Shown one piece after another: positions 1 to 64,000 of a DNA stretch of 64,000 nt (its first letter is position 1; each line of letters starts with the position of its first letter). The notes beneath the pieces were generated by a model. That model saw nothing but the letters and a program-made list of their open reading frames with translations, was not told where the DNA came from and did not search any database. The translations under genes and the position numbers were made by a program. Where the stretch lies: positions 2,108,001-2,172,000 of the forward strand of contig JACTVC010000003.1 in the NCBI GenBank assembly GCA_018417955.1, written 5' to 3'. This stretch comes from Laccaria trichodermophora. Its lineage: Eukaryota; Basidiomycota; Agaricomycetes; Agaricales; Hydnangiaceae.

Positions 1-3000
1 ATATTAGATATGAGTGTAATGATGCTAGAGATGATTTTTCTGCTCAACAAAAAAAGGGAGATTCAGAAGGAATATTTCCCCAGTGGATGTCAAATGAGAC
101 AATGTTGGATCTTGATGAATTAAATGCATATGATGGTGCTCACTTTGGGGATGCAGAGTATGATGAAAATGATGAAGAGAATATTCCAAATAAATATACA
201 GCACTTGGAAAATATGGAAGAGCAAACCAAGAGCAAATGAATGCTACAAAAATTGCAATAAAAGAAGCTGGCTGGATGGATGAATCCCCAAATGGAATAA
301 GTGAAGTTGACAAGAAGCCAATCCAACCTGATATATTACAGTCTAGTTCCAAATGGAAAGCTTCAGTTGATCAAAAAAGACAGGAGGAGTTGGCTCAAAG
401 AAATAAAAATATCCCTGCTCAGAAAAATATGAAAAACCAACAGATAGACCACAATGAAAATGATGTAAAAATTGTTGACCAATCATATCTTACAAAAGAC
501 TTCAAAGCCAACGAAAAATCAGCTCAAAGGATGATTGATAAAGTTGTAAAAAAATATTCCCTTAACAGAGAGCAAGAAAGGGCCTTTAGAATTGTTGCAA
601 ATCATGCAGTTCAACGTCAGACTGAACAATTAAAAATGTATTTAGGTGGCATGGGTGGTACTGGAAAATCACAAGTCTTCAAAGCCCTCATTTATTTTTT
701 TCAACAGAGAAATGAGTCTCATAGATTTATTGTGCTTGGACCAACAGGATCATCAGCTGCTCTTCTGAATGGATCAACTTATCATTCATTTTTGGGTGTT
801 CCAATGAGTGGAATGGGTATTAGAAATGAGGCTACAAGCATTGCTCAAGTCAGAGCTAGACTAGATGGAGTTGACTATATATTCTTAGATGAGGTATCAA
901 TGCTCTCATGCCATGACATGTATAAAATTGCTTCACAGTTAGCCAAAGCACTCAATAATTTTGATAAGCCATATGGTGGAATCAATATGATATTTGCTGG
1001 TGATTTTGCCCAACTGCCCCCTGTTGGTGGTCAATCTCTATACAGTCACTCAGTTGGAACACAAGTCCATTCAGGCTTAAAGCCAGGTGGCCAAGAAGCT
1101 GCTGTAGGAAAAGCTCTCTGGCATCAGGTTACAACTGTAGTTATACTTAGAGAGAATATGAGGCAGAAAACTCAGACTCCCCAAGATGCATCACTGAGAA
1201 AAGCATTGGTCAATATGAGATATGGAAATTGTACTGCTGAGGACATTAAATTTTTGAGAACTCTTCAAGCCAGTAAAAAGCCAGGAAGACCTAACATTGC
1301 TTCAAAGGAATTCAGAAATGTGGCAATTATATGTGGAAGACACACACAAAAAGATCAAATTAATCAAATGGGGTGTGAAAGATTTGCTGAGGAGACAGGC
1401 CAAAAATTGACCCATTTTTACTCTGTAGATAAGTGGGGAAAGGATGCTGATCCAGCTAATAAAACAAAGTGGGGAAAATCAAAGGCTGCTACAAAATCAA
1501 AGCACAAGTCAAATGAAATTGACTTTGATGATCAACATCAAATCTGGAATGTCAGACATGGATCAACTGAACATTTTGCTGGAAAGCTTTCACTCTGCCT
1601 TGGAATGCCTGTGATGATCAGAAATAATGATGCAACTGAGCTGTGCATAACAAAAGGTCAAGAAGGATTTGTAGTTGGATGGCAGGCAAAGAAAGGTCCA
1701 CATGGAAAGAGAATACTGGACACTCTATTTGTAAAATTAGATAAGCCTTCAAAAACTATTCAAATACCTGGGCTTCCAGAAAATGTGGTACCTTTAGTCA
1801 AGGGAACTAAAACTATTACATGTACATTCCATAGTGACCTGAAGGAGTCTATAGAAAGACAACAAGTTTGGGTTCTACCTAATTTTGCAATGACAGATTA
1901 TGCAGCTCAAGGAAAAACTAGACCATACAATGTTGTACATCTCAACAGCTGCCATACTCATATGTCTTACTACACTTGCCTCTCCAGAAGTGCAAGTGCA
2001 GCTGGAACTATCATTCTACAAGGCTTTGAGCCCAGCATTGTTACTAGAGGATGTGCAAAATATCTTAGACAGGAACTCAGAGAACAGGAACTTCTAGATG
2101 AAATTACCAGGCTTAGATATGAAGGTTCACTTCCTCCTTGTGTTGTAGGATACACACGCAATTCATTAATCAGAAATTTTCAAAACTGGAAAGGTACAGC
2201 ATATGTTCCAGAAAAAACAGATACATCTTTGAGGTGGAGTGAAAGTGATCCAATGGATATACTACCTGTGGTTACAGACAGTCCATGGCAGATCATTAAG
2301 AGAGGCAAAGATAAGAAAGCAGAGCAACCCAAGAAAGCTTCAACATTCATCCCAGCTAAGGGATCAGTTGCAGTCAAGCATAAGCTGGATGATGATGATG
2401 AGATTAATATAAAGAAAAAGAGTAAAAAAATACTGAAGCCTAAGTCTAGCATCAAGTTGGGACTTCAATGGGATAGTATAAATTACAGTTGTGCATATGA
2501 TAGCTTATTTGTAATTTTATATCATATTTGGAACATAGATCCTCTAAGGTGGACTACAAATTTTACAGAGATCAACCAACATTATTTAGGTGCATTGGCA
2601 GCTGGTTTCAACAAGGTGCTTGAAGGAACACTTACTTTAGAAAATGTAAGAGATGAACTTAGACATGATCTTCATAATTTAGATCCTATCAAATTTCCTA
2701 TGGGCAAAACAGGAGCTAGTGTTGGACAACTTACATTTGAAATGCTTAAGTATGAAAAAAATAATGCAGTAGCTGAAATTGTATGTTCAGACTGTGGAAA
2801 TGCATATGAAGTAGATGATACACTGGGATATGTTCTACATGCATCTGACCCTATACCAACATCAACTTTAAAATGGATAGGATCAATTCAGAAGTCATCT
2901 ACAGAAATATGTGGGAATTGCTCAGGTGAAATGATTGAGCATGTATCCTATGCAGAGGTTCCAAAGATTATCATCCTGGAGTACCCATACTGTAATACTA

Positions 3001-3251
3001 AAACTAGTCACAAGTTAAAGTTTGTAATAAATGGAGAAGAAGTATTACTGAGCCTGAGAGGGATCATATACCATGGGGATAATCATTTCACCTCTAGAGT
3101 TTTTTCATATGAAGGTGAAGTTTGGTTCCATAATGGGATAACCACCAAAAATAAGTGTATAGAAGATGGGCAGCTAGATGATAAGAGCAATAATGATCTT
3201 AGATACTATGAAGACCAAGAACTTGTTTTAGCTGTATATTCTCAACTGTAA
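1..3251 (+). CDS. Helitron-type PIF1 helicase fused to USP-like cysteine protease (5' partial)
   Basis: The frame is open from the window edge (first full codon at 3), so the protein starts upstream; the first internal Met is at 87. Counting from that Met, a Walker A motif GGMGGTGKS lies near residue 187, Walker B FLDEVSML near 265, followed by GDFAQLPPVGG, as in PIF1/RecD-like helicases of Helitrons. From about residue 790 a second domain begins: NYSCAYDSLF (candidate nucleophile Cys near 802), two Cys pairs (CSDC and CGNC), then a His box YHGDNHFTS (His near 1000) followed by VWFHNG. This order matches ubiquitin-specific proteases (Cys box, zinc finger, His box). In Helitrons the helicase unwinds DNA for rolling-circle transposition; the protease role is unknown. 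No in-frame stop is seen. The helicase call is firm, the USP-like call is a motif-based inference. Confidence 0.88.
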   Translation, partial: IRYECNDARDDFSAQQKKGDSEGIFPQWMSNETMLDLDELNAYDGAHFGDAEYDENDEENIPNKYTALGKYGRANQEQMNATKIAIKEAGWMDESPNGISEVDKKPIQPDILQSSSKWKASVDQKRQEELAQRNKNIPAQKNMKNQQIDHNENDVKIVDQSYLTKDFKANEKSAQRMIDKVVKKYSLNREQERAFRIVANHAVQRQTEQLKMYLGGMGGTGKSQVFKALIYFFQQRNESHRFIVLGPTGSSAALLNGSTYHSFLGVPMSGMGIRNEATSIAQVRARLDGVDYIFLDEVSMLSCHDMYKIASQLAKALNNFDKPYGGINMIFAGDFAQLPPVGGQSLYSHSVGTQVHSGLKPGGQEAAVGKALWHQVTTVVILRENMRQKTQTPQDASLRKALVNMRYGNCTAEDIKFLRTLQASKKPGRPNIASKEFRNVAIICGRHTQKDQINQMGCERFAEETGQKLTHFYSVDKWGKDADPANKTKWGKSKAATKSKHKSNEIDFDDQHQIWNVRHGSTEHFAGKLSLCLGMPVMIRNNDATELCITKGQEGFVVGWQAKKGPHGKRILDTLFVKLDKPSKTIQIPGLPENVVPLVKGTKTITCTFHSDLKESIERQQVWVLPNFAMTDYAAQGKTRPYNVVHLNSCHTHMSYYTCLSRSASAAGTIILQGFEPSIVTRGCAKYLRQELREQELLDEITRLRYEGSLPPCVVGYTRNSLIRNFQNWKGTAYVPEKTDTSLRWSESDPMDILPVVTDSPWQIIKRGKDKKAEQPKKASTFIPAKGSVAVKHKLDDDDEINIKKKSKKILKPKSSIKLGLQWDSINYSCAYDSLFVILYHIWNIDPLRWTTNFTEINQHYLGALAAGFNKVLEGTLTLENVRDELRHDLHNLDPIKFPMGKTGASVGQLTFEMLKYEKNNAVAEIVCSDCGNAYEVDDTLGYVLHASDPIPTSTLKWIGSIQKSSTEICGNCSGEMIEHVSYAEVPKIIILEYPYCNTKTSHKLKFVINGEEVLLSLRGIIYHGDNHFTSRVFSYEGEVWFHNGITTKNKCIEDGQLDDKSNNDLRYYEDQELVLAVYSQL

Positions 3252-3315
3252 ATTAGAACTTTGTCTTAATAAATTTAACATTAAAATAGAATTCTAGATT
3301 AATATTTTTATAACA

Positions 3316-3470
3316 TTGAATGCAAGCCACATTGATTTGAAGCAACTGATTATAAAGAATTGTAAATAAATTTCAATTAATTTTACAATTGCTTGGACAT
3401 TCTTACTTAACATTATTTACAATCTCTTCCCACTAATTTGATTCAAGTTAATGTGGCTTGCATCCATTGT
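3316..3470. repeat. Short inverted repeat downstream of the helicase
   Basis: GAATGCAAGCCACATT at 3318-3333 is mirrored by AATGTGGCTTGCATCC near 3450-3465, with an AT-rich palindromic middle. It could be a tiny MITE or a terminal hairpin of the Helitron; no target duplication was recognised. Confidence 0.45.
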
Positions 3471-3539
3471 TAATGAAAATGTTAAAATATGCATTTTTTA
3501 AATAAAACTTACTCTACATATTTTTCAGCATTGGAGGTC

Positions 3540-3598
3540 CATGGGAAGGACTCATACATGCCATGCAAAGCACTGGCCCACACCTACAAGTTCACTTG
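3540..3598 (+). repeat. Dispersed 50-bp motif (three copies in window)
   Basis: The string GGACTCATACATGCCATGCA, followed by AAGCACTGGCCCACACC, occurs here, at about 7495-7533 (+) and at about 9207-9256 (-). The latter two sit at the inner ends of the arms of element C, so this motif is part of a wider repeat family. Confidence 0.7.
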
Positions 3599-4140
3599 TT
3601 GTTGGGTTTGATCAATCAATGGGGGTGGAAAGTCTTCTGTTAGTATTGTTAGTATATGTATAGTAATTGCAGAGTAGTAGCAATATACCTTGGAAGGGTC
3701 CAACATCAGCTGAACTATCTATTTCAATGAAAAATGAATATAAAATAATAAAATAAATAAAATATAAAAAAACTTACTAAATGACAAGCTTACAGCTCGA
3801 TATTCACTGGGGCCAGCTTCACCATTTTTGTTACTTTCTCCATGGGTAGGTGGAGAAGGGGTAGGTGGAGAAGTACCTCCATGCAGGTGCAAGCCCTTGA
3901 AATTAGTTTGAACTGCTTTATCAATCATCAGCAACAGCAAAACCAAAAACAGTTGTATCACATACATTGTTGAGCCATGGTGACTTGATGTACAAATATT
4001 TGGTTTAGAAAATATTGTTGCAAGTGGCCAGGTAATAGCTGAAGACCAAAGTGAGACACTGTTATGTTGAACAGAGACTACAATACTAACCTGAAGCCTG
4101 AATATTGGGGACTTCATTGAGTACAGCTGGGCTACTTATA

Positions 4141-4480
4141 TAGGTTGGAAACAACAAGGGGCAAAGAACAACAAGAAGACAATAAGAACAATAAGAACAA
4201 TGGGAACAATAGGAACAGTAAGAACAAACAATAAGAACAATAGGAACAATAAGAACAATAAGAACAATAGGAACAATAAGAACAATAGGAACAGTAAGAA
4301 CAATAGGAACAATAGGAACAATAAGAACAGTGAGAACAGTGAGAACAGTGAGAACAGTGAGAACAGTGAGAACAATAAGAACAATAGGAAGAATAGAAAC
4401 AATAAGAACAATAAGGACAATAAGAACAATAGAAAAGATAGGGGTAGGATGATGACAATAAGAACAATAAAGACAATAAT
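4141..4480. repeat. AAGAACAAT-type microsatellite
   Basis: Tandem 9- to 10-bp units of the form AATAAGAACAAT/AATAGGAACA with a run of AGTGAGAAC near 4325-4375. It produces long spurious open frames on both strands rich in Asn/Lys or Leu/Phe. Confidence 0.85.
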
Positions 4481-4604
4481 GATGTTGGAATAATGGAATC
4501 AGGTGACAGGAACAGAATCAATTCTAATAAATATAATTGGATGGCTAGAGTAAAGAATATTGGTAATTAAAATTCTTTTCTAAAATTGTTCTTTATATAT
4601 CCTG

Positions 4605-5600
4605 TTGCAAAAAAAAAGAGGACTTGTACCTGCCGTGCTTGCAACGGCCTCTTACACAAGTAAATCTGTATCAAAAGGCAAGATGCCATTGCTAGCCTTA
4701 GCAAATGGCAAATGGATAGGAAAAGTTCCACCTCAATTATTAGACTTGTCATTTGCTGAACAACTTTTGGTGGCTAGAGTTCGTCATAACAGATGCCTAG
4801 TCAGAGTATCCTCAGGAATGCATAAAATGAGAGCCAATGCTATCTCTTTTTCTAATCCTACACCTAATATTTATGATATATTGCCTCCTCCAATAGAGGA
4901 AATGGATGAAGTTTTAGCTTTCATCTATACTGGTCCTTGCAAACCTACAAAATCTGACTTTGAGAGAACTCCTCTTCTTGTAAGACATAAAAAGGTGGCT
5001 GCAGCTCTAGAGTGGCTTAAACTTAACCACTGTGACTATTTTGATCTGGAAATATCCTATAAAAATCTTAGAGAATATCCTGAGGATAGTCCACCAGTTG
5101 TAGTGGATTATAGAGAGTCATCTTCAAACAAAGATCCAGAGTCTACAGCTATTAATGATATAGAAGAGGAAATTGGAACTGAAACTGGCCAGTGTCCATT
5201 TGTAGTTCATGGATTGACTGGTGAAGAATATTCAACAAAAAGCTTAAAAGCACTTAAAGCCATTGCCCTTCAACATTTGACTTCAAATAAAAAGATATTA
5301 GCTGTGGGCCATGCACAAGAACCAGAGTCATTATACAATAATCCTCAGTTATTTCCTCAGATGTTTCCATGGCTTTTTCCATATGGCCTTGGAGGAATTG
5401 GAAACACTCTCCAAAAGGGGCGTCTGTCTGAAATCAAACACAAAAGGCATCTTCTCTTGTACCATGACAAGCGCTTTCAAAAGGATTCTCACTTTGCATT
5501 AATTGCTTTTAATCATGAGCAAATCAAACAAAGTACATCTTCAGGATACCTGCTTGCTGAGACTCCAAAATTCAACAATATTTCAAAAAGACTTATGGAT
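4605..5600 (+). pseudogene. Helitron protein N-terminal part (DUF6570 / Helitron_like_N), truncated by element C
   Basis: The frame encodes MPLLALANGKWIGKVP, VARVRHNRCLV and later QMFPWLFPYGLGG ... LLLYHDKRFQKD, the hallmark order of the DUF6570 and Helitron_like_N regions that precede the Rep and PIF1 domains. Two signs of decay: the expected Cys motif CTCRACNGLLHK is at about 4625-4660 in a different reading frame, so a small indel separates it from the rest; and the frame is cut at 5601, where the left end of element C begins. The Rep HUH motif and helicase are absent. An open frame continues to 5732, but those last residues are translated from the arm of element C. The piece lies in the same direction as the helicase at 1-3251 but cannot be its 5' end, since it is downstream, so two Helitron copies are represented. 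Confidence 0.8.
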
Positions 5601-6380
5601 GTTATGAGTCCTTATGAGTTTACGAGTAAGACTCATTCTTTATCAACTGAGGACTTAGGCAAATTTTTCATTCATTCATTTACCTTTCATCACCGCAGGA
5701 ACCTTTTCCCTTCAACAGAAAAGCAGCCATAAAATCAGGAAAAATGGCATGAAAAATGGGAAAAAATGTGGAGAAAATCAGAATATTGCTTAGTAAATTG
5801 GGGAGGCTGTGTTCAGGGTTCAGGGTCAATATCTAAATATAGAAACCACCTAAAAGTTGCCAGAAAATCAGAAAAAATACCCAAAAATCAACAGAGATCT
5901 TCTCTGTTGCCATGGTGTTGAAGGAGCTGTGTTCAGGGTTCAGGGTCCATATCTAAATATAGAACACAGTGAGAAAAATGGCTAGCAAATCAGAAAAAAA
6001 TGAGTAAAAACTCAAAGTGATACTTTTTTGTTGCCATGATGTATGAAGGGCTGTGTCTAGTGTTCAGGGTCCATTTCCAAATATGAAAAATTAAGACAAC
6101 TATGTAAATATATTATCTATTATGCAATATGACTATATCATCAGACCAGCCTTCTTGCTCTTTGAGATATTGGTCAAAAATGATGACAATTTTCAAAAAG
6201 TGTCCAATTTTTTCAGTATTTTGTGTTTTTCTCAATGAGGAATGGTCTGCATGACATTATTTATATATATGTAAAGGTAAGGAAAGGGGCTACAATTTTT
6301 GTTAATGGAGCTAAGTGAGAGGCAGTGTTTCTGATACCGTGGGAATTTTAACCCAAAAAGGAAATTATTACAGATATATA

Positions 6381-7162
6381 AGGTAGACGACTTTCATAAT
6401 CGACAAACGTCATGTGACCGATGTGACAGATGCTGAAAAGGGTAATGTTTCACAAAATTTGACTATATGTATAATTCTAGGGGTCCTATTGTACCATAAG
6501 AACCTAGCTTTTGTAGATAAATATCCTGGACATGTGAATCAGTAAAAAAATTGTTACAAAGTTCGGTTTTGGTAGAGGAGATAGAAAAATACAGTCAACA
6601 CCATTAGTATACAACTAATTAAGCCCCTTCAATTGCTGTTGCGCCGTGTCTCCAAAAGCATTGTTGTCCACCTCATACTTGCAGTGAGGTCCTGATGATT
6701 CATGGATGCATATGAAAGAGGCTTATAGGCTTAAATGGTCAGTAGGTGGCATGGCAGCGGTGCCTGAGCACGTAAATTATAAATACAAGGGGCATTGTGT
6801 TCTCCCAGATAAAATTTCATAAGGGAACTGGGAAATAAGGGATTTGTCCAAACCCACCTTATTGTACTTCTTTGCTCCCATGTCACACAATGTTTATCAT
6901 ATCTAGTTATCTGATCCGGCACTGTTATATTATGTGTCAATTTTGAAAATGCATAGGCTCAGTCAGTTTTTCTCCAAATTGCTCAGTTTTTTGCAGAGGG
7001 GTCAACATTAAGTAGGTCTATCTAAACTAGGTCCGTATTGCATTAAAAATCAAGTAGGAAGAGCTCAAATTGTTTCTCAGTTGTTTTATTACCCGATTTG
7101 ATCAAGATGTAACAGCAAAGTAATGGCACGTGACGTTTGTCGATTATGAAAGTCGTCTACCT
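6381..7162. mobile_element. 782-bp MITE with 32-bp perfect TIRs and TA target duplication
   Basis: The left TIR at 6381-6412 starts AGGTAGACGACTTTCATAAT, and its exact reverse complement fills 7131-7162. TA flanks both sides (6379-6380, 7163-7164). The matching right arm of element C (near 9530) lacks the insert, giving a built-in empty site. There is no coding capacity. TA duplication is typical of Tc1/mariner-like elements; that assignment is inference. Confidence 0.9.
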
Positions 7163-7562
7163 TAGCATGCTATTATAGGTCACAAAATATAACTAACCAT
7201 CTTCTTTCCTGAGATATATGCAAACAGGACTGTGGGAATATTTTACCATAAACAGAAAAATAGTTATAAAATTGAGAAAATTTGCTATAAAATCAAAAAA
7301 AAAAAGGAAAAATAAGAATAGTACACATTGTTGCTATGATGTTGATGGCTAGACTCAGGGTTCAGGGTCCATTTCCAAATATAGAAGAAAACTCAGAAAA
7401 TTATAAAGTGATTACATGTCATTGCATCTGATGGCATGTCAGGAGGGTGGTCACATGACCAATTTCCTAAAATAAATTTAGTGTCCACAGAAAGGACTCA
7501 TACATGCCATGCAAAGCACTGGCCCACACCCACAAGTCTCATGAGTGTAACCTGGCTAACCT

Positions 7563-8979
7563 GTGTCCTCTGCACTGTCTTTTCAATGCCTCTTTATATC
7601 CAAGGCTCTCCTAATCAACCTAAAAGTCCTCAATATCATTGTAAGTCTTTTGCATGACTTACATGCTCAGATTTCTAAACTCGCTATCACCGTTGGCGTA
7701 GAACTTTCCCCACCATCATCCATCGATCTGGATGCCTTCAACATGACAACGTTGGATGAAATTGACATGCTGGGTTTCCGTGCATTCTTAATAATGACTC
7801 GCTGCAACTACATGCTGATGCAATTATTAGAAGCTGATTATTTAATCAGCCCTAGACCCCCCAGCTTGCTGTTTGGGTCTAACCCTACGCATGTCCTCAA
7901 CTTTCTGACATGCTCAGAATTGTGGAATCTGCCAGCATCAAGTATCTTGGAATATGCAAAACACCACTCCCGAGAGATCAACAACATTATCCGCCATTTG
8001 GATGATGTCATATCGAAAATCCAAGAAATCAACATGCCTCGTACGTTTCCTCTCCATTCAGACATTCATACTTCTGATTTATATTTGTTCAGCTCGTTAT
8101 TACACTCCATCGGTTTCTCGTTTGTTGACATTCAACAAAGAACAGCTAATCATGCTGTATGATCAGCTACCCCTTCCAGTTATTATGAAGTTACGACACA
8201 CATCGCGTTATTTCTACCATACAGCCAACGTCTATGTTTGTAACCGGGTTGCGTCACTGATACGTGGTTTCCGCCTTAGCTATGCTTGAACCTTGAAGAA
8301 GCTAGACACATACAACGCCGTTATTGGTGGTTCGGTGGTGTTACTTCCCATCCTGGCACGCATCGACGGGTTCAAACCTCATGACCTCGATATTTATGTC
8401 CCCCAGCGCCATGCCTTTGACCTCTATCAAGACTTGCTTGAGGATCAATATGAGGTTACAGAAACGTGGTCCAATGTGCATCTTGGCAACCCATGTGTAT
8501 CAAGCATCCTCTTGTTAACGCATCGCTCAAACTGTGACCTTTGTGTCAATCTGATCATGACATCTTCCCCTTCTCCTGTCGCCGCTATCATCCATTCTTC
8601 TTCGACACACACTATGAACTATATTAACAAGCATGGCATATTTTGCGCCTATCCAGACCTCACATCCAACAAACTTTCACATTCGGTTGTATCTCCTACA
8701 CAATCCCAGATACTGGATCTACATCGCATTATTGCTGGCAATATGGTTCCTAGATTCATCGAACAGAACATTTTGGACCCACTCTATCTTATCTTCCGCA
8801 CAAGGTACCGAGAACGTGGTTTTTCATTTGATGAAAAACTCTGGCCACATGTCTGCACAGTGGATCCTTCCTGTCCTCATACTTCACTTGTGCAAGAGGG
8901 CCATTGCAAGCATGGCAGATACGAGTCCTTTTTATATTCAGGAAGCTACAATGCAGCACCACAACATTCACATTTTTGA
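7563..8979 (+). pseudogene. F-box / nucleotidyltransferase-fold gene, decayed, core of element C
   Basis: An F-box-like segment (LPLPVIMKLRHTSRYFYH) ends at 8286, and in the same frame after a TGA at 8287-8289 comes NAVIGGSVVL ... HDLDIYVP (8305-8400), the GGS-x(n)-DxD pattern of nucleotidyltransferase-fold proteins. Agaricomycetes have many genes that fuse an F-box to this domain. The preceding 199-residue frame (7563-8162) is in another phase. With an in-frame stop and a phase change, I call it a pseudogene, although an unrecognised intron could remove the stop. It lies between the inverted arms of C and is likely cargo. Loss of function is inferred, not shown. Confidence 0.6.
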
Positions 8980-10337
8980 TTATTTAGGAAACTAGTCATG
9001 TGACCACCTCCTGAAAGCCCATCAGATTTATACCCATTAACTATATATATATAGTATTGCTATTTTACATTGGATAAAGTGTATATTTCCATTTACTGTG
9101 AAGCGTTCACTCTGAACTTCTTGCATAGCTGAAGCCAAGAGGGAAGGAGGAGGCAAGAATGGGTGGATCTGGGATCAACACCCATAAGTGAGCAATGAGC
9201 AGTTACAAGATACTTGTGGGTGTGGGCCAGTGCTTTGCATGGCATGTATGAGTCCTTCCTATGGACTCTGAAATTATGTAATCATTTTATGATTTTATGA
9301 GTTTTGTTCTATATTTGCAAATGGACCCTGAGCCCTGAGCCTAGCCATCAATATTTTAGCAGCAATGTGTACTATTCTTTTTTTTCCTTTTTTTTTTTTT
9401 TTGATTTTATAGCAATTTTTTTCCTTTTTTATAACTATTTTTCTGTTTATAGTAAAATATTCCCACAGTCCTGTTTGCATATATCTCAAGAAAGAAGATG
9501 GTTAGTTATATTTTGTGACCTATAATAGCATGCTCTATATATCTGTGGTAAATTTCCTTTTTGGGTTAAAATTCCCACAGTAGCAGAAACACAGCCTCTC
9601 ACTTAGCTCCATTAACAAAAATTGTAGCCCCTTTCCTTACCTTTACAAATATGTATAAATAATGTCATGCAGACCATTCCTCATTGAGAAAAACACAAAA
9701 TACTGAAAAAATTGGACACTTTTTGGAAATTGTCATGCATTTTTGACCAATATCTCAAACAGCAAGAAGGCTGGTCTGATGATATAGTCATATTGCATAA
9801 TATAATGATATTATTACATAATTATCTTAATTTTCCATATTTAAATATGGACCCTGAACACTGGACACAGCCCCTCTACATCATGGCAACAGAAAAAGTA
9901 TCATTTTTATTTTTTTACTCATTTTTTTCTGATTTGCTAGCTATTTTTCTTACATTGTTCTATATTTAGATATAAACCCTGAACCCTGAACACAGCCCCT
10001 TCAACACCATGGCAACAGAGAAGATCCGTCTTAATTTTTGACTATTTTTTTGTCATTTTCTAGCAACTTTTAGCTGGTTTCTATATTTAGATATTGACCC
10101 TGAACCCTGAACACAGCATCTCCAACTTACTAAGCAATATGTTGATTTTCTACACATTTTTTGCCATTTTATTTGCCATTTTTGCTGATTTTATGGCTGC
10201 TTTTCTGCTTAAGAGAAAAGGTTCCCGCGGTGATGAAAGGTAAATCAATCAATCAATCAATGAATCAATGAAAAATTTACCTAAGTTCTCAGTTGATAAA
10301 GAATGAGTCTTACTCGTAAACTCGTAAGGACTCATAA

Positions 10338-10838
10338 CACTTCAGTCACCCACTAACACCTGAAACAAGGGACGATCGGACACCTAAGCGAAGAGATTGA
10401 CAAATGTAAGGACAAATTAATCATTTTTGACTATTGTTTGTTGATAAGATGGACTCATTATAAGATTTTTAGTCTGACAACCAGTTCCGCCGAGGCCCGG
10501 ATCTTATTGTCGTATTTTTAAATTTCCATTAAAATTTATTATAATTGTGTTTGATTCCTTCGAAAAGTTGACAAATCTTAGGACAAACAATAAATATGTA
10601 GCCTAATATATCATACTTTCACAGCTTCTTACAAGTACAAAATCCGTAAATAGAACATATTCTTGAACAATTTCAAAATCCGTATCCAAGCCAAAGTTGA
10701 AAAATAGTCTGTGTAAATATACATCAACATATATATAATCTGACATCAAATCTGTCAAAAAGACGAAGCAAATGTCAGATTTGGAGTATTTCCAGGAAAC
10801 AAAGCGAATATCCCGGTGAAAGGGCCACTCACGGGATA
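10338..10838 (+). repeat. Left TIR of element A
   Basis: 501 bp, inverted relative to 36895-37378 plus 53479-53494, with scattered substitutions. The outer end is CACTTCAGTCACCC; the inner end is near the sequence CACTCACGGGATA. Confidence 0.9.
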
Positions 10839-10863
10839 CTCAAAGTTACTCATGGGGTGAACT

Positions 10864-12433
10864 CTATTTAGAGAATCGGACCGTTATTATGAACTGACCA
10901 ACCAACAGGGTCACAACCAGTGCGACGGCCTGCCATAATTTCAAGGAGTTAGATGCGGCGTGGTGAGGTTGGGCTTGGACCTGGACCGGTGGGATCATAT
11001 TCTCAACCTAGGAGGGAAAATTCGTATTCGAAATTTTCATAGATTACAATAGCGCTTTACCTTGGCAGGTTCCCAAACCTTGATGGCGGCACCGTTTGAG
11101 TCCGAGGAGCCTGTGATGATAAGGCATCCATCTGAAGAGGAGTATGTCTATTCGGCAAGTGAGAATTTTTAAGAATGATACAACCAATGGAAGGAAGTTA
11201 CCGTAACAATCTGCACCAGTGTTCCAACTTGTAAAAGCTATCAGCTTTAGAATAGGTCTAAAGGAAAAAAAATACCTTGTCCATGTGGAAGAACCGTAAG
11301 TAGACCTACACAGGAGTCGTAGACCCGAGCAGACCCATTATCTCCACCAACAACTATGAGGGTCCCCTGAAGCGCAGAAGAAACGAGAAGTGGGACATTG
11401 AGACGAATGGGATGGGTGAATGATCGCAGTGGTTGGCCTGGAGGCAGTGTGTATATGTCGATTCCGTTGAGGAGATTTGTCACTATCAGTAACTGGTTGT
11501 CCGCTGCCATCGTCGCATGGCCACTGCGTACGCCCATCAAATTAAGAATTATGGTGTGTTGTGCCTACGCACATTCGAGTCGGTAACTGGTATGACCACA
11601 ACATAGTCCAAGGCGAGACCTGGTATGCAACTCTACAGAGCAAAGACAGGAATGAGCTTGGAAAGAAGGCGCCGGACTTACAGGCCACCTACACTTCGTG
11701 CGACTCCAAATAAGTGACAAGCACACTTGAGCCCTGATCAAAAAAGGAAACGCTCCTAGCGATAGCTTCCCGTGGACTCGTCGCAATGATGTTGGAAAGT
11801 TGTCCTAATCTCCCCAATTTAGTAGCGTTCAATGAATGGTTTCAGAAGCTCACCGTTCGAATCAATCGTCAACAATTTCAGACAGCCGTTTCCGACGGTA
11901 GCGATTTGTTTGCTCCTCGAGCTGAAATCGATGTCCTCGACAGGTCCAACATGAGCAGCTGCAGAGGCAGCAAGATCGTAATGATTCTATAGTATAGAGT
12001 GAGTGAAGGGGGATGAGAAAGGGGACAGGGCTTACCTTCGTTGGCGCCTGGCAATAAACCGACAAAGTGCCATCGGCGCAGCCAAAAGCAAAGCTTGAAA
12101 TTGGATCGAGCGATGTGGGCGTCCAAGCCGAAGCGGAAATGGAGCCGTTGAATAAGACGGAGATGACCTGGAATTCGATCCCTTGGACCAAGTCCCAAAC
12201 TATAACGAGACAATCATCGCCTGCGTCAAATAAATTAGATTGGATACGCTGCGAAGATCGACGCAAGCTCACCTCCGCTGAGAAGCCTTGAGCCATCTTG
12301 GCTTATTTGGAGGGTATTGATCGCATTAGTGTGGCGAGTGAGTGTTTGCTTGCACTTAAACTAAGATCGTATGAGAACGGCCATTGCGATGCATGTTCTG
12401 AGTACTTACCGTAGGGATGGTGATTGAATTCAT
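10864..12433 (-). CDS. WD40 protein with C-terminal membrane anchor (long type, left copy)
   Basis: Reading the minus strand from ATG at 12433: exon 1 is 24 nt (12410-12433), exon 2 12273-12354, exon 3 from 12220, followed by several further exons down to TAG at 10864-10866. WD40-like units are visible: TRHTNAINTLQISQDGSRLL, then DDCLVIVWDL, FAFGCADGTLSVY, IATVGNGCLKLL, SGHATMAADNQLL and VGGDNGSARVYD. The C-terminus (LKLWQAVALVVTLLVGQFII) is a hydrophobic stretch ending about ten residues before the stop, as in tail-anchored proteins. Gene structure and sequence match the copy at 30800-32412, including the 24-nt first exon and ARSVSF...LESHEV. Predicted role is a membrane-attached interaction scaffold; the partner is unknown. 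Internal exon borders after exon 3 are only partly resolved. Confidence 0.78.
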
Positions 12434-12820
12434 CGTAGGAGGGTATAGGATACCTATCATCCCGTCAATTATAGACCACAAAGAACAAAAAAGGTGGCCA
12501 ATTGTCTCCTGTTCCTCATTCCTGCATTCCAATTATCTTTCTTTTTGTCTCCACGATTCTCTTTCTCTTTGTTCTTTATTTCGTTTCCTACGCCTACTTC
12601 TTACAGCTAAGGTAAAGTTCTACTATGAATGTATCTACATATGATGAGCGGGAGTGAGCGGGAAGAGTGTGTTTGTGTGGTTTGGCGTCTATTGGCTTGA
12701 GTGACTTTAGGGGAGCCTTACAAGGATCACGTGGAAGGATGTGAGGCTGCCCTAAAGTAGCTGTTGTCAAAACCAACTCGGCGCGTTGCTGTTGCCTCCC
12801 TTCCTCCCACAACCACTCAC
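12434..12820. other. Upstream region of the left WD40 gene
   Basis: No gene seen. It is CT-rich near 12520-12590 and contains the CACGTG-centred dyad at 12704-12758. Confidence 0.5.
12704..12758. promoter_or_regulatory. CACGTG-centred dyad, copy 1
   Basis: ACTTTAGGGGAGCCT at 12704 and AGGCTGCCCTAAAGT ending at 12758 form inverted arms around CACGTG at 12728-12733. It lies about 270 bp upstream of the left WD40 gene. CACGTG is the core of bHLH sites; the regulatory role is inferred from its symmetry and its recurrence at 26004. Confidence 0.55.
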
Positions 12821-13369
12821 TCACCATGACACTGGGGAATCAATATATATTCGTAGTATATGTAGTTTCAGAACGAATATACAATAGATGAGTGAATGAC
12901 CGGTAATAGCCCGGTCAATAGTAATCGGCGAGCCTGAGGTCCTACAGGAGTGAGTAATTGTTCCGTGGCTGGTCGACGTCAATGTTGACGTTTCCAGGGC
13001 GTGCTGTTGTCGTAGGCGTCGGTTGGCATAGGGGTTATTGACGCATCGCAATGCTCTTACAATTGGTGTGTTGCCCGCTCGGTTGGAACTCAAGGAGAAA
13101 CATTTTGACTCTTCAGTAGACAACACATTATTGTTCGTATCCACTACAAATGCACTTCCGGCGGTGAGCCGCATCTCAACAAGAATCCGCTCAATCGCCA
13201 GTCCAAAGCCACATGGCACCAGCCAAACGTAACTCTTCACCGCCTCGAGATGCACTACGCCCATATCCGCGAAGTGCAGTTGCTTCATCACTCCTCCAAT
13301 CTCGAGGTACTTCCCATAGTGCTGCACAGGCACTTTCGGTACTGGTAAGCTCTCCCTCCTTGTTGCCAT
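12821..13369 (-). CDS. Possible 182-residue protein, unrecognised
   Basis: An intronless open frame from ATG at 13369 with a hydrophobic segment near the C-terminus (LIYCIFVLKLHILRIYI). I recognise no family. It overlaps no better candidate, but such a frame can occur by chance in this GC-balanced region, so support is weak. Confidence 0.25.
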   Translation of the reverse strand: MATRRESLPVPKVPVQHYGKYLEIGGVMKQLHFADMGVVHLEAVKSYVWLVPCGFGLAIERILVEMRLTAGSAFVVDTNNNVLSTEESKCFSLSSNRAGNTPIVRALRCVNNPYANRRLRQQHALETSTLTSTSHGTITHSCRTSGSPITIDRAITGHSLIYCIFVLKLHILRIYIDSPVSW

Positions 13370-13896
13370 TGTCGAATCTTAAATAACGTTTTACGCCTAG
13401 TTTTCGGCTCCTGATGCCCCCAACCCGAACTTCGCCTCACCGCAAGCACAATTAAATATCCCAACGGGGCAGGTACGTTTAGACGTCTGAAATGCCAAAT
13501 TTGAACTACCATGTGGAACAGGCCCCTTCCTCCTCAAGCTTGGACACTGTTCACACGACTTCAACTCAAACGGCACAAAACCCACCCCAAGCAATTGAGG
13601 GGCCTATCGTTCAATCAAGTCCAGAAGCGCAGGCAGGTTTCGCTCTGGATCATTGGACGGGCTGTGACTGACTACATGTCCTTAGTTCCCACATGCCATC
13701 ACTACATCAGAAAACGCAAACCCTGGAGCTCAATATCCAACCCCACCGGTTGCTCCAGCTTTCCAGGGAACACGTGATCAAGAGGAGGAACAAGCTGTCG
13801 CTCTTATACTCCATGTGCGACATCATCAATTTCCTTGATGCTTTACTAACCGGTATCTAACAGTCGCAACCCAACCCTTTCCTCCAAGACGTCAAT

Positions 13897-15616
13897 ATGC
13901 ATCAGGAACCGGGCACCGAAGCAATCCCGCTGCAAGGAATATCGCCAGGAAATGCGACCACGACCCCAATTTCTCACTTGGTTCGTCCTTCTAGTTATCT
14001 CTCTTCTATTTACTCACTGGGCGATGGGAATTAGCTTTCGGACCAAGACGTGAACATGTCGGAAAACCCACCTGCTAACCCCAGGCCTATCACAGTAAGT
14101 TACTTTCGTGTTTAAGATAATCCATCCGCTTAGAAATTGCAGAATAGCGAAAACATACACCGCAACATGGAAGGCACTTCTGACGATAACGGAACAGCTC
14201 GTCCACCCACCTCTGGCGCAACTGATCCTCCGTTGGACATTGGAAATTTTATGGCTTCGAGCGGGGTGAGTGTTGGCTAAGATCTTTGTACACAGACTTA
14301 GACGGGCCACAGCTTTCATCGGAACTTACCTCACTTCTTCTGCGTGGCGTCGGAATAGCCGTGCAGGAAGGCGTGAAACAAGGGGTGAAAGAAGCTATAG
14401 AGACAATGACGACACCATCAAAGGCAACGCCATCGAAGAAATCACCCACTAAGAGGTCAGCCTCCCACCGAAAAAGTGAACCAATGTCCCATGATGGAAG
14501 TTCTGAATCTTCCGCCGACGACGACGACTTCATCTCCGCAAGAAAACCAACTGGTGAGAAGACTGATGAAGAGAAATCATTTCATGTAAGCGTCTTTGGT
14601 CTATGTATGACCAGATCCTGACGTTAGTACCGCTAGACCATCCTGAAGGATTATTTGAAGGGAAAGAGCCTCTGGAATACACATGCCAGTAAGACCGCAG
14701 ACCGGTGCTTGGTCAACGACTTCGAAAACGATAACAACGACGGTCCCACCCTCGATGAGCCTGTCTTTGACTGGTCTTCCAAGATGAGCAGCATGTGGAA
14801 CGACCAGCTGCTCTACCATATGGCAGTCGACATCATTCCGAAAATCAGAGACACTGAAGATTTGACCTTCCCACGCCAATTCAAGGACATTGGCTTTGTG
14901 AAGCGGGTCCTCATCACCAAACTCCGTCGCACGCGTTACAGGTACCAGAATTCGATTGCTCCAGCTCACGGAGATCCCGAAACCACCGAACAAAAGCAGA
15001 TAAGGGTTGAAGCTGAAAGGCTGGATGAAGAACGGGCAAACCGGCGGCGCACTCGCCGTTTAAACGTGAGCAATCTCGGTATCTTATCGTGGGTCGCTTC
15101 TCATCACCTCTCAGACCTTCAAACGTCGTAAAGCCATCATTCAGGCCAGATTACACGAAGATAAAAGCTTCTGGAGGCATGTCGAGGAGGTCCTAGTCGA
15201 ACTCGGAAATGCAGGCATGAGCTCCGATGAAACCGACAAAGAAGACGACGGCCGTTCTTCCAAAGTTGTCCGCCGCGTTCCTAAGTTTTGGCTGGATGAC
15301 CAAGTGTCACTGCTGTGGGACGCTGTTGAACGTTACGGGAAAGGCCTCAAGCGACGGCGCCCTGGTAATGCACCAATCACACGCCTTCGGGAGGCAAGTA
15401 TGTTAGTCGATACAGCTTATACTAAACTCCCTCGGGCGGCTGCTGGGTTACCAACAAACTACTACAACGACTTGTGGTGGAAGTCTCTGAGCAAATCAAG
15501 ACAGCAGAAGCTCAAGGCAAAACCTCCAAAAGCGTTGCCATCCTTCGTAAGCGTTTAGTTTTCACGCATATATCCTCCCTAATATTTTCTTATAGGACCA
15601 TCTCCAGCGTAGTTGA
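13897..15616 (+). CDS. Agaricomycete 'GMSSDE' family protein, transposon-associated
   Basis: Multi-exon gene whose 3' part is clear: an exon with SLWNTHASKTADRCL ... PVFDWSSKMSSMWNDQLLY up to RRTRRLN at about 15064, an intron ending with CTCTCAG before TFKRRKAIIQARLHEDK, the signature GMSSDETDKED (near 15215), RRVPKFWLDDQV, then GLPTNYYNDLWW and a short last exon ending at TGA 15614-15616. This is a recurrent, uncharacterised agaricomycete family; I know of no function. The 5' exons (13897-14580: Ser/Thr/Pro-rich, acidic) are tentative and the start could be as far up as 13489. The gene converges on the Plavaka transposase, whose stop is about 100 bp away, which suggests it is a companion gene of the element. 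Confidence 0.65.
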
Positions 15617-15715
15617 TCTCCCACATTGTTACGGTGGACTTCTTGTATAATACGTACAGTAAACTCTGTACAATAAAGGTTTGAATGTGTGTTCAATAAT
15701 GGACCGAGTGCACAT

Positions 15716-18700
15716 TCAGAAATCCTGATTTTACAGTAAGTCAACAACGGCCTCATAGAAAGGAACCGATGTACCTCAATAAGCGGGCGAAGAACAACTT
15801 TGTTGTCTGCCCACTGTCGTTGATTCGCAGCATATATCTTCTGTGTAACTGGCACAATTTCAACTTGAAGGCTCCTCTCTTGCGACCAAATTCTCGCTCC
15901 AAAGTCAGCGTAACTTTCGAAAGTTGAGTCTTCCACTTCCCGATATGTATGAACGGCGATAAAAATTTGACCTCCTTTTGATACAGGTGAGAAGATTTGC
16001 CGAATAACCGCTGGGACGAGGATTTGTTGATTTGGTGGTTGATAAAAGATGATGCTGTTTCGGGGAGTTGTGTTCTCCATAGCGAACCCTCGACCATTGA
16101 TATCGTAACGTGCGTATTGATTCACCCGTTTTGGTTGCTTCTCTTTTGTATAGAGCTCGAATGCGGAGTGGACATCTTCCTCAAGATCGACCTCCTTGAC
16201 CTTGACCTTTTTAGCGTGTTCCTCTTGATCTAAAGTGTGAATATCGTGCATCAAGGTACCGATCTTGGAATTCGGGAAGCACTCGTGAAGAATGGGTACA
16301 CATTTCTCAAGCACTTTGGGACACCCTGGGCGTTCAACCAGGACCTTCAGCTGGCTTGCTGCACAGAAGGATTTCAAAGTCGTTGCCTCAAGTTCTCCTG
16401 TGGAACAGCGGATAGTTAATGTATGGGTCATTTCAAACAATAAAGATCGAACTAACCAATTTTATAGTTGTTGTTGACCTTCTGTAGGATGCCAATCAAT
16501 CTTTCGAAAGGGAACATCCACCATCCATGGATGGGTCCAAACCTCAAAAGGAAATCGGGAAGATGCAGCGCGTTATGGTGCACAGGATGCAGATCCATGT
16601 TCGGGCAAAGTTCGCGAAGGCTTCTCAGGTACAGTTCCAAGTATCGTCGAGCCGCCTCCGCATGTCTTGCGGAGGTTCGATGTGAAGTAGCCCATCGAAT
16701 TGCCATCGACAACAACATTGTGCTCTCGACTACCTGCTGGCGCCGGAGCCGAAGTTCATCTGGAACGTCAGCCCCCCCAGTCGACCACATCTTCATCAAC
16801 GATACCGGAAGGTCAAACTCGATACATGTTCTCCATTGATCAGCTTTGAGTTTCCCGTGAGCGGGCGAACCAAAGTTGGCTGGTGGGCCAGCTTGCCAGG
16901 TGGGCCGCATCGTATTCATGATGTCTTCCTGTATCTGACGTAGATCTTCTGTGTGGAGCATCGCACCAGAATCATTGCTAGCGGTCTCGTCACCGAGATC
17001 AATGACGATTTCCGACAGACCACCTTCAAGGCCAACACTCTGCGTAAATTCAACGTCATCCTTCTCACCTCCTTCCGGGGTGGTCGTGGCTGCAGGATTA
17101 GACCCGCTTTGCGTAGGGAGAGATGCCTGTCCTTTACTGTCAGAGTTGTGTCACCACAAGAACGTTTACTCACCAGAAGGGGACTAATGAAGTGTAACTT
17201 TTTTGATTTTTTCCCCTTGAATTTTATCTGATCTTGAATACCACGCTCAGAACAAAGCGCGCGGAGGACCGGAATTGAAAATTTGTGCAAAGATCCTTGC
17301 GACGGATTGTTGGCCATCACTGCACGGGCCTTTCTAAGCTCCTTTTCCGAAGCCTCGCGCTCCTCAGTAACGTCCAAGTCATCAGGCGGCTCTTCCCAGT
17401 GTGTTCCTATCACAACTCGGAAGTGGTGTTTGACCAAGCCAAGAAAAAGGTTATGCATCCCGTCGACAATGACCCAGTGAATGGGATTCCAATACGACAA
17501 TCGCAAAAGTTCGGACCACCGGACACCTGTTTTCTTATAAAGTTTCTTCCTCTCTGATTTAGTACGAGCATCCCGCCAAGCTTCTGCGGCTGCTCTGTGC
17601 TCCTCCGGTGAAACTTTCTTCCAGTTGGAGTAATCAAGGTTATTGATGTCCGATTTCGATAGATAACACAAAGAGCAAAATCTGTTGGCTGAGTGGCCTG
17701 CGCACCCGTTCAGCTTTCGGGATCCTGGAAGATCAGCAATGGCAACCACCACTGCCTCGCGAGAACGACGGCCGTCAGGATGCTCAAACGTTTTGCTGTA
17801 CCAGGTCCCGCGGTGATAAGAACGATTAAGGACATCAACCAAAGGAGCCAAAAACGGATTCAAGCCATCCAAGCTCGGCTGTTTGGGACCTGGAACGATA
17901 CCGGCAAGATACATGTTCTCCGGCTTGTAACAAATACTAGGTGGCAAGCTAATGCATCCCATAGCAAGGGATCCGACTGATGCCGACTTTCCAGCAGCGC
18001 GATTATGATATGGATTATATCCATCCCAGCTAATGCTCCAAACTGTGCGGATTTCATGGTTAGCGTCGACGAAAACATCCCCACTGGCGTCAAGGAACTT
18101 GCGAATGACGTTGCCTTGGTTGATTCCGCGCAACTCATCCACAGCCATACAGTCACGCGTCCACCGAATGGCTTCTTCAATGCCGGGACGGGCGTAAAGC
18201 GCTCCAACAAATGCGGTAAAGTCTTGCATCACATAGGGTCGAATGGGCACTCGAAGACTAACCCCGTCTTTAACTCCCAGCTTCGTCAAACGTGCGCCAC
18301 AAGGCTGGCTCGTGGGGAATCGTTTAAAATTGCATGTTCCTGGGTAGGTCTTTCTTCCATCTTTCTCGCCAGGTGGATAGATGTTGGAACATGAGGGGCA
18401 TGTTGCATACGTGATTGTCTTGGGGTCCAGGTCAAAAATCTTTCGCGCTGTGCGGATGTCCTTGGGCAAGTTGTCTAACGGTAACTTCTTACCCAGGCCA
18501 GGCTCCATCTGTTCAAGCAGAATGTGAACCATTTTCAAAAGAAAGGTGCATGACTGGCCGGAAGCATGGGCAAAAAGGCTGATGACAAGCGCCATAAATA
18601 ATCCAACAACCACTGCTGGACTTCCGTTTTTCAGGGGATGATCAAAGTGCCGTGCTGGAAATGAGCGTTAGGTATCCTTGCTCGATCGTCATAAGCTTGG

Positions 18701-19409
18701 CTTGCTTACAATTGTCGTAAAACTCTGGAGAACGCCTGATTTCAGCATCAAGTCGTACCCATTCGTTGATGTCCTGGTCTATTTTCTTCACCGTATCTAC
18801 CAAACGGGCTCTCATGGCCAAAAGGAGAGCGTTCGTGCCCTCATTAACGTCCGTCTTCAAATTCTTCAGTCGTGAGTGGGTGTCCCTGAACCAAACAGAT
18901 TCCTTTTGCAAAAATTCATTCACCAATTGCCTCGATGGAAAGCGCGTGTTTGTCGTTGAGGTGAGTAGCTGCCCATCCCCATGCCAGTCTCGCAGAATGT
19001 TTGTCACCTCACGATCCCGTTTCTCAATCTCCAGATCTAGATGATATAAGGAGTAATAAAACTCTTTCCCTGTATCACGAAAGTTTCCCGAAGGAGGGTC
19101 TCTAGCCAAAGACGATGGACTCGGAGAGGGAGGGGTAGTCGATGAAGGGAATGACTTGGCTTGTGTGAACGTAGTGTGGGTAGGTGAGAGGTGGTTGGGC
19201 AGCGTCGCCACCACGGAGTCAGAGAGGCTGAGCTTGAACACCTCGTTGTGCAGATATTCAATAGTTTCGTTTGATTCTGATTTTGTTTCGTGAAGTTTAG
19301 ATTTGGCTTCTTTTCGACTGTGGATATCGAAAGTGGCTTGGGTGACTGATGAGCCGTTGCAGGCGAGGCAGTAGCACAGGCGCAGTCGAGTTTTCTTTTT
19401 GCTAGACAT
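15716..19409 (-). CDS. Plavaka-type (CACTA/EnSpm, tnp2) transposase, apparently intact
   Basis: Five exons on the minus strand (18710-19409, 17174-18654, 16457-17126, 15775-16397, 15716-15724) join with consistent phases and give 1160 residues. The N-terminus has a Cys/His motif (CYCLACNGSSV ... H). The transposase core shows VWSISWDGYNPYHNRAAGKS, PPSICYKPENMYLAGIVPGP, SANRFCSLCYLSK and the conserved VIVDGMHNLFLGLVKHHFR; then HGKLKADQWRTCIEFDLPVS and HALHLPDFLL-like text (HNALHLPDFLLRFGPIHGWW). This is the tnp2/Plavaka family, a DDE enzyme that cuts CACTA-like ends. No stop or frameshift was found. It is the likely transposase of element A. The tiny last exon (Asp-Phe-stop) is the least certain part. 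Confidence 0.88.
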
Positions 19410-19654
19410 GACTTGTCGAAGAAGATGTCGCGACTTCGAGTTATATGTATCCCCCGGTATAACTATGACAACCTTGTATGAAATTGAAACAACAAGTTTC
19501 GCGACCTTATAATTCCTTCAATATCGACAAGACTACCCAAATCCGGTGATAATTGAGGTGCGCAACGAATACAACAACCATCCATCCATATATCCGGAAC
19601 AAGGATCCATCAGCCATTATATTATATGCTATGCACGTTATCAAGAGCTAACAC

Positions 19655-20174
19655 ATGCCGCTCACACTTAGGATATCGTTTGAAGCAGAATCGAAAATCA
19701 TTCCCCCTCCTCTTACGCTCAGACGTGTATGGACGGCTGAATCCGAAAGTCACCAGCATTCAAAAACGATTGCTGAGTCGAAGAAAATTCGAAAGCCAGC
19801 AGGCGAGGTTGGGCGACCAAGCCGAGGGGGTTATCGGTTGATGGAGGCGTTGGGATTAAGCGACAAGGAATATCAGGAAATCCAGGTATGATATGTGTGG
19901 CGTTTTTTGGATGCGGCTAACTAATGGCCACTAGAACTTCGTCAAGAAGCAATGCAATACACACCTTCAAGTCAGTCGACCCTTCAACTCACAAGACTCG
20001 GAAAAATTAGCATTAATATGCCAAGAGGCATGTATATACTTGATTATTGGGTCGGCAGTTATTAACTGTATTTAGGTCTTGGCATTGTTTCCCACCTTGG
20101 CTCGTTATGAAGACAACTGGGCTACATTGGATTTCATTCATAGTTATTTACGCAACTGTACACGCAGAAAGTAA
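19655..20174 (+). CDS. Small agaricomycete family protein, copy 1 (140 aa)
   Basis: Three exons (19655-19885, 19935-20027, 20076-20174), all whole-codon lengths. Motifs: GRPSRGGYRLMEALGLS, then ALFPTLARYEDNWATLDFI. The second intron appears to be GC-AG (GCATGT...TTTAG). The paralogue at 36252-36882 has the same exon order and the same 93-nt middle exon. The family, with a GRPxRGGYxL...DNWA/DCWPVxDF pattern, is widespread and uncharacterised in Agaricomycetes. It starts 246 bp from, and diverges from, the Plavaka transposase, so the two may share a promoter. Confidence 0.72.
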
Positions 20175-20737
20175 TCTTCATAGGGCATAGTTCATACCAT
20201 TTCGGCAGGAAAAAGAAACAATGATATGTTTGAGAAGAGGATGCTGGTAGAGGAAGGCCATGCGAACGTTTTGGGTGTCGGTATAGCGCATGCTCACATA
20301 TACGACGATTCGTAGAAGATTTTCGACGGTGCGCGATGGTGAAAGGCATCCAACGTACTCATTTCGATTGGAAACGACGGCGCTCATTGACGAGTGCTTG
20401 TCTACCTCTGAAGCAAACACTTCTTGGTAAGTTGTAAATTCCAATGCTTCGATTGACTATTCACAAAGTGTACAGGACATGACCTATCCACGAAACAGCA
20501 CAGGTGGTAATGAGTAAGTAAGCTTGCAACGCCGCCCAGCCGCTCACCTTTGCCACTCTCCAGATTCGGCGCTACCAATGACATCCACAGCCGTTGATCA
20601 CGACCATCGTGAACGATGGCGTTGGCTCGTCGTCATCGGCCTCATGCCCCATCCTGACATTGCAACGTCGCAAGAGAGAGCCAGGGAATGCTGCATTGGC
20701 TTAGGGTAATGATAAAGAGCAAGTTAAGAGTACGCAC
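20175..20737. other. No recognisable gene between the small gene and the RPN12 fragment
   Basis: Minus-strand frames here (for example 20178-20444) resemble nothing I know and do not continue the RPN12 reading frame. It may be decayed captured DNA. Confidence 0.4.
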
Positions 20738-20959
20738 GAGCAACCACCAGATCGCCAAGGTTTACATTCCCTTGCGGAAGTAGCAAACCTGCCTGTATCA
20801 AACCAATCTACGAAACATGAGGTGGGATACTTGGAGAGCAGGGACTTTTTTTACCTTGAGTTGAGTAAGGACAGCAGCACACTTCTTTAGATCTGACGAT
20901 GGTTGTGCGTAGAATGCACGCTGAAGTCCTTCATACAGAGTCTTGAGCTGCGAGGCCAT
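20738..20959 (-). pseudogene. RPN12: 5' fragment of proteasome lid subunit RPN12
   Basis: From ATG at 20959, exon 1 (20855-20959) encodes 35 residues starting MASQLKTLYEGLQRAFYA and exon 2 (20738-20792) gives AGLLLPQGNVNLGDLVVA. This matches the N-terminus of the 19S regulatory lid subunit Rpn12/PSMD8, where an Arg-rich-to-Ile-Leu-Glu-x-Gly-Ala segment should follow; no such sequence is found downstream, so the gene is cut off at about codon 53. It is head-to-head with the proteasome beta-1 gene 93 bp away. The intact 5' half with normal introns suggests capture of genomic DNA, not of cDNA. Function is very unlikely. Confidence 0.62.
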
Positions 20960-21052
20960 CGTTGTTGTGTGGTTGCAGTAAGTGACGCGTCTGATAACAA
21001 GACGCGTCAGCTCGCATCAATTACAGTACTTGCACTTTCAATTTCTACCTTC
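20960..21052. promoter_or_regulatory. 93-bp divergent spacer between RPN12 and PRE3 fragments
   Basis: This compact region separates two oppositely oriented proteasome start codons and would be a bidirectional promoter in the parental locus. It contains the inverted pair GACGCGTC ... GACGCGTC (about 20986 and 21000). Confidence 0.5.
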
Positions 21053-21479
21053 ATGGAACACATCGACATGGATCGCCTCAAAAGTGGAGAGGTCAACCTT
21101 GGGGTATGTCTTTCAACTCTTCAATCGTTCACTCACTCATTTCTCAAGTAGACCTCCATCATGGCCGTCCAGTTCGAGGGAGGCGTCGTCATCGGTGCAG
21201 ACAGTCGTACGACAACTGGGAGCTATATTGTAATCGTTCTTCACAGCTCTTTCATCTGCGTACTTTGACAACAATCTTCCCTCAGGCCAATCGCGTCACC
21301 GATAAACTTACACATGTTCATGACCGCATCTATTGTTGTCGCTCAGGTTCAGCTGCAGATACCCAGGCTGTGGCAGACATCGTCCACTATTATCTCCAAA
21401 TGTTTACGTCCGTCCCCATCTTTTCCTTCTGGTTTTCTGACTCTAATCGCGGTATATAGACAAACATCTGGTGCTCTCC

Positions 21480-22390
21480 GCGTTCGTTCATGACATTATG
21501 CCTGGTCTTCATCGCGGTGCATCGTTTGCATATCATCTTTCTAGTGCGCTAGTTATATCTAGGCCGATCAACAATGAAATACACTCGCTTCTGGAGAGAG
21601 GTCGACACTTCTTGCCTTCTCGTTTTCATCTCCACTACTCTAACGCACACAATCAGTGGGTAGGCACTTTATCCTCATTATCACACAGTCGCTCTTTACT
21701 CGACACTCTTTCTAGAATGCGTTGGCTCTCCGTGACTCTCTCCGTTCTCGCCGCCACCAGCCTAGTAATCGCGTCAGCTGCCGGTCCAAGCTAATGTATC
21801 GCTTTCGACGTCTGCTGGAACGTGTTCGCCTTTGGTTTTCGCGGGAGAGATTACAACGCCGGAAGGCAGGAGTCTTATGGGACGTCTGGGAGTGCGAAGG
21901 ACATCATGGCGAATGGTCGACCGTGAGTCTCTTGTTTTGAATTTCTTGCTCCTTCGTTTGTCCTTTGCGGCTGACCACCTCTCTAGTCCGTTTGATCATG
22001 TGAACGTCCAATGTTCTCTTTCTCAGGTATGTATTTCGCTGACAGTTTATTAGAGATGGGCTCGTAGTGACTTTGAAGGGCAGTATACAAACGCCATATA
22101 TGTTATCAACGGCGATTCTAAGAACCCCTTTACCATTTACTTCTACGACGCCACCGCAAAATCCTGGTCTGCCCAAATTACGACGACAAAGCGCGCATTT
22201 GGAGGTGGCCCTCAATTCGATCCCACCAACGTACGCGTTATCCTCGATCACGACACCAACGTCTTTTGTAAGTACAAGTTTTTTTTATTTCTGCTGAATT
22301 TTAAGCGAATATCATCTCTAGACGCCTATTCTAACAAAGAACTCATCCGGCTCAACATGGCTCTCCTCAAATCCGCCTCACCTAAAGCCA
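21480..22390 (+). pseudogene. Inserted fragment of a secreted-protein gene inside PRE3
   Basis: A signal-peptide-like start MRWLSVTLSVLAATSLVIAS is at 21718, followed in other phases by VFAGEITTPEGRS, then GQYTNAIYVINGDSKNPFTI, ATAKSWSAQITT, FDPTNVRVILDHDTNVF and YAYSNKELIRLNMALLKSAS up to about 22390. It reads as a secreted fungal protein of unknown function, with at least one intron (about 22267-22320). Neither end shows a clear target duplication. The gene's 3' end is missing. Confidence 0.6.
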
Positions 22391-22799
22391 TCCCTCACCC
22401 TCTGTACATACGGCAGCTGCCCTTTTCCAAAAGCTGTGCTACGAAAACAAGGACGCTCTGAGCGCGGGTATCATTGTTGCAGGATGGGATAAGGACGCTG
22501 GTCCCAGTGTATACAATATTCCCGTGGGAGGTGGTATGTTCCGGCAGCCATGGGCTATTGGAGGTGTTTCTTGTCCATTGCGTGACAAACTATCTGTCAC
22601 TTATAGTTTTAAAACCCACAGGCTCTGGATCGACATATGTATATGGCTATTGCGATGCGACCTACAAGGAGGGCTGGGGACGAGAAGAGACTGTTGAATT
22701 TGTCAGAAATAGTATGTCCTACCCTCCCTTCGCATCTTCTTACACACGGCTTACCCCACTCTCAAGCCCTGGCGTTAGCTATGTCCCGTGAACACATTC

Positions 22800-23140
22800 C
22801 TTCCAATCGTACCTTTCTCAGTCAGCGTCAAGGTTCACTAACGACTTTCCTCGGGCAGTCTCCGTTTATTCTAGGTAAGTCGTCTGTTTGGTGTTGTGCG
22901 TGGACATGCTGACGTACCTTTCTCACTCAGCGTCAACGCTCGCTAATCAGTTTCGTGCAGGTTCCGTTTGGCGTTGACGTGGACGATCTTCGGGAGACAG
23001 TCCATTAAACGGGCGGCCGTAGACTGTTTGGAAGCAGGATTGTGGCGGGGAGGGTTAGGGCGCATGCTGCAAGGAAAAGGTGAGTTGTACGACTTTGCGA
23101 AGGAAAAGATGGACGAAACTTACGTTCTATCGACCAGAGC
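22800..23140. other. Rearranged DNA between the two halves of the PRE3 3' end
   Basis: It includes a local duplication: ACCTTTCTCAGTCAGCGTCA near 22816 and ACCTTTCTCACTCAGCGTCA near 22915 with similar following sequence. No gene recognised. Confidence 0.4.
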
Positions 23141-23484
23141 TGATCCCCGGGAACAAATAACCTCTCAACCTTGTCTTCTGTAATAACACACATCCGGATG
23201 ACGCCTCCTGAAGATCCAATTGTGAAGCCGCGTATCGATAGCAGATTCTGGTGGAAAAAGGTACGTCAACGTCGACCAAAGTGTATGCGGGAGGTTCTGA
23301 GTTGTATTTCCTCAGCTTTCGACGCCGACGTTACCGAACTCGTTTGAAGGGTGTATGTGTTATCGTGCTGGAGGTGGAACATCTCTTCTTCGGAAATTAG
23401 AACGTTTTTTTTTGGGATGGAGGGAGCTACTATTTTGATACTACAATCTATGCAAGTTTTTACTATTAATCGAGGTGGGCTTCA

Positions 23485-23990
23485 GACTAGGTTACGAGCG
23501 GTGTCTCGTCCGAGCCTTCGAGGGTACCGCAGCCTTCCGAAACAGTGCAAGGCTAAAGGAGGCGTCAGGCGCTGAAATTTTTGCGGAAGCGTACTAACCT
23601 CCGCGCCAAAAGCTTCAACAGCTTCGCCGTCGATCCTCGCTGCGGCCTTGGCTACGCTCGTGAGGCAGACGTTGCTCGCGTACACCTTTCGGATCGTCGT
23701 TACGAGCGGCGTCTCATCGGAGCCTTCGAGGGTACCGCAGCCCTCCGAAACAGTGCAAGGCTAAAGGAGGCGTCAGGCGCTGAGTTTTTTGCGGAAGCGT
23801 ACTTACCTCCACGCCAAAAGCTTCAAGAGCTTCATCGTCCATCCTCGCTGCCGCCTTGGCTACGCTCGTGCGCCCAGAGCTTACCACCCTCGCCTTCACC
23901 GCTCGGAACGTCACCAGTGCCCAGAGGTCTTTGATTTTTGAACCAACGAATCTTAATTTCCCGTAGCGCCTGCCTTTAGCCATTTTCCTT
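23485..23990 (-). repeat. Tandem duplication of about 220 bp with a possible short minus-strand gene
   Basis: Two copies (about 23490-23705 and 23706-23890) share GAGCCTTCGAGGGTACCGCA and AAAGGAGGCGTCAGGCGCTG. On the minus strand an open frame with MAKGRRYGKLRFVGSKIKD (Met at about 23983) runs into repeated SVAKAAARxDxEAxEAFG units. I do not recognise the protein; it may be a small hypothetical gene enlarged by duplication. Confidence 0.5.
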
Positions 23991-24488
23991 TTGGTGCTTT
24001 CAGGTACTGTTGTTGTGCTGGGTGTGTTGTTGTGCTGGGTGGTGATGGTGGTGTAAGAAGCTGAGGATGGTCCAAACGAGAACACGCAAACAGATAATGT
24101 TCTCGCCAATGCCAAACGAGGTGTAAATATGTAAAGTAACGTATCCTACATATAAGTAACGTATCCTACATGCCCCCATGCCAAACGAAAGACTGGAAAC
24201 TGTGTCTTCACAATGACGGCTGTGATTTCTCGACGTTGTAACGTTCGGCGTCCGTTTGAGGCTTCCTCTTGCATGCTGTCAGTGTTCACTTCAATCCTAA
24301 CTCTTCCGATAACTCACGCGATCTCTTGGTGTAGAAAACACGAGATATAACAGCTAGCCAATGTGCAGACTTTTCACCGACGTCTCTTTGTAAAAGAGCA
24401 GTTGGGCGTTCCTTTCGATGAATTCCTTGTACATGCGCAATATCTACTATTCATATATTTGACTTGAAGTTATAAAGCATCTACAAGA

Positions 24489-25518
24489 TCACAACCATCC
24501 CCCTCCGAAGACGTCTAGGTGAATAGCTCGAGCGAGAAGTAAAAACACGTAAACAATGAGAATTATCTTGGTGATCAGAGGTATTCCCTGATATATGTGC
24601 CCTCTCAACTCTTTGGAGGCGAACCACGTGAAGACATCGATCACGCCTACATGATCGGTCGAAACCTTGATACTCATATGATTGCTTTCATCAAAGGAAT
24701 GCGCCTAGGAACATAAATTAAACGTTAAATATTGGAAATGAAAAAATCACGCACTACTTCTAGCTTCATTGCTGAGCGCTGGAAGTTAGCAAGTTGACAA
24801 CGAAGTCAAATGATTACTGGAACTTACGTTTCTTGGGTAACCCTCCTTGGAAGGCACATTCTCCATCAGAAGCGACGAGAAGGCCTGCTTTCAAAAAATA
24901 AGTAACTGGTCATGTTTCCCCGAGATGTTACTGACCTGTCGCATCAACACGCCAATTCTGGACACGGCCACTTCCAACGGCCATTGCAGATAGGGTAGTG
25001 GAATTGAAAGCGAGAAATTCCACCGGCCCATCATCAACGTGAATGGACGAGGAGAGATAGAAAATCCCCTGAAGGCAGAGTCAGAAAACCATGCGAATTG
25101 AGGTGTAGAGTGACGAACATTATCTCCTTGCACATGAACGTTGATCATGCCATCTTGACAACCAAAGGCGAAGGCCTTCGTAGGACTCTGGGTAGATGAC
25201 ATCCAGGTGGCAGCCATAACAAATCCATTAGAGGAAGGAATCGTTTGGTGAGTATCGGATTCCAGATCCCATACCACCAGTAAGCCGTCTTCGCCTGAGA
25301 ATAAATGTCATTGTTGTGCCGTATGAAAAAATCAGGAGGAATTCACCTCCGCTGAGTAAGAGAGCACCGTCAGAGCTCAGGCAGAGTGTCCTAATCTTGC
25401 GGGTGTGTCGAATTAGAGCTTTGCGCTGGTAAACCTTCAAAAATTTAAGTGAGAGCATGAGGCAAAGGAAATGAACGCGTACCAAGGGGTTCTGATGGCT
25501 TGCGGGTTTCATCGACAT
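24489..25518 (-). CDS. WD40 protein with C-terminal membrane anchor (short type, left copy)
   Basis: Minus strand from ATG at 25518 with several 45-60-nt introns. WD40-like units: IRHTRKIRTLCLSSDGALLL, EDGLLVVWDLESD, FAFGCQDGMINVHV, and after an intron IHVDDGPVEFLAFN...GSGRVQNWRVD. The last exon ends with a hydrophobic helix (ITKIILIVYVFLLLARAI) and seven to eight residues before the stop at 24489, as in tail-anchored proteins. It is the mirror partner of the short type at 29181-30163 (RHTRKIRWLSL, VIVWDLKLRTHQ). Function unknown. Confidence 0.68.
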
Positions 25519-26374
25519 GAGCTTAGAGGAGATGGTTACTTCTTTCGTGTTGCGCTCTGAAGCTCTTTAACTGCCTCAATGACAAGGGGGTTGCTAGCAT
25601 ATACAATTAACGAGGGCTGTCGGTTGCCACAATCTGTCGGCGACAACAATTAATAACACCAGCATAATGGGAGTGAATGTTGGACGTTACAGGTTACCGA
25701 CACTTAGCGACGCCGACAAAAAAAGTACCCCATACGACTGCGAAACGTTTCCCTGCACGGATCCTAAAATGCAGAGTGATAATCAATTGCTCCACAATCC
25801 AGGGCTCACCTCTCCATAAGTATTAGGAACGCATTTGAATTCAGAGATACAAAAACAATAACCCCTAGATATGATACATTCTCCCTTGACAGCTCTTCCT
25901 TTCTTAATTTGTCTGACATCTGGACATTATACAAACGAGCCTTACTATGTAACGAAGCGCAAAGGAGACAACAAAACGCGCCTTCCTTCACTTAGTTTCC
26001 CGGACTTTAGGGGAGGTTGACACATGTCACGTGAAGCTTGCACGCCTCCCCTAAAGTTCTGAAGAATGACTTGGAAACAATAGCGCTCGATGTGCCTTTT
26101 CCGAAACCACGCACACATAGATAGATTCCTTTTGTAAAGTAGAATATGTATCGTAACCGAATTAGATGGCGCTTTGCGACCAGGACCGAATGGGCTTACC
26201 ATCGCGCCCCCATATCGCAGAACAAAAGGTGGTCGAGGTGACTGAGATGCATGTCGACGTCTGGGTACCGGTCTCTCAATACTTCGACATAAATACTGTG
26301 AGTCCGCAATCCAAAATCAAGAACCCGTTTAGCACCCACCTACCTACAATATTCAGTCCCCTCCGTTCTCAACC
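25519..26374. promoter_or_regulatory. Divergent intergenic region between WD40 and F-box genes
   Basis: No convincing gene. It contains the perfect CACGTG-centred dyad at 26004-26057, roughly midway between the two divergent start codons. Confidence 0.45.
26004..26057. promoter_or_regulatory. CACGTG-centred dyad, copy 2 (13-bp perfect arms)
   Basis: ACTTTAGGGGAGG (26004-26016) and CCTCCCCTAAAGT (26045-26057) are exact inverted copies; CACGTG at 26028-26033 sits precisely at the centre. A half-site (CACGTG then CCCTAAAGT) is at 28490-28521. Confidence 0.65.
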
Positions 26375-28172
26375 ATGTTTCACTACGCCATCCAAAGCAC
26401 CTTCAACCTTTCAGCTCATACGTCATCTTTACCAACTGGTTTGGTTCAGGGGGTAAGCGAGTTCTACGCTTTTGTTACTCGGATTTAACTCATTGTCAAA
26501 TTCACAGATATCAGATTCCATTGGGACTCTGTTCAAACCAGTCAATCAAATAAGAAAACGACTTCGCGACGAAGTGAATGACGCATGGGGGTCGCCCAAG
26601 CGACAAAAAGTCGTGAGTAGTTGTGCTTGAATCCTATCGACTTCCCCCGTTGATTTCTTCAATTATTTCAGGACGTATTTTCCAGATTCTGCACGCCAGA
26701 GACGAAAGAAATGTCCCAACACACCCTGGTCCTGATGGACTTCCCCGACGAAATCATTCTCGTCATCTTGCGAAACGTGACGCTGCAGGAAGCCTTGCCG
26801 CTACTGCAGTGCAACTGGCGATTACGCTCAGTCGTTTCGCAATTTTATCTGAAGCATCATGGCTTCGTCATCCGGGATGACGACGTCGACGACATCACTC
26901 TCCAAGGCGACGTACCTGCAGCAGCCCTCTGCATGTTGTCAGCTTATCCGTTCGTCAACCGAATCACCCTCTGCTGCGACCTCTACTACCTTGTCGAGTA
27001 TAAGAATCTCCTCCTGTACATTTTACGCCAGCTCAAGGCTCTCATCTTCTTCAACATCTACTTCAATCCCTTGGACCTTGCTCTGCTACGTGATCGACGT
27101 ACCCCAAACGCCATTTATTCCGCGATTACAGCGCTACCTGGTGGCATATTCTCTTTCAAGATCGAAAGAGCCCTTGATCCACCACCCGTCAAGGCATTAT
27201 CTCAACCGCCACATCCACAGAGCCGTATTAACCATCGCGGGTTGAACTATTCCATCTCCCGAATCCGCGATCTGGGCTTATCCATGGAATTTCCTGTTAC
27301 TAAATCGCTCTCCAAAATATATGAGAGGCTACTTCAAGGGAAAGCCGTAACCAGCCTCGTCCTCTCGGATCAGTCGACTTGTTCTGCTTTCAACAAGTTC
27401 ATGAGATCATTAGATCTCCCCCTTCTCACTCACTTGCATTTTCTGATCACTTCCCGGTGCGGTATTAATCTCCCTCGGAAATTCTTTGCGCGACATCCAC
27501 TACTCCAGTCGGCATCTCTCTGTACCTACGGGTTAAAGTCCCAAATGCCGGACTCTCCGTCGAAATTGCTATTCCTTTCACACCTTGAACGAATTTCGCT
27601 CACCTCTAATCATCACTCGTGGGTGCACAATAATCCTCCTGCACTGCAACGCTTGCAGATCCGACTGCCTTTGTCATTGTACAATCCACGTGGTCGTACA
27701 TTCTGTTCCACTATGCGGACATTGGCAAACCCCCTCAAATCAGTGTCGGCGCAAGCTTTTGTGGGATTGACCATTGAGTTGTACTTTCCATACAGTCTCA
27801 GGGAACATATCCTCCACTGCTGCGAGACAGGAAATGTTTGTGAGTGTGCTCCTTCACCGCAAGCAATCGTTCCGCAGGCGAAGAGCCTCGAAATTAACCT
27901 CCGCTCCTTTCATCCCTTGATGTTGGTAAGCGACTCATAATCAATTTCCCTCCAAGTCACTTAGTTTTTCAATTTAGCGCTTTCTTTCTACTTGGATCAA
28001 GATCTTTCCGAATCTTGAGGGTGTTACCATCAAAGCAACGGACTCGCAACCTAATTTGTCGTGGAGCCCGATGATCCATGCATACTTAGTGGATTCATCT
28101 GCTATGCTGCCCCGTCTCAACATGTTCAAATTCTCAGCTGGGGGGGGTAATTACTCGGTTTGGGCCATATAA
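26375..28172 (+). CDS. F-box protein (543 aa), intact
   Basis: Four exons (26375-26452, 26508-26612, 26672-27925, 27978-28172), each a whole number of codons with good GT-AG borders. An F-box follows the N-terminal leader: DFPDEIILVILRNVTLQEAL...LRSVVSQF at about residues 71-115; the rest resembles the leucine-rich ligand region of agaricomycete F-box genes (LPLLTHLHFLITS, LERISLTSN). A basic KRxR-rich patch (IRKRLRDEVNDAWGSPKRQK) precedes the F-box. F-box proteins recruit substrates to SCF ubiquitin ligases; the target here is unknown. It lies between the two inward halves of the mirrored WD40 set. Confidence 0.85.
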
Positions 28173-29180
28173 CAGACTTACGCCCGAAAGCAAGACATGG
28201 GTCGAACTATAACTCATTCAGTAGTAGGTATTAACATACATGTAATATATAATATCATTGTGTATTAGCAACGCTTGTTTGAATTTTTTAACACAAGTTG
28301 CAGCGGGCGGCTATCGATCTGTCAAGAGGTGAGTTCTAATCGCCCATTGAATTCTGAGGAACTTACCTGTGTTATGATAGCCGGTGGCGCCAATTCTATG
28401 TTCACCGAGCTCTTTCCAGGTGGGAGAAGAGGAAAAGAATAAGATTGTGAGTGGTATTATGCAATTTCCGCCCACTCAAGTTCCTAAAGCACGTGCGGTT
28501 TTGACGCGACAACCCTAAAGTCGTCCGTATATATACCAACGACGAGTACAAAAGTGTCTTCTTTCTTCCCACTTACCTTATGCTCTTGCGATACCACTAG
28601 TACTTTCTCGCGATCATTCTCCCCTCCTTCCACTCTTTCATTAGTTGTGCTCACTACACGTAGATACTTTGTAGATATAATCAAATCTAGAATAGTCAGG
28701 TACCAGTCAAGAATGATCGAAGAAAACAAAAGCGATAAGTATGAATGGAAATGGAACTTTTCTCCATTTTGAAGTGGAGTAAGTACAACGAAGAGTGATC
28801 ACCCGACCACGGTTGATTGCGCATATCAGCAGGGTAGACATTCTTTTGTGAGTCGCGTCGACTCGTACTGTTGCCATGGTGTTCAGGGCAACTAACTATG
28901 TAACTATTCAGCATTTTTCACGGTGAGTCTTCAACCGGACCTCTAACAAATTTTTTAATTTATTGTCTTTTTAGTTTACGGACCCCGTTGAGACATTCAG
29001 GTCGATGTTGGTCAGTTCTAAAGTACGTGTTGATCCCTTGAAAATGGGTATTTCATGATTGCCGGACTGGACAGTTCTATCTATTGTTCGCCTCATATCG
29101 AACTGAGTTAAATACCAATGTTGCTAGACACGAACTACATCCTCAGTTCCTAACTTTCGAATCTCATCTCTAATATATAA
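28173..29180. other. Gene-free stretch between F-box and short WD40 gene
   Basis: Nothing convincingly coding. CACGTG at 28490-28495 with CCCTAAAGT at 28513-28521 forms a half of the dyad described at 26004. Confidence 0.45.
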
Positions 29181-30163
29181 TGAACCTCGTGAGTAGTGTG
29201 ATTTCTTCTGATCCTTCTAGCCCATATCGCCTCGTAGGTTCACTCTGTCGAGAAGCTCGTCCGTCATACGCGCAAGATCAGATGGCTCAGCCTTGACGAT
29301 GACCAATCATTCTTGCTTAGCACTGGTGAGTTGTCCTCTTTAACTTAAATTTGTCCCCTAATCCCTGATTTAGCTGAGGATGGTGTCATCGTTTGGGACC
29401 TCAAACTCCGAACGCATCAGGTCATCACCAACTCACCCAACTTGAATCGTCCTGCCTTCTGGACGCCGCTTCGCATGGACCTGTTCACGAAGGGCTTCGT
29501 ATGTGGAATGGGAGATGGAGAGCTTCACGTTTTTTGCTGCCGCTGGTCGGAGGTATGTTGTCAGTCGTAATTTGCCGTGATCTAACCATTTCCCATTTAG
29601 AATACATTCCATGAAGTTCTTGTTCTTGACGATGAAGAAGCCAAGGAACGTATCTTCAACTATCTCTTCTATTGTGATCAACAACGACGTAAGCTTTCTT
29701 CATCGTCCTGACCTGCCATTCATTAACATATATGTTATAGGCCGTTATGGTTACTTTGGTCATGCGCCTACGAATGAGTCATTTCCCGATGTACATGCTA
29801 ATCGAGGTGGTAGCTCCATGCTCATCAAAGCCGCACCCGAGCTAGGTGTTATCGAAATTCACCGGGTGAGCCCACGGCCGGTCTGTGGTTCTTCTGCTAT
29901 TTCATTGCTTTTATTGAACTGTGTGACAGGTTGAGCAATCCCACCCCGCCGTTGGAGGTAGAGAGATCCAGCAAGCCGGCCACAATGATGGGAAGGGAGG
30001 CACCGAACCACCCTGCCAGGACGAAGCCATCGAAGCTGCTGAGTGGTCACCTGGCTATAGCTATGGCCGGTTTTCCTTGTTTTTTCTTTTCAGATGCTTT
30101 CTTTACGCTAATCTTTACGGTCTTCCTTTATTATACGCGTATTTTTTATTGTTGCTCAGTTGA
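29181..30163 (+). CDS. WD40 protein with C-terminal membrane segment (short type, right copy)
   Basis: ATG at 29181 followed by a nine-nucleotide first exon (Met-Asn-Leu), then exons with VRHTRKIRWLSLDDDQSFLL, EDGVIVWDLKLRTHQVI, and GMGDGELHVFCC. A later exon (from about 29932) reads VEQSHPAVGG... into a hydrophobic tail (FSLFFLFRCFLYANLYGLPL LYAYFLLLLS) ending at TGA 30161-30163. Only two or three WD-like units are visible, so it may be reduced. It is the mirror partner of 24489-25518. Middle exon borders (about 29630-29870) are tentative. Confidence 0.58.
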
Positions 30164-30424
30164 GATGCATTTGTAGGTATATATTGACAACTCAATGCAG
30201 ACCGTTCATATATATCCAATCGTACAAGAATGCCCTACTAATACTAGTTTCTAACATAACTTACCTCAATGAGGGGAAACAATCTGGTCGTTTTCCCATT
30301 TGAGTGCATTATTCCGGAAGTGTCATCATCTTCTCGTAATAAAGTGGCGGCTTTAGAATTTTCGGTCCGAAAATTGTAAGGCTGCCCTAAACCTGACTGG
30401 ATATACTACGTTTCTCACACTGAT

Positions 30425-30515
30425 GCGGTTTTCTTTCCACTCACTCATGGTCACCCACTCACTCATGGTCACCCACTCATTCACTCACTCATTCACTCAC
30501 TCACTCACTCACTCC
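30425..30515. repeat. ACTC microsatellite
   Basis: Runs of CACTCACTCATGGTCACC and then (ACTC)n just upstream of the right long WD40 gene. Confidence 0.8.
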
Positions 30516-30799
30516 CCCTTACTCTTTCGTAGAATCCCTTCTCGTCATCCGCTAATATAGTAATGTTCGAGTATGTAGTAGTATAAATAATAAAGAGCAA
30601 AAGGGAATAATAAAGCTGAAAACAAAAAGCAAATGATCGATACGAGTACCGGCGATCCAAGGGCATAACAACGCCCCTTCCGTCGTCAATCAAGGACACC
30701 GAGAACGGAGACAAAAAATGGTTCGCTGTCAAGTGTCTATTGTTATTTTGGGTATATATCTGTAAAGCGTCAAACGCGCTCAAATGAATATAGTTTCAG

Positions 30800-32412
30800 A
30801 TGAATTTCGCCTCATTGCCCAAGGTGCGAGGCCTTGCTCAGAACTGCCTCTACGCGTCTCACGTCTCTCTGTTTAGTTTGAACAGAAACATACCCTCGTG
30901 CGCCACACCAAACCCCTCAATACCATCCGGATTAGCTCTGATGGCACTCGTCTCCTAAGCGGAGGTTGTAAATTTTCTCCATTCGTATGCTACTACACAC
31001 TGACTTGAGTGGAGCAGGGGATGACGGACTTCTGGTTGTGTGGGACTTGCAATGCGGCCAGGAAGCTCAAGTTATATCAGTGGTATTCAACGGTCCTGTT
31101 TGCGCGGCTGTGTGGGCCCCTCCAGCTGATCACCCAACGGCGATGTTTGCATTCGGATGCAGCGATGGGACATTGTTCGTTTACCATCAGCCAATTCCAG
31201 AAGTACCCAAACCGTACTCTGTTCCTTCTCACTCACCTAAGCTGACGCTCACCAACAGCTCAAATATGAATATGCCTCCGGCACTGACGCACATGATGGC
31301 AGGATTGAAGATGTTGCATATGACCCTCAACAGAGCCGACTTGCAACTGCAGGGGATGGATGTGTCAAGGTATGGGACCTCGATCCTCAAGGTATCAGTT
31401 CTGTACCATTATGACCCTTATCCTTTCACTGACAAACGCCAGGACTCGTTACGAACATAGCCTGCGTTCCGGCAAGGCCGTTTATTGCTAGGAGTGTTTC
31501 CTTCTACGACAAAGGTCAGAATATCTTGATCTGTTACCTGGAGTCCCATGAAGTGTGCGTTTCTTTCACCAGTTTAAAGATTGAATGATGACCTTTCATT
31601 AGACTCAGCTACAAGATCGAGCCTTGGGCCCTGCAATGGAGACGTCAACTCCCTACTCGAATGTAAGTTCAGCCCGTACTCTCCCTTCGTTTTAATTTTG
31701 TAACTTCTCCGCAGTGGCCACGCGATTGTCGCTGCCGACAATCGGTCTCTCATCGTGTCTAACTTAGTTGATGGGGTCGATGTTTACTCAATCCCACCAC
31801 TCCGCCCAACAAGATCTTTCCAACACCCAATCCATACCAACGTCCCCCTAGTTGTCGCTTCAGCTTTGGGAGGTGTTTTGGTTATGGTTGGTAGTGATGA
31901 CGGCTCCCCTCGACTCTTCAACATTAATACCGGCCTGTTCTGCGCTGCGCTCCATCATGCACCATGTACGTCGTGCCTTACTCTCAAGCGCTATTCTCTG
32001 AAACTGTCATTCTTCAGCGGGCCTTGTTCAGATTGTCGACGTTGGTTGATCAAAATCAGAAATTGGTTTTACGCTAACCGATTGATGATAGGCTCACTCC
32101 ATCGGAAATCATTGTCTTTTGGCCACAGGTTCAACAGATATCGACGTCGACATTAAAGTTTGGCGCACAGTTGCGGCACGTCCGTTCATCAACTTTTTGA
32201 TCCAATATCACTTACCTTTGTTTTAGCCTGACGAAGAACAGGGTGTAGAACGCCCGGTTCCGCCCCCTCGATTAACATCTATTGGGATATGGCAGTTTCT
32301 CTTGATCATTATCCTGTCCTTATTCACGCAGGTCCTCATAGCGACCATTTCGAAGGACACATTATCTAAATTTGTAACCAAATACTTGACGCATCTTCCT
32401 AGAGGTTGGTAG
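30800..32412 (+). CDS. WD40 protein with C-terminal membrane anchor (long type, right copy)
   Basis: ATG at 30800 with a 24-nt exon 1 (MNFASLPK), exon 2 30877-30964 (VRHTKPLNTIRISSDGTRLL), exon 3 from 31018 (GDDGLLVVWDLQCGQEAQVI ... FAFGCSDGTLFVYH). Later exons give DGRIEDVAYDPQQSRLATAG-GDGCVKVWDL, ARSVSFYDKGQNILICYLES, a LVDGVDVYSIPPLRPTRSF block and VGSDDGSPRLF. The end is hydrophobic (IWQFLLIIILSLFTQVLIAT) followed by about 22 residues to TAG 32410-32412. It matches the gene at 10864-12433 in exon layout and sequence, in opposite orientation. Likely a membrane-bound beta-propeller; role unknown. Confidence 0.78.
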
Positions 32413-32551
32413 TCCCATGGTTGAGTGGAGAATTGCGAAGGTCAACATCACGTGACCCTTTGTGAACCTGCCCTCAACACTGATGCCTCAAAGGGGCCCT
32501 GACCGCTTGTTTTCTGTTTTCTTTTTCTCAAACGCATTAGCACAAGTCGTT

Positions 32552-35148
32552 ATGTCTATAGTAGTAGGTATCAACAGTTGTGCTCCCAACTTAGTCTTAC
32601 TAGAATCAAATCAGAGCTCTTCGTCCCAAAGTCAAGGCAAAAAACGCGCGCGCGAAGTTTGTATCGTTCTGCTATGCCGAGGAATTCTAAGGCTCATCGT
32701 CTCCCCAGGATCCGGACTTGCGCGTGAACCGCTTTGTTGATGTGGAAGCCGCAGAGACCGACGCCGAGGAATGTGAAAATGAATTAGATGGTAACTTGGG
32801 TGCGTGTGCATCCAAGCATTTCGTTTTGAGTCTCACGCACTTATGTAGACTCGTTGATCGACGATAACGAGTTGGAGTCCGAGTCCGAGGATGCTGGTGA
32901 TTCGTTGATCACCCATACGCTGTTGGCGAAGGCGTTTCGTGAAGACGAGTCTGGAGTGGACTCAAAATGGCATTCATTCGTCCAGCGTGCTCACAAACGT
33001 GCAACGACCTCTACGCCTATCGCAGTAGACCGATCTTCTCCTGAACCCAGGGCAATTTATGATAACGAGAATTTGTGGGAGGTACCGTGCAAAGTGCGTA
33101 ATTCTTTTATACAGCGCGGACGAGTTACAAGCGCGTCAGCAGGTCGGTTACGAGGAAATTACTGTGTTCAACATCATGAAGTGGGCGCTACATGACGAAA
33201 TCCCCGCAACAGGAGCATTATCCGCGTTTGGACGTGCGACTCTTCCGGGGCGAGTTTTCATTGAAGCACATTCAATAGCGGATGCCAAGAGAATGCTCGC
33301 TCATGTCCCCCATGTTACTCCCAACAAAACAAAACCCGTTCCTAGGGATAACTACCTGGAGTACTTGACCGAAGGGAACACCTACACTCCAACGCCCCAT
33401 CATTGGGTCAGATTGCGGCGTCCGAGACTATACAAAGGCGATATCGCCCTGATAAGATATGTTGACGAGCGGTCTCTCCTAATCGACGTCGCTGTTGTCC
33501 CTCGGCACAACTTCACTGAAAACAAGAAAACCTCTGGACGCCCTCCACAGAAGTTAATGAATGCGTTTGAAGTGGAACACCTTCTCGGTCCTGGCAGCAT
33601 TTCTGTAAGAAATTGGCGGTTCCTGCTCACAGACGCAAAAGGTCGCGAAGAATTGTATTGCGAATGTGGTCACCTACTACTCGACGACCTCGACACAAAC
33701 TCTTACATCCCAGCGGAGGCAATGCCCACCATCGCTGAACTGCAGATGTTCAAACCTTCTTACGATGTTCCAGAGGAAGTTCTGACTAAAACTCGGGACA
33801 GAATCATGCTAGAGTGTCTCCGGTTCGGAGATCAGGTTAAGATACTCGTTGGAGAGTACCAGGGATTATTGGGAGAAGTCGAAGCAATTGACGGCTTGGA
33901 AGTTCAGGTCACTATACCCACACAGGGCGTCACTCAGGGAATTTTGATGCCATATCTACGAAGAAACTTCCAGATTGGGGATGAGGTCCAGATTGTGTCA
34001 GGCCCGAATCCCGGGTTTATAGGATGGGTGACGGCTGTTGAATCTGGAACTGAAGGCGATCCAAAAATTTCTGTTGTTAACATATCGCAGGAGAAAGAGG
34101 TAATGTTTACGGGTCGAGAGGTCCTTACTTATAGCTTACCCTTTATGGTTCAGGTTAGGACATCGTGTTCAAAGGTCAAATTTTTTTCTTCGCCATTTGT
34201 GTGGACAACAATACGTCCAATACCACCTCCACCCCCGAACAGGCAGTACGCGATCGTCAAAACGATCAACAAAAAAAGGAAGCAGGATCCCGATGAAGGC
34301 CGGAAAGTCAGAATAAACGAAAATCCCAACCGCCGATATGAAGGCAAAGAAGTAGGTGTGGTTCACGGGAATTTTAAAGGTTACCACGGAAGAATCAAAT
34401 CTACGACCCCGCAAGGAGACACCCAGGTTGAGCTGAATGCTACAGCTATATCCTCAATGAGAGTTGAATGTTTTCCTCTCATCCATTTACGCGTTCTGTA
34501 AGTTCATCTTGCATTTTGACTTAATTGACTGATAGCTTTGGCAGTCAGAAAAACGATACACTTTCGGGGCCGCTGTCTGGACTTCGCAACGTCTCTCAAT
34601 TGACAGCACCTACCGTAAAAGAGGCAGGACCGTCATCTCTCATATGCTCGACTCCTCTTCCACTGCCCAGAGATATACCAGGAAGTCCAGCATGGGACCC
34701 TTCGTCAAGAACACCTCGGCAAAACCAGGATGAGGGGGACGAAACGCCTTCAGAGGCAGTTCCGTATTGGTTGGCCGATGATACCTTCAAAAAATACAAA
34801 TTTAGATTGAAAGTACATGATCCATCAAAACGGTTTGAAGGGGGGATTTACCATGGCAAGTTTGCGCAATTCTTGTCCGCAATCGGTGGCAGTATTGCAA
34901 AGGTCTCAATCAACTTCAAAACCCCGGAAATACCAATACAGTATCTGTTGCCCCTCCATCCAACGATGGAGGGGGAACTCGTTGTGCCACTTAGCGGTCC
35001 GCTTCGCGGTCAGCTTCTGAAGGTCGCGAAATACAATGATGGTCGATGTAGTTTGAAAGATCCAGCCAAACCACTTCCGCGTCTCAAGAATTACAAACCA
35101 CCTACCATGCAATCCGACCAGTTAGTCTCGGTGACGGGGATGATCTAG
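32552..35148 (+). CDS. SPT5-like protein with NGN and KOW domains
   Basis: After an acidic N-terminus (ETDAEECENELDG, NELESESEDAGDS) comes LWEVPCK, an intron (about 33092-33137), then VGYEEITVFNIMKWALHDEI ... LPGRVFIEAHSIADAKRML, the NGN fold of SPT5, and WVRLRRPRLYKGDIALIRYV, a KOW motif. Further KOW-like blocks are at LRFGDQVKILVGEYQGLLGE, FQIGDEVQIVSGPNPGFIGW and EGKEVGVVHGNFKGYHGRI. The last exon (from about 34546) ends at TAG 35146-35148. SPT5 joins SPT4 on RNA polymerase II; this protein is shorter and divergent, so it is a paralogue rather than the housekeeping factor. The exact start and the proline-rich stretch around 34200 (possible intron) are uncertain. Confidence 0.75.
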
Positions 35149-35311
35149 GGAATTCTGAAGTGCCTGAACGGTCGTTTCTTATGCTGTTTTTTGTCGAGAG
35201 TCGCCCCTGGCTCCTGTGTATATATTCTATATCAACATTGCAATTCAGTACATTCCGAATACTCGTTCATTTTCTGGTCGCAACACCTGGTTCTCCCCGA
35301 ATTCCCATCCT

Positions 35312-36080
35312 TCAGGGATGCTTTTCTGGTTGAACTGCAGATAATGAGATGAGTCGTATCATCAGCATCTTGTTGGCTGACGTCCTCTCACCGATTACAC
35401 GTAGGTAGCCATCTTTGAAAAGCAAGTCAACGTCGTCAGCTTCGAGCGTATTCACCTTGTACTCAAGAAACGGCCGCAGCTTCCGTGGATCCAAAACCTA
35501 TGAAGGCGTTTAGCAAGGTAAAGACTTCGGCTTATCATTCTTACGACGACTTTTCCGTTCATGCGAAGCTTTTGAAGGACTGTGATGAGGTCGAGGTCTC
35601 CATTGTCGTTGCACTCGACATCAATCTCTTGTTTGTGACACCAGTCTTTTGGCCCTTCAAAGCGTCGTATGCGGAGTATGCGACGGGGAACTTCAGGAAC
35701 GCTTTGCAGTTTTTTGCGGACTTCAGCTCCAGCTTCGTCTTTGTCCACTAAAGGCAAGCTCCGCATATCGACCGCCACCGTCTCAATACCAATCTCAATA
35801 TCGGCTTGACTATCTTCATGCGTACCCAACACCTGAGATCGGAGTAAGTTTATTTCAGCGCATCTATCTGGCAGCGTCATCTCACAAAATTTATCAAAGC
35901 ATTCTCGTAGTCGGTTTTGGTAGGCTCCGCGCGGTTTCTTTTGGCAGTGGAGGGGACAGATAGTTGGAACTTTTGACATAAAGACTTCAGGATATCCCTG
36001 CGAAACTTTTTGAGAGCGGTCGGCGCGATAATATCTCGTTGTAAGATACGTTCGGCGTGTTCAATCGTTAGGTCTGCCAT
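35312..36080 (-). CDS. 222-aa protein with SAP-like N-terminus
   Basis: Three exons (35886-36080, 35545-35832, 35312-35496), or 35312-35497 for the last, with whole-codon phases. The start MADLTIEHAERILQRDIIAP followed by FRRDILKSLCQKFQLSVP resembles a SAP-type DNA-binding helix-extended loop-helix; this is a weak resemblance. The end (FLEYKVNTLEADDVDLLFKD GYLRVIGERT) is unrecognised. It converges with the SPT5-like gene and diverges from the small gene at 36252, 171 bp away. Confidence 0.6.
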
Positions 36081-36251
36081 TACAAGTCAATGAGGGCGTT
36101 GCAGTCCACTGACTCTTTAAAGGCTTAATTTCCATAGCAACGGCGACCATGTCCCAACTGTTGTAGTGGTTTTTGTTCTTGTATAACGACGGGAGAACAA
36201 TGCCAACATATGGACTTAATAAGCTGCGACTTTTTCGCTCGAACTGCTCTA

Positions 36252-36882
36252 ATGCCTCCCCATCGCATCCAACGTTACCACTCGCGTCCAACCATAAGGT
36301 CCATATTTTCCCCTGAGCGCTTGCTCACCCCTCCACCAAATACTCTAAGATCTGCATTCACTTTCATCGATCATTATGATGTCACGGATCCGGACAAGCC
36401 CGAAACAGCCGAGTCATCAAGTAGCAAATCATACCGCCCAATTCTGATGTTAAAACCGCGAGGGGAAGTGTCCCGGGCTTACAACCTTCAGGTTGAGATG
36501 AAAGTCGACGACAAACAATTCGCAGATATACAAGTAAGTCCTAACTTTTATTGATGCCTAAAGCCTCGCTGATCCTTACTTAGGATCTAATCTCGCGATT
36601 GGTTGCCAACCACCTAGAGACCAGCCTTTCTTTTAGGCGACAATCCAGCGCCGATTTAGATACCGTTTATGAAAAGGTGATTTAGCTCAAGTTGAGTCAA
36701 TGCGACTAACAAAGCTGCAGGCACTCGAAAAATTTCCATTGCTAAAGCGGTTCAAAGATAATTGGGCCATCTCTGACTTTGTGAAGCTTGAGCTGAAACG
36801 GACCGTGCAGCAATCTCGGAGATCGCGTAAGAAAAACTCAAAGGCGCGCATTTCCCCGGACAATGATTTCGACGACCAGTGA
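36252..36882 (+). CDS. Small agaricomycete family protein, copy 2 (178 aa)
   Basis: Exons 36252-36533, 36584-36676 (93 nt) and 36721-36882, all in phase; an upstream in-frame ATG at 36210 is also possible. The last exon ALEKFPLLKRFKDNWAISDF aligns with ALFPTLARYEDNWATLDF of the gene at 19655, and the middle exons are the same length. The C-terminus is basic (RRSRKKNSKAR). Its stop codon is 12 bp from the right TIR of element A, which makes it an integral gene of A. Confidence 0.72.
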
Positions 36883-36894
36883 TCGGGCTGTGAT

Positions 36895-37378
36895 TATCCC
36901 GTGAGTGGCCCTTTCACCGGGATATTCGCTTCGTTTTCTGGAAATACTCCAAATCTGACATTTGCTTCGTCTTTTTGACAGATTTGATGTCAGATTATAT
37001 ATATGTTGTTGTATACTTACGCGGACCATTTTCCAAGTATGGCTTCAATACGAATTTTGAAATTGTTCAAGAATTTGTTCTATATACGGATTTTGTACTT
37101 GTAAGAAGCTGTGAAAGTATGATATATTAGGCTACATATTTCTTGTTTGTCCTAAGATTTGTCAACTTTTCGAAGGAATCAAACACAATTATAATAAATT
37201 TTGATGGAAATTTAAAAATACGACAATAAGATTCGGCCCTTGGCGGGATTGGTTGTCGGACTAAAAATCTTATATCGAGTCCGTCTTATCAACAAACAAT
37301 AGTCAAAAATGATTAATTTGTCCTTGCATCTGTCAAACCCTTCGCTTAGGTGTCCGATCGTCCCTTGTTTCATGTGTA
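36895..37378 (-). repeat. Right TIR of element A, main part
   Basis: Inverted copy of 10355-10838, cut at TA 37377-37378 by element B; the outermost 16 bp (GTGGGTGACTGAAGTG) continue at 53479-53494. Confidence 0.9.
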
Positions 37379-37844
37379 AGAACTGACTATTAGTCTTGCA
37401 AACTCCATGAATACTACGGGACTAAATGTCACTATGTATATCTACATTGTATATATCCTGGGGCTTGTATATCTCCACTTTTACCTAAATATATTTTGAC
37501 CTCCAATGTCACACCAAATATATTTCTAGTGTGTCACACACCCCAAAATATATTTCTTCACTGAGATGGACTCCAAATATATTTCTTATGCCTGGACCCT
37601 GAATTGTGACTGTCACACTACAGAAATATATTTCTGGTCTGGGATGGACTCAGGATATATTTTGCAGCTGGGATTGACCAAGGATATATTTCTTCAGCCA
37701 CTAGGGGTGTTTGGGGTCCCAGTTCCTAAAAAAACTTGTGTTTTTTTCAGATGGGGGACATATTTTCTAGGTAATTTACCTATCATTTTTCAGCATTTTG
37801 GCCACCATTTCTTGAATGTTTGTAGCATATGTATGAGAGGTTTG

Positions 37845-38185
37845 GGTACTTGGTGAGGGAAGCTGTGTGTTGTTGTTGGAGTACTTGGTGAGGGTTGGAC
37901 ATTGTTGTGGGAGTACTTGGTGAAGGAAGTTGGACATTGTTGTTGGAGTACTTGGTCCAGGAAGCTGGATGTTGTTGTTGGAGTACTTGGTGAGGAAAGT
38001 TGGATGTTGTTGTTGGAGTACTTGGCAAGGGAAGCTGTGTGTTGTTGTTGGAGTACTTGGTGAGGGAAGTTGGACATTGTTGTGGGAGTACTTGGTGAAG
38101 GAAGTTGGACATTGTTGTTGGAGTACTTGGTAAGGGAAGCTGTGTGTTGTTGTTTGAGTACTTGGTGAGGGAAGCTGGGTGTTCC
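37845..38185 (-). repeat. 35-bp minisatellite in left arm of element B
   Basis: About nine to ten units of GTACTTGGTGAAGGAAGTTG followed by GACATTGTTGTGGGA, with alternating variants (TGTGTGTTGTTGTTGGA). No unique spacers lie between units. Confidence 0.92.
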
Positions 38186-38679
38186 ACATTAGTACAACCA
38201 TTCATACTCCATATATCAGTACAACCATCTATAGTTCAATACCATCTTTTCCTTGGTGCATGTACACCCATCATAGTACATATATCAGTACAACCATCTA
38301 TACTTTAATACCATCTTTTCTTCAGTGCATGCATACCCATCATACTACTTATATCAGTACAACCATGTAAAGTTTGATATAATATTTTCCCCAGTGCATG
38401 TACATGCATCATACTACATATATCAGTACAACCATCTATAGTTCATCTTTTCCTCATGCATGTACACCCATCATATTACATATCTTTGTTGTGCACATCT
38501 TTCCTGCATATAATACAATATTTCTCCTTATATTCACAATTCTTTACATATATACAGTATGTATATACAAAGTACATTTATTGTATATATTCTCAGTATA
38601 TATGTTGAGCATGGATATATTTGTACCTGAAATATATGTACAAAACACTGTATATATATTGAGCCCCTATCATTCACAG
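38186..38679. other. Subterminal short repeats of element B (left)
   Basis: Repeated ATATCAGTACAACCATCTAT blocks at about 60- to 80-bp spacing, mirrored at about 52320-52500, then an AT-rich stretch before the transposase stop. Confidence 0.6.
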
Positions 38680-41600
38680 TCATGCATTTCCATAGCTGTT
38701 ATGAAATTCATCTGAAAGTGCTAGCATTTCAACTGCTTCAAGTAACTCTGTCTCCTCACCATCCTCCTCTTCATCCTCCTCTTCATCACTATCATTCTCT
38801 TCATCACTTTCCATCTCATTTTCTACCATCATTTCTGAAACCTCCAATTTTCTAACATATGCCAGTTGTTCCAAAGTAGGACCCCAACATGGATTCATTG
38901 TCTTATATGGAACAACTAGTCGAACTTTATCTTGCCAGATAATGCAAAGATGTGTCAAATTGTATGCATGCAGATCCAGTTGGTAAAGAACATCTTCATT
39001 TTGTTCACAAGCCATAGCCTTTGTAACACATTGCCATTCCTCCATAAACCATTCCTGCATTGCACTGCGTTCATAGGAAAGACGTTGCAATTCTTCCTTG
39101 CATCGATCTAGTTCCAACATTGCTTTAATACCTTTGCGTACATCTTCATCCCCCAGCCATCTGGGCACTTCACTTCCAAATGACAGATCTGTGTCATCCA
39201 GCCCCACATCCTGCCAAATATCATCATCAACATCCAGTTTGAAAAGACCTTCAGTCGCTATTCTGTGTGGTGCACATGCACCACGAGGACTTTCTTTCTT
39301 TTTAATCATCTTTTCTAATTCAGCACAGAGGTCATTGTATTTTTTAGCCAATTTTTGAATCCCTGGCTCTTTTCGCTTGATCTGAGACTCTGAATGTTCA
39401 TGCAATTTTTTAGCTATAGAGGCATGTAAGTTGGGGTTTGTTGATCAGTGCAATGATGACACTCACTATTAGTTGTTGTTTTTCGATATGCTCTCTCCAA
39501 GCTGTCAAGTTCAAATTTACGCTGCTGTAGGCGATTTCTCAATCTCTGTTTTAAGGCTAGAGCATTGACACGCAAGCGAAGAAACTTATTCCCAAGCAGG
39601 CGCTCCAGATTTAGCCGACCATCAGCTCCCAAGGTAGTACGTTTAGTTTTCATTGATTTCTCCACTCTTTGATAGTTTTCCTTGAGCTCAGCAAGATGCA
39701 ATCTAACATCTGAAATCTCCCAGCCATCATCATATTTGCTAGTTTCAATCATCATCTTAAATTTATAGAGCTCTGCTTTTATTTCATTTACAGTTTCCTT
39801 TAGCTCCAGTATCTCTTGGATCACTTTATCAGCCAAGTTTTTTGATTGCCTAGGACTTGGCTTTGTCTGTTGCACAATTTGAGCAGCCCACTGTTCCCTC
39901 AAAACAACTTCAGTGATATCTTTCTGCTCCAGATTTTCCAGAGCAGTTTCAGCCTCATTTTTACGCATAACAGCTGCATTCCACTTTTTTCTAAGCCAGT
40001 CACCAAGACCTATGAGTGATTTGCGATCCAGATGCTTAACCTGAGTATCAATTGTATAGATTCGTGTATAGTAGCCACTGACACGCAGAGATGGAATTAA
40101 GAGCTTGATTGAGCTCCAAAATCTTTCACAGCCCTCACCATCAGTCAAGCCAAAGCCAATACATTTTCTTGGATGGTAAATGAGTTGGCAAGCCCATTGG
40201 TGACCATATGCATGGAAAACAGAGATTGCCCAGATTAAACGATCAAAGAATTCTTTTAAAAAGCCCCATTTGACACAACTTCGATGAAGTTGACAGCCAA
40301 TATCATACAGTACACCCACTCGAGCAGTAGAGGGTAAATGATCAAAGAGACGTGCCAAAAGAACCAGAGCATAATGCTGCTTTTCACCAGCAGAAGTCAT
40401 GTTTACAAGCCATAAAACCCGGTCATGTCGACAAACCATAGCCATTAGACCAGTGTCAGAGAAGAACTGAGTACTAGCTTTAACTCTCTTCTCATCTGCA
40501 GCAGTAAATGAGTCTTCACACAAGTTCAACACAGAGTTAGGCACTTTGATCCCAGGTTCACAAAGATCTGCATCCTCCGATGAAGACTTAGACTTATCTT
40601 TACCTTTTGGTTTAGCTTGTGGACGAATGTTCTCTACCATGTCTTCCATTGCTTTAACATCAGAAGGAGAGATAAAGATGGTATCAGGATGCTGACGAGG
40701 TGCTGGTGGTTCCTTGCCTTGAGCTTTTCTTGATTTTTGTTTGAAGCATGCATCCAAGCAAACAATAAAGTCCACACTAAATAGACATCACTGAATAAAG
40801 ATAAAGAATATGAAAGAGACACACACAGTTCATCTGATTTACACCAATCCTTTCCACCAAAACAGAGTGGGCAACGGGAGCGCAAATATTCACTTGGTCG
40901 ATCTTTGGGATCTGTATTTGGAACTGATGGGGCATCCTGAGGTTCATTCTCACTAACAGGGCTGCTCATTTGCACATCTATTGTGACCAATGTCAGTTTA
41001 TTCTCATAGATATGGTCACAAATAAGTACCCTCAGGTGACTCTGAAACTTCAGCCTCAGCTGGAGCAAACATTAGTTCAGTTAGACCCCATAAAGATCAA
41101 AAAAAGATCATACCTGCAGTATCAGTAACTGATAGTCTAAATTGATTCAAATACCTGTCGAGATAGTGATTTTTCTTGTCAATCAGGGTGGCATACCACT
41201 GCATGGCATTTCCAAATCGTCGCCGTAAGTTATTCTAAAAGTGGATGAATATTCTATTTGAAACGTACAGAAAAATCCAATTAACTGACCTGTGTTGAAA
41301 GTTTGTATCTCCTGTTGCCAAGGAAAGACTCCAAGGTCTCACACCAACCTGTTGTATTTGGGGCTGTATTGACAAATAGCTCATTGACAAACTCCAGCAT
41401 ATTCAAGTCAACTGCTAGAGATGGCAAAAGAGGTGCACAAGGAAATAAACCCTGTTGAAGCAGTTGAAGAGCTGGTGATATGCAAGTACAGAGTGTAAGA
41501 GTCTCAATTTCTGTGAGAGAAATTTCAAAAGATTGAAACCAAACAGTAAAAGAGTTCAACATACTTTCAAAAAATACACATGAAACTTTTAAAGGTCTTC

Positions 41601-41982
41601 CAGATTGACAGCCAGTACAGCCAAGAGCCAATTTGGTGTCAGGCATGTTTCGCAAAGAGTCTGTATCTCTCAAGAGTTTCATATATGGTTCCATAAGAGC
41701 AGGAAGGATTTCCTGCTCCCATCGCTGAAATTGACGTTCTTTTTTACCTTGGTAATTGCCACCAACATCAACGGTTGTAGCTAAGGCTCGGAAAGTGTCT
41801 TGCTCCATCTCCTGAAAGGAACCTGTATGCTGCACAAGATGGCCTTCAGGGATATATATGTTAGCACGAGGCTCGGATGTAATATCACCCGTGCCATAAG
41901 CTCTACGTGTTTGAAAAGATCCAGATGGAACAATTTGCCTAGGAAGCTGAGGACGGGCCTTGACCAGTTTACGCTTGAACAT
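38680..41982 (-). CDS. KDZ-family transposase (1012 aa), intact
   Basis: Six exons on the minus strand: 41290-41982, 41114-41234, 41030-41059, 40827-40977, 39467-40776, 38680-39413; introns are 50-55 nt with GT-AG ends and all phases agree. The N-terminus carries the Cys-cluster region typical of KDZ proteins (LALGCTGCQSGRPLKVSCVF, LTLCTCISPALQLLQQGLFP, NTTGWCETLESFLG), then CPLCFGG and DFIVCLDACFKQK opening the catalytic core, VLYDIGCQLHR, FHAYGHQWACQLIYHPRK and the signature GLTDGEGCERFWSSIK. The C-terminal part has GIQKLAKKYNDLCAELEKM and LFKLDVDDDIWQDVGLD, ending in an acidic tail. This is a DDE-type transposase of the Kyakuja-Dileera-Zisupton group and the likely enzyme of element B. Confidence 0.93.
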
Positions 41983-42199
41983 GATAAAGAGGACTCAGAG
42001 GGGTGGGTGCGAGGGAAGGAATGAAACGTCACTTCGTTACCTTCATTATCTGACCAGCGTGATCGGCCGAGAACTGCCATTCCCATGCCAAAAGTCGGTA
42101 TATGTCAAGATTCATCAACAAAAAAACGCCGCTACAGTCCGTACAAAAACTACCGAGTCCTATGTATATTCTGTCATGATAAAAAGTCCGTGTCCACCG

Positions 42200-44791
42200 C
42201 TAAGCCAAAGATGATGTGTTGTTAAGGAAAGGTGCTTGATGTGGTGTGCACGGGGCTCGTCCAAACGTATCGAAGAAGGTTTGGCAGTAAAGGCACGCCA
42301 CCATTCGCTCTGTCTCTTCAAATCGAGTCTGTGTGGTGTCCGAAGAAATATACCGTGCCTTCAATCGCCATGCAGCTTCACCTGGCCATCCCACCATCAA
42401 CCGCCGCAAGGCCTCCACATTATTCAAACTATCCCTCCAGTTCCCAGCTGCCAGCCCTTGATTTGATCGTCGTTCCGCAACAAGTAGGCCATCACTGTCA
42501 TCGGGAAAAACATGGCGAATCAGATCTTCACGAAGACCTGCAGCCGAATCAGAGGCCCAGGCCGCAGGCAAGAGTAGGTGGTCAAGGTGGCGAATTTCAT
42601 ACCAGAAGTTTTGCTCAAAGGCGTTCCAGATGACCTGCGCCATTATGGGGGCAGAGAGAAGATCAGACTCCCCTTGCATGACCGCCACATCACCCCAAAA
42701 GATGACGTTTGGCCGACCAGCGAGCATCACCACTCCCGAGAAGATTGAACCCTGTGCCTCCTTGGCCTTATGCGAACGCCGCTGTTGTTGTGTCATAGCG
42801 GCGATTGGCTTGGCCCCCTTGTTCTTCGTAACTCCACCGCTGACCGTCGTTCTTTGGCTTGCAGATGGGTTTGAAGGCAGCAAACGCATATCTCTTGCAA
42901 AGTCGTGCAGGAAATTGCGCCAGTGCTGGGGCATCGGAAGGTGGGGAACAGAGTCAACATCCACCAGTGATTGGAGCCACTGTCCTCGCATCATCAACCA
43001 CGCCAAGATCATCGCTCTGTGGTTCACACCGGTGATGAACAGAAAAGGATCGGGGAATTGATATCCCCGAAACTTTTGTGCAGAGGGCACGGAGATGATG
43101 CGACGTGGGTCCGTATCCACCGAAGCCAACGCATGCTTCCAAGCAGGCGATTGCCGTGGTACGAAGTCCAATTCTGGCTCGCGGAATTTCGCGGTGTTCA
43201 CGGAAGCTAAGAGTCATTCCGTTAGTTTCCTTGATAATATTCACAAAAGATGAGACTTACGAAGCGCAGTCTTTTCCTGCTTCAGTGTGGAAGATTCTAC
43301 GAGAGGGTTTAGATACGTAGTCGTGAAAAGTAGTGTAAACCTACCAGAACGTGGCATTCGCGAGAACTCCGACCGAGCGGGCGCTGCGACAGATTGCGTG
43401 GAAGATTCTACAAGCGAGTTAGATGCGTAGTTGCAAAAAATAGCACAACCTACCAGAACGTGGCATTTGCGAGAACTCCGTCCGAGCAGGTGTTGCAAGA
43501 GAATCTTTGAAACCAACAGGTCTCTGCATCGACTCCGCCGTGGCCACAGGCTCCTTCACCACGGTTTGGGAGACAATTGGACCAAAATGACCCTCGCACC
43601 ACTGCTGACATGCTGCAACATACGCGCCGCTTCGGGGGGATGCGGTGATGACAGTCTGAAAAGGGGCGTTGGGGTAATCCCAAGAGGTGAACTCCCGTGG
43701 ATCATACTCGCTCGCCGATCGCCCACGGTAATTTGGCTTCTGGTCCCATCCAGGTGCCACGATGGCACGAATTGTCATGTCGTGAGGAATATTGCCCGGA
43801 GGCCGGACATACCAAGCAGGTGTCCCGACGCGGTAGAGCACCACTATGCAATCAGGACTGTCGGTGATCGCTCCCATAATCGACTCATCTATTTCATATA
43901 TTTTGCCCGTAGTGTCGTTGAGGCGAAAGGTCCACTTTTTATGCCACTCGTACATGGCGAGAGTCTCTAGATAGAGACGCTGGAAACAGGCAATCCGGTA
44001 GACAAGGTCCCTCCTCGTGAAATTGCAGAATTTCAGTTGGAGGGCGGCATCAGTGGTCTTGTTGGCGAGATAGAAGAGGCGGCCGGGATCCTTATGCTGC
44101 TGAACAGACCGGCATGCTAAATGAAGTTTTTTCGCCTCCGCTCGAAAGGCGTCTGCGATATCGGGTTCAAGTGTTCCTAAATCGCGGAAAGCAGAGCCAC
44201 GAGCCTCAACGAAATGGTGATCGCTCATTTCCCACCAACAGAAGCTCAACTCATGACTTTTTATTGTCGCGGCTGGTGGGCGTGTACGGACGAAGGGGAG
44301 ATGCCACTGGCTTTCTATAAACCACTGGGGGCAAAGGGTGAAATCAGCCCAAGCGAATCGACCGTCTTCCCGGGCACGAACATCCCTTGCTCGAAGGGAG
44401 ATGTATGGCATCCAGTCAGCATTAGGCGAAGTGACAATCATCCGCCTGGGGATGGCCTGACCGGGAGAGATGCTGGGCGACGGGGTGACAGGCGCGTTAT
44501 CAGCTGGGATATATTCTTCGTATAGTTCTGCAATGGTGAAAGCGTCGTAGGCCGTTATTTCATCTAAAATGCATCGTTAAGAAAGCAATCCAACTGCACT
44601 TAGCGCATCAATGCTTACCATCCTCCGACCGCTCGTAAGTGTCAAATTTAGTATTTCCGTCGTTGTAGTGATATCGACCAAAGACATCGGGAGAACCATC
44701 TATCATATTCGCGTCAATCCATTGCCGTACACATCACAGTAGGTTGGAACTCACAGGCATGAAGTAAAGGATCCGATTTGGAGGAAGCCAT
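42200..44791 (-). CDS. 777-aa agaricomycete family protein, intact, linked to KDZ element
   Basis: Six exons on the minus strand: 44755-44791, 44619-44699, 43454-44563, 43345-43407, 43261-43296, 42200-43206; the sum is 2334 nt with consistent phases. Visible blocks: PDVFGRYHYNDGNTKFDTYE, LYLETLAMYEWHKKW, IVAPGWDQKPNYRGRSASEY; the C-terminal half has YQFPDPFLFITGVNHRAMIL, IWNAFEQNFWYEIRHLDHLL, LRRLMVGWPGEA and CQTFFDTFGRAPCTPH. The latter blocks define a large, uncharacterised agaricomycete family. Two small exons carry near-identical text (ARxEFSxMPRSG-ESST), pointing to exon duplication. Stop is 217 bp upstream of the transposase start, same strand. No function known. Confidence 0.8.
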
Positions 44792-45039
44792 CGTGTATTT
44801 GGTTGGAGGTGAGGGGGTTGTTCAGGTGTACGAAGATGTGGAAATCAACTTCTAGAAAAAATAAATGTCCATTCAGCCGTCTATTGGCTTCAGATCTCGC
44901 CGATGGTTTAAGAGGAAGAGGAAAACTTACTATGTCTTGGGAATAAATCGATCGACACGATGGAAGATGAAGAAAATGACGATAGAGCAGCTTGCTCGAA
45001 CGTTAGCAACCAGTGCAAAACCCTCCCGCGTGAACGAAC

Positions 45040-45640
45040 GACTAACAGTCTGCTCGTTCCAATCCACCGACTTAAAGTCTGGTAGATGGCGGTTAGACCG
45101 ACTCAAAGTCTGATCTCAGGGTTCGTAGGTTGGTGAACGAAGGTGGGAGGGTGGGCTTACCTTTAGATCAGACTCCTAGCCTCGGAGTAGTGAAGAAGGA
45201 AGACGACGTGTATAGGTAGACGACCTTGCAACGATTTCCAAACTTGAATACAAATGTGTTTGGCAGTGCCCACCACAGTCAACAACACCGGACGGACATG
45301 CGGAGCAACGGCTCAATCAAGGTTCAAGCACGTTCACAAGCGTCTATTGCTTACTCTCATGCCCCAGGTTGCCAGCAGACTTTAAGTCGCTGGTTTTTGC
45401 AGACCAGACTTTGAGTTGGTTGTTCTCTGCGCCATACAGCCAGACTATAGTCGGCTGATTAGATCAGACCTCGATCACTCCTGATCTACTGGAGTACTGG
45501 ATGCCTTGTCGACGCGAACACTACGACTGCGACGTTTACTACCACCTGCAGACTATAGGTCGCTAGCTAGTTTATTTGATCTGACTTTAGCCGGTCTTTT
45601 TCTTCAGATCTTACCAGACTGTAGTCGGTTCACCTATTCA
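45040..45640. repeat. Interspersed AGACTTTAGTCGG palindromic motif cluster
   Basis: Variants of CAGACT(T/A)(T/A)AGTCGGCT, such as CCGACTTAAAGTCTGG, CCGACTCAAAGTCTGA, CAGACTATAGTCGGCTGA and CAGACTGTAGTCGGTT, recur about ten times here and again at 47008-47085 inside intron 3 of the 1047-aa gene. The core is nearly palindromic, as expected for a dimeric protein-binding site. Confidence 0.65.
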
Positions 45641-45959
45641 AATGGCGGCGCAAGTCCATTCTACATTGAACGAAGTGCACCCATTTCGACCCCAGGGCGC
45701 CTGGAATTGCGTCTTCATCACGTATGTGTTATATCATCGTTCACGCCCTTTTTGTATTTTGATAAAGTGCTTTTTTCTGCTTCAAGCGTGCTTTTTTGGC
45801 TTCTAGTGTGTTTTTCTGCTTCAAGGGCGCCCAGCCCAGCGCGCTCTGTTGGTACGTACCCCCTCTTGTGCGTTAGTTCTGGTGCTTTTTACTTACTGTG
45901 CATAAATTCGCCTTCGTAGACACATGTTTGCACATGTGCAACCTCCCTCAAGTGGAATT

Positions 45960-46320
45960 GGCATCCCAGTTCTCGACGAGCTCAAATTAGAATCGGGCAT
46001 CGATCTCAAGAATGACTGAATGGAAATCCAACGTGTTCGTGAAGCCGCCGAGAAGGCCAAGATTGAATTGTTGTCGACCACGCAAACCGAAATCAATCTT
46101 CCTTTCATCACAGCTGACGCCTCAGGTCCAATGCATGTCAATAAGAAGCTGAATCGTTCTCAATTTGAAGCTCTCATCGGACCTCTTGTTCAACGCACCA
46201 TTGAGTCTTGCAAGAAAGCTCTGAGTGATGCTCCTGTCAAGGCCCAAGAGATTTATCCTTGTTCGTGGCATGACTCGCATGCCCAAGGTCGCTGAAACCG
46301 TCAGATTTTTGACCGTTCAG
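45960..46320 (+). pseudogene. SSC1: Fragment of mitochondrial HSP70 (SSC1-type)
   Basis: Translation gives ESGIDLKND, a stop, then [53 protein letters not shown] and, after a frameshift near 46250, [13 protein letters not shown]. This is the end of the ATPase domain of mitochondrial HSP70 (compare the family's ESGIDL...MAIQRIREAAEK and [10 protein letters not shown]). A TGA replaces the Arg codon and the phase is lost, so it is a dead, captured fragment with no intron. It sits in the non-coding middle of element B. Confidence 0.85.
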
Positions 46321-46439
46321 GTTGGTCGCTGGCTGATTCCTTTTTGTGATGAATTTAATTTACCCACAGCCCATCAAGGCGGCACTCAGCGAGTCATTCC
46401 GCTACGCTGTCCCGTAGATTACCTGTGCGATATATATGG

Positions 46440-46554
46440 ACTGATGTCACGACCACGTGACCTCCCGCACTTATTTAATGGTCTCAAACTCTTACAAGCA
46501 ACTTTCCCCACTCAACCTACTATAATCTCTCAACCAATCGTCCAACTCCTTTAA
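46440..46554 (+). promoter_or_regulatory. Probable core promoter of the 1047-aa gene
   Basis: CCACGTGACC at 46453, TTATTTAAT at 46471-46479 about 76 bp before the ATG, then a CT/CA-rich leader. Inference from position and composition. Confidence 0.35.
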
Positions 46555-49500
46555 ATGTCTCATCGTACTCAAACAAGATCCAAAAACCAAACTAGACCTA
46601 GGGCCGCCCCCCTGTCGAAGCAAAATGCAGTTAGTTGAACACTGTTTTCCCCTCTCCCATATATCCATTGACGTGGCATTTCACTAGGGAGGTACTAAGG
46701 CTAGAAAAACCAAAAACAACAAGGAAGACACCATTTCCCCAGTGCGTGTCCACATATTAACCTGTCTCCCCCTCCCTGACGCTCGATGACCAGGCAAACA
46801 CAGACAAGCAGGATTCTGAATCCTCGACAGTTCAGAACGGGACTACACGCGAAGCTCTCGACTGTGTCCTCATCCCCACTCGCAACGACGCGCAAAGAAT
46901 GAACCTCGCTCAAGCAGAAGCAAGGCTGAAGGCGGCAGCAACCAATGCAAAGGCAGCAGCGAACAATGCAATGTAAGTGCACATCTTCTTACATTTTATC
47001 GTCGTGGAATCAGACTTTAGTCGATTCCGCCTTGTCAGACTTTATGTTGGCAAGGCAGTACAGCCAGACTTTAGTCGGCTGACCTGCGGCGGCACCAGAG
47101 TCACAAGCTTACGCCTTTTAACCAGTGTTCATCCGGCGCACTCTGCAGGTTCCCCCGCCCCCACGCCTGCGAATGCCCCAGCTACCAATGCCTCCTCGAA
47201 CGAAGACAAATTGCCCGAACGCGTCGACTTAATGTCTATCGGTGACTTCACCGACGATGACTTGGAGGCTATCAATTACAGTCTTCAAGGCGACCAAGGT
47301 TATCGCTTCTCGTATCCAGAAGGTGGCTATCGCCAGTATCATGGGTTTCTGCCTGAGGAGGGACCCCGCAGTCCAGCAGACGATCGGACTTTGATGTTCG
47401 ATAACGATTCCTCCACTTGGGTTCCAATTCCACCTGGGTTTACAGCCCCCCACGTTATTGAGGACTACATCGAAGCAGTCAACGATGTCCGAAAGCTTGG
47501 TCGTAACTGCAGCTCCTATGTTCACCCAGAGGCGAAGAGGGCCTTTCAAGAATTAAACAACTCTCGTGGGCCAGGTGATCCAGAACTTAAACTCGTCTGC
47601 GTCAACTATCTGTCTCGCGACGAAGAGAAGGGATTACAAGCGGGGTTGAATGAGGAGGGTGCCATTTACAAGTTCAAAAAGCCATGGGAGGAAGGTCATG
47701 TGCGCTATCACGGACACTTACCTCGAGAAGGTCGGCAAAACGCAGCTGACAGACTCACGGAAATCTGGGATGAGACCAAGAACAAATACGTCGGCATTCC
47801 TGATGACCATACCGTCCCTCATGACCCACAAGATTATGTCGATGCGGTGAACTGGGAGATTGTGCACACAGAGGAAATTCGTCGTGCAGAGGTTGCACAG
47901 GCCGCTCAACGTGCTCGGGTTAATTATGATGAATGGGACGCACCAGATCCCATGATTGAGAGTGATCTCAGCGGTTCAGATTGGGAAGAGACACGATGGG
48001 AGAAGAGGGCTCTGGCTAAGTCCAGCGGAAAACCAGTTTCGGATACGGATGAAGAAGACAAAGAGGAAGAACGCGAGATGCAGCGTGAACTGCAAGAAGA
48101 GGCGCGCTCATCAGCTGCCGTCCCTGTCGTAACTATCAAGAGGTCTGACTCAGATTTGGAGATGGGTTTGCGTGGGGGGCCTCCAACCTCATCCGATGCT
48201 TGTTGGGAGGCTTTGAGAACTTCGTTCACGCCTGCCCAAAAAGATGCAGCATGCATCTTGAGAAGCTACGGGTTGACATTGATGCCCGATGCGCTGCTCA
48301 CCGAAGCCGACGAAATTTCCTCGAAAAAGCTGTCCCTCTTGGAGTCGGCGATGTACCCAATGCTCGGAAACATTGTGTGGCAACTTGCTGGAAGGATAGG
48401 CAATCTCTATGGTCGCACAGCTCAGTTCGCCATGGAGAGGGCGGGTCTTTTCCAGAAGGAGAAGAGGGCCCCAAACCGATACAATCTATACAAGTCTTTT
48501 GCCAGCCAATCAAAACCAGAGGATGGCAATAAAGGTAGCGTTTGTTTCCTGATTGCTTGTTCATTCAGTTCTAATATTTTTCCAGAGGGTCTGCTACTTT
48601 GGAACAAAACTAACAACGAAGAATACAGAAAGCTCATGGATGGAGCAACAACAAAAGAGGAGAAAGATGAACGCATCAAGGACGCCGTAAAGTTCCTCCA
48701 GGAGCAGGTTACTGATGAGGGCACCAATGTCCGCGATGCGAGCCTCCGCTTTGCAGATAACCTCAAGGCAATCACGGACCTTGTAAGCTGTCTTCAACGT
48801 CACAAACGGGGACTAACAACAATGATTACTAGATAACTAACATCAAACGACGTGATCGCTCTTTTGACTTCGCAGGTATAATGGTTTACAGCGGGCAGAA
48901 CGCAACGGCGCGTAATAAGTCTGGTTTCTTCATGAGCTCATCGGAACTTCAAGATCTCTGCAAGCGTGAACAATGGCCAATAGCCATGCTGACAGATGTT
49001 TTCGTTAGCAAAGTCCGGTATGTAACTCTTAAATAATGTAGCTCTTCTTCTTATGCATATTCTCGTAGGGCGATGCACGCGGACCGCATAATCAGGGACC
49101 AAGTCATACAGCATGGCATGGCGTCATCGGCGACACCTTCAGTGGTCACCGAAAGATCGACTGCCGGCCCATCGACTGCCAGCCCACCGAGTGCTCGCCT
49201 ATCGACTGCTGGCCCGTCGACTGCTCAGGCGGCAAAGGCATCAATCATCACAGTTGCTGTGGATGAAAAGATCCTACCCAACGCAAAAGATCGCCAGAGG
49301 CAATTCTCCGATTTGTTTCTAAATCTTCTAAGTAGGTCGTTTTTATTCAACGTAACTCGCAGCACTTACTGTCTCACGAACTTTCTAGATAGTTACTTGC
49401 CTCAAAAAGAGCTGCGGAAGTCGGTTCCTTGGACAACATGGCCCAACCTCGCCTACCAGTTCCAACTCGTTATCACTGGATGGGATTCCACGATGCTCGA

Positions 49501-50224
49501 CGTTGGTTTCTGCAGGTCGTTTGTCTCTACAAAAATCCAGAACAGGCAATGGATGCATTTCTCCCTTCTCGTGATCAAGGGCATTCTCCAAATCAAGAGC
49601 TGGAATGCAGGTCAGTTCACATTGTGCTTCCTCAACATAAATTTGGATGACATGTATTCCTTAGATCAAAAACAGATTGCTGAAGCTGACATGCGCTTCG
49701 GTGAAATCCCGGTCATTCTCAACCAGCAGGGTCTCCCGATGGTCTTCGTCAAAGACTCAAATAAGTGGGTCCGTGGCAACTGCCTTATCTCAACTACAGT
49801 CAACAAACAGCAACACAATGGTACGCCGAGCTCTCCGGCCTCGATCTCGTCCCCTCCTCCTTCGGCAGGGCCATCCAAGAAGCGTTTGCATGACGATGCA
49901 ACATCCCTTCCCGATGAACGCGAAGATGCAAGGTCTGTGAGGGAGTACCGCCCTATTCCGAAACACAAGCAAGCGCAAGAGGAGCCTGAAGCAAAGCGCC
50001 AACGTCGTGTCTCCTTTGTCGGCCTTTCCGACAATATGTTCTACAAGAAGTACCGTCAGGCGACTCAGCCGGTTCAGCCAGTTTCGTTCTATAATCCGCT
50101 CCGAAATCAGTCAACATCTTCATCCTCTCGATCCGATCCGACATCGCAGCAATCTGTGAGTCAATCGGCACAACCAGGCTCTTCCAGGTCTCAAAAACAC
50201 GTTGGCGCTGGCAAGAAGAACTAA
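46555..50224 (+). CDS. 1047-aa agaricomycete protein of unknown function, intact, in element B
   Basis: Nine exons (46555-46629, 46688-46741, 46794-46972, 47126-48534, 48586-48782, 48833-49017, 49069-49331, 49389-49610, 49665-50224) join with consistent phases. The N-terminus is basic and low complexity. Residues around 180-330 hold two similar blocks: RQYHGFLPEEGPRSPADDRT ... DYIEAVNDV and RYHGHLPREGRQNAADRLTE ... DYVDAVNWE. The middle is acidic (SDTDEEDKEEERE) and the later part has VPWTTWPNLAYQFQLVITGW and MRFGEIPVILNQQGLPMVF, blocks I associate with an expanded, uncharacterised agaricomycete family. The Ser/Pro-rich, basic C-terminus (KKRLHDD, EAKRQRRVSF) could be a nuclear signal. It is divergent from the KDZ-strand genes. 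Function unknown. Confidence 0.8.
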
Positions 50225-52509
50225 CTAACTCTCGCATCGTCGGTCTGTTTCTGCTTCATCAACGTACCTAATGTGCTCTTTTTTAGTATTGTGGCTTGTT
50301 TTCAACAACTACATCCTCACATTGTCGTCCGTTTGTACTACATCTCTCACGCTTCATGACTTAGTAGCTAACTTGATCATTTCTAGTGCTGTCACTCCTT
50401 TCTACCTGTGTTCATGCTTTCGTGATTGATATTTGCTTACTATCATATTGTAAGTCTTCTTGATTCAATTGATGATCACATTTAACTTGGCTGTTCTTAG
50501 TAACATCACCCCATTCTACTGACTTACACTCTTGTTGTAAGTCTTTCAATTTTTAATTAACTTATAATCATCACGTTTAACTTTGCCCTTCTTAGTAATG
50601 TCACCCTGCTCTACTGACTTACACTCTCGTTATAAGTCTTTCACTTTATCATTAGCATATCTGACATGATTTTTCAAAGTAATGTTATGCACCGCTTTCA
50701 TCATGCTCTGTCACTCCTTTGCTGAATTCACCTTGCTACTTACATACTTTATTATCATAAGCCTGCTTTGTGGATAGCTGCCTTTCTTTCGTCTTTGCTC
50801 ATTTGCATTGCTTGCTATTTATTTGTCTCCCTCATTTGCATTGGACTTTTACACACTTTATGTTTGCATCGACTTAGAACTATTACTTACCTTCAAATTT
50901 TGTTACAATCTGCCATCCTAGGATATTGAAATGAGATATATCTTGGATATGTTCAGTGGAGATCATCTGTGAAAATGTCTTGCTTAAAGTCATCCAATCT
51001 TAATATTCAGATTATATTCAGATTATTCACAGCCAGTATATATTCTGTCAAGATAAATGTACCAGTTACTTGGATATATAATACCATATATACCTTCAAA
51101 TATATCTAATATAGATCTTCTGAGATATCTACCAAGTATATATGGACTTTTACATACTTTATGTTTGCATCGACTTAGAGCTATTACTTACCTTCAAGTT
51201 TTGTTACAATCTGCCATCCTAGGATATTGAAATGAGATATATATGTGAAAATGTCTTGCTTAAAGCCATCCAATCTTAATATTCAGATTATATTCAGATC
51301 ATTCACAGCCAGTATATATGCACTGTTGCTTGTATATGTACCTTCAAACATATCTAACATATATATATGTACATCTTCAGATATATCTAGCAAGTATATA
51401 TGTATACCATTACCTCCTTCAGATATATCTACCAAGTATATATGCACTGCCATTGGGATATATGCCTTGAAATATATCGCACTGGTATATATATATCCTC
51501 AAATGTATTTACCACATATATATGTACCATTATATTGACCAAGTGTAGATTTATGCCCTGAAATATATCTACAGAGGATATATGTACAGTTACTGGAATA
51601 TATATACCTTTAAACATATTTAACAAGTATATATTCTGTGATTATGTGCAACTTATTGCGATATATATACATGCAAATATATCTATGAAGTATATATGTA
51701 CAGTTACTAGGAGATATATCTTATCTATCTGGATATATTCTGTGATTATATGCAAGGATGATAGTCTCACACAGTATATATATTCATTGCGAGTGGAAAT
51801 TTACTGTGAAAATATTATTGCAAATTTATATATTGTGCATATATGTTGAACTGCTCAGGTTGAAGTCCTCCAACTTGAACTGTTGTGATCTATGATGCTC
51901 ATTTAATTCCCCAAGTCATAGTTCAAGATGTATGCTACCTCTATCAATAATTTAACATAACTTACCAGCTGTTCTGATGTGGTTGTAATCCTCCAACTTG
52001 AACCGTTGTAATCTACAATGCTCATTTAATTCCCAAGTCATAGCTTAAGATGTATGCTACATCTATCAATAATTAAACACAACTTACCAGCTGTTCTGAT
52101 GTATGCTACCTATCAAGACCAACACTACAACTTACAAGCCAGCTGTTCAGATCTATGATGTTCCTTGCCCAAGTCATACATTAAGATGTATGCTACCATC
52201 TATGAATATAACATAACTTATCTGCTGTCCTCTCCAATGCTTTAGTGTGAGGAACATCCACCTTCTCTCACCAAATACTCCAACAACAACACCCAGTTTC
52301 CCTCATTATTATATAAAAATTTAGATGGTTGTATTGATATAAGTAAGTAGTATGATGGGTATGCATGCACTGAGGAAAATATTATATCAAACTTTAGATG
52401 GTTGTACTGATATAAGTAATAGTATAATGGGTATGCATGCACTGACAAAAAGATGGTATTAAAGTATAGATGGTTGTACTGATATATGGAGTAGGAATGG
52501 TTGTATCAA
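50225..52509. other. AT-rich, gene-free part of element B with short repeats
   Basis: Contains a 95-bp duplication (about 50846-50940 and 51146-51240, sharing ACTTTATGTTTGCATCGACT), many ATATATCTACCAAGTATATATG-like units at 51100-51760, and a 135-bp duplication at about 51890-52110 (CATTTAATTCCCCAAGTCAT). No gene seen. Confidence 0.6.
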
Positions 52510-53020
52510 CCAAGTACTCCAACAACCAACTTACCAGCTTCCCTCACCAAGTACTCCAACAACAACATCCAGCTTCCTGGACCAAGTACTCCAACAACAA
52601 TGTCCAACTTCCTTCACCAAGTACTCCCACAACAATGTCCAACTTCCTTCACCAAGTACTCCCACAACAATGTCCAACTTCCTTCACCAAGTACTCCCAC
52701 AACAATGTCCAACTTCCCTCACCAAGTACTCCAACAACAGCACACAGCTTCCCTTGCCAAGTACTCCAACAACAACATCCAACTTTCCTCACCAAGTACT
52801 CCCACAACAATGTCCAACTTCCTTCACCAAGTACTCCCACAACAATGTCCAACTTCCCTCACCAAGTACTCCAACAACAACATCCAGCTTCCTGGACCAA
52901 GTACTCCAACAACAATGTCCAACTTCCTTCACCAAGTACTCCCACAACAATGTCCAACTTCCCTCACCAAGTACTCCAACAACAACACACAGCTTCCCTC
53001 ACCAAGTACCCAAACCTCTC
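52510..53020 (+). repeat. 35-bp minisatellite in right arm of element B
   Basis: About fifteen units of CCAACAACAATGTCCAACTT followed by CCCTCACCAAGTACT, the complement of the left array but with more copies. The two arms therefore differ in length by about 180 bp. Confidence 0.92.
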
Positions 53021-53478
53021 ATACATATGCTACAAACATTCAAGAAATGGTGGCCAAAATGCTGAAAAATGATAGGTAAATTACCTAGAAAATATGTCCC
53101 CCATCTGAAAAAAACACAAGTTTTTTTAGGAACTGGGACCCCAAACACCCCTAGTGGCTGAAGAAATATATCCTTGGTCAATCCCAGCTGCAAAATATAT
53201 CCTGAGTCCATCCCAGACCAGAAATATATTTCTGCAGTGTGACAGTCACAATTCAGGGTCCAGGCATAAGAAATATATTTGGAGTCCATCTCAGTGAAGA
53301 AATATATTTTGGGGTGTGTGACACACTAGAAATATATTTGGTGTGACATTGGAGGTCAAAATATATTTAGGTAAAAGTGGAGATATACAAGCCCCAGGAT
53401 ATATACAATGTAGATATACATAGTGACATTTAGTCCCGTAGTATTCATGGAGTTTGCAAGACTAATAGTCAGTTCTTA

Positions 53479-53494
53479 GTGGGTGACTGAAGTG
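53479..53494 (-). repeat. Outermost 16 bp of the right TIR of element A
   Basis: GTGGGTGACTGAAGTG, followed by the direct repeat CTCATAA (53495-53501) and then the last base of element C (53502). Confidence 0.85.
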
Positions 53495-53502
53495 CTCATA
53501 AC

Positions 53503-54934
53503 TCAGCTGGCCCAACATGATTATGCATACTGTAGGAAGTACAGATATACAAAGCACTACATGTAGTGCAAGAGGATGGCAAGACTGCTGACAAGATGGT
53601 GGTTCAAGACAAAAGATCAATATATTATGTAAGATATCCAAATCTAGCTATATACCACTGTTTGACTATGGCCTCTGGGCATTCCCTTCCAATCCTATAT
53701 CACATTTACCTACAGAGAGTACCTACATATACATTGAAAGCAACAACCAGTATTATCCTCCATTTTTCTCTAAATTTTTCCTAGTCTTTTATAGTTAATT
53801 TCAAGTAGATTACTACATATGGAAAGTTCTCCTGGACTCTGACCATGCTCCCCAATATTGCACAAGCAGTAACTTTCCCTCAATTTCTTATTGCAATTTT
53901 TAACTCAAAAAGTGCAAATAACCTCAGTTGAAAATATGCTATGTAACATTGTCATCAATAGTGCACATTGCCCCCCATTTGTTTCTGATTTGTCTTCTAT
54001 TTTTATTGCTATATTTCCTTTCAGGAAACGTTCATTATTCTACATCATCAAACCATCAATTTTTATGGGAGAATAGTGTTAGAGGTAGTAAAAAAATCCT
54101 TGAGAAAAGAGGGTAATAAACTAGTGTTTTTATAAACTCAGAGGACTCATAACATCATTGCTGACAATGAGCACCATATTCCAATTTTCTCTAATTTTTG
54201 TGCTATTTTCTTCCATTTGAGAAAATGCACCTGGGACCCTTGAAACACCTCCAACATATCTTGTGGATAAGATTCAGACCAATGGACCAGAAGTCAAGTA
54301 GTGATTTGTGGTTGGTGGCAGATGTCTCATCTACAATGAACACTGGAATGAATGCTTCCACTACCTATACAAAGTTGCCACCCATCCCCTGGTGCATAAC
54401 ACCATCAACATCAAATGCATCCTCATATACATGGTAGACATGATCCTGCAGCATTAAAACACAAAGCTGCATGGGAAGACACCACAATGGCTCAACATGG
54501 TAAGCAAATGCAAGTGGATCAACACTGTTGTTTTTAACATTTTATCACAGGGCTTCTTTGCCTCATGGACAGCACTGTCATATACGCCTGCACATTGAAC
54601 TGTCCTAAGGATTGAGTGACTGGTTTACAGAAGGCAGAATACAATGTAATCAATTCATGGTGCTTTGCAGGGTAGGCAGATTAATACAATGTAATATAAT
54701 AAATTGTTAAACAACAATTCAGAAAACGTCTCCTCAATCCTGAAGTAGTAAAAGAGTTGTATATTGTCCAAGGCATAATACTGGGCAAACCTGAGGATAT
54801 GACCAGGAATGCATGCACCAACTAAAAATAACAAAGAGGAATATGTAGGGGGTGCTGCCATTGAACAGACTGGTGTTAAAGGTGTGAAGGGTACTCACTG
54901 CTATTCTACTACTTGCACACATGTAGTAGTATCA
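53503..54934. other. Gene-free flank right of the nested elements
   Basis: No gene recognised; moderately AT-rich. AAACTCAGAGGACTCATAAC at 54134-54153 is a copy of the end motif seen at 5601, 56382 and 62226, in the orientation of a right end. Confidence 0.5.
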
Positions 54935-55809
54935 AAATGAGTCTACACTGAAGGGAATTGAGCCACAGGAAGGTCTTGGGCAGAGTTTAGAATAAGTTCA
55001 AAAAACACGAAATTACAAACAGATGTACCTCCACAAGGGGTCAACGGATTCATAAGTGGTTTGTTGGAGCATTTTTGAGATGTGAAGTAGTGTCCAAATG
55101 AGTCCCCATTGAAGGAAATTGAGCCATAGGAAGGTCATGGGCAGACTTCATCATAAGTCCAAAAAACATGAAAGTACAAATAGAAGTACCTCCACGAGGG
55201 GTTGACAGATTCGCAAACAGTTTCTTGGAGCATTTTTGGGATGTGAAGCACTATCCAAACAAGCCTACATTGAGGGAAATCGAGGCACAGGAAGGTCTTG
55301 GGCAGAGTTTAGCAGAAGTGCAAAAACATGAAAGTACAAATAGATGTACCTCCACCAAGAGTTGACGGTTTCATAAACGGTTTGTCGGAGCGTTTTCGGG
55401 ACGTAAAGTAGTATCCAAACGAGTCTACGTTAAAGGAAATCGATGCACAGGAAGGTCTTGGGCAGAGTTTAGCAGAAGTGCAAAAACACGAAAATACAAA
55501 TAGATGTACCTCCACGAAGAGTTGACGGTTTCGTAAACGGTTTGTCGGAGCGTTTTCGGGACGTAAAGTAGTATCCAAACGAGTCTACGTTAAAGGAAAT
55601 CGATGCACAGGAAGGTCTTGGGCAGAGTTTAGCAGAAGTGCAAAAACACGAAAGTACAAACAAACATACCTCCACGAGGAGTTGACGGATTCGTAAACGG
55701 TTTCTTGGAGCGTTTTCGGGACGTGAAGCACGATCCAAACGAGTCTACGTTGAAGCGAATCGAGCCACAGGAAGGTCCTGGGCAGAGGTTGGCATTAGGG
55801 CAAAAAGAC
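54935..55809 (+). repeat. 160-bp satellite, divergent array, about 5 units
   Basis: Units spaced 160 bp share GTACCTCCACGAGG...GTTGACGG, TTGGAGCGTTTTCGGGA, CCAAACGAGTCTACGTT and GGAAGGTCTTGGGCAGAG. The same backbone, more diverged, is seen in the array at 56735. Confidence 0.88.
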
Positions 55810-55915
55810 GAGTCACGGCATTGCCCGAAAATGACGTACTTCCTTTGCGGGCTACCTTCAAAATGCAAGGTAGCCCGCAAGGGAAGTACGTCATTTTCGG
55901 AAATTTCCGTGACTC
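55810..55915. repeat. Hairpin element, copy 1
   Basis: Core 55825-55900: CCGAAAATGACGTACTTCC running into GGGCTACCTT, a short loop, and the complement ending CATTTTCGG; outer arms GAGTCACGG/CCGTGACTC extend the palindrome. It sits exactly where the satellite changes direction. Confidence 0.92.
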
Positions 55916-55984
55916 AACTTCAGCAGAATATTCACCATTATCCTCACAACTTCTCAGCACCTTCCTGCAGTCCGTTTCGCTTGA

Positions 55985-56381
55985 GCGTGGACTCGATTCA
56001 ATACCTACGCATTCCACGAACAAGCTCCACAAAACCGTTTACAAAACGGTCAACTTCCCATGGAGGTAAGTATCACTTTGTATATTCGCATTTTTGCACT
56101 CATGCTCACAAGCTCTCAGTACCTTAATCTGGACCGTTTGGCGTGCGCGTGGGCTCGTTCGGATAGCCTCAAACTCCCTGAAAACAGACCACCAAACCGT
56201 TTGTGAAATGGTTGAGGCCTCGTGGAGGTAGGTCACTTTGTATATTCGCTTTTTTGCACACATCCTCACAAGCTCTCAGTGCCTCATTCTGGTCCGTTTG
56301 GCATGGGCGTGGGCTCGTTCGGATACCCCCATACTCCCTGAAAACAGTCCAGAAAACTGCTTTCAAAACGGTTGAGGCCTT
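55985..56381 (-). repeat. Satellite units in inverted orientation
   Basis: Read on the minus strand these show CCTCAACCGTTTTG..., GGGTATCCGAACGAGCCC and CAAAAAAGCGAATATACAAA, the same satellite as on either side but reversed. About 2.4 units. Confidence 0.8.
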
Positions 56382-56422
56382 GTTACGAGTCCTCTGAGTT
56401 TACGAAGAGACTCGTTTATTCC
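56382..56422 (+). repeat. GTTATGAGTCC end motif, copy
   Basis: GTTACGAGTCCTCTGAGTTT followed by ACGAAGAGACTCGTTTATT, matching the motif at 62226 and the left end of element C at 5601. Confidence 0.75.
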
Positions 56423-56734
56423 CCAGGATCTCAAGACTTTTTTCAGCGCGGTAACGCTGAAATTTGACTTTCTCCCACGAAAGTGATTTCTTCCCACGAT
56501 CAGCTGCCTGCTTAGCATTGACGGCTTTGCTAGTTTACTTTACTATTCCTTACCTATCACTTGCTTTTAGTCCTATACAAGTTGTGATTAATGTAGGTGG
56601 TAGCTGAGGTACTGCCCTATTTGGCTGTCAGACTCTAACATATGAATATATTGCCTCTATTTCACATTTATGTAACAATAGTTCTTTATATTGAAGATAT
56701 AATGATTAAGGACATGACAATTTTTGTGGCATAT
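56423..56734. other. Spacer before the main satellite
   Basis: No gene or repeat recognised. Confidence 0.4.
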
Positions 56735-59165
56735 TTTTAGGAAGTGTGTGGGTATCCGAACAAGCCCTCGATCACAGAAAATGGGGCATATTGAGGCCCT
56801 GGGGAGTTGTGAGCATATGGGCAAAAAAGCGAAAATACACACTGACCTAGCTCCACGAGACCTCAACCGTTTTGTAAGCGGTTTTGGGGAGCGTCTTCAC
56901 GGAGTGTGGGGGTATCCAAACGAACCCTCGACCATGGAAAACGAAGCAGATTGAGGCCCTGGGGAGTTTTGAGCAGATAGGCAAAAAAGCGAAAATACAC
57001 ACTCACCTAGCTCCACGAGACCTCAACCGTTTTATAAGTGGTTTTGGGGAGCGTCTTCACGGAGTGTGGGGGTAACCGAACGAGTGCTTGATCACAAAAA
57101 TCGAAGCAGATTGAGGTCCTGGGAAGTTGTCAGCACAAGGGGAAAAGGAGCGAAAAGACAAACTTACCTAGCTCCATGAGACCTCAACCGTTTGGTACGC
57201 GGTTTTCGGGAGCGTCTTCACGGAGTGTAGGGGTATCTGATTGAGTCCTCGATCGCAGAAATTGAAGCAGATTGAGGTCCTGGGGAGTTGTGAGCATAAG
57301 GGCAAAAGAGCGAAAATGGAAACTGGCCTAGCTCCACAAGACCTCAACCGTTTTGTAAGCGGTTTGGGGGAGCGTCTTAGCGGAGTGTAGGGGTATCCGA
57401 ACGAGTCCTTGATCACAAAAATCGGCGCAGATTGAGGTTCTGGGGAGTTGTGAGCACAAGGGCAAAAAAGCGATAATAGAAACTACCTAGCTCCACGAGA
57501 CCTTAACCAGTTTGTAAGCGGTTTTTGGGAGCGTCTTAGCGGAGTGTAGGGGTATCCGAACGAGTTCTTGATCACAAAAATCGACCCAGATTGAGGTTCT
57601 GGGGAGTTGTGAGCACAAGGGCAAAAAAGCGATAATAGAAACTGACCTAGCTCCACGAGACCTTAACCATTTCGTAAGCTGTTTTGGGGAGCGTCTTAGC
57701 GGAGTGTAGGGGTATCCGAACGAGTCCTCGATCGCGAAAATCGAAGCAGATTGAGGTTCTGGGGAGTTGTGAGCATAAGGGCAAAAAAGCGATAATAGAA
57801 ACTGACCTAGCTCCACAAGACCTCAACCGTTTTGTAAGCGGTTTGGGGGAGCATCTTAGCGGAGTGTAGGGATATCCGAACGAGTCCTTGATCACAAAAA
57901 TCGGCGCAGATTGAGGTTCTGGGGAGTTGTGAGCACAAGGGCAAAAAAGCGGTAATAGAAACTGACCTAGCTCCACGAGACCTTAACCATTTTGTAAGCT
58001 GTTTTGGGGAGCGTCTTAGCGGAGTGTAGGGGTATCCGAACGAGCCCTTGATCACAAAAATCGACCCAGATTGAGGTTCTGGGGAGTTGTGAGCACAAGG
58101 GCAAAAAAGCGATAATAGAAACTGACCTAGCTCCACGAGACCTTAACCATTTTGTAAGCTGTTTTGGGGAGCGTCTTAGCGGAGTGTAGGGGTATCCGAA
58201 CAAGTCCTCGATCGCAAAAATCGGCGCAGATTGAGGTTCTGGGGAGTTGTGAGCATAAGGGCAAAAAAGCGATAATAGAAACTGACCAAGCTCCACAAGA
58301 CCTCAACCGTTTTGTAAGCGGTTTGGGGGAGCGTCTTAGCGGAGTGTAGGGGTATCCGAACGAGCCCTTGATCACAAAAATCGACCCAGATTGAGGTTCT
58401 GGGGAGTTGTGAGCACAAGGGCAAAAAAGCGATAATAGAAACTGACCTAGCTCCACGAGACCTTAACCATTTTGTAAGCTGTTTTGGGGAGCGTCTTAGC
58501 GGAGTGTAGGGGTATCCGAACAAGTCCTCGATCGCAAAAATCGGCGCAGATTGAGGTTCTGGGGAGTTGTGAGCATAAGGGCAAAAAAGCGATAATAGAA
58601 ACTGACCAAGCTCCACAAGACCTCAACCGTTTTGTAAGCGGTTTGGGGGAGCGTCTTAGCGGAGTGTAGGGGTATCCGAACGAGCCCTTGATCACAAAAA
58701 TCGACCCAGATTGAGGTTCTGGGGAGTTGTGAGCACAAGGGCAAAAAAGCGATAATAGAAACTGACCTAGCTCCACGAGACCTTAACCATTTTGTAAGCT
58801 GTTTTGGGGAGCGTCTTAGCGGAGTGTAGGGGTATCCGAACAAGTCCTCGATCGCAAAAATCGGCGCAGATTGAGGTTCTGGGGAGTTGTGAGCATAAGG
58901 GCAAAAAAGCGATAATAGAAACTGACCAAGCTCCACAAGACCTCAACCGTTTTGTAAGCGGTTTGGGGGAGCGTCTTAGCGGAGTGTAGGGGTATCCGAA
59001 CGAGCCCTTGATCACAAAAATCGGCGCAGATTGAGGTTCTGGGGAGTTGTGAGCATAAGGGCAAAAAAGCGCAAATGGAAACTGACCTAGCTCCCCGCAA
59101 CCTCAACCGTTTTGCAAACGGTTTTTGGGAGCATCTTCACAGAGTGTGGGGCTATCCAAACGAGC
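56735..59165 (+). repeat. 160-bp satellite, main array of about 15 units with 320-bp higher-order unit
   Basis: Units repeat every 160 bp (AGCTCCACGAGACCTTAACC, GAGTGTAGGGGTATCCGAAC, GAGGTTCTGGGGAGTTGTGA). From about 57970 to 58990 pairs of units (variants with TCGGCGCAG/CATAAG versus TCGACCCAG/CACAAG) alternate, so near-identical copies recur every 320 bp. Open frames of 61-146 codons here are by-products of the repeat. Confidence 0.95.
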
Positions 59166-61425
59166 TCAAGATCATGAAAATCGAAGCCGCGTTGACAGAG
59201 AACTTTCATTGTGTTTGGACTAGCGAAGACAGCAATGTACCATTCCACCAACAAACTACACACAGCCACATGAGCAAGAGTCAAGACACACATTACAAGT
59301 TGACCAGATCCCCACATCAGCAAAACGTCCAATTACACTTTGGTAACTTAGACTTTGATGTTTGCAACTTTGAGCAACTATTTCAACTTTACCGTGAACT
59401 TTCACTTCAAGAATACAACTTTGACTTTGATTTCTACTCTTTGAGCTACTTTATGAACGTTTTGCACTTTGGAGTTTCAAACTTTGAAAAGAGACTAAAA
59501 ATTATAAAATTAGAATACTGAAGGCTATATCATGAGCATGATAATCCATATAACTATTTACGTAGAAGGCTTGAACAGAGTCTGAACAATCATTAAAATA
59601 AAAGTTGTGAGGAAGGCGCGTTGCACCGTCACAAACACCCATCAGATGCGCATGAAAGCGCAATGCCGTGATACCGGATTGAAAGGAAAGAGCGGACACT
59701 GCGTGCGACGAGCAGCCCACGGAAGCCTTCGATATCTTGGGGGCCCTTTCCTCCATGAGCCGACTGCCCAAATACATTCTTAAAACACTCCTCGCGTGCC
59801 AGACTTGTCACTGGGAGTGAAGTAAATGGCGAGAGCGGAGGCGTAGACGTGCAGGAGGTTGGGGATTGGGCGCATCGTGTCGGCTGAATATGGAGGCATT
59901 AAGCATGCCCCTAGCTTGGAAGTTGACGCGTGCAGCGGCTAACGGACTGCTTGTGAGGGTAAACAATTAGTATTGTGCAGGATGGACGAAGCAATGTAGG
60001 TACTCAAGCACTCACCATTCATGACCTTTTCCCATTCCTCATCGAGTCACGACCCAGCGTATCAGCTCGTTCCCCACACCCACGTCCTTCTGGCAGAATT
60101 TACGTGTTAGATTTGAATGTTGAAATTTCGTGTATGCGTTATCGTGGTCTTGTTCGTCCTTCACGTATCACTTCGGTTTGTGGTAGGTAGTCGTCACAGA
60201 TTCACTTGTGAATCCTCATCGTCGTGTGTGTCGAGCTGACTGCTTGTGAGGGTGGAGTGACTGAAAGTGAGAAGAGAGCGGAATATGATGGCAAGCAAGG
60301 TTATATCTAGTAGCCAAAGTAAGTCCTTGAAATGCGATTAGAGGAATGACTCGAGTAACGTACCTCAAAATGATATGGCAAGATGAACGCTGTTTTCATT
60401 TTTGCGCAAGTTGAATTGCCCGGCCCTCAGGAGGATGGCGCGATCACGAATTCATGTGACCTTTTTTCAAGTTAAAAATTTTCGCGCTCTTTCTTCCTTC
60501 CCTACCTGTCCCCGCCATCCTCTTTGCTGGTACCGTTTGTATCGATTGGTTGCTGCTCACTCTCTTCTCCACCTGTCTTACCTCCACGTTCCTCCACCCA
60601 CTGTGCCTCTATCCACTCCTCCGCTTCTCCCTGAATTTCAAGTCTCGCTCTTAGATGGCAACCCCTTAGGTGATAGATCTACTAAGCATTCGTTTATCTG
60701 TTCCTTTAGACCCTCCTTGAAAACACGGCCTTCCTAGGACAGCTCAACATATCTCCCTTCAACGACAACTGGATCTTGGAGTGCAGTAGTATGCCTCTCC
60801 AGTGGAATGAAGCTGTCTTGCGCAAGTCTTTTTTTTCTATCTCACTCGCGGATGGGGTATTGATTCGACTTCTCTCTGATATAGTTTCTGTTGCAGATCC
60901 GGTCTTTCGTTGTGAGTGTGGGAGAATGGAGCATTGGTATGCACCGTTCCAGACTCCTTGGTATTGCATACTGACGTGCAATTTCATTGCTCCCCCAGAC
61001 CACCAGACGAACTCCACAACTACCACTACCACAACCAAGACACGACGATCACGAAGATGACCGCACCGTGTTCATGATAACGATAGCGAACCACAACGAC
61101 GACGCGTTTCCACGACCACGTCCACGCAACCACGACCGCCACCATACCCACGTGCAATCTCCAGACCGCCAAACAAGGATAGCGGTAGTGGGAAGGTTGA
61201 ATAGCGGCGACTGGATGGATGGAGGCGAGAAGTCGCCGAATCAGCATTTAGCTAGGGCTTCATCCACTTACGTCTACCATACATTATCTGTATTAGATAC
61301 TGAACATCAATACCATTACTATTACCTTCTTCTGATATATAACATGCTTGAGATTCAAAGTTACTAAATAAGTTGATCAAAGTGTGCAAGCAAAGATGCC
61401 AAAGTGCTACGGAAAGATGTATTTG
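59166..61425. other. Mostly gene-free region, no recognised protein
   Basis: Short frames at 59629-59811 (-), 59975-60190 (+), 60402-60737 (+) and 60776-61060 (+) do not resemble any family I know and show no clear intron-linked continuation. ACTTTGA-rich sequence at 59330-59500. Confidence 0.4.
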
Positions 61426-61605
61426 AAAGATGTTTTTCAACTTTGTAAAGTAGTCCAAGAACTTTGAAAGATGTTTTTCAACTTTGGAAAGTAGTTCAAC
61501 AACTTTGAAAGTTCATGTACCTTACTTTCCAAAGTTGTTGAACTCTCGCAACTTTCACAACTTTACAACTTTGCAAAGTTGCGAAATTTGCCCAAAGTTC
61601 AATGG
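61426..61605. repeat. AACTTTG/CAAAGTT heptamer-rich tract
   Basis: At least ten copies of AACTTTG or its complement, some forming hairpins (AACAACTTTGAAAGTTCATG and CTTTCCAAAGTTGTTGAAC). Confidence 0.7.
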
Positions 61606-62028
61606 GACGTTTTGCTGATGCACCCAAATGAAATATTGCTGTGAGATGAATATGGTAGACATGTGGCACTCGAATTGTTTGGACTGGCCAAGACAATGAC
61701 AAGCATGCAAAGGAAACAGACAAGATGTGGTAGATAGATACATTGCACAAATCGTTTGGACTGGCCAAGACAACAAAGAGTGCAAGACAGCAAAGCAAAC
61801 AGCACACCACCTGCTTTGGATGTGGCATTATGTGTGTCGCATTTGGATTGTTCAAGACGATGACCATGCTAATGTGGCATCACAGAATACTCTGTGTTGT
61901 GTTTGGATTAACCAAGACGACAACAACACAATGGATGTGGCATCACAGAATGCTCTGTGTCATGTTTGGATTGACCAAGACGATGACAACAGGGTTTGTA
62001 CTTAGCAAGCAGAAGTTGACGTTGAGTC

Positions 62029-62126
62029 TTCGGAAGTATCCGAAAATGACGTACTTCCCTTGCGGGCTACCTTCAAAATCAACCATAGCCCGCAAGGGAA
62101 GTACGTCATTTTCGGATACTTCCGAA
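62029..62126. repeat. Hairpin element, copy 2
   Basis: TTCGGAAGTATCCGAAAATG on the left mirrors CATTTTCGGATACTTCCGAA on the right; core as in copies 1 and 3 with a 13-nt loop. Confidence 0.93.
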
Positions 62127-62225
62127 TTGTCACGTTTCGTGTGTCCTCTTCTGCAAAGACTCTCCCTTCTATTTTTGCCATCTGCTCATTGTCATCTTGG
62201 CCAGTTCAAACACTTTGAGTGTGTT

Positions 62226-62266
62226 GTTATGAGTCCTCTGAGTTTAGAAAGAGACTTGTTTATTAT
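62226..62266 (+). repeat. GTTATGAGTCC end motif, copy
   Basis: GTTATGAGTCCTCTGAGTTT followed by AGAAAGAGACTTGTTTATT. Confidence 0.75.
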
Positions 62267-62598
62267 TATCTGGTAACTCGCAACCACATTTGGACTGGCC
62301 AAGATGATGGTAGCTAGCTAGAGAGTCAGAACAAGGGTGATGCATGTGCAAAATGCAAGTGACAATGTTATCTGCAAATGTCATTATTGGGTTTGGACTA
62401 GCCAAGACCACACTGACATAGCCTCTACAGAACACACATTTTAGTTCATTGGGTTTGGACTGGCCAAGACCACAATGAAGGCAACAGTTAACAGGACACA
62501 TATACAGGTGCAACTCGCCAAACACTATTTGCAGTGGATTGGATAAGGTTGTATGGTGAGGATACATGTTGTGAATGTGAAAGTACATATGCGTGTTG

Positions 62599-63396
62599 CA
62601 AGGGGGCTCCGGCATTGAACAAAAAGACCCGGGGTCGATTTTTTTTCTTCCTCAACTTTAGGTGGACTAACTAACTACGTAATCAGGCACACATCCAAAT
62701 ATGGTAATACTACGTCATCTGCGGCTTCTTTTCCCTCTTCCTTGAGCACACGTCGTGCAGACCCAGTTTTGAGGTACCTGCTCAAGTGATACGCACTGCA
62801 GGTGGTACTGATAATGAAATGTAAGTAAGATCAAGTGTGACATGATGGAATTGAATAGTAAATACCCATCGCGTTTCACAGCCATTCTTTTTACACAGCA
62901 AGGCACCCTCCGACGACGGCGCTACTACTAGACCACAAAGGCACTCGTTGAGCGCGTCGATTTCTGCCTGTCGTGGAATCCTTCTTCGTTTCGATCGTCC
63001 AAAGTCATCAGAATTGTCAGGTTCAACTTCTGCGGCGATGGCAACTTGAACTTGAGGAACAAGCGAAACAGAAGCTTTACTACTTGCCTGAGATTGTGTC
63101 GCAGGTTCCATTTTCGTGTCGTAGATTTGAAAATTGTTTGTGTGATTTGTGATAAGATGACTTTTGGTTGCATAAGCGTGTTTATGTACTTAGATACAGC
63201 CAAAACTACTGGTATTTGAACTCTATGACACTGAATAACATGCCTGGAGGTCCAGCTGGGTCCTGGTAAGTTGATACGACATTCTACGACGATTTGTGAC
63301 CTTAGTTGTCGAGGCTTCCAATTTTTTTTTTTGGGACCGACGCTTGGACTAACTAACCGGGTTCCGGTCCGGCATTCTATTGCCGGAGCCCCCTTG
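62599..63396. mobile_element. 798-bp hAT-like element carrying a PHD-finger gene
   Basis: Left end CAAGGGGGCTCCGGCA (62599-62614) and its exact complement TGCCGGAGCCCCCTTG (63381-63396); 8-bp target duplication GCGTGTTG at 62591-62598 and 63397-63404. Eight-base duplications and CA...TG ends fit the hAT superfamily. No transposase inside; one spliced gene fills half of it. GGACTAACTAAC occurs near both ends (62663, 63350). Confidence 0.92.
62715..63111 (-). CDS. Small PHD-finger-like zinc protein (112 aa), intact
   Basis: Two exons (62866-63111 and 62715-62807) with a 58-nt GT-AG intron between Trp and Tyr of the finger. N-terminus Ser/Ala/Gln-rich, then RSKRRRIPRQAEIDALNECL, and the finger: C-x-C (CLCG), CKKNGC, ETRW-YH-LQC, and VCTTC, ending in RGKRSRR. 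The spacing fits a PHD-type C4HC3 zinc finger, which commonly reads histone H3 tails; ligand unknown. The basic ends suggest nuclear location. It is the only gene of the 798-bp TIR element. Confidence 0.8.
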
Positions 63397-63404
63397 GCGT
63401 GTTG

Positions 63405-64000
63405 TATATGAAACTGTTTGTATTTGTTTCAAACCATGTGATATCACGTGGGTTCAACTTCAGCATACAGAAACCAAAGTCTGCTGTAGAGTATAAAATT
63501 TAATTTCAGACTATTTATTTATATTTACCTTCAACTGTTCTCAATGAACAATAATCCTACAAATAAGGAGTGCATACTGCAAAAAAAACCGTGTCATTTG
63601 GACCAGAATTGGCAGAGCTACATAGAAATCTTTATTTTCGCAAAAATGATGACTAATCAAGTCACTTTCCTAAGTGTTGGAAATAACCGAAAATGACGTA
63701 CTTCCCTTGCGGGCTACCTTTGATTTTGAAGGTAGCCCGCAAGGGAAGTACGTCATTTTCGGAGATTTCCGATGCTTACAAATCCAGCCTATACACATTA
63801 TATTAGCTGTAAAGGGCTTGCTGCTTGCGACAATGAGCTTAGGGTGTTGCTCACTGTTGGTGGCGACGTCGGGGGTCGTTTTCAGGGTCCAGGGCGCATT
63901 TCTAAATAAGGAAATGTGCGCATTTTCAGATGTAAAATAGCAATAAAATAGCAGAAAAATCACCAAAATCACAAAAAATTGAGGGTAGTCTGGTAATGAT
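63405..64000. other. Gene-free end of window with hairpin copy 3
   Basis: Apart from the hairpin at 63679-63770, TTTTCAGGGTCCAGGGCGCA near 63880 resembles the TTCAGGGTCCATTTCCAAAT subterminal repeat of element C. Confidence 0.5.
63679..63770. repeat. Hairpin element, copy 3
   Basis: GGAAATAACCGAAAATGACG mirrors CGTCATTTTCGGAGATTTCC; core 63687-63762 with 33-bp arms ending GGGCTACCTT and a loop of about 8 nt. Confidence 0.93.

Follow-up and report, generated by a model that had tools for sequence, protein, structure and literature searches.

A probable giant CACTA/EnSpm transposon with a recurring multi-gene set in the mushroom Laccaria trichodermophora

Eukaryotic DNA transposons with foreign genes are mostly described as carrying captured fragments, and their size is thought to be limited by transposition efficiency (PMC6431247). 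Among the closest described systems, rust-fungus CACTA/EnSpm elements have CAC..GTG termini, a 3-bp TSD and an EnSpm-like transposase, and some carry TET/JBP as an extra chromatin gene (PMC12730594). Enlarged EnSpm elements of 16-20 kb with 4-5 ORFs were described in Chondrus crispus (Kojima 2013, via PMC6431247). Arabidopsis VANDAL transposons encode VANC, a dedicated anti-silencing accessory protein (PMC10398659, PMC5735166), and plants use a specialised SPT5 paralogue, SPT5L/KTF1, in RNA-directed DNA methylation (PMC3111484). In Laccaria bicolor, 23 TIR families were reported (PMC3411680), which could include, unrecognised, the element described here. Among the titles and abstract openings found by searches of the open literature, no multi-gene CACTA element with SPT5-like, F-box and WD40 genes was described. 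Here we report a 27-kb unit of L. trichodermophora that we interpret, with a probability of roughly 0.8, as a giant autonomous CACTA/EnSpm DNA transposon whose accessory genes serve the element itself.

The window, the whole stretch of 64,000 nucleotides that was analysed, contains the element proper at positions 10357-37376 (27,020 bp; Table 1). The 27-kb extent given in an earlier note thus stood, but the start placed at 10338 is the left tip of a KDZ element, and the true start lies at 10357. Inverted arms were detected directly at 10353-10845 and 36888-37380 (493 nt, 93%), and the proposed TIRs of about 500 bp with CACTA-like termini were confirmed as 489-bp TIRs with CAC..GTG tips (CACCTG..). 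The 20-bp motif TTGACAAATSTWAGGACAAA occurs twice in the left TIR (10397 and 10568, 90%) along with other short repeats, a repetition that may be due to chance. Subterminal repeat motifs bound by the transposase are typical of CACTA/EnSpm elements. Genes do lie close to the TIRs, although our models place the outermost gene ends at 10864 and 36882, which leaves 18 and 5 bp to the inner TIR edges rather than the 26 and 12 bp claimed before. The 27-kb element was inserted into one TIR of the KDZ element, and the uninterrupted site is preserved in the other KDZ TIR. Across 79 compared bases, the joined flanks match the intact KDZ TIR on the right without a difference, so this insertion is proven at the base level.

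Table 1. Coordinates of the 27-kb element, its predicted genes and its insertion site within the window.
Feature	Positions	Strand	Description
TSD TAA, left copy	10354..10356	.	matches right copy
Left TIR	10357..10845	+	489 bp, starts CACCTGAAAC
WD40a	10864..12360	-	WD40 repeats, C-terminal hydrophobic segment; N-terminal exon ~12273-12360 (first model)
G3	14056..15558	+	435 aa, fold unrecognised, adjoins transposase, conserved in family 2
Transposase	15716..19409	-	1160 aa, 5 exons; Transposase_21 (tnp2), weak DUF4218
G13p	19655..20174	+	small gene; similar to G13 at the C-terminus (by eye)
Private insert	20690..22791	+	2.1 kb; exons of host proteasome beta-1 (PRE3/PSMB6) gene
Small predicted gene	23487..23983	-	contains internal 172-bp repeat
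WD40b	24489..25458	-	model 24747-25458 plus hydrophobic ORF 24489-24704 attached by eye
F-box protein	26735..28172	+	461 aa; F-box score below Pfam cut-off
WD40c	29180..30303	+	degenerate; WD40 score below Pfam cut-off
WD40d	30987..32412	+	model 30987-32049 plus hydrophobic ORF 32227-32412 attached by eye
SPT5-like transcription elongation factor	32552..35148	+	about 780-800 aa
'SAP-like' gene	35312..36324	-	family unrecognised, conserved in family 2, start uncertain
G13	36210..36882	+	192 aa, ends 5 bp from TIR
Right TIR	36888..37376	-	ends ..GTTTCATGTG
TSD TAA, right copy	37377..37379	.	matches left copy
Intact right tip of KDZ element (empty site of 27-kb element)	53416..53494	-	79 bases identical to joined flanks

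The F-box, SPT5-like and WD40 genes listed in the earlier note were all found by the Pfam scan, the F-box below the cut-off. The SPT5-like protein is ordered as an acidic N-terminus, NGN, KOW repeats, a short CTR-like stretch recognised by eye and a C-terminal domain, and it matched Spt5 chain 8qsz_Y with E=9e-26. A search of its exon against viral contigs gave seven pattern matches and no relatives. Codon 484 of this gene is a stop in the four other aligned copies; we rejected the idea that these copies are broken, because the per-copy models of three copies (C22, C47 and C12; 763-782 aa) splice the stop out with an intron at codon 484. Stops at codon 14 of WD40a, also in the four other aligned copies, are ascribed to a probably wrong model start, since the first model places an intron there. 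For the tail anchors suggested previously, a hydrophobic segment was found at or just past the C-terminus of each of the four WD40 proteins; the segments of WD40b and WD40d were attached by eye and the frame of WD40c is uncertain. The presumed two copies of a small gene family, G13p and G13, are similar at their C-termini as judged by eye, whereas the 'SAP-like' gene had no Pfam SAP match and keeps this name as a label. For G3, structure prediction of its pieces gave mean pLDDT values of 50 and 34, and a search against 5.8 billion proteins (7999 candidates scored) returned two matches, both in L. bicolor. The Rfam search found nothing at the gathering score. The private insert is missing from the copies whose alignment spans its position and had no match among the other sequences compared, and its proteasome beta-1 exons are supported by Pfam and PDB matches.

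The TIRs had 27 matches in the genome. Six copies are two-ended, all with CAC..GTG at both tips, and five of them have a matching 3-bp TSD (TAA, TAT, CCA, TTA and TCA). The sixth, C2, has both TIRs in the 'right' form and was considered as an end swap, but it was left out; its lack of a TSD and its middle of 11,152 N, which may be an assembly gap, indicate that it may be a misjoin. Three copies (C22, C47 and C15) are collinear with the window element, with 23,786, 24,551 and 21,878 of its 27,020 bp aligned; they occupy unrelated sites and have collinear genes over 22-25 kb. Among the 500-bp flanks compared (14 left ends, 9 right ends), none is related to another, except for one flank shared by C5, C62 and C47b. 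The left parts of C28, C41 and C32 show 99.95-99.98% identity to the left part at the start of contig C23. Only the ends are retained in C56, with a different 17-kb middle, and several copies contain stops or inserts. Protein matches to the element were also found in L. bicolor. The same gene set between the same TIRs at other genome sites bears out the earlier proposal of a single mobile multi-gene unit.

The gene model of the transposase gave the length reported before, and the protein matched PF02992 (tnp2) at 45.0 bits, above the cut-off of 28.6. The tnp2 domain, the CAC..GTG tips and the 3-bp TSD together point to CACTA/EnSpm, a superfamily whose transposases typically have a DDE triad with C(2)C and H(3-4)H motifs, and the earlier designation as Plavaka-type was not supported. 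The transposases of Plavaka and EnSpm are related to each other (PMC12730594), and PF18759, which we used as the Plavaka criterion after PMC8290104, stands beside PF02992 in 2 of 117 homologues, at 36% identity; rescoring gave these two 25.2 and 29.0 bits, where the cut-off is 26.3. The window transposase itself, however, had no PF18759 match at E<=1 in the Pfam scan and is absent from the 141 pieces elsewhere in the genome that matched PF18759 as a positive control (123 of 182 candidates scored). The termini of the 27-kb element also match neither those given for PlavakaA (TGT..ACA) nor those for PlavakaB (CATCA..TGATG) in PMC12730594. It should be noted that a 3-bp TSD fits Plavaka (2- or 3-bp) and EnSpm alike and does not discriminate between them. 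We consider a Plavaka element quite improbable. Pfam scans of the ORFs and gene models of the element, apart from G13p and the small gene, found no tyrosine recombinase of the Starship captain type and no polymerase B or capsid genes of Polinton/Maverick elements or proviruses.

Selection on the genes was assessed by pN/pS between copies, with bootstrap CIs that ignore shared ancestry and gene conversion among copies. The ratio was 0.22 for the transposase, 0.27 for both G3 and WD40a, 0.12 for WD40d (model part), 0.33 for the SPT5-like gene, 0.42 for the F-box gene, 0.39 for the SAP-like gene (over 35312-35880) and 0.23 for G13, and the CI was below 1 for all eight. Within the limits of such a comparison, these eight genes are under purifying selection between copies. 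G13p had a ratio of 0.41 and the small gene 0.34, the latter from three copies. No constraint was detected on WD40b (0.75, CI 0.43-1.38) or WD40c (0.76, CI 0.49-1.25). The earlier impression of a selected rather than random gene set is thus correct for eight genes (0.12-0.42) but does not extend to WD40b and WD40c, which are indistinguishable from neutral.

At seven other loci of the same genome, which we denote as family 2, the gene set is found again, complete or partial, with 26-58% identity; three of the seven have all five other gene types. Within 30 kb of each of the five transposases at 51-58% identity lie F-box, SPT5-like and WD40 genes, and each of the seven diverged F-box loci is accompanied by SPT5-like and WD40 genes at no more than this distance. 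Around the 18 more distant transposase loci (<=46% identity), an F-box gene was found at none and an SPT5-like gene at one. All 20 F-box match rows lie, by position, at loci of family 2 or resembling the window family (family 1), as do 40 of the 43 G3 rows; the other three G3 rows are one fragment (C17:103903-105184) assigned to neither family. One of the loci with F-box rows, at 942 kb on C17, is a relic that resembles family 1 but has no TIR match. The genome has 46 further SPT5-like loci; the Spt5 gene of the host itself should be among them. TIRs and TSDs of family 2 were not found: within the 7.1 kb of C76 searched, the inferred left edge, a guess near C76:127311-127320, had no inverted partner. 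About 300 bp outside this edge are common to C76 and C23, so segmental duplication may have occurred at these two loci.

Since the extra genes are mostly under selection and recur together at diverged loci, they appear to act as functional components of the element rather than as chance passengers. Alternatively, a CACTA element may have captured genes useful to the fungus, as Starships with their variable cargo do, so that selection acts through the host. Purifying selection alone cannot separate benefit to the host from benefit to the element, and the proteasome beta-1 exons in the window copy demonstrate that host genes can be captured. However, this sole clear capture is broken and confined to one copy, while the core set recurs in family 2, and the F-box and nearly all G3 matches are restricted to loci of the two families. 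Moreover, no domain-recognised gene is metabolic, resistance- or effector-like, with G3, the SAP-like gene and G13 being domainless by Pfam. We thus regard host cargo as unlikely.

The unit could also be Pack-CACTA-like, with TIRs that bracket neighbouring genes by chance. DNA transposons such as Pack-MULEs are described as carrying gene fragments (PMC6431247), and the private captured fragment and the near-neutral WD40b and WD40c would suit passive passengers. Collinear genes in several copies, the low pN/pS of eight of them and their joint recurrence in a diverged group largely refute this possibility, which we rate as highly improbable.

For a giant CACTA/EnSpm transposon, knowledge of the superfamily predicts that the tnp2 transposase would bind the outer TIR and cut and paste the whole unit; such binding would also allow mobilisation of 530-bp MITE-like elements with identical tips. 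The SPT5-like protein would join RNA polymerase II elongation complexes, either aiding transcription of the long element or countering silencing. The F-box protein would target a host restriction factor for degradation, and the tail-anchored WD40 proteins would provide an anchor or scaffold for these activities at a membrane, e.g., the nuclear envelope. We propose such roles in element transcription or escape from silencing only tentatively, and F-box and WD40 are promiscuous domains, which counts against a functional reading. Similarly speculative is a mushroom clade of giant CACTA elements with a fixed multi-gene programme, in which an SPT5-type factor, an F-box protein and membrane-anchored WD40 proteins form a self-made module for transcription and counter-silencing. 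If true, these CACTA elements would have an accessory genome like that of a virus, and many of the 46 further SPT5-like loci would belong to a large family of polymerase II factors that are borne by transposons and have gone unrecognised.

Our study describes repeated movement of a CACTA unit that carries about a dozen predicted genes. Eight of these are measurably constrained, and the set also occurs in a deeply diverged group, so that whether such cargo is selfish, useful or junk becomes testable within one genome. Like the 27-kb element, Starships are giant fungal elements with many genes, but they use a tyrosine-recombinase captain (PMC13066641); the 27-kb unit instead encodes a tnp2 transposase and combines long TIRs with a gene set that recurs. 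The Chondrus crispus EnSpm elements are likewise oversized and multi-ORF; the 27-kb element is larger and has more genes, a contrast by size and gene number alone. VANDAL transposons, which belong to the MULE superfamily, would parallel the working model proposed here through VANC, but the superfamily and the protein are different. SPT5L/KTF1 is also an SPT5 paralogue tied to transposon control, yet it is a host gene that silences, while the SPT5-like gene here is transposon-borne and offers a handle on fungal silencing and on transposon re-activation of long repeats. The rust-fungus CACTA/EnSpm elements share termini, TSD length and transposase type with the 27-kb element, but differ from its family of 25-33 kb, which has eight co-selected genes and carries SPT5-like, F-box and tail-anchored WD40 genes, and in which Pfam scans of the element detected no TET/JBP.

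The 27-kb element is a single unit that moves with its genes, and most of these genes are under constraint and recur together. A search of the window for inverted repeats returned a 493-nt pair, 93% alike, enclosing the stretch named in the earlier note. The TIRs measure 489 bp with 93.3% mutual identity, and TAA flanks the element at both ends. The insertion point lies 19 bp into the left TIR of another transposon, the KDZ element, whose opposite TIR is intact and uninterrupted and serves as the empty site. The two flanks, joined minus one TAA, matched this intact TIR at 79 of 79 compared bases; the insertion, its edges and the 3-bp TSD are therefore established at base level. Without the insertion, the KDZ element would span ~16.1 kb. 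Its TIRs exceed 500 bp and its TSD has 7 bp; two Kyakuja families of Laccaria bicolor reportedly have TSDs of this length but lack TIRs (PMC12730594). The helicase and DUF6570 ORFs immediately left of the 27-kb element represent a probable Helitron.

Features of the window and of related loci (bare positions refer to the window; others to contigs of the assembly G000)
Feature	Position	Details
27-kb element	10357-37376	27,020 bp; tips CACCTGAAAC and CACATGAAAC
KDZ element	10338-53494	TSD CTCATAA; KDZ transposase PF18758, 215.8 bits
Long ORFs of KDZ element	46977-48836, 49073-50224	
Intact right tip of KDZ element (empty site)	53416-53494	79 bases compared with the joined flanks
Private insert	20690-22791	
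PIF1-like helicase and DUF6570 ORFs	87-3251, 4605-5732	Helitron N-terminal match sub-threshold
Array with inverted partners	56073-59183	spacing 160 bp; arms 71-74% complementary
Other two-ended copies	C56, C15, C22, C47, C2	32,963, 32,465, 25,423, 27,030 and 35,723 bp
Run of N in C2 copy	C2:311610-322763	11,152 N
PF18759 pieces in young copies	C23:3370-3840	equivalents in C2, C7, C12, C28, C32, C41
Example of short element	C9:386643-387175	
Family-2 locus	C76:127311-161000	
Example SPT5-like loci outside family 1	C29:11225, C37:331936, C73:22309, C11:1179823	

A query with the inner stretch of the right TIR had 27 matches in the 59.0-Mb assembly (77 contigs; the window is C23:2108001-2172000): 26 of 92-100% identity and a single one of 74%. 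Twelve of these pair into six two-ended copies, including that of the window, and the 3-bp TSD agrees in five (TAA, TAT, CCA, TTA, TCA). The sixth, on contig C2, has differing ends (TGT and ATA, no matching TSD) and apparently two right ends; because of the run of N in its middle, its two halves may be unrelated, and a scaffold misjoin is possible. The copies on C22, C47 and C15 align with 23,786, 24,551 and 21,878 bp of the window element, respectively, in collinear pieces, of which the long ones are 87-96% identical and some short ones fall to 67%; a single small piece around 22.8-23.1 kb is inverted. Thus the same gene set does lie between the same TIRs elsewhere in the genome, as the earlier note had proposed to check. 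Both ends of the C56 copy are 99.2-99.4% identical to the window (15,837 bp covered), around a different 17-kb middle. Among the other 15 matches, four left halves (start of contig C23, C28, C41 and C32) show 99.95-99.98% mutual identity across the 9.5-14.7 kb compared but have nothing in common in their outer 500-bp flanks, a sign of recent movement. At least six single-ended copies head towards contig ends, and the remaining ones had one end found; those on C5, C62 and C47b are not independent insertions because all three have one flank in common. Another ten elements (533-549 bp) match the TIR at its outer tip alone, in pieces of 72-124 bases with 75-84% identity, and look like MITEs.

The gene models came from a purpose-written gene finder and are approximate. 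In Pfam, the transposase matched PF02992 (45.0 bits vs a cut-off of 28.6) and, weakly, DUF4218. The SPT5-like protein matched KOW5_SPT5 (41.9 bits), KOW (33.3) and NGN (29.8), all above cut-off, and its residues 22-447 align to the Spt5 chain 8qsz_Y (E 9e-26); a CTR-like PGSPAWDPSSRTP stretch was seen by eye and reached only noise level in HMMER. The F-box match (16.7 bits) is under the cut-off of 20.5, and G3, 'SAP-like' and G13 have no Pfam match over any cut-off. Of the four WD40 proteins that the earlier note calls tail-anchored, all have a hydrophobic segment at or just past the C-terminal end (maximum Kyte-Doolittle 1.9-2.5), retained for WD40a and WD40d in the other copies checked. The WD40 match itself is above the Pfam cut-off in WD40a, WD40b and WD40d and under it in WD40c. 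It should be noted that the segment of WD40b and WD40d is a separate ORF joined to the model by eye.

Predicted genes of the 27-kb element from left to right, with pooled pN/pS and bootstrap 95% intervals
Gene	Strand	pN/pS
WD40a	-	0.27 (0.14-0.48)
G3	+	0.27 (0.18-0.41)
Transposase	-	0.22 (0.16-0.28)
G13p	+	0.41 (0.20-0.82)
Small gene	-	0.34 (0.17-0.68)
WD40b	-	0.75 (0.43-1.38)
F-box	+	0.42 (0.30-0.56)
WD40c	+	0.76 (0.49-1.25)
WD40d	+	0.12 (0.06-0.19)
SPT5-like	+	0.33 (0.26-0.41)
'SAP-like'	-	0.39 (0.23-0.69)
G13	+	0.23 (0.12-0.39)

Codons were compared among the window, C22, C47 and C15 copies plus C23t or C2 according to side; for G13p and WD40b both were used and, being near duplicates there, counted twice. 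The near duplicates C56, C28, C41, C32, C12 and C7 were excluded and copies spanning <55% of a gene dropped (n = 3-6 per gene). Two codon ranges, 0-25 in WD40a and 478-491 in SPT5-like, were skipped because of intron/start errors of the models. The suspicion that the cargo composition is selected holds for most genes, with intervals below 1, but not for WD40b and WD40c, whose intervals span 1; these intervals are not strict tests, since the copies have common ancestry and gene conversion between them may occur. Some copies, chiefly C15 and C47, carry inserts, frame changes or stops. The private insert is absent in C22, C47, C15, C23 start and C2 (copies aligned across the point; C56 uninformative) and had no other match among the sequences compared. 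It contains exons of the host proteasome beta-1 subunit (PF00227 56.8 and 36.5 bits; PRE3 E 1e-52), interrupted by other sequence, and is best read as a fresh, random host-gene capture, unlike the shared genes.

Coordinate-only searches found the same genes together again in the same genome, in a second, strongly diverged group of loci (family 2). Identities to the window genes are 51-58% for the transposase, 28-51% for G3, 26-33% for F-box, 30-42% for SPT5-like, 33-43% for 'SAP-like' and about 39-57% for WD40 (among 150 of 437 candidates scored). No diverged F-box locus, of seven, is more than 30 kb from an SPT5-like and a WD40 gene; under a uniform distribution the chance of this for SPT5-like is estimated at 4e-10, with the 30-kb limit and locus grouping set after hits were seen. 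Of the same seven loci, a transposase is near five, G3 near five, SAP-like near four, and all five gene types near three. F-box, SPT5-like and WD40 genes are likewise near 5/5 transposases of 51-58% identity; near 18 more distant transposase loci, F-box, G3 and SAP-like occur at none, SPT5-like at one and WD40 at one. Judged over the transposase, G3, F-box, SPT5-like, 'SAP-like', G13 and the WD40 genes as a group, the recurring genes are those with low pN/pS. On C76, G13 also adjoins the SAP-like gene (tblastx); compared with family 1, this pair is inverted and sits on the other side of the gene row, an end rearrangement between the families. Around the C76 left edge, TIRs and TSDs of family 2 were looked for and not found; similarity to C23 starts there at 127006 and to C34 only at ~127320, and a host-like C6 match stops at ~127310. 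We infer the mobility of family 2 from its dispersal alone. After merging of hit rows, 46 SPT5-like loci lie outside family 1. Eight are close to an F-box gene of family 2, and the host's own Spt5 should be among the 46. Four score identically and resemble a young repeat family; SPT5 paralogues may also be present on other transposons.

Among database proteins, G3 matched L. bicolor LACBIDRAFT_305163 (92% over 66%) and LACBIDRAFT_336096 (86% over 46%). The transposase exon (117 hits in all) matched LACBIDRAFT_306513 (91% over 17%), one metagenomic protein at 95% and more remote proteins of Coprinellus, Trametes and Gymnopilus, and the SPT5-like exon had nine public relatives, eight at 65-79% identity.

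The transposase had been called Plavaka-type, an assignment that the analysis does not support. PF18759 had no match in it at E<=1; as a positive control, the same profile matched at least 141 pieces in other parts of the genome. According to Kojima 2025 (PMC12730594), EnSpm has CAC..GTG termini and a 3-bp TSD, both also features of the 27-kb element, whereas PlavakaA ends in TGT..ACA and PlavakaB in CATCA..TGATG, so that two Plavaka features, PF18759 and the termini, are lacking here. The two groups grade into each other, because two homologues at 36% identity have a weak PF18759 match alongside PF02992. By position, 7 of the 141 pieces fall within young family-1 copies, in an internal stretch that has no counterpart in the window; they look like a nested, inserted piece of a Plavaka transposase.

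By analogy with CACTA elements, the tnp2 protein would act on the TIRs for cut-and-paste of the element. Judging from domains alone, the SPT5-like protein may affect RNA polymerase II elongation or silencing, the F-box protein may recruit an SCF ligase, and the WD40 proteins could be tail-anchored scaffolds; a pro-transcription and a counter-silencing role of the SPT5-like protein are both compatible with its domains. No description of a multi-gene CACTA element of this type was found among the titles and abstracts of the open-access papers searched. What is new is that a CACTA element has a multi-gene programme that is conserved; the closest published case that we found is the EnSpm of Chondrus, with 16-20 kb and 4-5 ORFs (PMC6431247).
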